This document shows, piece after piece, positions 1-64,000 of a stretch of DNA of 64,000 nucleotides. Each line of letters starts with the position of its first letter. The stretch's first letter is position 1. Under the pieces are notes generated by a model that was given only the letters and a program-made list of their open reading frames with translations, ran no database searches and was not told the DNA's origin. The stretch lies in the NCBI GenBank assembly GCA_026874595.1, contig CM049308.1, forward strand, positions 149,001 through 213,000. The letters run 5' to 3'. The position numbers and the translations under genes are program-made. The DNA comes from Sipunculus nudus (Eukaryota; Annelida; Sipuncula; Golfingiida; Sipunculidae).

Positions 1-1290
1 TATCCGCAGAAATCAGGGTGGGATGGGTGAAGTGAGGCATGGATTAAGTGGAAAGGGGAATAGAGTGAGGTGTGTTGCATATTAGCATTGATGTCTGCAG
101 TGTAAATGTGAATATAGATGGTACCACCTGTCATAAAATCAAGAAAATTGTCCAGGATGTATAAACCTGCAAAATTTCAGGTGGATAAGTCAAACCACTG
201 CTGAGATATGAGTGATTTTATCCCAAGGCAGATGAACAGATGGACCCTGTGCATAAGTGGTTGCAGGTGGCGCCACCAGTTTTGCCTATGATGAAGAGCT
301 ATGTGAGATCTATACACAAGCAAAATTTTTGCCCAATCGGTCAAATGGTTCCCAAGATATGAGCTTGGATGTCTGCAGAGTTAACGTGAATGTAGGTGGC
401 GCCACCTGTCATAAAATCGAGAAAGCTGTCCAGGATGTATAAATCTGCAAAATTTCAGTAGGATAAGTCAAACCACTTCTGAGATACGAGTAATTTTATC
501 CCAAGGCAGATAAACAGATGGACGTTGTGCATAAATGGTTGTAGGTGGCGCCACCAGTTTGGCCTATGATGAAGAGCTATGTGAGATCTATACACATGCA
601 AAATTTTTGCCCAATCGGTTAAACAGTTTCCAAGATATGAGCTTGGATGTCTGCAGAGTAAACGTGAATGTAGGTGGCGCCACCTGTCATAAAATCGAGA
701 AAGCTGTCCAGGATGCATAAACCTGCAAAATTTCAGGTGGATAAGTCAAACCACTGCTGAGATATGAGTGATTTTATCCCATAGCAAATGAACAGATGGA
801 TGCTGTGCATGAATGGTTGCAGGTGGCGCCACCAGTTTTGCCTATGATGAAGAGCTATATGAGATCTATACACATGCAAATTTTGGCCCAATCAGTCAAA
901 TGGTTCCCGAGATATGAGCTTGGATGTCTGCAGAGTAAACCTGAATGTAGGTGGCACCACCTGTCATAAAATCAAGAAAGCTGTCCAGGATGTATACACA
1001 TGCAAAATTTCATGTGGATAAATCCAACCAATGCAGAGATATGAGTGTTTTTATGCCAAGGCAGATGAACAGACGGATGCTGTGCAATAATGGTGGCAGC
1101 TGGCACCACCATTTTTAGTGTATGTGATAAAGCTTTCCAAGGGCTAAATTTGTGCAAAATCTTTCGGCTTATCAGTCAAACGGTTCCCAAGGTATGTGGG
1201 TTTATGTGTGGAAACAGACACACAAATGGACGCTGGGCAGAGAGGAAAGGTCAGAGGTCAACCAAAAATGAGGGTGCAGCAGTTCACATG
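1..1290 (+). repeat. 278-bp tandem array with paired GGCGCC palindromes
   Basis: GGTGGCGCCACC occurs at 266, 395, 544, 673 and 822, with spacings of 129, 149, 129 and 149. The repeat unit is therefore a 278-bp dimer of two related half-units. The last unit, from about 1090, is diverged and ends in a stretch shared with the end of the array at 17753-19330. The first bases of the window (TATCCGCAGAAATC) match the array start at 17753, so the two arrays are copies of one element. Confidence 0.85.
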
Positions 1291-1379
1291 TAACTGATCA
1301 TAATTCCGAATTTTAAAAAATTCTGCCCAGTGGTTATGGAGGAGTTCTCCGGAAACCTTTGCGGCGATGGCGGCAGCAT

Positions 1380-1433
1380 CTGCATCCGACTGAAAACATA
1401 GTATCCGCAAAACTCTGTTTTTGGGGATACAAT
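1380..1433 (+). mobile_element. Degenerate family C-like 3' terminus
   Basis: A GCGGCGATGGCGGCAGC stretch precedes CATAGTATCC and, after a loop, GGGGATACAA. This is the same order as the family C 3' ends at 42144-42212 and 14500-14558. The hairpin arms are GTATCC (1401-1406) and GGATAC (1425-1430). No matching 5' end was seen, so this is a fragment or a diverged relative inside B1. Confidence 0.45.
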
Positions 1434-1435
1434 GA

Positions 1436-2210
1436 TTGTAGCTGGCACCACCAGTCTTATATACAACGAAGAGATATATACATATGCCCAATGTCAGACT
1501 GATATGTCAAACCCCTCCTGTAAAATAAGCAGGGACATACACTGTGCAAAAATTATTGTAGGTGGCGCGACCAGTCTTGTACACTATAAAGCTACCCGAT
1601 ATGTATAAACATGCCCATTTTTAGGCTGATGTATCAAATTCCTCTGTAGAAATAAGCAGGCGCATACACAACAAAAGTCAATGTAGGTTGAACCATCTGT
1701 CTTGTAAATGACACATAGACAGGTCAAAATATCAGTCCAATACATCAAACTTCCCCAGAGTGTGATGCACTGGGCTGACAAGGCTTAGGTGAGTAAGGCA
1801 GTTGCCACCGAATGACCTGGGACAAATTGCTGCCTCAAGCTAATGCACTGAGTGAACTCTTGACCTGCACCTGGCTAGACTGAGTGAACTTTTGACCTGT
1901 ACCTGGCTGCACTGAGTGAACTCTTGACCTGTTGCATAATCTGACACAGTTGGCAGTCTGCCAAGGCTATAAATAGATTCAGGCTGAACTTTGGTGCCAA
2001 ATATGATGCAGTGAGCAGTCTGCCAAAGCTATATATAGAATGCAGCTACTGCACTGAGTGAACTCTTGACCTATACCTGGCTGCACTTTTTCCAATCCTG
2101 GCACTGTGCCAAAACTATTTATAGAGCTGACATCATCTTGGCTAATGGCCAACATCAAGGCACTGGCAATCTGCCAATGGTAAACAAAGTGCTGCCATCT
2201 GTACACAAAA
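1436..2210 (+). repeat. 125-bp monomers then GTGAACTCTTGACCTG short repeats
   Basis: Three monomers at about 1440, 1566 and 1690 each carry a decayed GGTGGCGCCACC core followed by CAGTCTTGTA-like sequence. From about 1840 to 2210 the sequence is an irregular repeat of GTGAACTCTTGACCTG and CACCTGGCTGC. The same two-part block recurs at 20830-21450, 30780-31150 and 47520-47870, always inside family B elements. Confidence 0.7.
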
Positions 2211-3639
2211 GTGGTCCCTACTTGAAATAACTTTGAAATTTAATTTCCCAAAACAAAATGCTTTTCAGCTGACTTTTTTTTATAAAAAAAGAAATCAGGA
2301 ATATATGTAAAATAATTACAGATGCATACTGAATGCAAAATTAAAATACAGATATATCTCATTGATGGCAAATTCTTGAATTAAGTTGAGTATGGATACC
2401 AATAATTTATAATCCACGTACAGTTGTCTTTATATAGAAACAGAGAGAAGAATATCCATGATTATAACATTGCCTGGTATGATGAATAACTTAAATCATA
2501 AATCTAAATTTTTTAAAAGCTTTTAAAAAACTTTCTTGTCAATATTAACCAAAGATAACCTGAAATCTAAATGTCTAGTGGCATGATGTAATAGATGCTG
2601 ATAAACTGGTGCCAGGCTAGATGTAACAGCATCACACAGCTAACATATATGGTAAAATGACTCAATTCAGTCTCCATAATTCAGCCAAAAATCATTCATG
2701 TGGAACCATTAATGACAATTATTATAAGAATTATTGTAGGGATTAATCTTGTAAAATATTTAATAAATTGGCTTCAGTGGCATCAGTCGAAAAACGTTTT
2801 GCAGGTTTATAACTCATATAAGAAGATACAGCAAACTGGCTAAGTTCAGCTTCTCATAACTCAGCCAAAAAGCACTGAACCAAAACCATTTGAACAAACT
2901 TGAATTATCAACATTTGAGGATAATTAATGTGTGAGATTTAAGAATTTGGCCCAGTGGTTTTGAGAAGAAGATCTTTGTAGCCACTGAGCTAAAATGGGC
3001 TGTTATGGCATATGACTAAATTCAGCTTCCCATAACTTAGCCAAAAGTCACTGAAAAGAGACCATTTGACCAAACTTCAGAAAGCACTACCCTAGGATCA
3101 TTTCTGTGCGATATTAAACCTTTTGGCCATATGGTTTCAGAGAAGAAGTTTCTTGTAGCCCTCAGTGTGATCCAGTCACTGGTGACCCCATACAAAAAAG
3201 GCCGATGCAGGTGGTACCACCAATACCTCAATTTCAGATATGACCTATGTGACCAAGATTGGCATAAAATTTGGTGATGGTAGCTCCAGCCGTTTCTGAG
3301 ATTTAAATTTTAATATGCTTTTTTGCCCAGTTCAGCAACAACAAAGTTCAGCCTCCTGTAACTCAGCCAAAAATCTCCGAACTGGAACCATTCGAAAAAA
3401 CTTGAGAAAGATTGTTCCAGGGATCATTTCTGTGAAATATTGGACAATTTGGCTGGACAATTTCGGAGAAGAAGATTTTTAAAGCTGATTATTGGCAAAA
3501 AACTTGGTGATGCTAGCTCCTGCAGTTTTTGAGATAGCTATGGTTAACGTTCAGACAACGCACCACGCACAACGTACGACGCATGACACACGACGGCCGC
3601 TGCCACACCGTCACATAAGCTCACAGATTCGCTTAAAAT

Positions 3640-4144
3640 GGTATGGCAGGTGATGCCACCTGTCTGGTTGACAAGAAAACACTCCAAGATGGATATACAT
3701 GCCAAACTTGAGACCAACACATTGAACCACAAACGGTCCAAATGGCCGAAACCGCAAGTACAAGGGTTATGGGTCTTGAAGCAGTGTCATTCAAAGGATC
3801 GAGTTCGGCTCTCGAATGGCATGGCTTGGTCTCCGCTGCTGGGATCGGTGGAGGGAATGTGGGTTGCCTCTGGCTTTGTGGCTGTGGATGCTGTAGCTTT
3901 CTAAAAAGGACAATGGCTCGAGATGGACGGTGGCGCCCTCTACGGCTCCCTGCTTGGCTTGGCGTGGCACTGCGACTGTTGGCTCAGAGAACATGCTTAA
4001 GGAGCGCACAGGTCCGAGGTCTTGACCGCAGCAACCTGTGGCTGCTCGATGAGCGTATACTCCTTTTGGCTTTGACATTGAACCACTCCTCAGATATGAG
4101 CAATATTCACCTACAACAAATGTACGGTTGGACACCACACTTAA
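3640..4144 (+). mobile_element. Family C3 element, left fragment
   Basis: Monomer sequence typical of family C resumes directly after the B1 3' end. Around it are GGCAGGTGATGCCACCTG and, after the insert at 3731-4074, TCAGATATGAGCAATATTCACC. The element is then interrupted by A1 at 4145 and resumes at 6665. Confidence 0.55.
3731..4074. mobile_element. GC-rich 344-bp insert between 12-bp direct repeats, unclassified
   Basis: ACATTGAACCAC occurs at 3719-3730 and again at 4075-4086, immediately flanking 344 bp that are much richer in G+C than their surroundings. The uninterrupted monomer at about 6860 (CACCTTGAACCACTCC) shows the empty state. A target duplication of this size fits a retroposed insert such as a SINE or retrocopy, but there is no clear poly-A tail and no convincing pol III promoter. 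Both strands contain open frames (3742-4227 plus, 3791-4237 minus). These run out into repeat sequence at one end, so I do not call them genes. Confidence 0.55.
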
Positions 4145-6664
4145 ACAAGGGACCCATGGGTCACGGCGCTCAGCTGAAGTTAGAAAAATTTTTGCAAATG
4201 CAAAATATGCAAAATATTTTATTGTAATGTTTTTCATTTATATGAGCATATGAGAAGCTAAGAGGAAGGGGCCCTCCTACTTGGTTATAGTGAAGTTCTA
4301 AAATATATAATTGCAAACTAATACTCTGACAAGACTGTCATGAAGAAAAACAGTTACACTTTTGAGATACTGTGATGCATATGAAAAAAATTACAGATGG
4401 ACAGGCAAGTGGACAGAATGGACTAATACCTTTATTTCACTTTCAAGAGAATAATGCATGTAAGTTTATATGTCAGTCTATTTTTTTAGCATATCAACTT
4501 TTTCCATTAATAGTTTTTATCTGATTCATTTTTTTTTATTTACAAGTTTTATAAATTTGTAATAAAAAACCTGAAAATATAAGTTAAAATATTAGAATTC
4601 TAAGTTGCAATCATTATATATCCAGAGTGTAGCTCATATTGGATCATATTATGCATACACGTATATTTTATTATTTTTAAATCAGAAATGTTTAAACTGA
4701 ATTTAAAAGAAAATAATGCCACAACATGGCATCTACAAGATTATTCCTTGAATCACTATTAAAAAGTTTTGCACATTGGAGTTTTCAGTACATGCTTAAT
4801 TTTATTCTCTGAATTGAAATAAAAGATTCAGTAAATTTGATAAAATAAAAACATCTATTCAAATAAAGTATACACACTGTTGGTTGAATGAGGACAAACA
4901 ATATCATTGTGCTAATTACTCTCTCAGCTATAATTTATTACTTGAATTAATAGTCAATTTCACACCTGGTGAAGTTTTTACTTTTCTTAAGTAAGGAATT
5001 ACTTATTTGATGAACATCCACACTTTCATACCAATACACCACTTTGTGGACACAATTCAATGTGCTCTTTAATCATTGTAACCCTGGTGGTACAATACAA
5101 AATCTAAAATGTAGCATAGCCAAGAATAAAATAAAATACAGAAAATTATAACATTCATCTAGTTGATGCACCATCTGAGGGGGGGGGGTGCAGGGCACAG
5201 AGGAAGCTTGCTAGTAGTGGCCAAGCTGAGCCAAGGCAAGCTGCCTGGGGTCAGTAGAGCCACGTTTTTTCCGTTTTAACGGAAAAACGGACGAAAAAAC
5301 GGAATTAGGGTTCAAAAACGGAATTAGGGTTAAAAAACGGAATTATATCAAATACACGGAATACGACGGAAAGTCAGATTTAGAGCCGATTTAAACTGCA
5401 AATTAAAAAAAATTCTCACCCAATATCTTATTAAAAAAATCTTTCAAACTGCGCATTACTGCATGTCATAGCGTCTCAGAGGCGAAATAGCTTTGAATAT
5501 AATATTACCATACTTGTTTCAAATGTTTGAAATGATAGACGGTAAAACGCAGACACTACAGAGCAGAGAACTTTCTTGCCGATTCAGTGAACACGCGCTG
5601 GATTACTTACGTGTGGGCCTGACAGAGAACCATTTATGCTGAGGACCAGGTATAATTTTAAATATACGTAAAGTAACTATGGCATCAATGTTAGCAGTAA
5701 TTAAATTTAAAATATTTTAAACAGCTTATTGAACATGTAATCCATTTAATCATCTGGATTTAAAAGTTTTAACTCTTAAGAAGATGTAGCAATTTTATTA
5801 CATAAAATATAAAGATAAAACGGAAAATTCCGGAATTTTGATTTTATTAAACGGAAAATAAATATTTATAAAACGGAAAAAACGGGGCTCTAGGTCAGTT
5901 ACATTATGCTAGTGAAGGCTGTACTACCAGGTGGGGTAGATGTACACAACACTTGAATAAAAGTTACTCTTTTCAATCAATTCCTTTGAAATTTCAGATT
6001 TTAAAAGATTAAATCCTTATGTATATATTTTGTGAAAATTAAATCAACAGTACTTACAGGGAAAAAACGTGCCATTGCCAAAGTTGGATAAAATTTAAGG
6101 TATTGATTTTTTATTTATGCTAATAACTTGACAAAATTTGCAAAATTCAGATCTAATTTTGGGTAAACAATTGAATCTTGATTAAATAAAGTTATATTCC
6201 TGAAAAAAAGTCGCCAGCTTCAGCAATTCTCATGTTAGGTGAGTAAATATATTTCCTGATTTTTTAAAAATTGCATTATATTTGGGCCCATAACTTCAAA
6301 ATAATACCCAATACTGACCTAATTTTTGGTATGTTCATAGAAAATGTATGGAAGACAATGAATACTAAATATGATCAAAAACAGATCAGTGGTTTTGATT
6401 TTAGGCAGCCTTGAAGTGTAACAATGGCTTTTTAATAGAAAACAGAGGTTTTTCCTTAATATCTCCAAGGAACGAAGTCCTAATGACCCAATTTTTGGTA
6501 TGGTAGGAGATTTTGGGGACATCTAATGGTAAGCAAAGTTTTGGATTCGTAGGTCCAACGGTTTTAAAATGTGCCCTGTTAACGGCTGGAGGGCCGGCCG
6601 GACGGATGACGGACAAAGGAGCACGACTATAGCTCAGATGACTTATAGTCAGTTGAGCTAAAAA
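4145..6664 (+). mobile_element. Family A element A1 (subfamily I)
   Basis: The 5' terminus is ACAAGGGACCCATGGGTCAC followed by GGCGCTCAGCTGA. The 3' terminus is a hairpin with TAGCTCAG and CTGAGCTA-type arms and a TAT loop, then AAAA. Just before the hairpin is a GACGGA-rich stretch. The element sits between CACACTTA and ATGGCAGACGGCGCC of a family C monomer with no target duplication. Its left 1 kb is closely matched by the minus-strand copy ending at 36207 and by the copy at 62943-64000. It contains a 638-bp MITE at 5255-5892 and no coding capacity. Confidence 0.75.
5255..5892. mobile_element. 638-bp hAT-like MITE with 6-bp target duplication
   Basis: The ends are TAGAGCCACGTTTTTTCCG and, inverted, TAGAGCCCCGTTTTTTCCG: terminal inverted repeats of about 24 bp. 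GGTCAG is duplicated at 5249-5254 and 5893-5898. The related element at 32979-36207 lacks the insert at the equivalent place (minus strand near 34450), confirming the boundaries. The interior has many AAACGGAA repeats near both ends and no coding frame. TIRs starting YAGRG are typical of hAT elements; the 6-bp duplication is shorter than the usual 8 bp, so the class is inferred. Confidence 0.7.
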
Positions 6665-7339
6665 TGGCAGACGGCGCCACCAGTCGGATGAGTACAAGAT
6701 GGAGGAGGCCAAAATTTATGAACATGCACGGTTTCAGACCAATACGGCACACCACTCCTAAGAAAAGAGCATTAATTTATCCTACAGAAACGGGAAGGTA
6801 GGTGGCGCCACCTGTCTAGTTTACAAGAAAATTTTCCAAGATGGATAGACATTCCTGATCAAGACCAACACCTTGAACCACTCCGGAGATATGAGCAATT
6901 TTCACCCAAAGCACATGTACAGATGGACGCCAAGGCAAAATGATTGCAGATGGCGCCACCAGTCTTGAGTACATGATGGAGGAGTCCAAGATCTATGGAT
7001 ATCCACAATTTCAGGCCAATAGGGAAATTCACTCCTCGGACACAGGCATTAATTTTTTTCTACAAAAACAGGAAGGTAGGTGGTGCCACCTGTCTAGTTT
7101 ATGAGAAAAACTTCCCAAGATGGATGGACATGCCAAATTTCAGACCAAAAACAATTGCAGATTGTGCCACCAGTCTTGAATGTAAGATGGAGGTATCCAA
7201 GCTCAATGGACATGCATAATTTCAGCCCAATCTGTCCATTAGTGTTTGTCCATTAGTACTGTCAAGTGGCAATGATGGGGTATTAAAAAGGACAAAAGGT
7301 GGCACCACCTGTCTTCCCTAGAAGTCAAAGCTATCCAAG
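6665..7339 (+). mobile_element. Family C3 element, middle fragment
   Basis: Four monomers carry a GGTGGCGCCACC-type core, for example GATGGCGCCACC near 6953 and the exact palindrome near 6801. It continues with GTCAAGTGGCAATGATGGGG, which is characteristic of family C, and is cut at 7339 by the hAT-type element. The sequence picks up again at 13919-13926 with the duplicated TATCCAAG. Confidence 0.65.
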
Positions 7340-7419
7340 CAGTGGCGTACCTAAGGGGGGGCGGCAGGGGCGGTCCACCCCGGGAGGCACATTTTGGGGG
7401 CGGCATTTAAGGAATTAGG

Positions 7420-8040
7420 GCCTAGTATAATGAGTGGCATAAGGATTTGCTCAAGAAGTACAAATTTGGCTTATTTTGTCCAATTTCAAGTATTTAAGGA
7501 ATTATAAACTAGGGAGTGGAACCTACCAAATGATTAGCGAACAAGTTTGCACATATGGGGGGGGGGGGGGCCGCGGCATTTAGGAGAATTAGTATAATGA
7601 GTGGCATAAGGAATTCTCAAAAAATACAAATTTGGCTTTTTTGTCCAATTTCAAGTATTTTAGAGATTATAAACTGGGCAGTGGAACCTACAAATTGAGC
7701 AGCGAACGATTTGTACATTTTAGGGGGCGGCATCTCTGGGATTTAGTACATAATCAGTGGCATAAGGAGTTCCTAAAAAAAATACAAATTTGGCCTTTTT
7801 GTCCCTTTTCAAGTATTTTAGAGATTATAAACTGGGGAGTTGAACCTACAAAATGATCAGCGAACGATTTGTACATTTGGTGTGTGTGTATGTTGGGGGG
7901 GGGGGGGGGGGGCATTCCTGGGATTAAGTATAATCAGTGGCATAAGGAGTTCCTCAAAAAGTTCAAATTTGGCATTTTTATCCCATTTTCAAGTATTCCA
8001 GGAATTATAAACTGGGCAGTGGAATCTACAAAATTATTTG
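7420..8040. repeat. Four tandem units of about 155-180 bp with G tracts
   Basis: GTATAATGAGTGGCATAAGG or a close variant begins units at about 7425, 7590, 7746 and 7928. Each has AAATTTGGC and TTTCAAGTATT at similar offsets, and several end in a G run (near 7557-7571 and a 19-G run near 7894-7912). The short plus-strand open frames here (7632-7856, 7869-8105) follow the repeat and are not genes. The stretch 8041-8895 that follows is AT-rich and holds nothing I can name. Confidence 0.7.
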
Positions 8041-8895
8041 TTGAAGGTCTCTATAGAGGCAAGATATACGCAAAAAAGAACATATCTGTAGTTATTCTTT
8101 GTTAGATCTGTGGTCTTGCAATGTCAGAACGCCATTAATAAACTATGCAAAGGCCAGCATTTCAGGGCGGTCGTCATTTACAGAAATCCCTAGCAGCAGC
8201 TGGTAATCACCAGGGAAAAACCCTGCCAGATGACCAATGGCCCCCTGTGGTGGGGGTGGGGTTTTGTCGTCCACATTGTGCGAACAATATTTTGATGAAT
8301 TTTGTTGCTCTTTCCTTGAAAAGTATAAAGAATTTCCATTCTTGAACCCTAGAATTTAAGAAATTCCTTGATATTTAAACAGTCTGAAACAACCTGAAGT
8401 GCCCTTTTTCAATGATTCTCCCTACCCGTACTCTCACACCAGTCTCGTTAAAATACAGACGTTTACACTATCATGTATATAATGAGTACTACCTAAATGC
8501 CTGTGTCTTTTGATAACCCAACATGACCTGCATGATCTTTTTGTAATGTGAATAAACACAATGAACACCCAGACCTATGTAGGAATTATTTTAACTTTAA
8601 GATATAATTCTATTATAACTGTCCGACGGGATGAATCCCCCTGGCCGCTTAGCCACATGTTCAATATACGTATCAAGAATCAGTTTTATTTTAGAGTTCA
8701 AAACTTAAATTAAAGATATATTGACCTGTACTGATAATTCTGTTATTAACAGTTTAATGATCCACTACCTACAGACAATTGTCGTATATTGTGACAAATT
8801 TTTAAAAATTAAAATATAATATGTATTTAAATGATATAATTAATTGAAATTTATTTAAATACTTTATTGAATAACAAATAGTCATAAGTTCATAA

Positions 8896-11800
8896 ACAAG
8901 TGACACATGGGTCATGACGCTCAGCTGACTGGGAAGAGATTTGCAAAAGGAAATTTTATCATCTGAATGGTAGTATATACCCATTCAACTGAAGCATCAA
9001 ACAGATTAAAGAATAAGCCAAGATTGTATCTGAATTTATATATCTCAAAATATGAGAAAAAATGCGTAAACTTTAAAAAAAATACAGGTGGTTCCACCAG
9101 TCTGCAGAAACTAATAAAAACACTTAATGGTCAATATCCATGCAAAGAATCATAGTGATTTCTGCATTAATTGTTCAGATACTTCAGCTTTTGAATCAAA
9201 TTTTCCATTATTCTGAGGGATACTTCGGAGTCCTATAGCGTGAAGGATATGGGTAACAGAGACCTAATTTCAGATTTCCAAAGACACTCTCACGGGCCTC
9301 CTTGCATGACAAGAATGAAGATTCTAGGTCCAGTTGTTACAATTTGTGCCATGTTAACAGATGACAGCATCCTTAAAGGTCTCAAAAATAGAGAAAAAAA
9401 TTCAAAAAAATTTAATAAAATATAGGTTGCACCATAAGTCTGAAGAAACTGATGAAACACTCCATAATCAATATGCATGTAAAGAATCATGGTGACCTCT
9501 GCATTAGTTGGTCAGATACTTCAGCTTTTGTATCAAATTGTCCATTATTCTGAGGGATACTTCGGAGTCCTATAGCTTGAAGGATATGGGAAACAGAGAA
9601 CTAATTTAAGGTTTCCACAGACACTTTTCATGGGCCTCCTTGCATGACAAGAATGAAGATTCTAGGTCCAGTTGTTACAATTTGTACCCTGTTGACACAT
9701 AACCACATCCTTAAAGGTCTTAAAAATAGAGAAAAAAAATTGTAAAAATGTGTAACAAGCCCCATAGCTTGAAGAATATAGGTAACAGAGACCTAATTCC
9801 AGGTTTCTAGGGAGTCTGCAGAAACTGATGAAACATCTCATGATCTCTTTGTATGAAATTTTTGACTATTCTGGGGGGTACTTTGGGGCCCTACAGCATG
9901 AAGGATATGGGTAACAGAGACCTAATTTCAGGTTTCCATGGAGACTTTACATGGGTCTCCCAGTGTGTCAAGAATGAAGATTCTAGGTCCAGTTGTTATG
10001 ATTTGTGCCCTGTTAACAGATGTTCATATCTTTAAAGGTCTCAAAAATAGTGAAAAAAATTGGTAAAGAATCGAAAAATACAGGTGGCACCACCAGTCTG
10101 CAGAAACCTATGAAACACTCCATGATCAATATCCATGCAAAGAACCATGGTAATCAATGCATCAATTGTTTAGATATTTCAGTTTTTGTATCAAATTTTC
10201 AATATTCAGCGGGGGTACTTCAGAGCCCCATAGCTTGAAGAATCTGGGTAACAGAGACCTAATTCCAGGTTTCCAAGGAGACTTTTCATGGGCCTCCCCC
10301 AATGTCAAAAATGAAGATTCTAGGTCCAGTTGTTATGATTTGTGCCCTGTTAACAGATGACTGCATCTTTTAAGGTCTCAAAAATAGAGAAAAAAATTGT
10401 AAAAAATCGAAAAAATACAGATGGCGTCCGCAGTCTGCAGAAACTGATGAAACATCTCATGATTAATATGTATGCCAAAAATCATGACCATCAGTGATGT
10501 AGTTAATGAGATATTGAAGTTTTTGTATGAAATTTTTCACTATTCTGGGGGGTACTTTGGGGCCTCATAGCTCGAAGGATATGGGTAACAGAGACCTAAT
10601 TTTTGGTTTCCATGGAGACTTTTCATAGGTCTCTCAGAATATAAAGAATAAAGCTTCTTGATCCAGTCTTAACGATTTGTGCCCTGTTAACAGATGTCCA
10701 CATTTTTAAAGGTCTCAAAAATAGAGAAAAAAATTCGTAAAAAATCGAAAAATATAGGTTGCGCCACCAGTCTGCAGAAACTGATGAAACATCGCATGAT
10801 TAATATGTATGCCAAAAATCATGACCATCAGTGATGCAGTTAATGAGATATTGAAGTTTTTGTATGAAATTTTTCACTATTCTTGGGAGTACTTTGGGGC
10901 CCCATAGCTTGAAGGATATGGGTAATAGAGACCTAATTTCTAGTTTCCATGGAGACTTTTCATAGGTCTCTCAGAATGTCAGGAATGAAGATTCTAGGTC
11001 GAGTCTTTACGATTTGTGCCCTGTTAACAGATGTCCACATTTTTAAAGGTTTCAAAAATAGAGAAAAAAATTCATAAAAAATCTAAAAATACAGGTGGTG
11101 CCACCAGTCTGCAGGAACTGATGAAACATCTCATGATTAATGTGTATGCCAAAAATCATGACCATCAGTGATGTAGTTAATGAGATATTGAAGATTTTGT
11201 ATGAAATTTTTTACTATTCTTGGGGGTACTTTGGGGCCTCATAGCTTGAAGGATATGGGTAACAGAGACCTGATTTCTGGTTTCCAAGGAGATTTTTCAT
11301 GGACCTCTCAGAATGTCAAGTAACAAGATTCTAGGTCCAGCGGTTACGATTTGTGCCAGGTTAACGGACAGACGGACAGACGGACGGACAGACGGGAGGC
11401 ACGACGGACGGACGACGGACAAAGAGTGATCGCTATAGCTCAGATGACTTACAGTCAGCTGAGCTAAAAACTGATGAAACACTCCATGATCAATATCCAT
11501 GCAAACAATTATGGTGATCTCTGCATTAGTTGTTCAGATACTTCAGCTTATGTATCAAATGTTCCATTATTCCGAGCTGTACTTTGGAGTGCCATAGCTC
11601 TAAGGATATGGGTAACAGAGACCTAATTTCAGGTGTCCATTGAGACTTTTCATGGGTCTCCCTGTGTGTCAAGAATAAAGATTCTAGGTCAAGTCATTAC
11701 AATTTGTACTTTGTTGACAGATAACTACATCCTTAAAAGTCTCATAAATAGAGAAAAAAAAATTGTAAAAATTTGAAAAAATACAGGTGGCGCCACCAGT

Positions 11801-13150
11801 CTGCAGGAAATGATGGAACACCTCTTGATCAATATGTATGCCAAAAATCATGACCATCTGTGTTGTAGTTATTAAGATGTTGCAGTTTTTTTAAATCAAA
11901 TTTTCTATTATTCTGGGGGGTAATTGGGAGCCCCACAGCTCAAATGATATGGGTAACGGAGACCTTATTTCAGGTTTCCATGGAGGCTTTTCATAGGTCT
12001 CTCACTGTGTCAAGAATGAAGATTCTAGGTCCAGTCTTAACGATTTGTGCCCTGTTAACAGATGTCCACATTTTTAAAGACCTCAAAAAACAGAGAAAAC
12101 AATTTGTAAAGAATCGAAAAATACAGGTGGCGCCACCAGTCTGCAGAAACTGATGAAACATCTCATGATCAATATGTATGCCAAAAATCATGACCATCAG
12201 TGATGTAGTTAATGAGATATTGAAGTTTTTGTATGAAATTTTTCACTATTCTGGGGGGTACTTTGGGGCCCCATAGCTCAAAGGATTTGGGTAACAGAGA
12301 CCTAATTTCTGGTTTATATGGAGACTTTTCATAGGTCTCTCACTGTGTCAAGAATGAAGATTCTAGGTCCAGTCTTTACGATTTGTGCCCTGTTAACAGT
12401 TGTTCACATTTTTAAAGGTCTCAAAAATAGAGAAAAAAATACGTAAAAAATCTAAAAATACAGGTGGTGCCACCAATCTGCAGGAACTGATGAAACATCT
12501 CATGATAAATATGTATGCCAAAAATCATGACCATCAGTGATGTAGTTAATGAGATATTGAAGTTTTTGTATGAAATTTTTCACTATTCTGGGGGGTACTT
12601 TGGGGCCCCATAGCTCAAAGGATTTGGGTAACAGAGACTTAATTTCTGGTTTATATGGAGACTTTTCATAGGTCTCTCACTGTGTCAAGAATGAAGATTC
12701 TAGGTCCAGTCTTTACGATTTGTGCCCTGTTAACAGTTGTTCACATTTTTAAAGGTCTCAAAAATAGAGAAAAAAATACGTAAAAAATCTAAAAATACAG
12801 GTGGTGCCACCAATCTGCAGGAACTGATGAAACATCTCATGATAAATATGTATGCCAAAAATCATGACCATCAGTGATGTAGTTAATGAGATATTAAAGT
12901 TTTTGTATGAAAATTTTGACTATTCTGGGGGGTACTTTGGGGCCCAATAGCTTGAAGGATATGGGTAACAGAGACTTAATTTCTGGTTTCCAAGGAGATT
13001 TTTCATTGACCTCTCAGAATGTAAAGTTACAAGATTCTAAGTCCAGCGGTTACGATTTGTGCCAGGTTAACGGACAGACGGACAGACAGACGGACGACGG
13101 ACAAAGAGTGATCGCTATAGCTATGCATGACTGAAAGTCAGCTGAGCTAA
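8896..13150 (+). mobile_element. Family A element A2 (subfamily III) with two 3' ends
   Basis: The 5' end is ACAAGTGACACATGGGTCAT, followed by GACGCTCAGCTGA. Unlike a simple element it contains two complete 3' ends, at about 11469 and about 13150. Each has a GACGGACAGACGG-rich stretch, ATCGCTATAG and the terminal hairpin sequence (the second degraded: CTATGCATGACTGAAAG). After the first 3' end the sequence restarts inside a monomer (CTGATGAAACACTCC) rather than at a 5' end. Confidence 0.7.
9080..12990 (+). repeat. 337-bp tandem array of subfamily A-III
   Basis: The palindrome-type core is found at 9087, 10083, 10757, 11094, 11786, 12126, 12463 and 12800, mostly spaced 337 bp or multiples of it. 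Each core is followed by AGTCTGCAGRAACTGATGAAAC. Other fixed points in each unit are GGTAACAGAGACCTAAT, GATTCTAGGTCCAGT and GCCCTGTTAACAGATG. The units at 12126-12990 are nearly identical to one another, so the array has recently homogenised there. Confidence 0.85.
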
Positions 13151-13918
13151 TAAAACCTCGAGTTAAAGTGTGCATAATCACTATAATTCTAAAATGATTT
13201 TGATGTAGCCTTGAATTAAGGTATGCTTTTAACTTTGAGGAAATTTAATTAAACCAAGTCAGTTTTTCCAAATATTTGATTTTTTATGTGAAAATATTAA
13301 ACATGCCCTGCCTATATATATATATATAAGCCTAACTCATGAAATTACGCGTTTTTTTGTAAAGATTATAAAGTGCCTTGCAATCAGCAGTACCATGCAT
13401 ATCTCAATAGCTCTATTAGGTGTACCTGCTGTCATATGCGACAACAAGAGATGGAATTATAGATGTGACAAGGTATTTGTATGCGTTGAGAATGGAATAA
13501 CACCAAATAAAGTTTTTTTCCCAAGTTGAGTATAAAGTAATCATGAATTGTGTTTACATGAATGATGAAAGATCACATTATATGTGTATCCTGCATACTG
13601 CAGTTTAATCTGTTTTGGTTACAATATATTCATTTTATTCCTTTTTGTTCACTTCATAATGAAATATACTTGTTTGAACTTCGAGCGATCTGTTGATTTA
13701 CATTAGCAAAGATATGTTTGCTCTTTAATATGTGGAGGAAGAATTCCCTGCCAGTGAATCCATCCATATAATTGCGTTGCTGTCAAATACAAAACCTGTA
13801 ACAAGGATATTTGACATGATATGTTTCAATATATTATCCAGTTTTGTATAATGTTTTGTTAGAGGGGTGGCAATTTCTAAGACCGTCCCGGGTGGCAATG
13901 AGTCCAGGTACGCCGCTG

Positions 13919-14558
13919 TATCCAAGATCTTTGGTAAATTTGATTTTGGACCAATCCATGCATCCCTGATTGAGATATTCATGATTTTGTGTGATTTTCA
14001 CCATATATGGCAATAATCAAAGTCAAGGCCTCTCTCAAAGGAAAGGTCCTGACCCCAATTTTAATATACATATACATCATCCCATAACCCATGTCTATGT
14101 ATATGCATAATATGAAAGAAATCTGTCCATTAGTTTTTGACTTATAATGCTCACAGTACAGTTAAATGGCAATGATGGGGTATTAAACGGCACAAAAACA
14201 AGAAAAGAAAAACAGGTGGTGCCACCTGAGTTTCCGGTACATGACAACACTATCCAAGACCTTCGGTCAAGTTGATTTTTGAATCAATCCATGCCAGATT
14301 TCATGAGATATTTATGAATTTGTGTGATTTTCCCCCAAAAAGGATTTATTCAAGGTCAAGGTCACTCTCCTAGTAAAGGTCATGACCCCATTTTAAATAG
14401 GCTTCATCCTCTTACACATATCTATGCAAATGTCAATTTTGGTAAAGATCCGTGAAATATTTTTTGAGGTATCGCGTCCAAACAAAATCTCTACTGCAAC
14501 AGCAGCGGCGGAGCGACAGTGCTTAAACCATAGTATCCTGACTTTGTCTAGGGATACA
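13919..14558 (+). mobile_element. Family C3 element, right fragment and 3' end
   Basis: Monomer sequence resumes at the duplicated TATCCAAG and includes a GGTGGTGCCACC core near 14216. It ends with GCAGCGGCGGAGCGACAGTG, AAACCATAGTATCCTGAC and GTCTAGGGATACA, which is the family C 3' hairpin. Together with 3640-4144 and 6665-7339 it forms one element broken by at least three later insertions. Confidence 0.65.
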
Positions 14559-17054
14559 TTGAAGGACAAAAAGGAAAATTATTGGCAATGCCTTTTCATA
14601 TCATACATGGGCTCCTCTGTCAAAGGTATTTGCGCAAGGTGACTGAAATAATTGGGGTACCGACGTCATGTATCTTGTTTTTTCATCTTTCAAATAAATA
14701 CTGTTTTACATATCTTTAAATGAAAATTTTATATTTAATATTCTACCATCTTATTAGGCAGTGACTTTTATTAAAGAGTTCATTTATTACCATCCTTATT
14801 TTTCCTCTTCACCTGCAAAGGAAATCTCAAACTTCAATCATTCATCCATTTCTTGCACTTGAAAACAACACAATAAAATCGTCTGCATATCGGTTTCACT
14901 TGGATAAGCTATTATTTTTCAAGTTCACACAACCATAGCTAAAGATCGTTTGGTTTTCTGAATTGCCCTTAATGTGCTGTGAAGTCAAACACCTGTACAC
15001 AAGCTGCATTGTTTAAGGATCGTAACACAGCCTGAAAGTTGGGGCGTTTAATAGGGTATAAAAAAATATTTGGAATAATTCAATTTGGATAGCGCCCATG
15101 GCCCTTATTACATCGATAACGGTAAGCCTTTGAAATAAGGTGTCTGTAATAGAAAGATGACTGTAATGAAGAAGTGCCTGTCATAGAAAGTTAACTGTAA
15201 TATAGAGGTTTCCTTATATACAAGCTCACCTTGAGATCACTTGTCAGGGATTGTAGCCGGGATATTACAACATTCAGTAGGAACTTCTTCTCAAGGTAAA
15301 AGGTCACCTGAAAGAAAAGTTATTATCAGCTGCAGAAGATGTTTAAAAAGGTAGATTATTTAAACAGGAGATCTTCTGGTCATATAGGCAGCCAATCTGA
15401 TTTACATGGACAATTCTTGCTGACACATATTAAACTAAAAAAGCACTAAGAGAGCTTAGACCTCTGCCAAGGTAGCTCATTACTCCCATTTGGAAATGTC
15501 AGAAAAGCAGCATTCCTCGATCCAGAATGTAATCCATAGCCAAATTTAATCAATTGTTCCTTCTATTACAGCCTAGCTTTCCTGAAGATTTCATCAAAAT
15601 CTGTTGATAAATGTTTGAGTAGTGTTGCTAAAAGACAAACAAACAAGCAACACCCGCAAAAACATAATCCCTGCTGCCAGGCTGAGGTGATAAACAAGTA
15701 AAGTCAAATATTTTTGCAGACTAACGCGTTACTACTGAAAAACTGGCATAAATGAGCCCTTGAAGCCCAAGAGAAGCTGTAAGAAATTGAAAGAAATAGT
15801 GTTTTTGTTTTACTTTTGAACATCTGACAGTCCATGCTATGTCTGCACATGAAAAGGCTACTCATAAGTAGAGAAACTGTATGTGTACCATTTATTCATA
15901 AATTATGAAGAAGTCCATTTGTAATGAACCAGTAACAATAACCAAACAACTTTTGTACTATCAATGACTTACCTGCAAATATATATTTCATTGATTCTTG
16001 GAAATCAATATTAAAATTTTAAATGCATAAATTGATACCCCCTACAACCAGTTATCAGGACATTAAATAATGTGATCATGTCATGTTAAAACGGATGTAG
16101 TTTTACTAAAATTGTAAAATGTCCTTTGCTTCACTTTTTTATGTATGAGCTGTATTGTATATTTTATGCCTAGCTGTCTTAAATGTCAGTCACGCACATC
16201 CGGCAATTCGCCTTGCCGGCAGTCCAGCCCACAGGCTAAACTGCCAGCAAATGAATGTTTGCTCTAATTTCAGTGTGATACTCAATTATGCTTATTATTA
16301 TTTTTACAATGAGCTGACAATATAGTGCTGATTTACCAAATTATATATTTTGCTGGTCTATAAGTAAGAATTACCATTTGTTGTGAATATTCCTTGCACC
16401 ATCTCACAACACAATAGGCTCTACAGTTTTAATTGGGTGTGGTGTAAAACTGTTTAATAACCTTTGATCAAGTAAAAAGCTGATCCTTTGACCATTTATT
16501 TGGCATATCCTGAGTTGTTTGTTTCGACATTATAATTATTTGTTTGCCCATTAGTACAATAGTGTGTTAACAGCCATTATGCTTTACACTTGATTAATTT
16601 TAATTGAAGAATCTGCTTTTCCTTTGAAATGCATCCACACAATACCCATGACATTATATAAGCAGATGATATACCAGTAAACTTCAGAATTGCCGTAACA
16701 CCAGTAACTAGATTCACAAATTACTGGTATTATAGGTCTTGTATAGATGTTGCTTTTACATTTATGTGGAATCAATATTGATGATATTCAACAGTCTTTT
16801 TGTTATAATTTGTAAGCAAACTATATTTGCAGTTTGTCCCTGCATACACTTCACATTTCTTGTGTATATGTTCCTTTTATTGTGATATGAAATAAATATT
16901 GATTAGTATATATACGGTGGTCTTTGTTGTTATAATCTGCAAGCTAACTATATTTGCAATTTGTCCCTACACACAATTTCACATTTCTGATATATTTTAA
17001 TTACAAAATCTATAAAATACCCTGTAAATATCACAATTTTATCACAAAATCTAT
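14559..17054. other. Low-repeat intron sequence around a LARS2 exon
   Basis: This is the longest stretch without a recognised mobile element. It is AT-rich and holds the exon at 15230-15307. A possible short alternative terminal exon on the minus strand is at 14767-14812. Near 16840-17000 two similar AT-rich copies (TGTCCCTGCATACACTTCAC and TGTCCCTACACACAATTTC) form a local duplication. No other coding or RNA feature was seen. Confidence 0.5.
15230..15307 (-). CDS. LARS2: LARS2 exon, anticodon-binding domain helix
   Basis: A 78-bp, phase 0-0 exon of 26 codons starting VTFYLEKKFLLNVVISRL. It continues NYFLKE from the previous exon and matches the family segment in which a threonine-rich helix is followed by a short asparagine/alanine-containing helix (human VTTHFTEDFSLNSAISQL, from memory). 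The acceptor is CTTTTCTTTCAG|GTG and the donor is CTCAAG|GTGAGC, both near consensus. The expected next segment, the conserved APMAPH-type block of the anticodon-binding domain, could not be found between 1 and 15229. It may lie beyond the left edge of the window. Confidence 0.9.
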
Positions 17055-17549
17055 ACAAGTGACCCATGGGTCATGACGCTCAGCTGACTGGGAAGAGATT
17101 CGCAAAAGGAAATTTTATCATCTGAAAGTTAGTGTATACCCATTCAATTGAAGCATCAAACAGTTTAACCAACAGGCCAAGATTGTGTCTGTATTTATAT
17201 ATCTCAAAAATAGAGAAAAATATGCGTAAACTTAAAAAAAATACAGGTGGCTCCACCAGTCTGCAGAAACTAATAAAAACACTTAATGGTCAATATCCAT
17301 GCAAAGAATCATGGTGATCTCTGCATTAGTTGTTCAGATACTTCAGCTTTTGCATCAAATTTTCCATTATTCTGAGGGAATTTTACTTCGGAGTCCTATA
17401 GCTCAAAGGATATGGGTAACTGAGACCTAATTTCAGGTTTCCACAGACACTTTTCATGGGCCTCCTCGCATGACAAGAATGAAGATTCTGGGTCCAGTTG
17501 TTACGATTTGTACCCTGCTGACAGATAACCACATCTTTTAAAATTTGAA
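17055..17549 (+). mobile_element. Family A element A3, left end only
   Basis: ACAAGTGACCCATGGGTCAT, then GACGCTCAGCTGACTGGG: the same 5' end and following 430 bp as A2 at 8896, with few differences. It has one array core (GGTGGCTCCACC near 17246). It stops where B2 begins at 17550, and the remainder does not reappear after B2/B3, so the 3' part seems to be lost. Confidence 0.65.
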
Positions 17550-20257
17550 ACAAGGCCTACAGGCCTAATGCCAACCTGTGCAAAGTTTAGGAGTATGAAT
17601 GGAGGTTTATTTTAAAAATTTAATATTGATCCTCTTAAGTCCTGCATATCTAACTTAGTCATTATGATTTCAGCAAAATGGACGTTTCCGACCTGTAAGT
17701 TTCAGACTGGGACATTTTAAAACCAGAATATGGGTAGTGGTCAAGCGACTGTGTATCCGCAGAAATCAGAGTGGGACGGGTGAAGTGAGGCATGGATTAA
17801 GTGGCAAGGGGAATAGAGTGAGGTGTGTTGCATATTAGCATGGATGTCTGCAGCTTAAACATGAATGTAGGTGGTGCCACCTGTCATAAAATCGAGGAAA
17901 TTGTCTAGGATGTATAAACCTGCCAAATTTCAGGTGAATAAGTCATACCACTGCTGAGATATGAGTGATTTTATCGCAAGGCAGATGAACAGATGGATGC
18001 TCTGCATAAATGGTTGCAGGATGCGCCACCAGTTTTGCCTACGGTGAAGAGCTATGTGAGATCTATACACATGCAAAATTTCGGCCCAATCGGTCAAATG
18101 GTTCCCCAGATATGAGCTTGGATGTCTGCAGAGTAAACCTGAATGTAGGTGGTGCCACCCATCATAAAATCAAGAGAGCTGCCCACGATGTATAAACCTG
18201 CAAAATTTCAGTTGGATAAGTCAAACCACTGCTGTGTTATGAGTGATTTTATCCCAAGGCAGATGAACAGATGGACGCTGTGCATAAATGGTTGCAGGTG
18301 GCGCCACCAGTTTTGCCTATGATGAAGAGCTATGTGAGATATATACACATGCAAAATTTCAGCCCAATTGGTCAAATGGTTCCTGGCATATGAGCTTGGA
18401 TGTCTGCAGAGTAAACCTGAATTTAGGTGGTGCCACCTGTCATAAAATCAAGAAAGCTATCCAGGATGTATAAACCTGCAAAATTTCAGGTGAATAAGTC
18501 AAACTACTGCTGAGATATGAGTGATTTTATCCCAAGGCAGATGAACAGATGGACGCCGTGCATAAATGTTTGCAGGTGCTGCCCCCAGTTTTGCCTACGG
18601 TGAAGAGCTATGTGTGATCTATACACATGCAAAATTTTGGCCCAATCAGTCAAATGGTTCCCCAGATATGAGCTTGGACGTCTGCAGAGTAAACCTGAAT
18701 GTAGGTGGCGCCACCGGTCATAAAATCAAGAGAGCTGCCCACGATGTATAAACCTGCAAAATTTCAGTTGGAAAAGTCAAACCACTGCTGTGTTATGAGT
18801 GATTTTATCCCAAGGCAGATGAACAGATGGACGCTGTGCATAAATGGTTGCAGGTGGCGCCACCAGTTTTGCCTAGGATGAAGAGCTATGTGTGATCTAT
18901 ACACATGCAAAATTTTGGCCCAATCAGTCAAACCGTTTCCGAGATATGAGCTAGGATGTCTGCAGAGTAAACGTGAATGTAGGTGGCGCCACCAGTCATA
19001 AAATCTAGAAAGCTGTCCAGGATGTATAAACCTGCAAAATTTCAGGTGGATAAGTCAAACCACTTCTGAGATATGAGGGATATTATTCCAAGGCAGATGA
19101 ACAGATGGATGCTGTGCAAAAATGGTTGCAGATGGCACCACCATTTTTAGTGTATGTTATAAAGCTATCAAAGGGCTACATTTGTGTAAAATTTTTAGCC
19201 TAATCGGTCAAATGGTTCCCGAGATATGTGGGTTTATGTGTGGAAACAGACGCACAAATGGATGCTCGGCAGCAAGGAAAGGTCAGAGGTCAACAAAAAA
19301 TGAGGGTGCAGCAGTTCACATGTGACCTGATGATAAACCCAATTTGCTTAAAATGCAAACCAAGTTTTTTCTAAAAGATATATTCCAATAATCTGGGAAT
19401 TCTGCATCTATACATTGTGTCCAGACGTCTAGACACTTTGTCTAGACATCCACCAGAGCCAGGTCAGTTGCCATGGTGATGTCTGGACCCCACCTGTTTG
19501 TACTGAGTGACCCCTTGACTTGGCTGCTGAAACTCAGCATGGGGTCAAATTTGTTTTCAAACACAGAGAGCCTTTTTCAATTGGCTACAATGCTTTTTTA
19601 AAGCTGTATTTACCCAATATATTCTTATAAAACTGGCAGAACCCTACCATAGAATAATTCTTGTAAAGTTTAAACCAACTAGCTTAACAGTTTCATCATA
19701 AATTAGGGTATAAGCTGGAAAAGTTTAAAATTACATTTTCGCTAGTAAAAAACATCAATGTAGTCGGCACCACCAATACCTCAATTTCAGGTATGACATA
19801 TGTGACAAACATTGGTATAAAATATATTGATGATAGCTCTAGCTGTTTCTGAGATTTTAATTTTAGTCTGCTTTTTTGACAGAAGACTAAGTTCAACCTC
19901 CTGTAAATCGGCCAAAAATCTCCAAACTGGAACCATTCAAACAAACTTGAGAGAGATTGTTTTTAAGGGATCATTTCTGTGAAATATTGGACAATTTGGC
20001 TGGACAATTTTGAAGAAGATTTTTAAAGCTTTTTTAGCTTTTTCCCTATAAAATCTTAGAAAATGCAGTTAGAAAAAAATAAACAAAATCCGATAGAGTT
20101 TTTCAGATGACTGATTATTTGCAAAAAATTTGGTGATGCTAGCTTCTGCCGTTTTTGAGATAGCTATGGTTAACGTACAGACGAGGCACGCCGCACAACA
20201 CACAACACATGACGGACGACGCCGCACAATCGCATAAGCTCACAGGTTCGCTAACAA
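17550..20257 (+). mobile_element. Family B element B2
   Basis: The 5' end is ACAAGGCCTACAGGCCTAAT, then GCCAACCTGTGCA. The 3' end at about 20257 is CATAAGCTCACAGGTTCGC followed by TAACAA. The 11-base subterminal sequence GCGAACCTGTG, as seen in B5, is the exact inverse of CACAGGTTCGC at this 3' end. The interior holds the 278-bp array and a region with AGCCAAAAATC-type repeats. No coding sequence. Confidence 0.72.
17753..19330 (+). repeat. 278-bp tandem array, second copy
   Basis: Core sites at 18019, 18148 and 18297 reproduce the 129/149 spacing of the array at 1-1290, continuing to about 19127. Several cores are damaged (GGATGCGCCACC at 18019; a degenerate one near 18575), while exact GGTGGCGCCACC occurs at 18297 and around 18703, 18853 and 18983. 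The terminal half-unit and the following GTGCAGCAGTTCACATGTRAC are shared with B1. Confidence 0.82.
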
Positions 20258-21617
20258 CTTAGGATAATTAATGTGTGAGATTTAAGAATGATAGTATGAC
20301 AGTATGATACAGGCACTGATGACCCCGTAAAAAAAAGGTCGGTGCAGGTGGCGCCACCAATACCTCAATCTCAGATATGACTCATGTGACCAACAATGGC
20401 GTAAAATTTGGTGATGATAGCTCCAGCCGTTTCTGAGATTGAAATGTTAGTATGCTTTTTCTGACAGATGACAAAGTTCAACTTCCAGTAACTCGGCCAA
20501 AAATCATCAAACTGGAACCATTTGAACAAACTTGAGAGAGATGGTATAAGAGATTATTTCTGTGAAACACTGAACGATTTGGCTGGACCGTTTTGGAGGA
20601 GAAGATTTTTAAAGGTTTTTTTAGCTTATATCTCTATAAAATCTAAGGAAATGCAATTAGCCAAAAAATAAGCAAAATCTGATTTAGTTTTTTAGATGGC
20701 TAATATTTTGCATAAAATTCTGTGAAGCTAGCGCCTGTCGTTTTCGAGATAGTATGGGTTAACGTACAGACAATGGACACCAGACGCCATACGACAGACA
20801 TAGCCACACCATCACACCAGGCTTAGGTTAGAAAGGCAGTTGCCCTGAGTGAACTGTGACATATTGCTGGCTCAAGCTACTGCATTGAGTGAACTCTTGA
20901 CCTGCACCTGGCTAGACTGAGCGAACTTTTGACCTGTACCTGGCTGCACTGAGTGAATTTTTGAACTGTTGCATAATCTGACAGTTGGCAGTCTGCCAAA
21001 GCAATAAATAGATCCAGACTGACCTTTAGCACCAAATCTGATGCAGTTGGCAGTGTGCCAAAGCTGTAAATAGAATACAGCTACTGCACTTAGTGAAACC
21101 TCAACTGTACCTGGCTGAACTCTTGACCTGTTGCAATTTCTGATACAGATGGCAATCTGACAAAGCTATAAATAGACCAAGGCTGACCTTTGGCCTGTTG
21201 CCAAATCTGAAATAGTTGGCAGTCTGACAAGCTATTTATAGATACAGAAACAATCTTGGCCTGTTGGTAAATCTCTTTACACATACTGATTGACTTTGGC
21301 TAAAATGCTTTTTTCAAGTTGACATATAAGACTTTAGTTAGTCCTTCTCTTTAGTCAGTTGCACTGACAGGCTAAGGTGAGAAAGGCAGTTGTCTCGAGT
21401 GAACCGGAACAAATTGCTACCTGAAACTACTGCACTGAGACTCTTGACCTTGCAGATAGCAAAAAAAAATAAGCAAAATCTGACAGAGTTTTAAGATGGC
21501 TGATATTTTGCATAAAATTTGGTGATGATAGCTCCTGTAGGTTTTGAGATGGGTTAAAGTACAGACAGTGGACACTGGACGATGCCACACGATTGCATTA
21601 GCTCACAGGTTCGCTAA
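20258..21617 (+). mobile_element. Family B sequence B3, 5'-truncated, with its own 3' end
   Basis: Directly after the B2 3' end the sequence restarts inside a B element (AGGATAATTAATGTGTGAG). It then runs through GGTGGCGCCACC (near 20347), the GTGAACTCTTGACCTG block (20830-21450) and a second 3' terminus, GCTCACAGGTTCGCTAAC, at about 21617. No B 5' end lies between. Confidence 0.65.
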
Positions 21618-21631
21618 CCATCCAAAAAATC

Positions 21632-21999
21632 ATTCAAGTGTGACCAAAATCTTATCAGCTCAGGAGACCCAATAGATGCATCTGCCATTACAATTTGAAG
21701 TAGATCCAAGTGAAACTTTTTGGGATTTTGCTTTGCAAACAATTGTTTATGGACGGACTGACAGGCAGATGCATGGAGCTGAACCCTATATCCCCCATGC
21801 TGCTTGGGGGGGGGGGGGAGAGAATAATTGGCACTCCCCATGACTGAGATGGTTGTTTGATAGTCTGAAGGGGTAGAGGAAAATGGGAGAAAACCACCAA
21901 CCTTGGACAGGCAACTACAACCAACTCTCACAACCTGCTGGGGATTGAACTAGGGTTGCCAGTGGATACAGCTGAGGGTTTTACTTCTCGACTGTCCAG
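21632..21999 (-). mobile_element. tRNA-derived SINE
   Basis: On the minus strand, TGGACAGTCGAGAAG (21984-21998) fits a pol III A box and AGTTCAATCCCC (about 21940-21952) fits a B box, at tRNA-like spacing of roughly 40 bp. Further on, GGTGGTTTTCTCCCATTTTC resembles the conserved central domain of many animal SINEs. A G/C run (21809-21823) lies in the body. CCAAAAAATC occurs at both sides (21622-21631, 22000-22009) and may be the target duplication, but similar text is common in nearby B repeats, so the left boundary is uncertain. Confidence 0.6.
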
Positions 22000-22043
22000 C
22001 CAAAAAATCCCTCCTGCCCTCAAATTAACTTCACAACATTTAC

Positions 22044-22204
22044 CTCTTTCAGAAAATAGTTCCTCTGTTCAAACACAAATTCTTCCTCTTTGCTGAGTTC
22101 TTCTGGTGACAGCTGACAAGGTTGATCAGAAGCTGATCGCAGCTCCATGAGCTGGGTCACCAGACTCCAAATACGCCCCTGCCATCTTAACACTCCCTTG
22201 AACA
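22044..22204 (-). CDS. LARS2: LARS2 exon, start of the anticodon-binding domain
   Basis: This exon has two bases of a split codon plus 53 codons. It reads FKGVLRWQGRIWSLV near its start, which corresponds to the GVLRWQ.RLW segment of vertebrate LARS2 and to the first helix of the anticodon-binding alpha-helical bundle. The middle part is acidic (residues PEELSKEEEF) and more variable, as expected for this domain. The acceptor is TATTTCAG|TG and the donor is AAAGAG|GTAAAT. It ends in phase 0 with NYFLKE and continues into the exon at 15230-15307. A tRNA-derived SINE lies only about 45 bp beyond its donor. Confidence 0.92.
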
Positions 22205-22649
22205 CTGAAATACCATTGCAATATTGAACATGAATGACTGATGAAATACTGTGCGATCAATATTCAAATGAATTAAAGAACCAGTGTAATTTGGTAATAA
22301 TATGTTTCATAGACTGAAATAAAAATATATCAAATATTAAACGTGACATTAAATGTTTGATAGATAGTTTGATATCATATTGAAAAATATGATAACTTAA
22401 TTTTCTATTGATAATTTTATTAGGATTTCAATCTTTAAAATACAAAGCTCTTCAAGTTTTCTATTAAAATTATAATTTAGTTAATGTTAATTGATAAACT
22501 TCTCTGATCATCATGAAATTCACTTTGCATTTTCTTCCAAATACCAAAACAACACCAGGCAGCCAGCATGGAAACCTTTCAAATGCATTATTTTCCAAAC
22601 CATTCTAGCAATGGGAGTTTTTATGACTGTTCACTGTTGAAGCATGTAT
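22205..22649. other. AT-rich intron sequence, nothing recognised
   Basis: This is the short intron between the LARS2 exons at 23282-23372 and 22044-22204, upstream of the 85-bp tandem block. No repeat family or motif was identified. Confidence 0.5.
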
Positions 22650-23240
22650 GCTATCAATTTTTTATTTTTCTTAAATCCAATATGGTAGTTCTTGACATGT
22701 AGGCATAGCAGGCCCCCTATTGTAAGGATGTATTCTATCAATTTTAATAGAAATGTTTTTCTTAAATCAAATATAGTAGTCCTTGGAATGTACCCATAAC
22801 AGGCCCCCTATTGTAAGGGTATAATCTATATATTATTTTTTTTTCTTGAATCCATTCCTGGAATTTAGGCATAGCAGGCTCCTACTGCAAGGATGTATTG
22901 GATCAATTTTTAATTTTTATTAAATCTAATATGGTAGTTCCTCAACATTTAGGCATAGCAGGCTCCCTATTGTAAGGATGTATTCTATCATTTTTTAATG
23001 TTTTCCCTAAATCAAATATAGTAGTTCTTGGAATTTAGGCATAGCAGGCTCCTACTGCAAGGATTTATTGGATCAATTTTTTATTTTTGTTAAATCTAAT
23101 ATGGTAGTTCCTTGAAATTTAGGCATAGCAGGCTCCCTATTGTAAGGATGTATTCTACAAGTTTTTTTTATTTTTTTCTTAAATCCACTATCATATTTCT
23201 TGGAATTTAGGCTCAGCAGGCCCAAAATTAAGGAAAAGGA
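22650..23240. repeat. About seven tandem units of 85 bp
   Basis: TAGCAGGC or a close variant recurs at 22706, 22797, 22872, 22956, 23042, 23126 and 23212 (spacings 91, 75, 84, 86, 84, 86). Each unit has TATGGTAGTTCCTTG-like sequence, TAGCAGGC, TTGTAAGGATGTATT and a T-rich stretch. Alternate units share variants (CTCCCTATTGTAAGG against CTCCTACTGCAAGG), indicating a two-unit higher-order repeat. The array ends about 40 bp from the GC donor of the LARS2 exon. Confidence 0.85.
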
Positions 23241-23281
23241 TAATCATTTCTAGTATGAGTATATTTTTTTTTAATACTTGC

Positions 23282-23372
23282 CATCATGAGACCAGTTTCT
23301 CTTTGTCTTTGGTGCGACATTTGACAGAATACACAACCTGGTGGCATCAACACCAAACTCTTCTAACACCTC
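23282..23372 (-). CDS. LARS2: LARS2 exon following the KMSKS loop
   Basis: Thirty codons plus one base on the minus strand, beginning EVLEEFGVDATRL. In bacterial and mitochondrial LeuRS the KMSKS motif is followed by a segment of the pattern DPxEhhxxaGxDxxRLahh, which is the stem-contact region just before the anticodon-binding domain. The acceptor is CTTTTTACAG|GAG. The donor is GATG|GCAAGT, a GC rather than a GT donor. Splicing there gives ...NWSHD followed by V-F-K-G-V-L-R-W, which keeps the frame and the family alignment. The next upstream exon is about 27.2 kb away, with transposons filling the gap, while the next downstream exon is 1.1 kb away. Confidence 0.92.
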
Positions 23373-23489
23373 CTGTAAAAAGAGATATAAATATCAACAA
23401 TTTTAGTTATCATTAATATCACTTGTTTGATTGAGTGTGCATGTGCAACCAGTAGGACATGTCTTCATGAGCTCCTGCATCAAAAGAGA

Positions 23490-23775
23490 ACAAGTGACCC
23501 AGGGGTCATGACACTCAGCTGACGAGGAAGACCCTGACATAAGGAATTTAATCATATGAATGCAAAAATTTGTTGATGGTATCCCCAATCAAGTGAAGCA
23601 AAGCTCGGAAGATATTAGTGACAGGACCTAATTTCAGGTTTCAAAAGAGATTTGTTATGGAACTCCTAAGATATAAAGTTAGAAGATTCTAGGTCAAGTG
23701 CTTATGATTTGTGCCCTGTTAAGGAACAACTGCATCTTTAAAGGTCTCAAAAATAGATAAAAAATGAATAAATTA
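23490..23775 (+). mobile_element. Family A element A4 (subfamily III), truncated
   Basis: The 5' end is ACAAGTGACCCAGGGGTCAT, then GACACTCAGCTGACGAGG. It continues through CCTAATTTCAGGTTTC and GCCCTGTTAAGGAACAACTG and is cut by the family D element at about 23776. Only the left part of one array unit is present. Confidence 0.6.
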
Positions 23776-25491
23776 AACTAGATGTGTCGGAACGACATGA
23801 ATGCCCCCGCCTGGGGCAAATTAGAAACATGTAAAATTTTGAAAAATTTTTTAAGTTCAGGAGGTGTCATATGGTCAAAAGTAGGTCAACAAGGGCAAAA
23901 TGCAAACTCGATCTGTAACGGGTCATTATCAAGCAACACACCAAAAATCATGCCAGTATATGCAGGCATTGTGAAAAAAAGTCCATACATGTGCATTTTC
24001 CATAAAAATTTCTGTCTTTCATGAAATTTTCTATGTTTAGGAGCCGTAAAACAATCAAAAGTAGGTAAACCGGGATGAAACGCGAACTCGATCTGTAACT
24101 GTCATTATCTGCCCACACATAAAAAATCAGGGTGGTATCTGCAGGCACTGAGGAAAAAAATCAGTACATATGCATTTGTTATGAAATTTCTAATTTTTAT
24201 GAAACTTTCTATGTTCAGGAGCAGTCAAATGGTCAAAAGTAGGTCAACTGGGACAAAACAAGAACTCGATCTGTAACTGGTCATTATCTGCCTACACACC
24301 AAAAATCAGGCCCGTATCTGCAGGCACTGCGAAAAAAGTCCATACATGTGCACTTTTTTTATGAAATTTCTATGTTAGAGCACCGTCAAATGGTCAAAAG
24401 TAGGTCAACTGGGACAAAACGTGAACTCGATCTGTAAGTGGTCATTATCTGCCCACACACCAAAAATTAGGCCAATATCTGCAGGTATTGCGAAGAAAAG
24501 TCTGTACAAGTGTATTTGTCATGAAAATTTATATTTTACATGAAATTTTCTATGTTCAGGAGCCGTAAAACAATCAAAAGTAGGTCAACTGGGATGAAAC
24601 GCGAACTTGATCTGTATCTGGTCAATATCTGCCCACACACCAAAAATCAGGCCAATATCTGCAGGCATTGCGAAAAAAAGTCCGTACATGTGTATATGTC
24701 ATGAAAATTTCTATTTTTCATGAAATTTTCTAAGTTTAGGAGCCGTAAAACAGTCAAAAGTAGGTCAACCGGGACAAAACGCGAACTTGATCTGTAACTG
24801 GTCTATATCTGCCCATACACCAAAAATCAGGCCAATATCTGCAGGCATTGCGAAAAAAAGTCCGTACATGTGTATCTGTCATGAATATTTCTATTTTTCA
24901 TGAAATTTTCTATGTTCAGGAGCCGTATAACAGCCAAAAGTAGGTCAACCGGGACGAAACGCAAACTCGATCTGTAACTGGTCATTATCTGCCCACACAC
25001 AAAAAATCAGGCCAATATCTGCAGGCATTGCGAAAAAAAGTCCGTACATGTGTATTTGTCATGAAAATTTCTATTTTTCATGAAATTTTCTAAGTTTAGG
25101 AGCCGTAAAACAGTCAAAAGTAGGTCAACTGGGACGAAACGCGAACTCGATCTGTAACTGGTCATTATCTGCCCACACACCAAAAATCAGGCCAATATCT
25201 GCAGGCATTGCGAAAAAAAGGCCGTACATGTGTATTTGTCATGAAATTTCTATTTTTCATGAAATTTTCTAAGTTTAGGAGCCGTAAAACGGTCAAAAGT
25301 AGGTCAACCGGGACGAAACGCGAACTCGATCTGTAACTGGTCTATATCTGCCCACACAACAAAAATCAGGCCAATATCTGCAGGCATTGCGAAAAAAAGT
25401 CTGTACAACTGTTTGATTTCGGAAGGACGGAATGAAGGACATGGGTAAAACTATATGCCCCGGCCACTTTGTGGCGGGGGCATAAAAAAAA
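23776..25491 (+). mobile_element. Family D element, complete
   Basis: The 5' end has ACTAGATG, a TGTCG-GAA-CGACA hairpin, then ATGCCCCCGCC. The 3' end is TATGCCCC-G-GCCAC, loop TTT, GTGGC-G-GGGGCATA, then A's. The subterminal ATGCCCCCGCC is exactly inverted in the 3' arm. Between the ends is a 180-bp array. No open frame of note. It is the only full D copy here. Confidence 0.8.
23880..25400 (+). repeat. Nine tandem units of 180 bp in family D
   Basis: GATCTGTAAC or a close variant recurs at about 23910, 24090, 24268, 24428, 24609, 24789, 24969, 25149 and 25328, so spacing is 178-181 bp with one short unit of 160. Units from 24540 on are nearly identical. The array lacks the GGCGCC palindrome found in the other families. 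Confidence 0.88.
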
Positions 25492-27380
25492 ACAAGGGAC
25501 CCATGGGTCACTGTGCTCAGCTGAAAATCTTAAACAATATCAAATGGAGATAAAGTGTAAGAGGAAGAGGTAATAAAGACCATGGTTGGTTGATATGATT
25601 GGTTTGTATTGATGTGCAAGAACTTGTTGCAAATAATATTTTGTGAACTGACCAATGGTTTTCTTATGTTGAAACTGAAGCATGTGAGCAGTTTGTGAAC
25701 AAATGGTCTGTAATATTACCATGATCATTAGTTGGCTTTTTGATTAACTGTTGACATTTCAGTAGTTTACACATTTGTTCAACTGAATCTATTTTTTTGT
25801 ATAATATATATTATTAATTATATATGTATTTTTTATGAAATGTATCCAGTTGAAATATAACTAATTAACAACATAAAAAAAGGGCAAACAAAGCCTGATC
25901 TCAAATTCTGCTGAGGCAAGAAAATAATGGACAAATGTTTGTATTAAATCCTCATCTTTTTATCACATCAATTTTTTTAAATTTAAGTTTATATTTCTAT
26001 ACATTTCCAATATAACATATATATTCAAATATAAAAGTTGATTTGTTATTCTCAATTGCATCATCATAAATCTCAATCTTGTCAGATAACACCACATCAT
26101 GCAAACAAATGTTTATTTATTTTTTACCACAAAAATATATCTTTTAAATCTGCAAACAATAAATATCTATAAATAATACTTGAATAAGATTTCACAATTA
26201 TTAATTGTGTCTTTATTTATCCATAAAGTGCTTCATATTTTATAAATTTAAGCATACTGATGGGTTCAATTATATTTGTTAAAATCATTTAAAAGAAAAT
26301 TGATTTCTTTAAAAATGCTACATTCCACAAAATTGCATCTCCTGGATTACACCTTGAATTATTTTTTCAAGGAAAGTTTTTGCATATTGGAGTGGAAACA
26401 GCATTACAATTAGGGAGAGTGAAAACAACAATTACTGCATAACACTTGGTGGGTGGGGTGTGGGGAGGGAAGGGGGGGGGGTTGATTTGGGTGGTGATAT
26501 GAGAATAACTGTACACCTGTCACAGCAGGGGATCTCCCCCAGTGACTGTAACAAATCAGAAACCCTGGCATAGCTGACTTCCAGTGACCTGGAGTGGGAC
26601 CCTGCGTAATCTGTAATCAAAGCAATAACTACAACAGAGCCTCAAGAAAAAAATCAATAACTAGCTTAATTTTCAAGCTTTTATTTTCAAATTTCAGATT
26701 TAAACAAATTAAAAATTTATGTTTACATGCTGTGAAAATTAAATCAATGGTACTTACAGGAAAAAAACGTGCCATGGTCAAAGTTGGGCAAAACTTAAGG
26801 TACTGATTTTATTTTTATGCTAATAACTTAAAAAAATTTACAAAATACAGTTCTAATCTTGGGTAAACAATTGAACCTTAACTAAACATAGTTATATACT
26901 TGGGAAAAAAGACTCTAGTTTCAAAATTTTTCATGTTAAGTGAGTAAATATTTTTCCTGATTTTTTACAAAGTCCATTATGTTCGGGCCCATAACTTAAA
27001 GAATTTATATTTAACTGACTTAATTTCTGGCATGTACATAGAAACTATATAGAGGAATATTTATGGTAATTATGAGGAAATACAGATGAGTAATTTTACT
27101 ATTAGGCAGCCATGAAATGTGAAAACAGGTTTTTAATAAAAAATTGAGGTTTTTCCTTAATTTCTCAAAGGAGCGAAGTCGCAAAGACCCAGTTTTCGGC
27201 TTCATAGGAGATCTTGGGGACATCTAACATTATGCTGAATTTTGCATTCCTAGGTCTTACAGTTTCAAAACGTGCTACATCTATGGACGGACGGACAGAT
27301 GGACGGACAGACAGATGGACGGACGACAGACAATGGACCACGACTATAGCTCAGATGACTTTTAGTCAGCTGAGCTAAAA
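25492..27380 (+). mobile_element. Family A element A5
   Basis: The 5' end ACAAGGGACCCATGGGTCAC directly abuts the A-run of the D 3' end. The 3' end is GACGGACAGAC-rich sequence, GACTATAGCTCAG, and GTCAGCTGAGCTAAAA at 27380. The interior is AT-rich, with a G tract near 26472. Its right half matches the right half of A8 and A16. Non-coding. Confidence 0.72.
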
Positions 27381-27810
27381 ACTAGTGACCAAGGGGTCAT
27401 GACGCTCAGCTGACAAAGGGAATTTTATCTATGCCAAATTTTGTAGGTGGTATTCCCTCTTCAACTTAAGCACAGCTCGGAGGATATGGGTAACAGAGAC
27501 CTAATTTCAGGTTTCTGAGGAGATCTTTCATGGACCTCCCTTAATGATAAGTGAGAAATTTCTAGGTCAAGTGGTTACGATTTGTGCCCTATTAACGGAT
27601 GACAGCATCTTTGAAGGTCTAAAAAATTAGAGGAAAAAAGTATAAAATTTACAGAAGGCGCCATCAGTCTGCAGGAACTGTTGAAACACTCTATGATCAA
27701 TATGCATGCAAAGAATCATGGTGATCCATGCATTAATTGTTCAGATACTTGTGCTTTTGTATAAATTTTTTTATTATTCTCAAAGAATGAAAGTCATCTT
27801 AGCTAAAAAG
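27381..27810 (+). mobile_element. Family A element A6 (subfamily III), fragment
   Basis: A variant 5' end (ACTAGTGACCAAGGGGTCAT, then GACGCTCAGCTGAC) starts exactly where A5 stops. It has one array unit with a decayed core (AAGGCGCCATCAGTCTGCAG) and breaks off near 27780-27810, where a GTCATCTTAGCTAAAAA stretch resembles a worn 3' end. Confidence 0.5.
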
Positions 27811-27879
27811 AAAGTAGGTGCCACCTCATATACTATAAAAATTAACAGGAATGGGTTAAACCAGGAAGAGCACATACAG

Positions 27880-28233
27880 TCAAAAAGGTTAAGATGAGTT
27901 CCTCTCCGGAAGACCTAAGGAAACTCAAACACAGAAGGAATAAGAAGACATAGGACAACAAGTCCAACAGACAGGGCGGCCAGTTAAGTACAGAGCACAC
28001 AGATACACAGGACAAAAGAGACTGTCATCTCTGGACAATAACTTTAAAAATCTCCGAAAAAAATGTGTTTTCTGATTGAAGAATGCAGAGACATGCTACG
28101 GGAAGAAATGACAGGATTAGAAGTTAAAATTGAGACTGTTTTAATTATCAACAACACACAAACTAAGGGAGCACTTCGTGACAGTGTAGGTCCTTCAATA
28201 AGACCTTCTTCAACTATGTGCACAGATGCATGA
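27880..28233 (+). pseudogene. Possible decayed coding relic, unidentified
   Basis: The composition here is less AT-rich and unlike the flanking repeats. A frame from 27894 reads MSSSPEDLRKLKHRRNKKT before a stop at 27953. In a different frame, about 28045-28233, there is a helix-like stretch containing EECRDMLREEMTGLEVKIE and then a stop. The charged, frame-broken pattern suggests an old transposon or retrotransposon open frame, but no family was recognised and it may be chance. Confidence 0.25.
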
Positions 28234-28499
28234 AACAATTTTATGTGGCATCCCAAGTCTTATAAATAACAAAATTATCCTGTAAGAATCAACATGTATA
28301 AATTCAGGCTGATATGTCAAATCACTCCTGAGGAATAAGCATGAGCATGCACTGTGCAAAAGTCATTGAAGGTGGTGACACCAGTCTTGTGTACGAGAAA
28401 GCAGGGTTGGTTTCAGGATTTCAATTTTAGGGGGGCCGAATCCCCCCCATAAATTTATTTTGGGGAGGATTTCAATTTTTTGAGGGGGAACTGATTAGT

Positions 28500-29780
28500 A
28501 AAGATAATATTGATGGTAACCTCAAGGACTGAGCTCAAGAAAACATTCAAACATATAGATGGCCTGAAACATCAGAAAAAACAGGGACAAATGAATAGGC
28601 TTTATCATTTTATTTACTGTTTCACCGGAAACCAATATTTCAAACCAAACTGGTGTTATAATCTTAAAACTTATATGTGGATTGATAGCCCCCATGACCT
28701 TGACCTTGTGACCCCAAAATCCATAAGTTACTGCCACTTATAGCAGGTGAGCAACATCTCGAAGATAGTATGTTTGGGACAGAAAGTTTGGCTAAAAATA
28801 CATCAACAATCTTTTTAAAGAAGTGGGTCCTGTGACTTTGACCTTTGGCCTTATGGTCCCAAAATCAAAAGGGTTCTTACATTATTGGTGGGTCATTTAT
28901 AAGTCAAAATTGAAACCAATATATCAATCCGAACTGTAGTTAATATCCAGAAGCAAATATGTGGACAGATGAGCCCCTGTGACGATGACCTTTGACCTTG
29001 TGACCCCCAAATCAATCAGTTTCTTCCCCCATTGGCAGCTCAGCTAAATGTACAAGATGGAAGGTTTTGGATGAAAAGTTTGGCTTAAAAGGCATTCACA
29101 TTCTTTCTAAATCAGTGGGTACTGTGACTTAACCTTGGACCTCATGACCCCAAAACTGAACAGAATCTTCCCCTATTGGCAGGTCAGCAATATTTTGAAG
29201 ATGGAAGGTTTGGGATGAAAAATTTGGCTTCAAATGCATATGCATTCTTTTTAAAGAAATGAGTCCTGTGACCATGACCTTTGACCCCAAAATGCACACG
29301 GTTCTTACTTTAGTGGTGAGTCATATATAAGCTAAGTTTGAAACCAATATGTCAAACTAAACTGGAGTTATCATCTGGAAACTGATTTGTGAACAGATGG
29401 CCCCAGTGACCTTGACCTTTAACCTTGTGACCCCAAATTCATTTATGCTCTCCCCATACTGGCAAGTCAGCTAAATGTGCCAAATGAAAAGTTTTGGATG
29501 AAAAGCTTGGCTTAAGATGCAGCCATAATCATTTTAGAAAAGTGAGTCCTGTGACCTTGACCTTTGACCTCATGACCCTAAAATCATGTAGGTTTTTGCT
29601 TTAGTGGTGGGCCATATGTCAGTCAAGTTTGAAATCCATGTGTCAATACAACCTGGAGTTATCATCTGGAAACAAATTTGTGTGGATGGACGGATGGACA
29701 GACAGACAGCTAAACAGATAGACAGACAGGGTGATAACTATATGGCATCAACTTGTGATCAATAAACACATCAGGTTTTG
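28500..29780 (+). repeat. About 140-bp repeats containing TGACCTTTGACCT
   Basis: Units recur at about 28695, 28834, 28990, 29123, 29273, 29412 and 29553, each with a version of GTGACCTTGACCTTTGACC followed by a CCCCAAAATC-like tail and GGTTCTT. Alternating units carry TTGGCAGGTCAGC or GTGGTGGGTCATAT. A GGACGGATGGACAGACAGAC stretch closes the block near 29690-29735. A second array of the same kind is at 57530-58400. Confidence 0.8.
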
Positions 29781-29819
29781 GGACACTAGATGTAATTACA
29801 GCTGAGAAACTGCATGATT

Positions 29820-29922
29820 GTTGTGATTTTATAGTAAAAAAAAAAATTCGAACGCCCTGATGGACTACGGACAAAGCGCCATTCCTAAACCTCAGTTGAC
29901 TTACAGTCAGCTGAGCTAAAAA
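29820..29922 (+). mobile_element. Family A 3' end relic
   Basis: TGATGGACTACGGACAAAG, then CCTCAGTTGACTTACAGTC and AGCTGAGCTAAAAA: a worn version of the A terminal hairpin with no matching 5' end inside the hAT-like element. Confidence 0.5.
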
Positions 29923-30718
29923 ATGATCAGGCGAACCAATATTTTTATTAATATTAAAACTACATAAAATTTTTTAAAAATATATATCCAATAACCAAGT
30001 TTGTGAATCCTTTGAGCAAAACATATTTAATAAAAAAAATACTTTTCCAATTTCACTGACACCTTAGGTGTCAATCATGCGGATATATAAAAATGTTCAT
30101 CAAAAAGTGCTTTCAATCCACTAACGTAGACCTCTATAAATCATAGGGCATACTGATATTTAACGAAAATCAGGGACGTAATCTCGTGGTTTACAGTCAT
30201 TTGCTTTTCTTTAATTTGATTCCAAACAGGGTATTTTGGGCTATGTCCAATGTCAAATTTAATCTGCGTCTTGCCGCCATTTTCTTTAGTTGCCAAGTTG
30301 CTTTCATCATGATAAAGTTTCCCACTAGGGTCTTCTCAGCTGAATTTGTATTAGTCTCTCCAACAGATGCCAGGTGTCGCCACCATTGCTTGAGCTGACT
30401 CAGAACACATGGTTTTGGCAGAGAAGTCCCAAGTGGCTTGCACTGTGAATCTACGATATATGTGGACTCATATATAAGACAAGGATTTCTGAGTGCCTGA
30501 AACCTTTCTCATTGGCCAGATGGCACTTGTGATTGATACTAGTATAATGTAAAAAGGGACCCTACTGCAGAATTTAAGAAGGGGAAATTTGCCGTGGGAA
30601 CGCATTCTTTATAAATATGGGGGGGGGGGGGGGTAAGGGCCCACTATTTGTTTTCAAGGGGGATTTGTTTTGCTTTTAAGAGGGATTCCCGCAATACTGC
30701 ACCCTGAAACCAACCCTG
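29923..30718. other. Right part of the 2.3-kb hAT-like element, no gene seen
   Basis: AT-rich, then mixed sequence. GTGTCGCCACCATTGC near 30373 is a faint relative of the palindrome core. A 15-G run lies near 30620-30634. The open frame at 30186-30398 shows no recognisable domain. Confidence 0.4.
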
Positions 30719-32475
30719 AGAAAGACATCATAGATGCATGGACATGTCAATATATCAGGCCAATACATCAAACTTCTCTTGAGTCAGCTGCACTGGGCTG
30801 ACCAAGCTCAGCTCAGGCAGGCAGTTGTCCCGAGTGAACCAGAACAAATTGCTAGCTACAGCTACTGCACTAAGAACTATTGAACTGCATCTGGCTGCAC
30901 TGAGTGAGCTCTTGACCTGTACCTGGCTGCATTAAGTGAACTCTTGACCTGTTGCCTAATGTGATACAGTTGGCAGTCTGCCAAAGCTATAAATAGATCC
31001 AGACTGACCTTTGGCCTGTTGCCAAAGCTGAAATATTTGGCAGTCTGCCAAGCTATTTCTTGATACAGACACAATCTTGGCTTGTTGATAAATCTCTTTA
31101 CACATACTGAAAGACCTCGGCTAAAATGCTTTTTTTTAAGCTGATATATAAGACTTTTTTTTATCAAAATGTTAAGAATAATAAAAGATGAAGTCCTTAG
31201 ATTGTTAAAGATTAATTATTTCTGCCAAAAATCATTCAAGCAAACTTTAACAAAAGCCACCGAAGAATCAATTTTGTGCAATGTTACCCAAATTATTATT
31301 GAAACAACATTTTTAGAAGAAGACTATTGCAGCCCTAAATTTGATAAAGACTTACAAATGGCTACAAGAGTAACTTCAGCTTTCTATGACTCAACCAAAA
31401 ATCAATGAATCCAATATATATTCTTATAAAATTGAGAGAACTTATATAATTTTTATTAAAACTAAACCATTCAGTTTTATCATGAAACATTTTTAAGCTG
31501 AAAGAGGCTAAATTTACATTTTTTTGTCATTTAAAAATAAACAGGCTTATGAAGGTGGCAATATAAAACCTCAATTTCAAACAAGCCATTTTGCAACATT
31601 TGCATAAATCTCAGTGATGCTAGCTCCTGTTGTTTCTGAGATTCTTATGTAAGTTTGGCCAAATTTCAAATTCCAGTCACTCGGCCAAAATATGCCAAAC
31701 TAGAACCAACTGAACAAACTTGAGAGGGATTGTTCTTGGAATCATTTCTGTGAAATATTGAACAATTTGGCTGAACAGTTTCGGAGAAGATTTTCAAAGG
31801 TTTTCAAGCTTTCTCCCCATAACATGTAAAATGATGCAGGTGGCAACAAAAAAGCTATATCCTCGAACATTTGATAGGTGACTGATTTTTGGGTCAATTT
31901 TGGGGATGCTAGCTCCTGCTGTCCCTGAGAATTTATGGGTTAATGTATTGATAACCAATGACCCCCATAAAAAATAGTCTATGCAGGTGGTGCCACCAAT
32001 ACCTAAATTTCAGATATGGCTCATGTGACAAACATTGGCATAAAATTTGGTGATGATAGCTCCAGCCATTTCTGAGACTGTAATTTTAGTATGCCTTTTG
32101 GACAGATGACTAAGTTAGACTCAACTTCCTGTAACTCGGCCAAAATCAAGGAACTTGAACCATTTGAACAAACTTTGGGGAGATTGTTGCAGGAATCATT
32201 TCTGTGAAATATTGGACTGTTTGGCTGAACAGTTTTGGAGAAGAAGATATTTAAAGGTTTTTTAGATTTTTCCCTTTAAAAACTAAGAAAATGTAGTTAG
32301 CCAAAAAAATAAGCAAAATCCGTTAGAGTTTTTTAGATGACTAATTTATTGCATAAAATTTGGTGATGCTATCTCCTGCCATATTTGAGATAGTATGGGT
32401 TAACATACAGACAACGGACGATGGCCAACAGACGACACTACACATTCCCATATGCTCATAGGTTTGCTAACAACT

Positions 32476-32636
32476 AACCTGTGTGTGGTGATATCCAACC
32501 TAATTTCAGGTTTCTGGGGAGACTTTTCATGGAACTCCCTTGAAGTCAGGTTAGAGGATTCTAGGTCCAATAGTTACAATTTGTGCCCTGTTAACAATTG
32601 ACTGCATGCTTCTTTGGAGGTCTCAAAAATAAAGAA
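32476..32636 (+). mobile_element. Subfamily A-III array fragment
   Basis: CCTAATTTCAGGTTTCTGG, GATTCTAGGTCC and GCCCTGTTAACAATTGACTG are fixed points of the 337-bp unit. It may be the continuation of A6 after B4; the exact junction is unclear. Confidence 0.5.
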
Positions 32637-32978
32637 ACAAGGGACCCATGGGTCACGGCGCTCAGCTGTTATATATGATAAAAAAAATATGATTTGGAAA
32701 TGAGGCACATGCTGGTTTTGTGTGGTAATAAATATAACCTGTATTATGAGTTGTTGGTTTTTAGCTTATGTATGATTTTATAGAGTCTTTGGAGACAGGG
32801 AAGAGGATTGATTTCATTTGTTTATAAACAAATGGAGTGCCTTTTTCACACAGATTTTGCTTGGCCATATAACTTATAAGCAGCACATATAATATGAGAG
32901 TTTAACTATTTATTAACAAAAATTACAAATATTGTCCCAAATATAATTTTTATTAAAAATAATAAGAGAATCATATGA

Positions 32979-35900
32979 TTTTTAGCTCAGCTGACTATAA
33001 GTCATCTGAGCTATAGTCGTGGTCCATTGTGCGTCGTCCGTCCGTCTGTCTGTCCGTCCGTCTGGACGTCCGTCTGAGACTGGCACGTTTCGACACCGTT
33101 GGACCTACGAATCTAAAATTGGGCATACATTTAGGTGTCCCTAAAATCTCCTACCATGCTGAAAATTGGGTCAATAGGACTTCGTTCCTTCGAGATATTA
33201 AGGAAAAACCTCAATTTTTTATTAGAAATCTATTTTCACACTTCAGGACTGCCTTATATCAAAACCACTCATCTGGTTTTCTTCATATTTACCATATATA
33301 TTCCTCTATATAGTTTCTATGTACATGCCAGAGATAAAGTCAGTATTATATAATTTTAAAAAGTTATTGGCCCAAACATAATGGACTTTGTAAAAAAATC
33401 AGGAAGATATTTGGTCACTTAAGACCAAAATTGATAAAGGTAGGGACTTTTTTCCAGTAATACAACTTTAATTAATCGAAATTAAATTGTATACCCAAAA
33501 ATTAGATCAAAATCTGGTAAATTTTTTTAAATATTGGCAAAAATATAAAATTGGTACCTTTAATTTTGCCTAACTTTGGCCACGGCAGGTTTTTTTCCTG
33601 TAAGTACTGTGGATTTAATTTTCACAGCATGTATACATAAGAATTTAATCTGTTAAAATCTGAAATTTGAAAATAAAAGCTGCAAAATTAGGCTAGTTAC
33701 TGAATTTTTTTGGAGGCTCTTGTTGTATTCCCTTACATTGTCAAGCAGTCCACTTTGATGACTGTAGGTCATTCAGTGCACATCTCTATGCTCCCCAGGC
33801 TGTTGGCATAATTTTAGATGTTCCCAAAATCTCCTACCATACCAAAAATTTGGTCATTAGGACTTTGTTCCTTCGAGATATTAAGGAAAAAAATTCAGTT
33901 TTCCATAAAAAAAGCCATTGTTACACTTCAAGGCTGCCTAATATCAAAACCACTGATCTGTTTTTGATTGTATTTTGTATTCTCTTTCTTTCATACATTT
34001 TCTACGAACATACCAAAAATTAGGTCAGTATTGGGTATTATTTTGAAGTTATGGGGCAAAACATAATGCAATTTTTAAAAAAAAATCAGGAAATATATTT
34101 ACTCACCTAACATGAGAATTGCTGAACCTAGAGACTTTTTTTCAGGAATATAACTTTATTTAATCAAGATTCAAGTGTTTACCCAAAATTAGATCTGAAT
34201 TTTGCAAATTTTTCAAGTTATTAGCATAAATAAAAAATCAATACCTTAAATTTTTGTCCAACTTTGGCACTGTTGATTTAATTTTCACAGCATATATACA
34301 TAAGAATTTAATCTTTTAAAATCTGAAATTTCAAAGAAATTGATTGGAAAGAATAGCTTTTATTCATGTTTTCATACACCACTTCAAGTGTTGTTTACAT
34401 CTAGCCCACCTAGTAGTACAGCCTTCACTTGCATTATGTAACCCACCCCAGGCAGCTTGCCTTGGGTCAGCTTGGCCACTACCAGCAGGCTTCCCCTCTG
34501 CCCTGCACTCCCCCCCCCCCAGCAGGTGCATAAACTAGATGAATGTTATTATTTTCTGTATTTGATTCATTCTAATTCTAGACTATGCTACATTTTAGAT
34601 TTTGTATTTTACCACCAGGGTTACAGTGATTAAAGTGTACATTTAATTGTGTCCACAAAGTGGTGTATTGCTATGAAAGTGTGGATGTTCCTAAGATAAG
34701 TAATTCCTTACTTCAGAGGAGTAAAAACTTCACCAGGTGTGAAATTGAGTATTAATTCCAGTAATAAATTAAAACTGGGATAGTAATTAGCACAATGATA
34801 TTGTTTGTCCCTCATTCAACCAACAGTGTCTTTATTTGAAAAGATGTTTTATTTTATCAAATTTACTGAATCTTTTATTTTATTTTGGTGAATAAAATTA
34901 AGCATGTACTGAAAACTCCAATGTGCAAAACTTCAAGGAAGATTCAAGGAAAATTCTTGTAGATGCCATGTTGTGGCATTATTTTCTTTTAAATTCAGTT
35001 TAAACATTTTTAATTTAAAAATAATAAAATATATGTGTATGCATAATATGACCCAATATGAGCTACACTCTGGATATATGATGATTGCATCTTTTGCAAC
35101 AATTCTAATATTTTAACTTATAGTTTCAGTTTTTTACTCTTATATATAATGATTGCAACTTTTGCAACAATTCTAATATTTTAACTTATATTTTCAGGTT
35201 TTTTTATTAAAAATTTATAAAACCTGTAAATAAAAGAATGATTCAGATATAAACTTCTTAATGGAAAAAGTGGATATGCTTAAAAAAAATAGGATTATAT
35301 ATATAATTAACTTAAATGCATTATTCCCTTGAAAGCGAAATAAAGGTATTAGTCCATTCTGTCAACTTGCCTGTCCATCTGTAAATTTTCATATGCATCA
35401 CAGTATCTCAAAACTTTTACTGTTTTTCTTCATGACAGTCTTGTCAGAGTATTAATTGCAATCATATATTTAGAACTTTACTGTAACCAAGTAGGAGGGC
35501 CCCTTTCCTCTTAGCTTTTCATATTCTTATATAAATGAAAAACATTACAATAGAATATTTCTACATCCACCTTCGTGCTGCCCTCACTTTTCCCTTCTCC
35601 GAACCCCATCCCAAAGTCAGCCTCAGTAAGCAAGAACAAGATGAATCAGATATATTCATACTTTAATATTTTGTATAACTATTCGTCCATAGGTACCTAT
35701 GTACATGCCAGAAATTATGTCAGTATTGTGTAATATGTAGACATAGTGGGCATCACAATAATGTACCTTGTCAAGACTAAAGAGATATTGTGTCATACAG
35801 TCACAAATTCATGAATCACTTCATCAGCATAGTTAATCATAACATCATATCTGTCAAATTGAAAGCTTGCAGACTACCATACACTTTAGATCCTTCAACA

Positions 35901-36207
35901 AATAGCCTTATCATCATTCTACTACTGCTTATTACTGCTGTCATTGCATTCATATTTGCTCAAATATATCACAATTTTCAACCCCTCCTAAATAAATAAA
36001 AAATAAACCACTATATTTGACTCTATTAATCCATCAGTCAGGTAATTTCATTTATCATTTACTCACATATTACATTAAATTCCTTTATAATAGCCCAACA
36101 TGTCCATGATATCCATAAGCTTTATCGACTTGATATAGTATCACAGTGGAGAAACATTTATAGTCCAATCATGATCAGCTGAGCGCCGTGACCCATGGGT
36201 CCCTTGT
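32979..36207 (-). mobile_element. Family A element A8 (subfamily I), minus strand, inside A7
   Basis: Read on the minus strand it begins ACAAGGGACCCATGGGTCAC at 36207 and ends with the AGCTCAG hairpin and AAAA at 32979. The plus-strand flanks TCATATGATT and TTAAAATGAA join into the uninterrupted sequence seen at 37380-37410, with no duplication. It has a C tract near 34510 and shares its left arm with A1 and A17. Confidence 0.82.
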
Positions 36208-37044
36208 TTAAAATGAAATATAACTGAAATGATTATTAAAATAATATTAAAGAATATATTCATGAATGCATTCATGAATACATTTTGAAAGTATTTTCAC
36301 GAGTATTCATACTTTCATTCTTTATGCAAGAAATTTTATAATGGAGTACATAATCATATTCGTATTTAAATACAATTTCAAAGTATTCGCACCATGTCTG
36401 GTATTTATTCAGTTTTCACCAAACAATGATGTTGAGAATCCAAAATATACAAAATTCACACATTTAAATAATGATCATAGTACCTGGTTTTATGGCTTTT
36501 ATTAATATTAAAAAATAACTGTAAAAAATTCATTTTGGACTAATTTCACATCAATGTACACACTAGACACAGTAGGAATCTAGATTAATATTATCAACTG
36601 CATCTTTGTCTATCATTAATTTCCTTCATATGATCCCTAATGATTAGTAATGAATAATATGATTTACTTCTTTATCATTAAAATTGATCTGAAAAATGCC
36701 ATAGGTGACTGCATGGTGTTATTTGGAATACGTGACAATTCTACCCATCCATACAAGATTCTTATATCATCAGTAACTGCAAGTTAATTTCCTGTTATTA
36801 TAAACTAACAAATTCCTTTTCTATTTTTCTTTAATTTGTTATTAAAAACCAATAAAAATTTATTAATTTATTGTTTATTGTTATGTTGTTGGTTAAAACT
36901 ACTAGATGAGTTGGGTTGGACACCTGGATCAACTGTGGCTGGCCATAAGCTGCCTGGATTCCATGTATGCCTCGCCTCAAGCATGCATAATACAGGTGAC
37001 TCAAGAGGGGCTTGAGAGAGCCAAAGTCTGACAGGGTCTCATAA

Positions 37045-39693
37045 ACAAGGGACCTATGGGTCACGACGCTCAGCTGTTATATATGATAAAAAAATATTAT
37101 TTAGAAATGAGGCACATGCTGGTTTTGTGTGGTAATAAATATAAGCTGTATTATGAGTTGTTGTTGTTTAGCTTATGTATGATTTTGATAGTATCTTTGG
37201 AGACAGGGAAGAGGATTGATTTCATTTATTTTATTAACAATTGGAGTACTATTGTCACACAGATTTTGACTTGGCCATATAACTTATAAGCAGAACATAT
37301 AATATAAGAGTTTAATTATTTATTAAAAAAAATTACAAATATTGTCCCAAATATAATTTTTATTAAAAATAATAAGAGAATCATATGATTGCTTAAAATG
37401 AAATATAACTGATATGATTATTAAAATAATATTAAAGAATATATTCATGAATGCATTCATGAATACATTTTGAAAGTATTTGCATGAGTATTCATTTACT
37501 TTCATTTTTACCTGAATTCCCATTCTTTATGCAAGAAATTTTATAATGGAGTACATAATCATATTCGTATTTAAATACAATTACAAAGTATTCGCACCAT
37601 GTCTGGTATTTATTCAATTTTCACCAAACAATAATGTTGAGAATCCAGAATATACAAAATTCACACATTTAAATAATGATCATTAGTACCTGGTTTTATG
37701 GCTTTTATTTATATTAAAAAATAACTGTAAAAAATTCATTTTGGACAAATTTCACATCAATGTACACACCAGACACAGTAGGAATCTAGATTAATATTAT
37801 CAACTGCATCTTTGTCTATCATTAATTTCCTTCATATGATCCCTAATGATTAGTAATGAATAATATGATTTACTTCTTTATCATTAAAATTGAACTGAAA
37901 AATGCCATAGGTGACTGCATGGTGTTATTTGGAATATGTGACATTCTACCCATCGATACAAGATTCCTATATCATCAGTAACTGCAAGTTAATTTCCTGT
38001 TATTATAAACTAACAAATTCCTTTTCTATTTTTCTTTAATTTGTTATTAAAAACCAATAAAAATTTATTAATTTGTTGTTTATTGTTATGTTGTTGGTTA
38101 AAACTACTAGATGAGTTGGGTTGGACACCTGGATCAACTGTGGCTGGCCATAAGCTGCCTGGATTCCTGTATGCCTCGCCTCAAGCGTGCATAATTTGAT
38201 GAAAGGTCAACAAGGTCAACATACAGGTGACTCAAGAGGGGCTGGAGAGAGCCAAAGTCTGACAGGGTCTCATAAAAAACATTAATAAAAGCTACAATTT
38301 TTGGCCAATTTCTTTCAGCTTTCTAAACTAAAAAGCTGAAATCCTTATGTGTGCATGATATGAAAATTATATCAACAGTGCTCACGGGAAACAAACGTGC
38401 CATGGTCACAGTTGGGCAAAATTTAAGGTACTAATTTTATATTTATACTAATAACTTATAAAATTTGAAAAATTCAGAACTAATTTTGGGTATTCATTTG
38501 AATCTTGATTAAATAATGTTACATCCCTGACAAAAAAATCTCTAGCAATGCCCTTGTTAAGGGAGTAAATGTATTTCTTGATTTTTTACAAAGTGCATTA
38601 TGTTTGGGCCCATAACTTAAAACAATTACGCAATACTGACATCATTCTGGGATGTGCATAGAGAATGAAAAATATGTATATTGTTTATGATTAAAGTTAG
38701 ATCAGTGGTTTTGATATTAGGCAGTCTTGAAGTGTAACAATGGGTTTTTAATGGAAAAATGAAGTTTTTCATTAATATCTCAAAGGTATTAAGTCCTAGT
38801 GACCAAATTCTTGGCATGGTAGGGGATTTTGGAGACATCAAACTGTATGCTGAATTTAAGGAACTTAGAGCTGAAGCTGGGGAGCTGAGCTTTTGCAAAC
38901 TGCATAACACTAGCTTGATGTAAACAAAGTGTTACAAGGTGCTTGAAAACTTGATTAAAATCTACAGTTTTTGATCAACTGGTTTCAAATTTTTGGTGTT
39001 AACAGTTGAAATGCTGACAAAAACATGCTGTGAAAATTAAATCCACAGTACTTACAGGAAAAAAACGTGCCATGGTCAAAGTTGGGCAAAATTTAAGGTA
39101 CCAATTTTTTATTTTTATTAATATTTTTAAAAATTTAAAAGATTTTCATCTAATTTTGGGTATACAATTTAATTTTGATTAATTAAAGTTATATTACTGG
39201 AAAAAAGGTCCACAGCTTTAACATTTTTTGTGTTAAGTGATCAAATATCTTTCCTTATTTTTTTCAAAATGCATTATGTTTGGGCCCAGAACTTTTGTAA
39301 ATTAAATAATACAGACATAATTTCTGGCATGTACATAGGAACTATATAGAGGAATATTTATGGTAAATATGAGGAAAAACAGATGAGTGGTTTTGATATT
39401 AGGCAGTCCTAAAGTGTGAAAATAGGTTTTTAATAAAAAATTAAGGTTTTTCCTTAATTACTCAAAGGAACGAAGTTGCAAAGACCCAGTTTTCGGCTTG
39501 ATAGGAGATCTTGGGGACATCTAACATTATGCCGAATTTTGGATTCCTAGGTCTTACGGTTTCAAAACGTGCCACATCTACGGACGGACGGACGGACGGA
39601 CGGACGGACGGACGGACGGACGGACAGACGGACGGACGACGGACAATGGACCACGACTATAGCTCAGATGACTTATAGTCAGCTGAGCTAAAA
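37045..39693 (+). mobile_element. Family A element A9 (subfamily II), intact, inside A7
   Basis: The 5' terminus is ACAAGGGACCTATGGGTCAC. The 3' terminus is a long (GGAC)n tract (39583-39640) followed by the hairpin. It is inserted in A7 between GGTCTCATAA and ACATTAATAAAAGC; the same junction is unbroken within A9 itself at about 38270-38290. This is one of the two best full-length examples of the subfamily. Confidence 0.85.
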
Positions 39694-39927
39694 ACATTAA
39701 TAAAAGCTACAATTTTTTGCCAATTTCTTTCAGCTTTCTAAACTACAAAGATGAAATCCTTATGTGTGCATGATATGAAAATTATATCAACAGTGCTCCC
39801 GGGAAACAAACATGCCATGGTCACAGTTGGGCAAAATTTAAGGTACTAATTTTATATTTATACTAATAACTTATAAAATTTGAAAAATTCAGAACTAATT
39901 TTGGGTATTCAATTGAATCTTGATTAA

Positions 39928-42212
39928 ACTAGATATTTCTTGGCACCACAGGTGCCATAGTATCCCCAGACAATCCTGCCCCCCCCCCCCCTTTAAGAAT
40001 AGGCCCCCCATCTTCAGCAACAATTAATATCAGACCACACTCAAAGAAAAGGTCATTCTCATAGAAAAGGTCATGATCCAAATTTCAATATACATCATCC
40101 CCTAACCCATGTCTATGTATATGCAAGAAATCTGTCCATTAGTTTTTGACTTATAATGCTCACAATACTGTTAAGTGTCAATGATTGGGTATTAAACGGC
40201 ACGAAAACAAGTAAAAGAATAACAGGTGGCACCACCTGTTTCCCGTACATGACAACACTATCCAAGATCTTCGTTCAAGCTGATTTTTGGACCAATCAAT
40301 GCATCCCTTATTGAGAAATTAATGATTTTGTGTGATTTTCACCATATATGGCAATATTCAAGGTCAAGGCCACTCATTGGAAAGGTCATGACCCCTATTC
40401 AAATAAACATTATCCTATAACCCATATCCATGTATATGCATAATATGAAAGAAATTTGTCCATTAGTTTTTGACTTATAATGCTCACAGTGATAAATGGC
40501 AATGATGGGGTATTAAACGGCACAAAACAAGTAAAAGAATAACAGGTAGCGCCACCTGTTTCCGGTACATGACAATACTTTCCAAGATCTTCGAACATGT
40601 TGATTTTTGGACCAATGCATGCATCCCTTATTGAGATATTAATGATTTTGTGTAATTTTCACCATATATGGCAATATTCAAGGTCAAGGCCACTCTAATA
40701 GGAAAGGTCATGACCCCAATTTATATATACATCATCCCATAACCCATGTCTATGTATATGCATAATTTAAAAGAAATCTGTCCATTAGTTTTTGACTTAT
40801 AATGCTTACAGGTTATAAATGTACTGTTAAGTGGCAATGATGGGGTATTAAACGGCATGAAAACAAGTAAAAGAATAACAGGTGGCGCCACCTGTTTCCG
40901 GTACATGACATTACTATCCTAGATCTTCGGTCAAGTTGATTTTTGGACCAATACATGCATCCCTTATTGAGAAATTAATGATTTTGTGTGATTTTCACCA
41001 TATATGGCAATATTCAAGGTCAAGGCCACTCTCATAGGAAAGGTCATGACCCCAATTTAAATAAACATCATCCCATAACCCATATCCATGTATATGCATA
41101 ATATGAAAGAAATTTGTCCATTAGTTTTTGACTTATAATGCTCACAGTACTGATGAATGGCAATGATGGGGTATTAAACAGCACAAAACAAGTAGAAGAA
41201 TAACAGGTGGCGCCACCTGTTTCCGGTACATGACAATACTTTCCAAGATCTTCGAACATGTTGATTTTTGGACAAATGCATGCATCCCTTATTGAGATAT
41301 TAATGATTTTGTATAATTTTCACCATATATGGCAATATTCAAGGTCAAGGCCACTCTAATAGGAAAGGTCATGACCTCAATTTATATATACATCATCCCA
41401 TAATCCATGTCTATATATATGCATAATATAAAAGAAATCTGTCCATTAGTTATTGACTTATAATGCTCACAGGTTATAAATGTACTGTTAAGTGGCAATG
41501 ATGGGGTATTAAACAGCACGAAAACAAGTAAAAGAATAACAGGTGGCGCCATCTGTTTCCGGTACATGACATTACTATCCAAGATCTTCGGTCAAGTTGA
41601 TTTTTGGACCAATGCATGCATCCCTTATTGAGAAATTAATGATTTTGTGTGATTTTCACCATATATGGCAATATTCAAGGTCAAGGCCACTCTCATAGGA
41701 AAGGTCATGACCCCAATTAAAATAAACATCATCCCATAACCCATATCTATGTATTTGCATTATATGAAAGAAATCTGTCCATTAGTTTTTGACTTATAAT
41801 GCTCACAGTACTGTCAAGTAGCAATTTTGAGGATATTAAACGGCATGAAAACAAGTAAAGAATAATAGGTGGCGCCACCAGTTTCTAGAACATGACAACC
41901 CTATCCATGATCTTCGATCAACTTGATTTTGGGATCAATCCATACAAGTTTTCTTGAGATATTTAAGAATTTGTGTGATTTTCCCCAAAATTGAACCTAT
42001 TCAAGGTCAAGGTCACTCTCCTAGTTGAGGTCATGACCTCATTTTAAATAGGCGTCGTCCTCTCACCCATATCTATACATATACCAAGTTTGGTAAAGAT
42101 CTGTGAAATATTTTTTAAGTTATTGTGTCTAAAAGAAATCTCTGCGGCGGCGGCGGCGGCGGTGCGACCGTGCCTAAACCATAGTATCTCCAGACTATGT
42201 CTGGCTATACAA
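39928..42212 (+). mobile_element. Family C element C1, complete, inside A7
   Basis: The 5' end is ACTAGATATTTCTT, a GGCACC-ACA-GGTGCC hairpin, then ATAGTATCCCCAGAC. The 3' end has a GCGGCGGCGG run (about 42144-42162), CCATAGTATCTCCAGAC, loop TAT, and GTCTGGCTATACAA. The host reads TTGATTAA before and TAATGTTAC after, which matches the unbroken TTGATTAAATAATGTTAC at about 38508 and shows no duplication. A C tract (39979-39991) follows the 5' end. The interior is an array. Confidence 0.85.
40200..42010 (+). repeat. Family C array, about 330-bp units in pairs
   Basis: Core sites at 40225, 40545, 40881, 41206, 41542 and 41868 are spaced 320, 336, 325, 336 and 326, so odd and even units differ and the true period is about 661 bp. 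Units are CAGGTGGCGCCACCTGTTTC, GGTACATGACA, TTCGGTCAAGTTG, TTCACCATATATGGC and AAGGTCAAGGCCACTC in order. Minus-strand frames at 40410-41582 simply follow the repeat. Confidence 0.87.
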
Positions 42213-43364
42213 TAATGTTACATCCCTGACAAAAAAATCTCTAGCTTCAGCAATGCCCTTGTTAAGGGAGTAAATATATTTCTTGATTTTTTACAAAGTG
42301 CATTATGTTTGGGCCCATAACTTAAAACAATTACGCAATACTGACATCATTCTGGCATGTGCATAGAAATTGAAAAATATGTATATTATTTATGATTAAA
42401 GTCAGTGGTTTTGATATTTGACAGTCTTGAAGTGTAACAATGGGTTTTTAATGGAAAAATGAAGTTTTTCATTAATATCTCGAAGGTATTAAGTCCTAGT
42501 GACCAAATTCTTGGCATGGTAGGGGATTTTGGAGACATCTAACTGTATGCCAAATTTAAGGAACTTAGAGCTGAAGCTGGGGAGCTGAGCTCTTGCAAAC
42601 TGCATAACACTAGCTTGATGTAAACAATATGTTACATGATGCTTGAAAACTTGAATAAAATCTACAGTTTTTGATCAACAGGTTTCATATTTTTGGTGTT
42701 AACAGTTGAAACGATAACAAAAACATGCTGAGAAAATTAAATCCACAGTACTTACAGGGAAAAAAGTGCAATGGTCAAATTTGGGCAAAATTTAAGGTAC
42801 CAATTTTTTATTTTTATTAACATTTCAAAAAATTTAATAGATTTTCATCTAATTTTGGGTACACAATTTAATTTTGATTAATTAAAGTTATATTACTGGA
42901 AAAAAGGTCCATAGCTTTAACATTTTTTGTGTTAAGTGATCAAATATCTTTCCTGAATTTTTACAAAATGCATTATGTTTGGGCCCATACCTTTTTTAAA
43001 TTAAATAATACAGACATAATTTCTGGCATGTACATAGGAACTATATAGAGGAATATTTATGGTAAATATGAGGAAAAACAGATGAGTGGTTTTGATATTA
43101 GGCAGTCCTGAAGTGTGAACATAGGTTTTTAATAAAAAATTGAGGTTTTTCCTTAATTTCTCAAAGTTGCATAGACCCAGTTTTCGGCTTGGTAGGAGAT
43201 CTTGGGGACATCTAACATTATGCCAAATTTGGGATTCCTAGGTCTTACGGTTTCAAAACGTGCCACATCTACGGACGGACGGACGGACGGACAGACGGAC
43301 GGAGAGACGACGGACAATGGACCACGACTATAGCTCAGATAACTTATAGTCAGCTGAGCTAAAA

Positions 43365-45723
43365 ATAAGAAAATCATATGATTTTTTAAAATTAAAATAT
43401 AACTGAAATGATTATTGAAATAAAATTATAGAATATATTCATAAATGCATTCATGAATACATTTTGAAAGTATCTGCACTGGTATTCAAATACTTTCATT
43501 TTTACCTGAATTCCCATTCTTATGCAATAAAATTTTTTTATGCAGTACATATTCATATTCGTATTCAAATACATTTGCAAAGCATTCGCACCATGTCTAG
43601 TATTTATTCAGTTTTACCCAAACAAAGATGTTGAGAATCGAGAATATACAAAATTCACACATTTAAATAATGATCATAAGTACCTGGTTTTATGGCTTTT
43701 ATTTATATTAAAAAAAATAAATGTAATATATTCACTTTGGACTACTTTCACATCAATCTACACACTAGACACAGTAGGAATCTAGATTAATATTATCAAC
43801 TGCATCTTTGTCATCATTAATTTTCTTCATATGATCCCTAATGATTAGTAATGAATAATATCATTTATTTTTTTTATCATTAAATTTTCACTGAAAAATA
43901 CCATAAGTGACTGCATGGTGTTATTTGGAATAACATTGACATTGACATTCTATCCATCCATACAAGATTCTTACATCATCAGTAACTGCAAGTTAATTTT
44001 CTGTTACTCATCAACTAACAAATTCCTTTTCTATTAATTTTTCTTTAATTCGTTATAAAAAACCAATACAAAATTATTAATTTATTGTTTATTGTTATGT
44101 TGTTTTTCAAAACAACTACTAGAAGAGTTGGGTTGGACACCTGGATCAACTGTGGCTCGGCATTAGCTGCCTGGCTGCCCCAGTGTATGCTTCGCTCAAG
44201 CATGCATAATCTGATGAAAGGTCAACAAGGTCAATATACAGGTGACTGAAGAGGGGCTGGATTAAGCCTGGGTTTGACATGGTCTCATATAAACATTAAT
44301 AAAAGCTACAATATTTGGCCAATTTCTTTCAGCTTTCTAAACTACAAAGATGAAATTCTTGTGTGTGCATGATATGAAAATTATATCAACAGTGCTCTCA
44401 GGAAACAAACATGCAATGGTCAAAGTTGGGCAAAATATAAGGTACTAGTTTTATATTTATACTAATAACTTATAAAATTTGAAAAATTCAGAACTAATTT
44501 TGGGTATTCAATTGAATCTTGATTAAATAATGTTACATCCCTGACAAAAAATCTATAGCTTCAGGAAGCCCCTTTTAAGGGAGTAAATATATTTCTTGAT
44601 TTTTTACAAAGTGCATTATGTTTGGGCCCATAACTTAAAACAATTACGCAATACTGACATCATTTCTGGCATGTGCACAGAGAATGTATAGAAAAACATG
44701 TATATTATATATGATTAAAGTCAGATCAGTGGTTTTGATATTAGGCAGTATTGAAGTGTAACAATGGGTTTTTAATTGAAAAATGAAGTTTTTCATTAAT
44801 ATCTCAAAGGTATTAAGTCCTAGTGACCAAATTCTTGGCATGGTAGAGAATTTTGGAGACATCTAATTGTATGCCAAATTTTAGGAACTGAGAGCTTAAG
44901 CTGGGGAGCTGAGCTCTTGCAAACTGCATAACACTAGCCTGATGTAAACAATATGTTACATGGTGCTTGAAAACTTGAATAAAATCTACAGTTTTTGATC
45001 AACTGGTTTCAAATTTTTGGTGTTACCAGACAAAATGCTAACAAAAACATGCTGTGAAAATTAAATCCACAGTACTTACAGGAAAAAAACGTACCATGGT
45101 CAAAGTTAGGCAAAATTAAAGGTACCAATTTTTTATTTTTGTTAATATTTTAAAAAATTTAAAAGATTTTCATCTAATTTTGGGTATACAATTTAATTTT
45201 GATTAATTAAAGTTATATTACTTGAAAAAAAAGTCCATAGCTTTAACAAGTTTTGTGTTAAGTGATCAAATATCTTTCCTGATTTTTTACAAAATGCATT
45301 ATGTTCTGGCCCATAACTTTCTTAAATTATATAATACAGACATAATTTCAGGCTTGTACATAGGAACTATATAGAGGAATATTTATGGTAAATATGAAGA
45401 AAACAGATGAGTGGTTTTGATATTAGGCAGCCCTGAAGTGTGAAAATAGGTTTTTAATAAAAAATTGAGGTTTTTCCTTAATTTCTCAAAGGAACAAAGT
45501 CGCAAAGACCCAGTTTTCGGCTTAGTAGGAGATCTTGGGGACATCTAACACTATGCCAAATTTTGGATTCCTACGTCTTACAGTTTCAAAACATGCCACA
45601 TCTACGGACAGACGGACGGACGGACCGACCAACAGACGGACGGACGGACGGACAGACGGAAGGACAACGGACAATGGACCACGACTATAGCTCAGATGAC
45701 TTATAGTCAGCTGAGCTAAAAAA
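43365..45723 (+). mobile_element. Family A element A10 (subfamily II), 5'-truncated
   Basis: It starts inside the element (AAGAAAATCATATGATT) right after the A7 3' end and runs to a complete 3' end with GACGGACGG tract and hairpin at 45723. The missing 5' part is not present upstream. Confidence 0.72.
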
Positions 45724-46580
45724 CTGAAAAATACCATAGGTGACTGCATGGTGTTATATGGAATACATGACATTCTATCCATCCATACAAGATTCTAACA
45801 TCATCAGTAACTGCAAGTTAATTTCCTGTTACTAATCAACTAACAAATTCATTTTCTGTTAATTTTTCTTTAATTTGTTATTAAAAACCAATAAAAATTT
45901 ATTAATTTATTGTTTATTGTTATGCTGTTGGTCAAAACAACTACTAGATGAGTTGGGTTGGACACCTGGATCAACTGTGGCTGGCCATAAGCTGCCTGGC
46001 TGCCACAGTGAATGCCTCGCCTCAAGTGTGCATAATTTGCTGAAAGGTCAACACGGTCAACATACAGGTGACTGAAAAGGGGCTGGGGAGAGCCTGGGTC
46101 TGACATGGTCTCATAAAAACATTACTAAAGGCTACAATTTTTGGCCAATTTCTTTTAACTTTCTAAACTGAAAAGCTGAAATCCTTATGTGTGCATGATA
46201 CGAAAATTATATCAACAGTGCTCTCAGGAAACAAACGTGCAATGGTCAAAGTTGGGCATAATTTAAGGTACTAATTTGTTATTTTTACTAATAACTTAAA
46301 CAAGGCCTATAGGCCTAATGCGAACCTGTGCACATGGATATACACCAGGTATAATGCTTCAATGCTGAACCACTTCTTTTCATATATATGAACAATGCAA
46401 GTACTAAACATCTGAACAAGAAACAATACACAAACATCACTGCTGAAATTCTCGCATGGGTGCACACAACACAAAAATTATTGTAGGTGGCACCACCAAT
46501 CTTGTATACAACAAAGCTATTTGACATGTATAAATATGCCCAATTTCAGGCTGATATATCAAATTCCTCCGTAGAATTAA

Positions 46581-47480
46581 GGGGGAACAAGACACTTTAA
46601 ACTACCAATGGAATTTCTTAGATAGTTTGCACATGATATCTACAAGACATACTTTGTAAAATTATGAAATGAAATTTGGGGGTCAATGTGCTTATTTTTG
46701 CAGTATATGAAGTTGAAAATTGACACTTGTGGTGGGTTTTTATATGATATTATAACTAAGGGGGAAACAAAAGTTACATATTTTAGAAAACTGACCAATG
46801 TATTTTTCATAATATTCTAAATAAACATGCAGAATTAAATATTCATTTTATTTATAGACAAAAATGTGTATGTCAATGGGTTAATTTTCAAAATATTAGG
46901 CCAAAATATGAAAATATTGGACATTATTAGTTTAGAAAAACCCCCAAAGGTGGCGCTGATGGTTGTGAGACAGAGAGCAAGTCCACACATAAATGGCTTC
47001 TGGCGTCAACAACATATGATCAGCTTTTAAGATGCCCATTTAAAAAAAAATATAAATATCAGCACTAAAAAACTATGGGTATATACTAATTATCCCTTCA
47101 GAATTACACCATCAGTGTCACTTTCAATCATATGGTGATATTTATGTCATCTACTTGCAACTGTCAAAACTGACAGTTGACAACATAGCCGTTGGTATAT
47201 TCCTGCACTTGAGCCTCTTCTGGTGATATTCTGGTAACAATTTTTGTAAAAATTTGGTACTATTTTAAAAAAATAATAAAGCTGTCACACTGATCATTTC
47301 TACAATTATTGTTCATTGTAGTTACTTTTCTCAAATGATGCCCTGAAGCGATGACGTTGTTCATGACAACAAAAATCACAAACGGCAAAATAAGTAGCCT
47401 CTTGATAATATAATTAAACCAGATACTTTTAATTTGCAGTGTCATCAGTAGGGGGTGCCAGTAAAGTGTCATGTTCCCCC
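46581..47480. mobile_element. 900-bp MITE with TTAA target duplication
   Basis: The ends are GGGGGAACAAGACACTTTA and, inverted, GGGGGAACATGACACTTTA. TTAA flanks both sides (46577-46580, 47481-47484). The related monomer near 1640 (GTAGAAATAAGCAGGC) is the empty site. TTAA duplications are made by piggyBac and Kolobok transposases; the G-rich end fits Kolobok better, but that is inference. No transposase frame is present. Confidence 0.75.
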
Positions 47481-47918
47481 TTAAGCAGGCACATACACTT
47501 GGCAAAAGTAATTGCAGATGGCGACACCTGTCTTGTGAACGAGAAAGCCATTAAAGACACATAGACAGGTCAGAATAACAGGCCAATACATCAAACTTAC
47601 CTTGAGTCTGATGCATGGGGCTGACCAGGCTTAGGTGAGAAAGGCTGTTGCCCCTAGTGTACTGTGACAAATTACTGGCTCAGGCTACTGCACTGAGTGA
47701 ACTCTTGACCTGCACCTGGGAAGACTGAGTGAACTTCTGACCTGTACCTGGCTGCACTGAGTGAATTCTTGACCTGTTGCATAATCTGACACAGTTGGAA
47801 GTCTGCCAAAGCTATAAATAAATCCAGACTGACCTTTTGCCTGTTGCCAAATCTGAAATAGTAGCCACACAATTGCATAAGCTCACAGATTGGCTCCATA
47901 TGCAGCCCTGAGGGGCAT

Positions 47919-48028
47919 GACACCCATGTGGTGATCACATGATACTCATGATGTGATCACATGCTACCCATGAGATGATCACATGCTGCCCATGAGGTGC
48001 TCACATGACACCCATGAGGTGATCACAT
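47919..48028. repeat. 22-bp minisatellite, five units
   Basis: Five 22-bp units, consensus close to GACACCCATGAGGTGATCAC plus AT, run without gaps. Four of the five carry the palindrome TGATCA; the fourth has TGCTCA. The array sits just after a B-type 3'-end-like motif (GCATAAGCTCACAGATTGGC). Confidence 0.88.
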
Positions 48029-48639
48029 GCCTTGTGCTTGGATGCACGGATTGAATTGTTGACCTATATTTGGCTGCACTGAATGAACTCTTGATCTGTT
48101 GCCAAATCTGAAACAATTAGCAGTTTCTCAACCTATTCAAGAAACATACACAATCTTGGCCTGTTATGTAACTCTGCTAAAATTTATCAAACACAAACCA
48201 TTTTAACTTACTTGAGAGGGCTCGCCTCTGGGATCATTTCTGTAAATTTCTAACCGTTTAGAAGAATAAGACTTTTAAAGTTTTTTTCAGCTTTTTCCCT
48301 GTAAAAATCTAAGTAAATACAGATAGCAAAAATAAGCTGAATCCATCAACATTAATTTTGTGACAGATAATTGCATAAAATTTGGGGATGGTAGCTCCTG
48401 CTATTCCTGAGAAATTAAGAGTTAGTGTACAGATGATATCTAATATCATAAATCTACATTTTAAAAAGCTTTTAAAAAACATTCTTGTTAATATTTTCCA
48501 TAGATAACCTTAAATCTAAATGTCTAGAGGCATGATGTAATGGATGCTGATAAACTGGTGCTAGGCTAGATGTATCTGCTTCACACAGCTAACATGTATG
48601 GTAAAATGACTCAATTCAATCTTTATAAATCAGCCAAAA

Positions 48640-49480
48640 TACATTCTTTGGAACCATAAAAGACAATTATTATAAGAATTATTCAGGAAATTATTCTTGC
48701 AAAATATTAAACAAACTGGCCTCAGTATCATCAGTCAAAAAACGTTTTGTAGTTTTATAACTCATATGGGAAAATACAGCAAAATGGCAAAGTTCAGCTT
48801 TCCATAATTCAGCCAAAAATCATTGAACCAAAACCATTTGAACAAACTTGAATTATCAACATCTAAGGATAACTAATTTGTGAGATTTAAGAATTTGGCC
48901 CAGTGGTTTTTGAGAAGAAGATTTTTGTAGCCACTTAGCTAACATGGGCTGTTATGGCATATGACTAAATTCAGCTTCCCGTAACTCAGCCAAAAGTCAC
49001 TGAACTGAGACCATTTGAACAAATTTGAATTATCAACATCTAAGAATAATTAATGTGTGAGATTTAAAAATTTGGCCCAGTGGTTTTTGAGAAGAAGATT
49101 TTTGTAGCCACTTAGCTAAAATGGGCTGTTACGGCATATGACTAAATTCAGCTTCCCATAACTTAGCCAAAAGTCACTGAACTGAGACCATTTGAACAAA
49201 CTTGAATTATCAACATCTAAGGATAATTAATGTGTGAGATTTAAGAATTTGGCCTAGTGGTTTTTGAGAAGAAAATTTTTTTAGCCACTTAGCTAAAATG
49301 GGCTGCTATGTCACATGACTAAATTCAGCTTCCCATAACTTAGCCAAAAGTCACTGAACTGAGACGATTTGAACAAACTTCAGAAAGCACTACCCTAGGA
49401 TCATTTCTGTGCGATATTAAACAATTTGGCCATATCGTTTCAGAGAAGAAGTTATTTGTAGACTTCAGTTTGATACAGGC
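48640..49480 (+). repeat. 177-bp tandem units in B5
   Basis: CAGCTT starts the conserved part of units at 48795, 48972, 49149 and 49326, exactly 177 bp apart. Each then has TAACTYAGCCAAAAGTCACT, ACCATTTGAACAAA and TTGGCCCAGTGGTTTTTGAG. Worn copies of the same units are in B1 at about 2690-3150. Confidence 0.85.
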
Positions 49481-50281
49481 ACTGATGACCCCCGTACAAA
49501 AAAGGCCGATGCAGGTGGCGCCACCAAAACCTCAATTTCAGATATGACTCAGGTGACCAAAATTGGCATAATATTTGGTGATGAAAGCTCAAGCCATTTC
49601 TGAGATTGTAATTTTAGTATGTTTTTTTGGACAGATGACTTAGTTTCTGTAACTTGGCCAAAAATCACCGAACTTAAACCATTCAAACAAACTTTAGAGA
49701 GATTGTTCCAGAAATCATTTCTGTAAAATATTGGACAATTTGGCTGAACAGATTCGGAGAAGAAGATTTTTTAAGCTTTTTTAGCTTTTTCCCTATAAAA
49801 TCTAAGAAAATGCAGTTAGCCAAAAAATAAGCAAAATCCAATAGAGTTTTTTAGATGACTAATTTTATGCATAAAATTTGATGATGCTAATTCTTGCCGT
49901 TTTCAAGATAGTATAGGTTAACATACAGACGACGGCCGACGGCCAACGGCCGACCGGACGATGCCACACCATCGCATAAGCTCACAGGTTCGCAAAAAAT
50001 TTGAAAAATTCAGAACTAATTTTGGGTATTCAATTGAATCTTGATTAAATAATGTTACATCCCTGACAAAAAAATCTCTAGCTTCAGCAATCCTCTTGTT
50101 AAGGGAGTAAATATATCTCTTGATTTTTTACAATGTGCATTATGTTTTGGCCCATAACTTAAAACAATTACGCAATACTGACAATTTGTGCCTGGTAAAT
50201 GGACGGACAAACAGACAGACTGACAATGGACAAAGAGTGATCACTATAGCTCAGATGACTTTCAGTCAGCTGAGCTAAAAA

Positions 50282-50948
50282 TGGTCTATAATTTTTTATA
50301 CTTTTTGGCATTTAGGCCCTCATCTCCAATGCAATCTTGTTTCCAATATAATAGTGTAACCATTGAAAACGTTCAGTTCTTTTTGCATGAAAATTACGCA
50401 TGCAGGGTGGCAGAATCAGGTATACAGTGAGCATGTGACTGAAGTGTGACTGAAGTGTGACTAAATGTTTGATATGAAAGTATGATGCATCTTTAGCTGA
50501 AAGGCAAATTTTGATCCTTGGTAAATGTATATCAGAGAATACTGTGACTTCCATCTTTAGTATGTTAATAGGATTAAAGTTCTTAACTTACTTTGTGGAA
50601 TACTCTTACCTGTGGATCCACTCCATTATGTTTTGATTTACTCATTTTCTCCCACTTGACCTCCAGGGCAGCACCACTGTCTTTCTCCACTGGGTGTTTC
50701 CCTGTGTTCAGGAAAAACAAAATTGACCTTTCATGCTAACAGAGCTAAAAATAGCAAGTCTCTTAAATAATTTTACTATCTTAACCATGCCACTTACAGA
50801 AGTTTGTCTTTTATTCTAAGACTACCTTAAATTCACTGAAAAGAGACTGAAAATCTCTTCCACAGTGTTTTTTTTTTTGTCCAGATCACCCCTTAAATGT
50901 ATTCCCTTTTTAACCTGTTTCAAATGGTTTTTGGATTCATAAAGAAAA
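50282..50948. other. Non-repetitive intron flanks of the KMSKS exon
   Basis: Between A11 and A12 there are about 670 bp without mobile elements, centred on the LARS2 exon. A short duplication (AAGTGTGACTGAAGTGTGAC) lies near 50440. Nothing else was recognised. Confidence 0.5.
50610..50701 (-). CDS. LARS2: LARS2 exon with the KMSKS loop (mitochondrial leucyl-tRNA synthetase, partial)
   Basis: This is an internal exon of a class I leucyl-tRNA synthetase of the bacterial/mitochondrial type, which charges mitochondrial tRNA-Leu with leucine. Read on the minus strand, two bases of a split codon are followed by 30 codons that contain [19 protein letters not shown] is the signature loop of class I synthetases that binds ATP and stabilises the adenylate transition state; the extended motif matches animal LARS2 (from memory). 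The acceptor is a pyrimidine-rich tract ending in ACACAG, and the donor is CAG|GTAAGA. The exon ends in phase 0 and joins exactly to the exon at 23282-23372. The preceding exon, which should carry the end of the catalytic domain, was not found at higher coordinates. Confidence 0.93.
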
Positions 50949-52504
50949 ACAAGTGACCCGTGGGTCATGACCCTCAGCCGACTGACATAATATGTCCTTG
51001 CACAGACAACTAATTAAGATAGGTGCCATCATTGTTGATGCATATTAGCTTAAGTTCATCAAGACCCATAGGCACAACAGATTTGATGACAATCCAACCA
51101 GCCTTTCATGAGGAATCTGTCAATTTGTGTGTATTTTGCATTATTTCTGGGGTGCTCAAACATACCCCTAAACTCTGAGAATATAGGTTAACTGTGACCC
51201 AATTTCAGGTTTCTGGGGAGAACTTTTGAGGAACTCTATGGATGTCAAGTTAGAAGATTCTGGGCCCCATGGTTATGATTTGTGCCCTACTTTGGTATCA
51301 AATTTTCAATTATTCTGAGGGGTGCTTATTAGCCCTGAAGCTCAGAAAATATGGGTAACAGAGACTGTAATTCATGTTACCAAGGAGACTTTTACAGATC
51401 TCTCTGGATGTCAAGTTTCAAGATTCTAGGACCAATGGTTACAATTTAAGCCCTGTTAAGGCACCTCGCAGTTTGAAGGTCTCATAAATAGAGACAAATT
51501 TTTTTTTTAATTTAAAAAAAATTTAGGTGGTGCCACCAGTCCGCAAGAACTGATGAAACAGTCCATGATGAATATTCATGCAAAAAATCAGAGTGATCAT
51601 TGCAATAATTGTTTAGATACTGGAGCTTTTGTATCAAATTTTTAGTTATTCTGGGAGGTACTTCTAAACCCCATAGCTCGGAAGATATGGGTAACAGAGA
51701 CCTAATTTCAGGTTTCAATGGAGTTTTTCATGGACCTCCCAGGATGTCGAGAAAGAATATTCCATGTGAAATAGTTATGATTTGTGCCCTGTTAACAGAC
51801 GACCACATCTTTGAAGGTCTCAAAAAAAAGATAAAAAAGTGTAAAAATTCAAAGAAGTCCAGGTGGAACCACCAGTCTGCAGGAACTGATAAAACACTCC
51901 ATGATGCATATGCATGCAAAGAATAATGCCTATCAATGCACTAGTTGTTCAGATTACAGAGCTTTTGTATCAAATTTTTAGTTATTCTGGGGGGGGGGGT
52001 TACTTCTGAGCCCCATAGCTCTAACAATATGGGTGACAGAGACCTAATTTCATGTTTCCATGGAGACTTTTCATGGGCCTCCCAGCATTTAAAGAAAGAA
52101 AATTCTAGGTCTAGTTGTTACGATTTGTGCCCTGTTAACAGATGAAGGCATCTTTTAAGGGCTAAAAAATAGAGAAAAGAAATTGTAAAAAATAAAAAAA
52201 AATACAGGATGAAACACTCCATGATCAATATCCACCCAAAGAATCAAGGTGATCAATGCATTAGCTGTTCAGATATTTGAGCTTTTGTTTCAAAGTTTCA
52301 TTATCCTGGGGGGTCCTTCGGAGCCCCATAGCTTGAAGAATATGGGTAACAGAGACCTAATTCCAGGTTTCCAAGGAGATTTTTCATGGACCTCCCTGGA
52401 TGTAAAGTTAGAAGATTCCAGGTCCAGTGGTTATGATTTGTGCCTTGTTAACGGACAGACGGACAAAGAGTGATCGCTATAGCTCAGATGACTTACAGTC
52501 AGCT
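50949..52504 (+). mobile_element. Family A element A12 (subfamily III), 3' hairpin broken
   Basis: The 5' end is ACAAGTGACCCGTGGGTCAT, then GACCCTCAGCCGACTGAC. Array cores at 51526 and 51864 are 338 bp apart. The 3' side has GGACAGACGGACAAAGAGTG and ATCGCTATAGCTCAG, but after CTTACAGTCAGC the text changes to TTTCTGCTTTC, so the second hairpin arm is lost. Confidence 0.7.
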
Positions 52505-52815
52505 TTCTGCTTTCTGGCTTCCTCTGTGTATATATTAATGATCTAAGAGTAATTCTGGTTATAAGACTTGTGAAGGATGCTTGTTTATCATCAAAATGTT
52601 TGTAAACACAGCAATGTTGACGAACAGGAAAAACATGTAACCTTAATTTACATACATGGGACATGAGGTCACTTTTTGCAAAACACCATTTAAAAATTTT
52701 CAATGCTCTGGCTTATCTGAAGTATTGCTAAATGCTCTTGTTGAATTTTTTTTTTATTATTTTATAATTTTATATTTTATAACCCACAAATTATAAACAC
52801 ATTGATACAAATACA
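52505..52815. other. AT-rich spacer, nothing recognised
   Basis: Single-copy sequence within this window between A12 and C2; no element ends or coding signal. Confidence 0.4.
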
Positions 52816-55272
52816 ACTAGACATTTATTGGCACCACAGGTGCCATAGTATCCCCAGACAATTAATCCCCCCCCCCCCTCAAGAATAGACCCCCATCTTC
52901 AGCAGCATATACTGACACTTGGCAAGCGACCATAGTTTCTTCCATCACATTGAACGACTCCTCAGATATGAACAATTTTCATCTTAAACAAATGTACAAA
53001 TTGACATTGCAAAAAATTGCATATGGTGCCACCAGTCTTAAATATGCCATTAAGGAATCCAAGATCTATGGACATGCACAATATCAGGCCCATATGGCAA
53101 ATCACTCCTGAGAAAAGGGCATTTATGCTCTGTCACACCAACATGCACACACCCGAACCTGCTCACAGTTATCCCATAATTAATCAGATACTTGATATAT
53201 CATTCATACCCATCCAGTCACTTGCTCTGTTCTCGGAAGTGCTGAAAGAAGCGCACAAGACATGGAATTGAGGGAAAAAACTCGCTGAGGTTTATTAAAA
53301 ATAACATTTAAATTTTCATATTCAACATATTCAACAATTACCCCTTCTTTCCCACTGACGAGAAGGTAGGGTACAACACGCCATATATATTGTATAAGTC
53401 ATACTAAAAGTAAAAGTAGTAGTAGTAAAAGTAAACAGTTTACACCTTGAAAAATATACTGTTTAGAAACAATAAACTTTAAAATTTTAACATTAACAAG
53501 TAGAACACAGAGTGCTTGAGTTGGTGGCGAAGGGGGTGGTGGTCGGTTTCTCTTCCAGATAGTACGTTGCTGGTTGTCGTTTTTCCTGACAGATGAATTC
53601 ACTGGTCATCGTTTCTCCTGGTACTAGGGGTAGATGGTTGCTGAGTCCTGGTTGAAGAGTGATCTTGTCCCAGCGCGGGCATGTCTTCTCAAACTGTTAT
53701 TGGCCGGTACTTACTTCCCGTTTGCAGTGCATTATGGTCGCCCAAAATCTTTCTTAATATAATATTTAATGGAGTTTTTAGTCCAGTTAGAATACGGATG
53801 GGGATGTATGTAACATATATTTACTAATCGTGACCCTTCTTGTCAAAGTGAGGGCCTCTGTAATCATTATTCAAAATCCAGCGATCTTGAACTTCCGCCC
53901 TCTTGTAAGCAGTGCCGCCATATTGGATATTCACCCTCTCCTAGTTAATTCCGCGTCTTCATGAACTGGTCTTACTGCAGATAAAATTAAACTACTTGTT
54001 TTAAATGAATCTGCTTATTTAGCAAGGTCCTCACCCTGCCGGCTTTGGATTTCCATACGGTAAGAGTACCAGATTTCTCAGAACACAGTGTTACCTTAAT
54101 TATTGCCCAGCGCCACCGTACTAATAATGATGTCCTCCCTCCAAGTATTCTCACTATTTATCAGGACAGTTTTTAACTCTGATTTTGGTTATCATTACCT
54201 TCTTTTCAACCAGGCAGGTCTTGGGCTTTAAATATTTGTGTATATACTAGTATTGTCCCCCCCCCCCCCCCCCCCCCCAGTATCATATCCTTTTATTGGC
54301 GCCCAACACACAAAACACTGATGATGTGGCGAGCATAAAATAATTATCTGCTAGGGGGCAGAGTAATTGTATTTATTTATACTATGAAAACGAGAAGGTC
54401 ATTTGTAACACCTGTCTGGTCTATGAGAAAACTCTCCAATATGGATAAACTTCAAAATTTCAGACTAATACATTGAACAACTACTAAGATATGAGCAATT
54501 TTCACCTAAAGCAAACCTACAGATGAACACCACACATAAACAATGCTCACAGTATTGTCAAGTGGATATGATGGGGTATTAGAAGGTGTAAAAACAAGAA
54601 AAAGACAAGAAGTGGCACCACCTGTCTTCCACAGAAGACAAAGCTATCCAAGATCTTTTGTCAATTTGATTTTTGGATCAATCCATGCATCCTTTATTGA
54701 GATATTAATGATTTTGTGTGATTTTCACCATGTATGGCAATATTCAAGGTCAAGGCCACTCTCACAGGGAAGGTCATAACCCCAATTTAAATATTCATTA
54801 TTCCATAACCCATGTCTATGTATATGCATAATATGAAAGAAATCTCTCCATAAGTTCTTTACTTGTAATGCTCACAGTAATGTCAAGTGGCAATGATGGG
54901 GGTATTAACGGCACAAAAAAACAAGAAAAGGATAAAAGGTGGCACCAACAGTTTCTGGTATATGACAACACTATCAAAGATATATTGTTCAACTTGATTT
55001 TTGGACCAATCAATGCCAGATTTCTTGAGATATTAAAGCATTTGTGTGATTTTCCCCGCAAATGGACTTATTCAAGGTCAAGGTCACTCTCCTAATAAAG
55101 GTCATGACCCCATTTTTAATAATAGGCTTCTTCTTCTCACCCATATATATGCACATGTCGAGTTTGCTAAAGATCTGTTGAAAAGTTTTTTGAGTTATCA
55201 CATCTACAAGAAATCTCTGCGGTGCCAGCGTGACCATGCTTAAACCATAGTAAATTTGTCTGGGGGATACAA
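52816..55272 (+). mobile_element. Family C element C2
   Basis: The 5' end is ACTAGACATTTATT, GGCACC-ACA-GGTGCC, ATAGTATCCCCAGAC, with a C tract at about 52868. The 3' end has TCTGCGGTGCCAGCGTGAC, AAACCATAGTA and GTCTGGGGGATACAA. Two C-type array units are at 54540-55250. Between the left arm and the array lies an unrelated block at 53131-54370. Confidence 0.75.
53131..54370 (+). mobile_element. LTR-like block with a tRNA-Lys-type primer binding site
   Basis: The block replaces a short stretch of C2 monomer. It begins TGTCACACCAACATG, a plausible LTR start. Near its end TGGCGCCCAAC (54297-54307) is identical to the 3'-terminal complement of tRNA-Lys used as primer site by many LTR retroelements. 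A run of 22 C's (54257-54278) precedes it. The LTR would be about 1.15 kb with only about 60 bp of internal sequence left. No second LTR and no gag or pol was seen, so this is a truncated element at best. Confidence 0.4.
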
Positions 55273-55654
55273 CAAGGAGCTTGTTTGCGATGATATTCAT
55301 GTTTTTCTAGCCTATTTTTATAAAAGCTCCAAGAGATTATCTTCACTTTCTGAAAGTCTGGTAGATGACTGGGCCACTTTAAATAATTTATTACAATTTT
55401 TAACCTAACTTTATTAAATCAGCAACAGCATTTTGATACCTGCTCTGTGGGATGATTTCAAACCTTTCAGGCACACACTGAGAAACTGTGGACAGGGCTC
55501 AAGTGAAGGTGGCAAGGGACTGTATATGATGTTCCATATACAACTTGTGTGCATTAGCAAGAATGTATTAATGACTGGAACATAATTGCAAATAGTAATT
55601 TTGAAATTTAAAACAAGTAATATTAAAGATAAATCTTCTTCACTCATAAACAAA
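55273..55654. other. Spacer without recognised features
   Basis: AT-rich single-copy sequence between C2 and A13. The minus strand near 55440-55490 has an acceptor- and donor-like pair around 46 bp with an open frame, which I treat as chance. Confidence 0.35.
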
Positions 55655-56204
55655 ACAAGGGACCCATGGGTCACGTCACTCAGCTGAATTTTGGAAAATA
55701 TTAGTAGCTGCAAAATATTTTTATTTCTTATGGTTTTTCCATGTATATTACCATTTGAAAAGCTAAGAGAAAATGGCCCAGCTTAAATGAAACTCTGAAA
55801 ATGGACATGAGCTAAAGCATATGGACTGTGTAATAAATGAAACCTTTGGCCTGAAACCATTTAGTAATGCACCAAGGGAAAAATGGGCCTACGGTAAGTG
55901 TCATATAAAAGTTCCATTTCATAAACAAATAATGTGTGTATGTAATTAAGTTTTCAAAAGTTTAATATATGGCCATATGAGTTAAAAATTAATCCCACAC
56001 ACTTTTACCAATATTCCAAATTTAAAAAACTAGGTGTAACAGTGTTATTCACACCTAGGCCCCGCCAACTTTAAGAGATATGAATGAAATGCTACCAAGT
56101 ATTTATATCTTCTTAAATCTTGTCAGTTAGCACTTACATTAAGTCCTAATATTTTACTATATTTGAATATTAGGATTAAATTCCTGAACATTTTTTCTTT
56201 AAAA
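55655..56204 (+). mobile_element. Family A element A13, left end only
   Basis: The 5' end is ACAAGGGACCCATGGGTCAC, then GTCACTCAGCTGA. About 550 bp follow before another A 5' end at 56205; no own 3' end was found. The left arm resembles that of A1 only in the first tens of bases. Confidence 0.55.
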
Positions 56205-58654
56205 ACAAGTGACCCATGGGTCATGACGCTCAGCTGCCAAGCATGACCTGTGACATCATGGACTGAGATTCACAACTTCCAGTCAAATTTTTAAGAACCA
56301 ATTTGCCAATTTGTTGAAAATTTTCCATGACAACAGAAATATATATCACCTATGTCTGGTTAAAACACAGTGAATTGATGGTCTGAGGAAAATGCATGAT
56401 TGTTAAGCTATCAGGAACTATTCCAACAGCTTGCTTGAAACCTGTCAGTCTCAAAAGGAACACCACAAAGGGCAAATATAAGATCAAAATACTCATATAG
56501 CAAAAATCAAGGAAATACATGCAAGAATTATTGAGAAACAGGTGCTTCTGTATGAATTTTTATTCAATACAAGCCAACTGCACTGCACTTTTATAAATGA
56601 TGGTAATATCTATTCAGAAATATTTGACCCAATCCTTTACAAGATTACATAAATATACATCCAACTGCATTCACTTTAACTGTTCTTGAGATAATATGAT
56701 CAAAAGGAATTAAAAGATGGTTGCCTGGTGGCCATATTGGACTTCTGACAAGTCTGAAATCAGACAACAAACATTTTACTAAATCGGACCAAACATTAAA
56801 GAAAAATTACTGAAACTGCACTGAAGAAAGAATTTCTAAGGTGGTTAACTGGCAGACATAATGGATTTCTGACAATTATGACATTTGATATCCCACATTC
56901 TCCAATAAGAGACCAAACTTGGGGCAAATTATCCAGTAATGAATGCCTAAAATAATTCAAAAGGCATGTCCAGGCCCTCATATCAGATTTATAGATATGC
57001 AATTGTAAAAAGTGTAAGTCCAATATTTTTTATTATCACTCTGCTTTTCAATGGGGTCAGCAGGGTAGGTAAACTGCCAAACCTGAAAGAAAAGAAATGC
57101 AGAAAGCATGACTAAGAGTCTTGAAATAAAACAAAAAGCCATCCTAAATCAAGGTATACATCCACATATTATGAGAACAAACACTTGCTTTTATATGTGG
57201 TGATATATATTAAAATATTCAGATATCTAGGAAACTAAGTTTATTGCTAGGATTCCATAAAATAAACTGCAAAATGTTCCCATCATCTTATAAATCAGTA
57301 GCTAAACCTTAATACTATACTCTCATAGTCTTAATGCCTGGCTGAAGCATTCTGACAACAGTGTTTTTGTTATGAAGTAACGAGGTACTTATCACTGAGC
57401 CTTATCACTTAATAGGCTGATACAAAAGGGAGTCATATGTCACCAGTGTCATTCGAAATTACAGCCACACAGGGAGATGTACCAGCTGGAGTGGGATGGT
57501 TATATATACAAGAAAAATAGAGATGGTCTATAAAATAAGTAATTGTGAACATCCCTGACCTATGACCTTGGCCTTTTGCCCAGATATCAACTGGATTCTT
57601 TCTAAATGATGGGTAACTACTAACCACTTAAATCTGGTGTAATTACTTGGCAACCAATGGGTGAATAACTGTGACCTGCAACCTTTAACCTGCTGACCAG
57701 CTGACCCCAAAATCAATAAGTTATTTATTCAAGCAAAAAGACCCATAAATATGAAGTTTGAGTCAAACTGAGTGATGCATAGATGTGGCATATGTGAAAG
57801 ACTGAAGGTTTGGGTTGAACAGTTACACTTGAAATATGCTCACAAGCATTTAGAACAATTAAATATTGTGACCTTGACCTTTGACTTTTTGACCTCAACA
57901 TCAATAGGCTTCTTCCCTTATTGGTAGGTAAGCCATATATGACAGATGGAAGGTACAGATTGAAAAGTTTGCCTGAAAATGACTCCACGCAAGAAGTGGG
58001 TGCTGTGAACTTGACCTTTGACCTCAAAATCAACAGGTCCTTTCCCCTGTTGGCAGAGAAGCGATATCGGTGCTGGAAGGTTTGGAATGAAAATTCTAGC
58101 TTGAAATGTGTCCACAATCTTTTCAAAGAAGTGGATCCTGTGACCCTGACCTTTGACCTTGTGACCTATAAATCTATAGGATTCTTCTCCAACTTAGTAG
58201 GTGAGCTATATGTGAAAGATCAAAGAATTGGGATGAAACGGTTGGCTTAAAATGCATGCACAGGCTTTTCAAAGAAGAGGCTCCTGTGACCTTGACCTTT
58301 GACCTTTTGACCTAAAAAAAATTATGGTTCTTCCCCTGTTGGTAGGTGAGCTGTATGTGAAAGATGGAAGGTTTTGGATGAAAATTTTGTCTCAAAGAGC
58401 TATTTCTGGGGGGTGCAAACACACCCCATAACTTCGAGAATATAGGTCGCAGTGACCTAATTTCAGGTTTGCAAGGAGATCTTTTTATAACCTCTAAGAC
58501 TGCATAGGGTTCATGGCCCTAGCCCCTACGGTTATGATTTGTGCCCTGCTAACGGACTGACGACCAGCCGGCCGGCCGGCCGGACAGACGGAAGGACGAC
58601 GGACAAAGACCCATCGCTATAGCCCAGCATGACTGAAAGTCAGCTGAGCTAAAA
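56205..58654 (+). mobile_element. Family A element A14 with TGACCT-rich array
   Basis: The 5' end is ACAAGTGACCCATGGGTCAT, then GACGCTCAGCTGCC. The 3' end is CCGGCCGGCCGG, then GACAGACGGAAGG, ATCGCTATAGCCCAG, and GTCAGCTGAGCTAAAA at 58654. The interior holds a small duplication (GGCCATATTGGACTTCTGAC near 56730 and its relative near 56850) and the array below. Whether one element spans the whole interval is not certain. Confidence 0.6.
57530..58400 (+). repeat. Second TGACCTTTGACCT array
   Basis: Units of about 140 bp have GTGACCTTGACCTTTGACC-type cores near 57558, 57672, 57867, 58009, 58140 and 58287, with CTTCCCCTGTTGGTAGGTGA and GATGGAAGGTTTTGG between. They are clearly related to the array at 28500-29780 but belong to a different host element. 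Confidence 0.78.
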
Positions 58655-60215
58655 AATCAAAATTGTCCAAGTCTCAACAAAAAGAACTTTTTTAACATAA
58701 AAATTATAAGCTTTGTCTTGTATATTAGTCCTGTGTATCGAAGCGGTGGGTCAGGGATGGGTCTCTGTTGTTACTGTTCATCGCTGAAAAAATGTGAAAT
58801 TCTAAGAATCATCTTGTTTAGAGTACAGCTCTGTCAACAGAATGGTGTGGGGGGGGGGGGGGGAGAGAAAGGCTCCCTGTGGTATTTATGCTGGCAGCCT
58901 GATCAAGCTCAACAAGAGAGTGATGGGATTACATAACAGCCTGGGGAGCATAGAGAGTTGCACTGAATGACCTACAGTGACCTCAGTGGACTGCTTGACA
59001 ATGTAAGGGAATACAACAAGAGCCTCCAAACAAATTCAATAAATAGCCCAATTTTGTAGCTTTTAGTTTTCAAATTTCAGATTTTAACAGATTAAATCCT
59101 TATGTGTACATGCTGTGAAAATAACATCCACAGTACTTACAGGAAAACATCGTGCCGTGGCCAAAGTTGGGCAAAATTTCAGGTACTGATTTTATATTTA
59201 TGCTAATCACTTAAAAAAATTGCAAATTTCAGATCTAATTTTCGGTATACAATTGAATCTTGATTAAATGATGAAATATTAATGAAAAAAAGTCTCAGCC
59301 CTTCTTATGTTAAGTGGGTAAATATATGTCCTGATTTTTTACAAGGTGCATTATGTTTGGGCCTATAACTTCAACAAATTACGAATGCTGACCTAAATTT
59401 TGGTATGTACATATGAAATGTATAGAAGAATATGAATATTTACAATTACATCTAACATTATGCCAATTTTTGATTACCAGGTAAACAAAAGTAGGGCCAT
59501 GATGCTAGAAAATACAAATACATTAAGGCTTCTAAAAACTTCAATAGCTAGACTATTTTTTAAACTTATACTTTCAAATTCAAAATTCATCAGATTAAAT
59601 CCATATGTAAACTGGCTGTGATAATTAAATCAAATGTACTTATAAGAAAAAAACGTGCCATGGTCAAGTTTAGGCAAAATTTAAGGTATCAATTTTTTAT
59701 TTTTGCTAATATTTTAAAAAATTTAACAGATTTTGATCTAATTTTATGTATACAATTTAATTTTGATTAATTAAAGATATATTACTCGAAAAAAAGTCCA
59801 TAGCTTTAAAATGTTTTGTGTTAAGTGATCAAATATCTTTCCTGATTTTTTACAAAATGCATTATGTTTGAGCGCATAACTTTTTTAAAATCATACAATA
59901 CAGACCTAATTTCTGGCATGTACATGGGAACTATATAAAGGATATTTATGGTAAATATGAGGAAAAACAGGTGAGTGGTTTCGTAGTTAGGCTGTCCTGA
60001 AATGTGAAAATAGGTTTTTAATAAAAAATTGAGGTTTTTCCTTAATTTCTCAAAGGAACGAAGTCGCAAAGACCCCGTTTCAGCTTGGTAGGAGATCTTG
60101 GGGACATCAAACATTATGCCAACAACCTTGGGAGCATAGAGAGCTGCACTGAATGACCAACAGTGACCACAGTGGACTACTTGACAATATAAGGAAATAC
60201 AACAAGAGCCTCCAA
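58655..60215 (+). mobile_element. Family A sequence A15, lacking clear ends
   Basis: It contains a 17-G run (about 58847-58863), then ACAACAAGAGCCTCCAAAC and the right-half sequence typical of A5 and A8. A second copy of GGGAGCATAGAGAGYTGCAC to GCCTCCAAAC occurs at 60129-60215 and is interrupted by A16, so A15 is itself rearranged. Confidence 0.5.
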
Positions 60216-62752
60216 ACAAGGGACCTATGGGTCACGGCGCTCAGCTATTATATATGATAAAAAAGTATGATTTAGAAATGAGGCACATGCTGGTTTTATG
60301 TGGTAACAAAAATAAGCTGTATTATGATTTGTTTAGCTTATGTATGATTTTGATAGTACTTTGGAGACAGGAAAGAGGATTAATTTAATTTATTTTATTA
60401 ACAAATGGAGTGCAATTGTCACACAGATTTTGACTTGGCCATATAACTTATAAGCAGAACATATAATATAAGAGTTTAACTATTTATTAAAAAAAATTAC
60501 AAATATTGTCACAAATATAAGAGAATATTATGATTTTTTCAAATAAAATATGACTGAAATGATTATTAAAATAATATTAAAGAATATATTCATGAATGCA
60601 TTCATTAATACATTTTGAAAGTATTTGCACTGGTATTCATATACTTTCATTTTTCCCATTCTTATGAAAGAAATTTTATAATGGAGTACATATTCATATT
60701 CGTGTTTAAATACAATTGCAAAGTATTCGCACCATGTCTGGTATTTATTCAGTTTTCACCAAACAATGATGTTGAGAATCCAGAATATACAAAATTCACA
60801 CAATTAAATAATGATCATAAGTACCTGGTTTTATGGCTTTTATTTATATTAAAAAAAAAATGTAATATATTCACTTTGGACTAATTTCACATCAATAAAC
60901 TAAGTATAGACACAGTAGGAATCTAGATAATAATATTATCAACTGCATCATTGTCTATCATTAATTTCCTTCATATGATGCCTAATGATTAGTAATGAAT
61001 AATATGATTTACTTTTTTATCATTAAAATTGAACTGAAAAATACCATAGGTGACTGCATGGTGTTATTTGGAATACGTGACATTCTATCCGTCGATACAA
61101 GATTCTTATATCATCAGTAACTGCAAGTTAATTTCCTGTTATTATCAACTAACAAATTCCTTTTCTATTTTTCTTTAATTTGTTATTAAAAACCAATAAA
61201 AATTTATTAATTTATTGTTTATTGTTATGTTGTTGGTTAAAACTACTAGATGAGTTGGGTTGGACACCTGTATCAACTGTGGCTGGCCATTATATAATAA
61301 GCTGCCTGGAGCCCCAGTTTATGACTCGCCTCAAGCATGCATAATTTGCTAAAAGTTCAACAAGGTCAACATACAGGTGACTCAAGAGGTGCTACAGAGA
61401 GCCAAGGTCTGACATGGTCTCATAAAAACATTAATAAAAGCTACAATTTTTGGCCAATTTCTTTCAGCTTTTTTAACTAAAAAGTTGAAATCTTTATGTG
61501 TGCATGATATGAAAATTATATCAACAGTGCTCACATGAAACAAACATGCCATGGTCAAAGTTGGGCAAAATTTAAGGTACTAATTTTATATTTATACTAA
61601 TAACTTATAAAATTTGAAAAATTCAGAACTAATTTTGGGTATTCAATTGAATCTTGATTAAATAATGTTACATCTCTTGACAAAAAATCTCTAGCTTCAG
61701 CAATCCTCTTGTTAAGGGAGTAAATATTTTTCTTGATTTTTTACAAAGTGCATTATGTTTGGGCCCATAACTTAAAACAATTACGCAATACTGACATCAT
61801 TTCTGGCATGTTCATAGAGAATGTATAGAAAAATATGTATATTATATATGATTAAAGTCAGATCAGTGGTTTTGATATTAGGCAGTCTTGAAGTGTAACA
61901 ATGGGTTTATAATAGAAAAATTACGTTTTTCATTAATATCTCGAAGGTATTAAGTCCTAGTGACCAAATTCTTGGCATGGTAGGGGATTTTTGAGACATC
62001 TAATTGCATGCCAAATTTTAGGAACTGAGAGCTGAAGCTGGGGAGCTGAGCACTTGCAAACTGCATGACACTAGCTTGATGTAAACAATATGTTACATGG
62101 TGCTTGAAAACTTCTACAGTTTTTGATCAACTGGTTTAAAATTTTCGGTGTTTACAGACAAAATGCTAAAAAAAACATGCTTAGAAAATTAAATCCACAG
62201 TACTTACAGGAAAAAAACGTGCCATAGTCAAAGTTGGGCAAAATTTAAGGTACCAATTTTTTATTTTTGTTAATATTTTAAAAAATTTAAAAGATTTTGA
62301 TCTAATTTTGGGTATACAATTTAATTTTGATTAATTAAAGTTATATTACTGGAAAAAAAGTTTATAGCTTTAACATATTTTGTGTAAAGTGATCAAATAT
62401 CTTTCCTGATTTTTTACACAATGAATTATGTTTGGGCCCATAACTTTTTAAATTTACATAATACAGACATAATTTCTGGCATGTACATAGGAACTATATA
62501 GAGGCAGTCCTGAAGTGTGAAAATAGGTTTTTAATAAAAAATTGAGGTTTTTCCTTAATTTCTCAAAGGAACGAAGTCACAAAGACCCAGTTTTGGGCTT
62601 GGTAGGAGTTCTTGGGGACATCTAACATTATGCCGAATTTTGGATTCCTAGGTCTTACGGTTTCAAAACGTGCCACATCTACGGACAGACGGACGGACGA
62701 CGGACAATGGACCACAACTATAGCTCAGATGACTTATAGTCAGCTGAGCTAA
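60216..62752 (+). mobile_element. Family A element A16 (subfamily II), intact
   Basis: The 5' end is ACAAGGGACCTATGGGTCAC. The 3' end is GACAGACGGACGGACGACGG, then the hairpin and GCTAACAAGG. At 2.54 kb it closely follows A9, but with a shorter GGAC tract. Use with A9 as the reference copies for the subfamily. Confidence 0.82.
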
Positions 62753-62942
62753 CAAGGGACAGTTGAATTGATTATGAGAATATTTTTTAATCAGCTGGAT
62801 TTGTCCGCAAGAATATGTTAATAGCTTTTTCAAAACAATCAAGATGCTTGATGACAATCACTGACCATAATTTGAATGAAATCAGACAATATTTAGGAAA
62901 GTTATCACAAGGAAACGAAAACCTGATGGACAGACAGACAGA
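62753..62942. other. Short spacer starting with an A-like pentamer
   Basis: The first bases after A16 (ACAAGGGACAGTTG) mimic an A 5' end without the palindrome, then AT-rich text up to a GACAGACAGACAG stretch just before A17. Confidence 0.35.
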
Positions 62943-64000
62943 ACAAGGGACCCATGGGTCACGGCGCTCAGCTGAAGTTTGATATTTTGCAAATGCAAAA
63001 TATTCTATTGTAATATTTTTCATATATATACAAGCATATGAGAAGCTAAGAGGAAAGGGGCCCTCCTACTTGGTTATAGTGAAGTTCTAAATATATGATT
63101 GCAAAACTAATACTCTGACAAAACTGTCATGAAGAAAAACATTAAAAGTTTTGAAATACTGTGATGCATATGAAAAATTTACAGATGGACAGGCAAGTGG
63201 ACAAAATGGACTAATACCATTATTTCACTTTCAAGGGAACAATGCATATAAGTTTATATTTAAGCCTATTTTTTTTAGCATATCCACTTTTCCATTAATA
63301 GTTTTTATCAGATTCATTTTTTTATTTACAAGTTTTATAAATCTGTAATAAAAAATCTGAAAATATAAGTCAATATATCAAAATTCTAAGTTGCAATCAT
63401 AATTTATCCAGACTGTAGCTCGTATTGGGTCATATTATGCATACACATATATTTTATAATTTTTTAATAAAAACTGTTTAAACTGAATTTAAAAGAAAAT
63501 AATGCCACAACATGGCATCTTCAAGATCATTCCTTGAATCACTATTAAAAAATTTTGTACACTGGAGTTTTCAGTACATGCTAAATTTTATTCATCAAAA
63601 TAAAAGATTCAGTAAATTTTATAAAATAAAACCATCTTTTCAAATAAAGTATACAAACTGTTAGTTGAATGAGGGACAAACAACATCATTGTGCTAATTA
63701 CTATCCAAGCTATAATTTTTTACTGGAATTAATGGTCAATTTCACACCTGCATGGTGAAGTTTTACTCTTCTGAAGTAAAGAATTACTTATCTGATGAAC
63801 ATCCACACTTTCATATAGCAATAAACCACTTTGTGGACACAATTAAGTGTGCACTTTAATCATTATAACTCTGGTGGTACAATACAAAATCTAAAATGTA
63901 GCATAGCCTAGAATAAGAATGAATCAAATACAGAAAATTATAACATTCATCCAGTTTATGCACCAGCTGGGGGGGGGGGGGGAGTGCAGGGCAGAGGGGA
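62943..64000 (+). mobile_element. Family A element A17 (subfamily I), cut by window end
   Basis: ACAAGGGACCCATGGGTCAC, then GGCGCTCAGCTGAAG. The following 1.05 kb matches A1 from 4145 and the minus-strand copy A8, including the G run (63969-63981) and GTGCAGGGCAG. It lacks the 638-bp MITE up to the window end. Confidence 0.8.

Follow-up and report, generated by a model that had tools for sequence, protein, structure and literature searches.

Several described systems resemble the elements treated here. The eleven Cg_HINE elements of the Pacific oyster (HINEs are non-autonomous Helentrons) comprise several unrelated families of one layout: a subterminal repeat with an adjacent complementary inverted repeat at one end, a GTCY/GTCC microsatellite and central satellite-like repeats, and a subterminal repeat with a palindrome at the opposite end; the target is TT, and there is no duplication (PMC7492417). 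They are described only as lying in both orientations, and a regional or transcription-linked orientation is not reported (PMC7492417). Mite Helentrons and HINEs, like Drosophila DINE-1, carry subterminal inverted repeats (subTIRs), a palindrome about 8-35 bp from the 3' end and a T-rich target, with a GSPH-type Rep in the same genome (PMC4067079). Helraiser has a 3' hairpin followed by the terminal tetranucleotide CTAG, leaves no duplication, forms head-to-tail junctions and prefers transcribed genes (PMC4778049). IS200/IS605 elements, in the passages cited via PMC5371812, combine HUH-type single-strand transposition with subterminal hairpins and an orientation set by the exposed host strand.

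The window analysed here, 64,000 nucleotides of the Sipunculus nudus genome (C3:149001-213000), holds four repeat families, A to D, with the oyster layout but other sequences; the coexistence of unrelated HINE families of one layout is therefore already published. A-D differ from the mite elements, whose subTIRs are themselves palindromic, and no autonomous partner was linked to A-D. Helraiser, which has no inverted repeats, integrates between an A and a T, while A-D have subterminal inverted repeats, a TT target and CT(T/A)G as their tetranucleotide. In IS200/IS605, as far as the cited passages describe it, replication sets the exposed strand, whereas for A-D it is apparently transcription. 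The anatomy is thus of a known kind; the orientation is the unexpected part, and our literature search found no earlier report of regional or transcription-linked HINE orientation.

Four families of non-autonomous Helentrons

An earlier note on this window had described families A-D as beginning with AC(A/T)AG and a short palindrome, and had offered this 5' hairpin as a novelty beside the known 3' hairpin. That motif corresponds, on the opposite strand, to the 3' end of HINEs (palindrome followed by CT(T/A)GT|TT), so the note's polarity is inverted relative to the published convention and its 5' hairpin is the known 3' hairpin read backward. In canonical sense the A-D palindromes lie 3-14 nt ahead of the TT flank, before CT(T/A)GT. 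Table 1 gives strands in canonical sense; "inverted polarity" means that of the note.

In inverted polarity, the 5' signatures claimed for all four families occur in the window where they had been placed: for A at 4145 and in 12 further + copies, with one reverse copy ending at 36203; for B at about 17550 and 46300; for C at 39928 and 52816; and for D at 23777. The inverse subterminal sequence is likewise present at the opposite ends, as TCAGCTGAGC in A, CACAGGTTCGC in B and GGCGGGGGCAT in D, and near-exactly within a CCAGAC/GTCTGG hairpin in C. Exact palindrome-plus-subterminal ends number 12,736 (A), 4,364 (B), 847 (C) and 119 (D) in the 1.43-Gb genome, and backward-read versions of the same patterns, used as a control, gave no genome-wide match, which confirms that the families are real and spread across the genome. 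Compared with the genome, the window copies are minority variants in two families: in B, where the consensus is AGGCCT-AC-AGGCCT rather than -AT-, and in C, where the loop is GCA rather than ACA.

Families A-D are HINEs, as had been proposed, and match the published anatomy (PMC4067079, PMC7492417). In all four families, subterminal inverted repeats about 11-15 bp long lie near both ends. ACGG arrays (GTCC in canonical sense) adjoin the 3' ends of family A in inverted polarity, and the window HINEs contain 177-337-bp tandem arrays. Two empty sites in paralogues, one belonging to a C and one to an A insertion, give TT targets without duplication, and the A insertion at 32979..36203 is missing from the paralogues at 37340-37420, 43330-43440 and 60470-60590. 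The subterminal inverted repeats and TT target rule out a canonical Helitron, which starts with 5'-TC, targets AT and lacks inverted repeats, and the empty sites without duplication, together with repeats that are subterminal rather than terminal, rule out a cut-and-paste MITE.

Whether one machinery recognises the structure of all four families rather than their sequence, as had been suggested, receives a divided answer. In A, C and D, a long hairpin has the far-end subterminal repeat as one of its arms, and the hairpins of A and D, unrelated in sequence, have the identical shape of 8 bp/1/5 bp/3-nt loop; this geometry fits the idea. Family B has no internal hairpin of this kind, and the search recovered no autonomous element bearing A-D ends. 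A single structure-recognising machinery is plausible. The genome does encode a Helentron-type Rep (EFQARGSPH, with S between G and P) with an OTU domain, and at least 25 of its 143 Rep matches are of GSPH type. A-D ends were not part of the 30 Rep loci searched with ±1.5 kb flanks, a result obtained for A by BLAST (the A copy counts come from exact-pattern searches), and two near-identical Helentrons share sequence beyond the examined flanks. A D copy at one Rep locus (L036) was considered as that Helentron's own end and rejected, being a separate insertion into it. Inside the window there was no match to PF14214 (Helitron_like_N).

Table 1. HINEs and host gene stretches in the window (strands in canonical HINE sense; ends marked "inv." follow the inverted polarity of the earlier note)
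Feature	Position	Strand	Details
Family A HINE	4145..6664	-	ACAAGG+GACCCATGGGTC+GCTCAGCTGA at 4145; hairpin/TCAGTTGAGCTAA at 6640-6664
Family A HINE	8897..13153	-	Two 3' (inv.) ends, 11470 and 13153; ~337-bp tandem array
Family B HINE(s)	about 17549..21614	-	5' (inv.) end 17549; 3' (inv.) ends 20251 and 21614
ORF, exon-like stretch VLRWQGRIWSL...	22023..22256	-	CAG acceptor, GTAAAT donor; from sequence reading only
Family D HINE	23777..25483	-	3' (inv.) end is a long hairpin, geometry as in A
Family A HINE	25493..27381	-	Head-to-tail with next copy; GAGCTAAAAACTAGTGACC junction at 27381/27382
Family A HINE	27382..29922	-	Joined head-to-tail to 25493..27381
Family A HINE	32979..36203	+	Sole clearly reverse-oriented A of the window; flanks give TT empty site
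Family A HINE	37046..39694	-	88% to 60214-62755 over 2680 bp
Family A HINE	39695..43365	-	Interrupted by family C element
Family C HINE	39928..42210	-	Clean empty site TTGATTAA|ATAATG in paralogues 44526 and 61661; no duplication
Family A HINE	43366..45722	-	91% to 37368-39694
Family B HINE	about 46299..50004	-	Nested in family A copy (45723-50281)
Host exon, mitochondrial leucyl-tRNA synthetase	50610..50701	-	TIGR00396 E=9.6e-5; splice sites both sides
Family C HINE	52816..55270	-	End signatures
Family A HINE	56206..58655	-	End signatures
Family A HINE	about 60217..62755	-	End signatures; paralogue of 37046..39694
Family A HINE	62944..64000	-	Continues past window end

The orientation of the window copies is nearly uniform, a feature absent from the earlier note. 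The exon-like stretch within 22023..22256 is probably a second exon of the leucyl-tRNA synthetase gene; this ORF matched no protein family, and the genome search with TIGR00396 gave matches only on bacterial contigs.

Orientation between families and along host genes

Unrelated HINE families are co-oriented regionally. Among copies with perfectly conserved ends, to which the orientation counts were confined, nearest neighbours of different families within 50 kb lie on the same strand in 60 of 64 cases, against 33±5 (maximum 52) under a rotation null. Cross-family pairs at 10-50 kb agree in 88 of 98 cases, and strand agreement fades over about 200 kb. On chromosome C1, family A forms 16 strand runs (35±3 in shuffles), and the first 31 A ends and first 16 B ends are all +. 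A LINE motif tried as a non-HINE control had too few independent copies and lay in tandem arrays, leaving no good negative control, and a kinase motif was too rare for use.

The canonical HINE strand also agrees with host transcription at every gene with identified exons (8/8, p=0.008), the nearest HINE lying up to 49 kb away. Six of these genes (ATG7, plexin, CFAP58, MMS19, a 3'-5' exonuclease and a Ca-ATPase exon) came from unique splice-donor motifs near HINEs, all open frames of at least 30 aa being scanned against Pfam; the seventh is an exon encoding an EGF domain at C1:36.26 Mb, with a C element 5 kb away, and the eighth the leucyl-tRNA synthetase of the window. All eight run opposite to the inverted-polarity strand of the nearest HINE, although the HINEs on either side of the Ca-ATPase differ in strand. 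Within 96 kb the strand flips from plexin (+, HINE -) to CFAP58 (-, HINE +), HINE strands here being those of inverted polarity. A splice-donor motif proxy agrees with the canonical strand in 40 of 61 cases within 50 kb (permutation p=0.011); matches to AAGGTAAGT as donor motif came overwhelmingly from a minisatellite and from a donor-like motif within B, and were filtered. Six further exon-like stretches, judged by eye and left out of the 8/8, fit the same rule, and PDB searches with five of them returned nothing usable.

Possible origins of the shared direction

Our preferred explanation of HINE orientation, for which we judge the chances evenly balanced, is insertion into single-stranded DNA exposed by transcription. 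Families A-D would be mobilised by Helentron Rep/helicase proteins. In canonical polarity each element starts as T|(T)AGCTCAGC..., where the 5' subterminal repeat lies (a hairpin fold-back in A, C and D), continues through the GTCC microsatellite and satellite-like repeats, and closes with the other subterminal repeat, followed by a short palindrome and CT(T/A)GT|TT, the palindrome presumably acting as the 3' transposition terminator. The HUH nuclease would transfer a single transposon strand to a target that itself would have to be single-stranded. In the germ line, the exposed strand would be the coding (non-template) strand of transcribed genes, opened by R-loops or in negatively supercoiled DNA behind the polymerase, so every family would land with its top strand co-directional with transcription. 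Helraiser offers a parallel, since it prefers expressed genes and cuts only single-stranded DNA, for which transcription was proposed as the maker (PMC4778049); its donors must be double-stranded (PMC5876387), so a need for single-stranded DNA would concern the target only. Against this mechanism, the HINE-HINE correlation of about 200 kb exceeds a typical gene, the link to transcription comes from eight genes only, and a Rep gene was found in no A-D element.

Selection against the opposite orientation is the main rival, if an unlikely one. Both orientations would be inserted, and copies whose A-rich inverted-polarity strand is transcribed would be purged for their polyadenylation or splice signals, as selection explains the orientation bias of transposable elements in mammalian introns (PMC3088655, PMC3517506). 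ATTAAA is richer on that strand of the window HINEs (67 vs 28), so selection could contribute, but AATAAA is balanced (48 on that strand vs 53), and the strand that is in fact transcribed carries GTAAGT more often (12 vs 4). The biases in mammalian introns are also far weaker than the 60/64 agreement, and the copies counted, having perfectly conserved ends, are not the oldest.

Replication would act through insertion into the lagging-strand template, and orientation would then map fork direction as it recapitulates replication direction in IS200/IS605, in the passages cited from PMC5371812. Orientation domains of 50-200 kb fit this reading, and the match with gene direction would be a consequence of replication running the same way, the coding strand being the lagging template where forks run with genes. 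We nevertheless find it improbable: it predicts + at left and - at right chromosome ends, whereas in 29 chromosome-end samples, where HINEs were sparse and few ends informative, the sign was - at C2-left and C4-left, and family C was + at C1-right; moreover, HINE sign tracks individual genes within 100 kb, as at plexin and CFAP58. Local amplification, in which nested insertion and rolling-circle head-to-tail concatemers multiply same-orientation copies, is very improbable, for despite the head-to-tail junction at 27381/27382, the nested elements of the window and four D copies spaced 1380 bp apart on C9, unrelated families, not merely adjacent copies, agree across tens to hundreds of kb, and the 88 of 98 agreeing cross-family pairs contradict it beyond 10 kb.

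Returning to transcription-exposed DNA, it may be, though here we lean slightly toward doubt, that elements moved by Helentrons enter almost only the strand that germ-line transcription exposes, making tens of thousands of HINEs a strand-specific fossil record of the direction in which the germ line transcribes each part of the genome. The question concerned is how eukaryotic rolling-circle transposons choose their target strand; for Helraiser transcription or replication was merely suggested as the source of single-stranded DNA (PMC4778049). The direction apparently shared with host genes hints at how HINEs pick their landing sites. If selection produced it instead, orientation-dependent purging would be unusually strong here. 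If insertion into transcription-exposed DNA is correct, a near-absolute orientation rule in four families and thousands of copies would supply the answer from sequence alone, explain same-direction HINE swarms and let HINEs mark, in any genome rich in them, which way the germ line transcribes.

Anatomy and mobilisation of the four families

Once read on the strand opposite to that used in the earlier note (the note's own strand is called the reverse strand below), repeat families A to D match exactly the published anatomy of HINEs, the name given to this layout of non-autonomous Helentrons (PMC4067079; oyster Cg_HINE, PMC7492417). In published HINEs, a subterminal repeat lies a few bases from the end on the 5' side, internal satellite-like repeats come next, and close to the 3' end there is another subterminal repeat with a palindrome; the target is T-rich DNA, without duplication (PMC4067079, PMC7492417). 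In the oyster Cg_HINE, a complementary repeat adjoins the 5' subterminal repeat, together with a GTCY/GTCC microsatellite (PMC7492417). On this opposite strand family A reads TT/TAGCTCAGCTGA-hairpin-(GTCC)n-repeats-TCAGCTGAGC-GACCCATGGGTC-CCTTGT/TT, and the canonical ends of B, C and D are CTTGT or CTAGT. The layout thus bears out the Helentron/HINE assignment made in the earlier note. The 5' end described there, AC(A/T)AG plus palindrome, would then be the canonical 3' end, a polarity set by the match to published anatomy, and its matching 5' hairpin is the known HINE 3' hairpin seen from the reverse strand.

The four end signatures stand where they had been placed and are not due to chance: the window (C3:149001-213000) holds 14 matches to GACCCATGGGTC (at most 2 mismatches) versus 1.3 expected, and thousands of copies exist genome-wide. 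Across the genome (1.43 Gb, with 17 chromosome-size contigs), palindrome plus subterminal patterns number 12,736 (A), 4,364 (B), 847 (C) and 119 (D), full end patterns being about equally frequent on the + and - strands; backward-read control versions are absent from the genome. Inverse subterminal sequences were likewise found at the opposite ends of the families. The ends originally given are present genome-wide, but the window copies of B and C are slight variants, the commonest B palindrome being AGGCCT-AC-AGGCCT and the commonest C loop GCA.

Element boundaries were verified against paralogous empty sites, and no target duplication was found at those of the two elements tabulated. Folded as DNA, the canonical 5' ends of A and D adopt the same 8 bp/1/5 bp/3-nt-loop hairpin from unrelated sequences (z of -4.6 and -5.2) and that of C a related one, while B has no hairpin of this type; the proposed shared structure therefore holds for all four families at the palindrome end and for three of four at the canonical 5' end.

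Features by position (bare positions, window; L002, a fetched locus; C1 and C9, contigs)
Feature	Position	Strand	Evidence or context
Family A element, reverse-oriented	32979-36203		paralogues: T-rich run without interruption
Family C element	39928-42210		inside family A copy; paralogues read TTGATTAAATAATG
Mitochondrial leucyl-tRNA synthetase exon	50610-50701	-	TIGR00396 E=9.6e-5; clean splice sites
Histone H3 N-terminal frame	L002 819-1055 (C1, about 92.2 kb)	+	ends abruptly within fold
Four family D ends	C9:17322106-17326274	one orientation	spacing 1380, 1380, 1382 bp
Minisatellite	C1:1041358-1046204		58-bp period, about 80 copies; adjoins ATG7 exon
Two tandem arrays with LINE reverse-transcriptase motif	C1:3701915-3753834; C1:3996178-4073569		one array: six copies, regular ~10.4-kb period

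Helitron Rep domains match 143 times in the genome, some in open frames of more than 2,000 aa. Most fetched Rep loci carry GSPH, a Helentron signature (PMC4067079), and OTU and DUF6570 domains accompany Rep in the three representatives tested. The autonomous relative sought on the strength of the earlier note was not encountered, as none of 30 fetched Rep loci owns A-D ends; two near-identical Helentron copies followed outward are both longer than the flanks covered, so their ends lie beyond. Loci L009-L038 hold many apparently intact Helentron-type ORFs (1,600-2,400 aa) in which OTU protease and DUF6570 domains precede Rep. Some are 99% identical between chromosomes, a near-identity that suggests recent activity.

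Orientation and host transcription

Self-similar pairs in the window are 90% direct (513 vs 54), and one of about 15 family A elements is reversed. Nesting and head-to-tail joining (junction at 27381/27382) account for part of this co-orientation, and the D ends on C9 form a head-to-tail array, as expected for rolling-circle concatemers. Chromosome C1 opens with 31 A ends (0.06-1.14 Mb) and 16 B ends that are all +, the next ends are all -, and the signs alternate onward; along C1, family A alone makes 16 strand runs, where shuffling gives 35±3. Of 64 copies with another family inside 50 kb, 60 lie on the same strand as the nearest such neighbour (43 of 47 when the first 1.2 Mb is left out), versus 33±5, with a maximum of 52 in 5,000 trials, when strand labels are rotated with runs kept. 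This agreement, measured among HINE families, declines toward chance by about 200-400 kb; a LINE motif taken as a non-HINE comparison had too few independent copies to make a good control. The agreement extends across families at long range, and some host feature must set the sign of HINE orientation.

Splice-donor motifs with unique context on C1 served as a proxy for transcription. The reverse strand of the nearest HINE is opposite to the motif in 10 of 12 cases within 10 kb; corresponding counts are 26 of 39 up to 25 kb (permutation p 0.024) and 40 of 61 up to 50 kb (p 0.011), about the proportions expected if one third of motifs are true donors. A Pfam scan of open frames of at least 30 aa (36 plus two alternative) at 60 of the 61 donor places, blind to HINE strand, identified six genes (ATG7, plexin with two exons, CFAP58, MMS19, a 3'-5' exonuclease and a cation ATPase), all of which lie opposite to the reverse strand of the HINE closest to them. 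The window leucyl-tRNA synthetase exon follows the same rule, as does an EGF-domain exon with a family C element 5 kb away, so that it holds in 8 of 8 genes, a small sample (p=0.008). Plexin (+) and CFAP58 (-) lie 96 kb apart, and HINE strand switches along with them; the two HINEs flanking the Ca-ATPase, about 50 kb away, differ in strand. Given the eight genes and the switch between plexin and CFAP58, the canonical HINE strand is co-directional with transcription. The open-access literature searched gave no account of Helitrons or Helentrons being oriented with transcription or replication.

The histone H3 frame on C1 stands in a region where HINEs are all + on the reverse strand and would break the rule if a live gene; it looks like a degraded copy. 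Separately, full-length, uninterrupted bacterial-type leucyl-tRNA synthetase genes occur on seven contigs (C61, C62, C66, C69, C72, C89, C133), with near-equal scores for six; bacterial genomes (symbionts or contaminants) are therefore part of the assembly.

Insertion, selection and replication

Helraiser works with one transposon strand, favours expressed genes and cleaves DNA only when it is single-stranded (PMC4778049, PMC5876387), and its authors proposed transcription-driven melting as the single-stranded source (PMC4778049). If the top strand of the transposon were inserted into exposed DNA of the coding strand, all copies would end up co-directional with transcription, matching the observed orientation. 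Selection against the reverse orientation would yield an identical map, and is the main rival explanation, somewhat less likely; window HINEs have more ATTAAA on the reverse strand, AATAAA not being in excess, and the transcribed-sense strand is the richer one in GTAAGT. Replication-fork targeting of the IS200/IS605 kind (PMC5371812), with orientation following replication direction, seems improbable: the signs it predicts are + for the left ends of chromosomes and - for the right, yet among 29 ends sampled C2-left and C4-left are - and C1-right is + for family C (a weak test, with few HINEs at ends), and it would require forks co-directional with nearly every gene.

Family B carries a conserved CAGACTNAAGGTAAGTTTGATG on its canonical strand (for example at about 47.6 kb in the window, - strand, and in fetched loci L039-L067). 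It makes a perfect splice-donor-like site, placed on the strand transcribed in host introns, and could feed exonisation.
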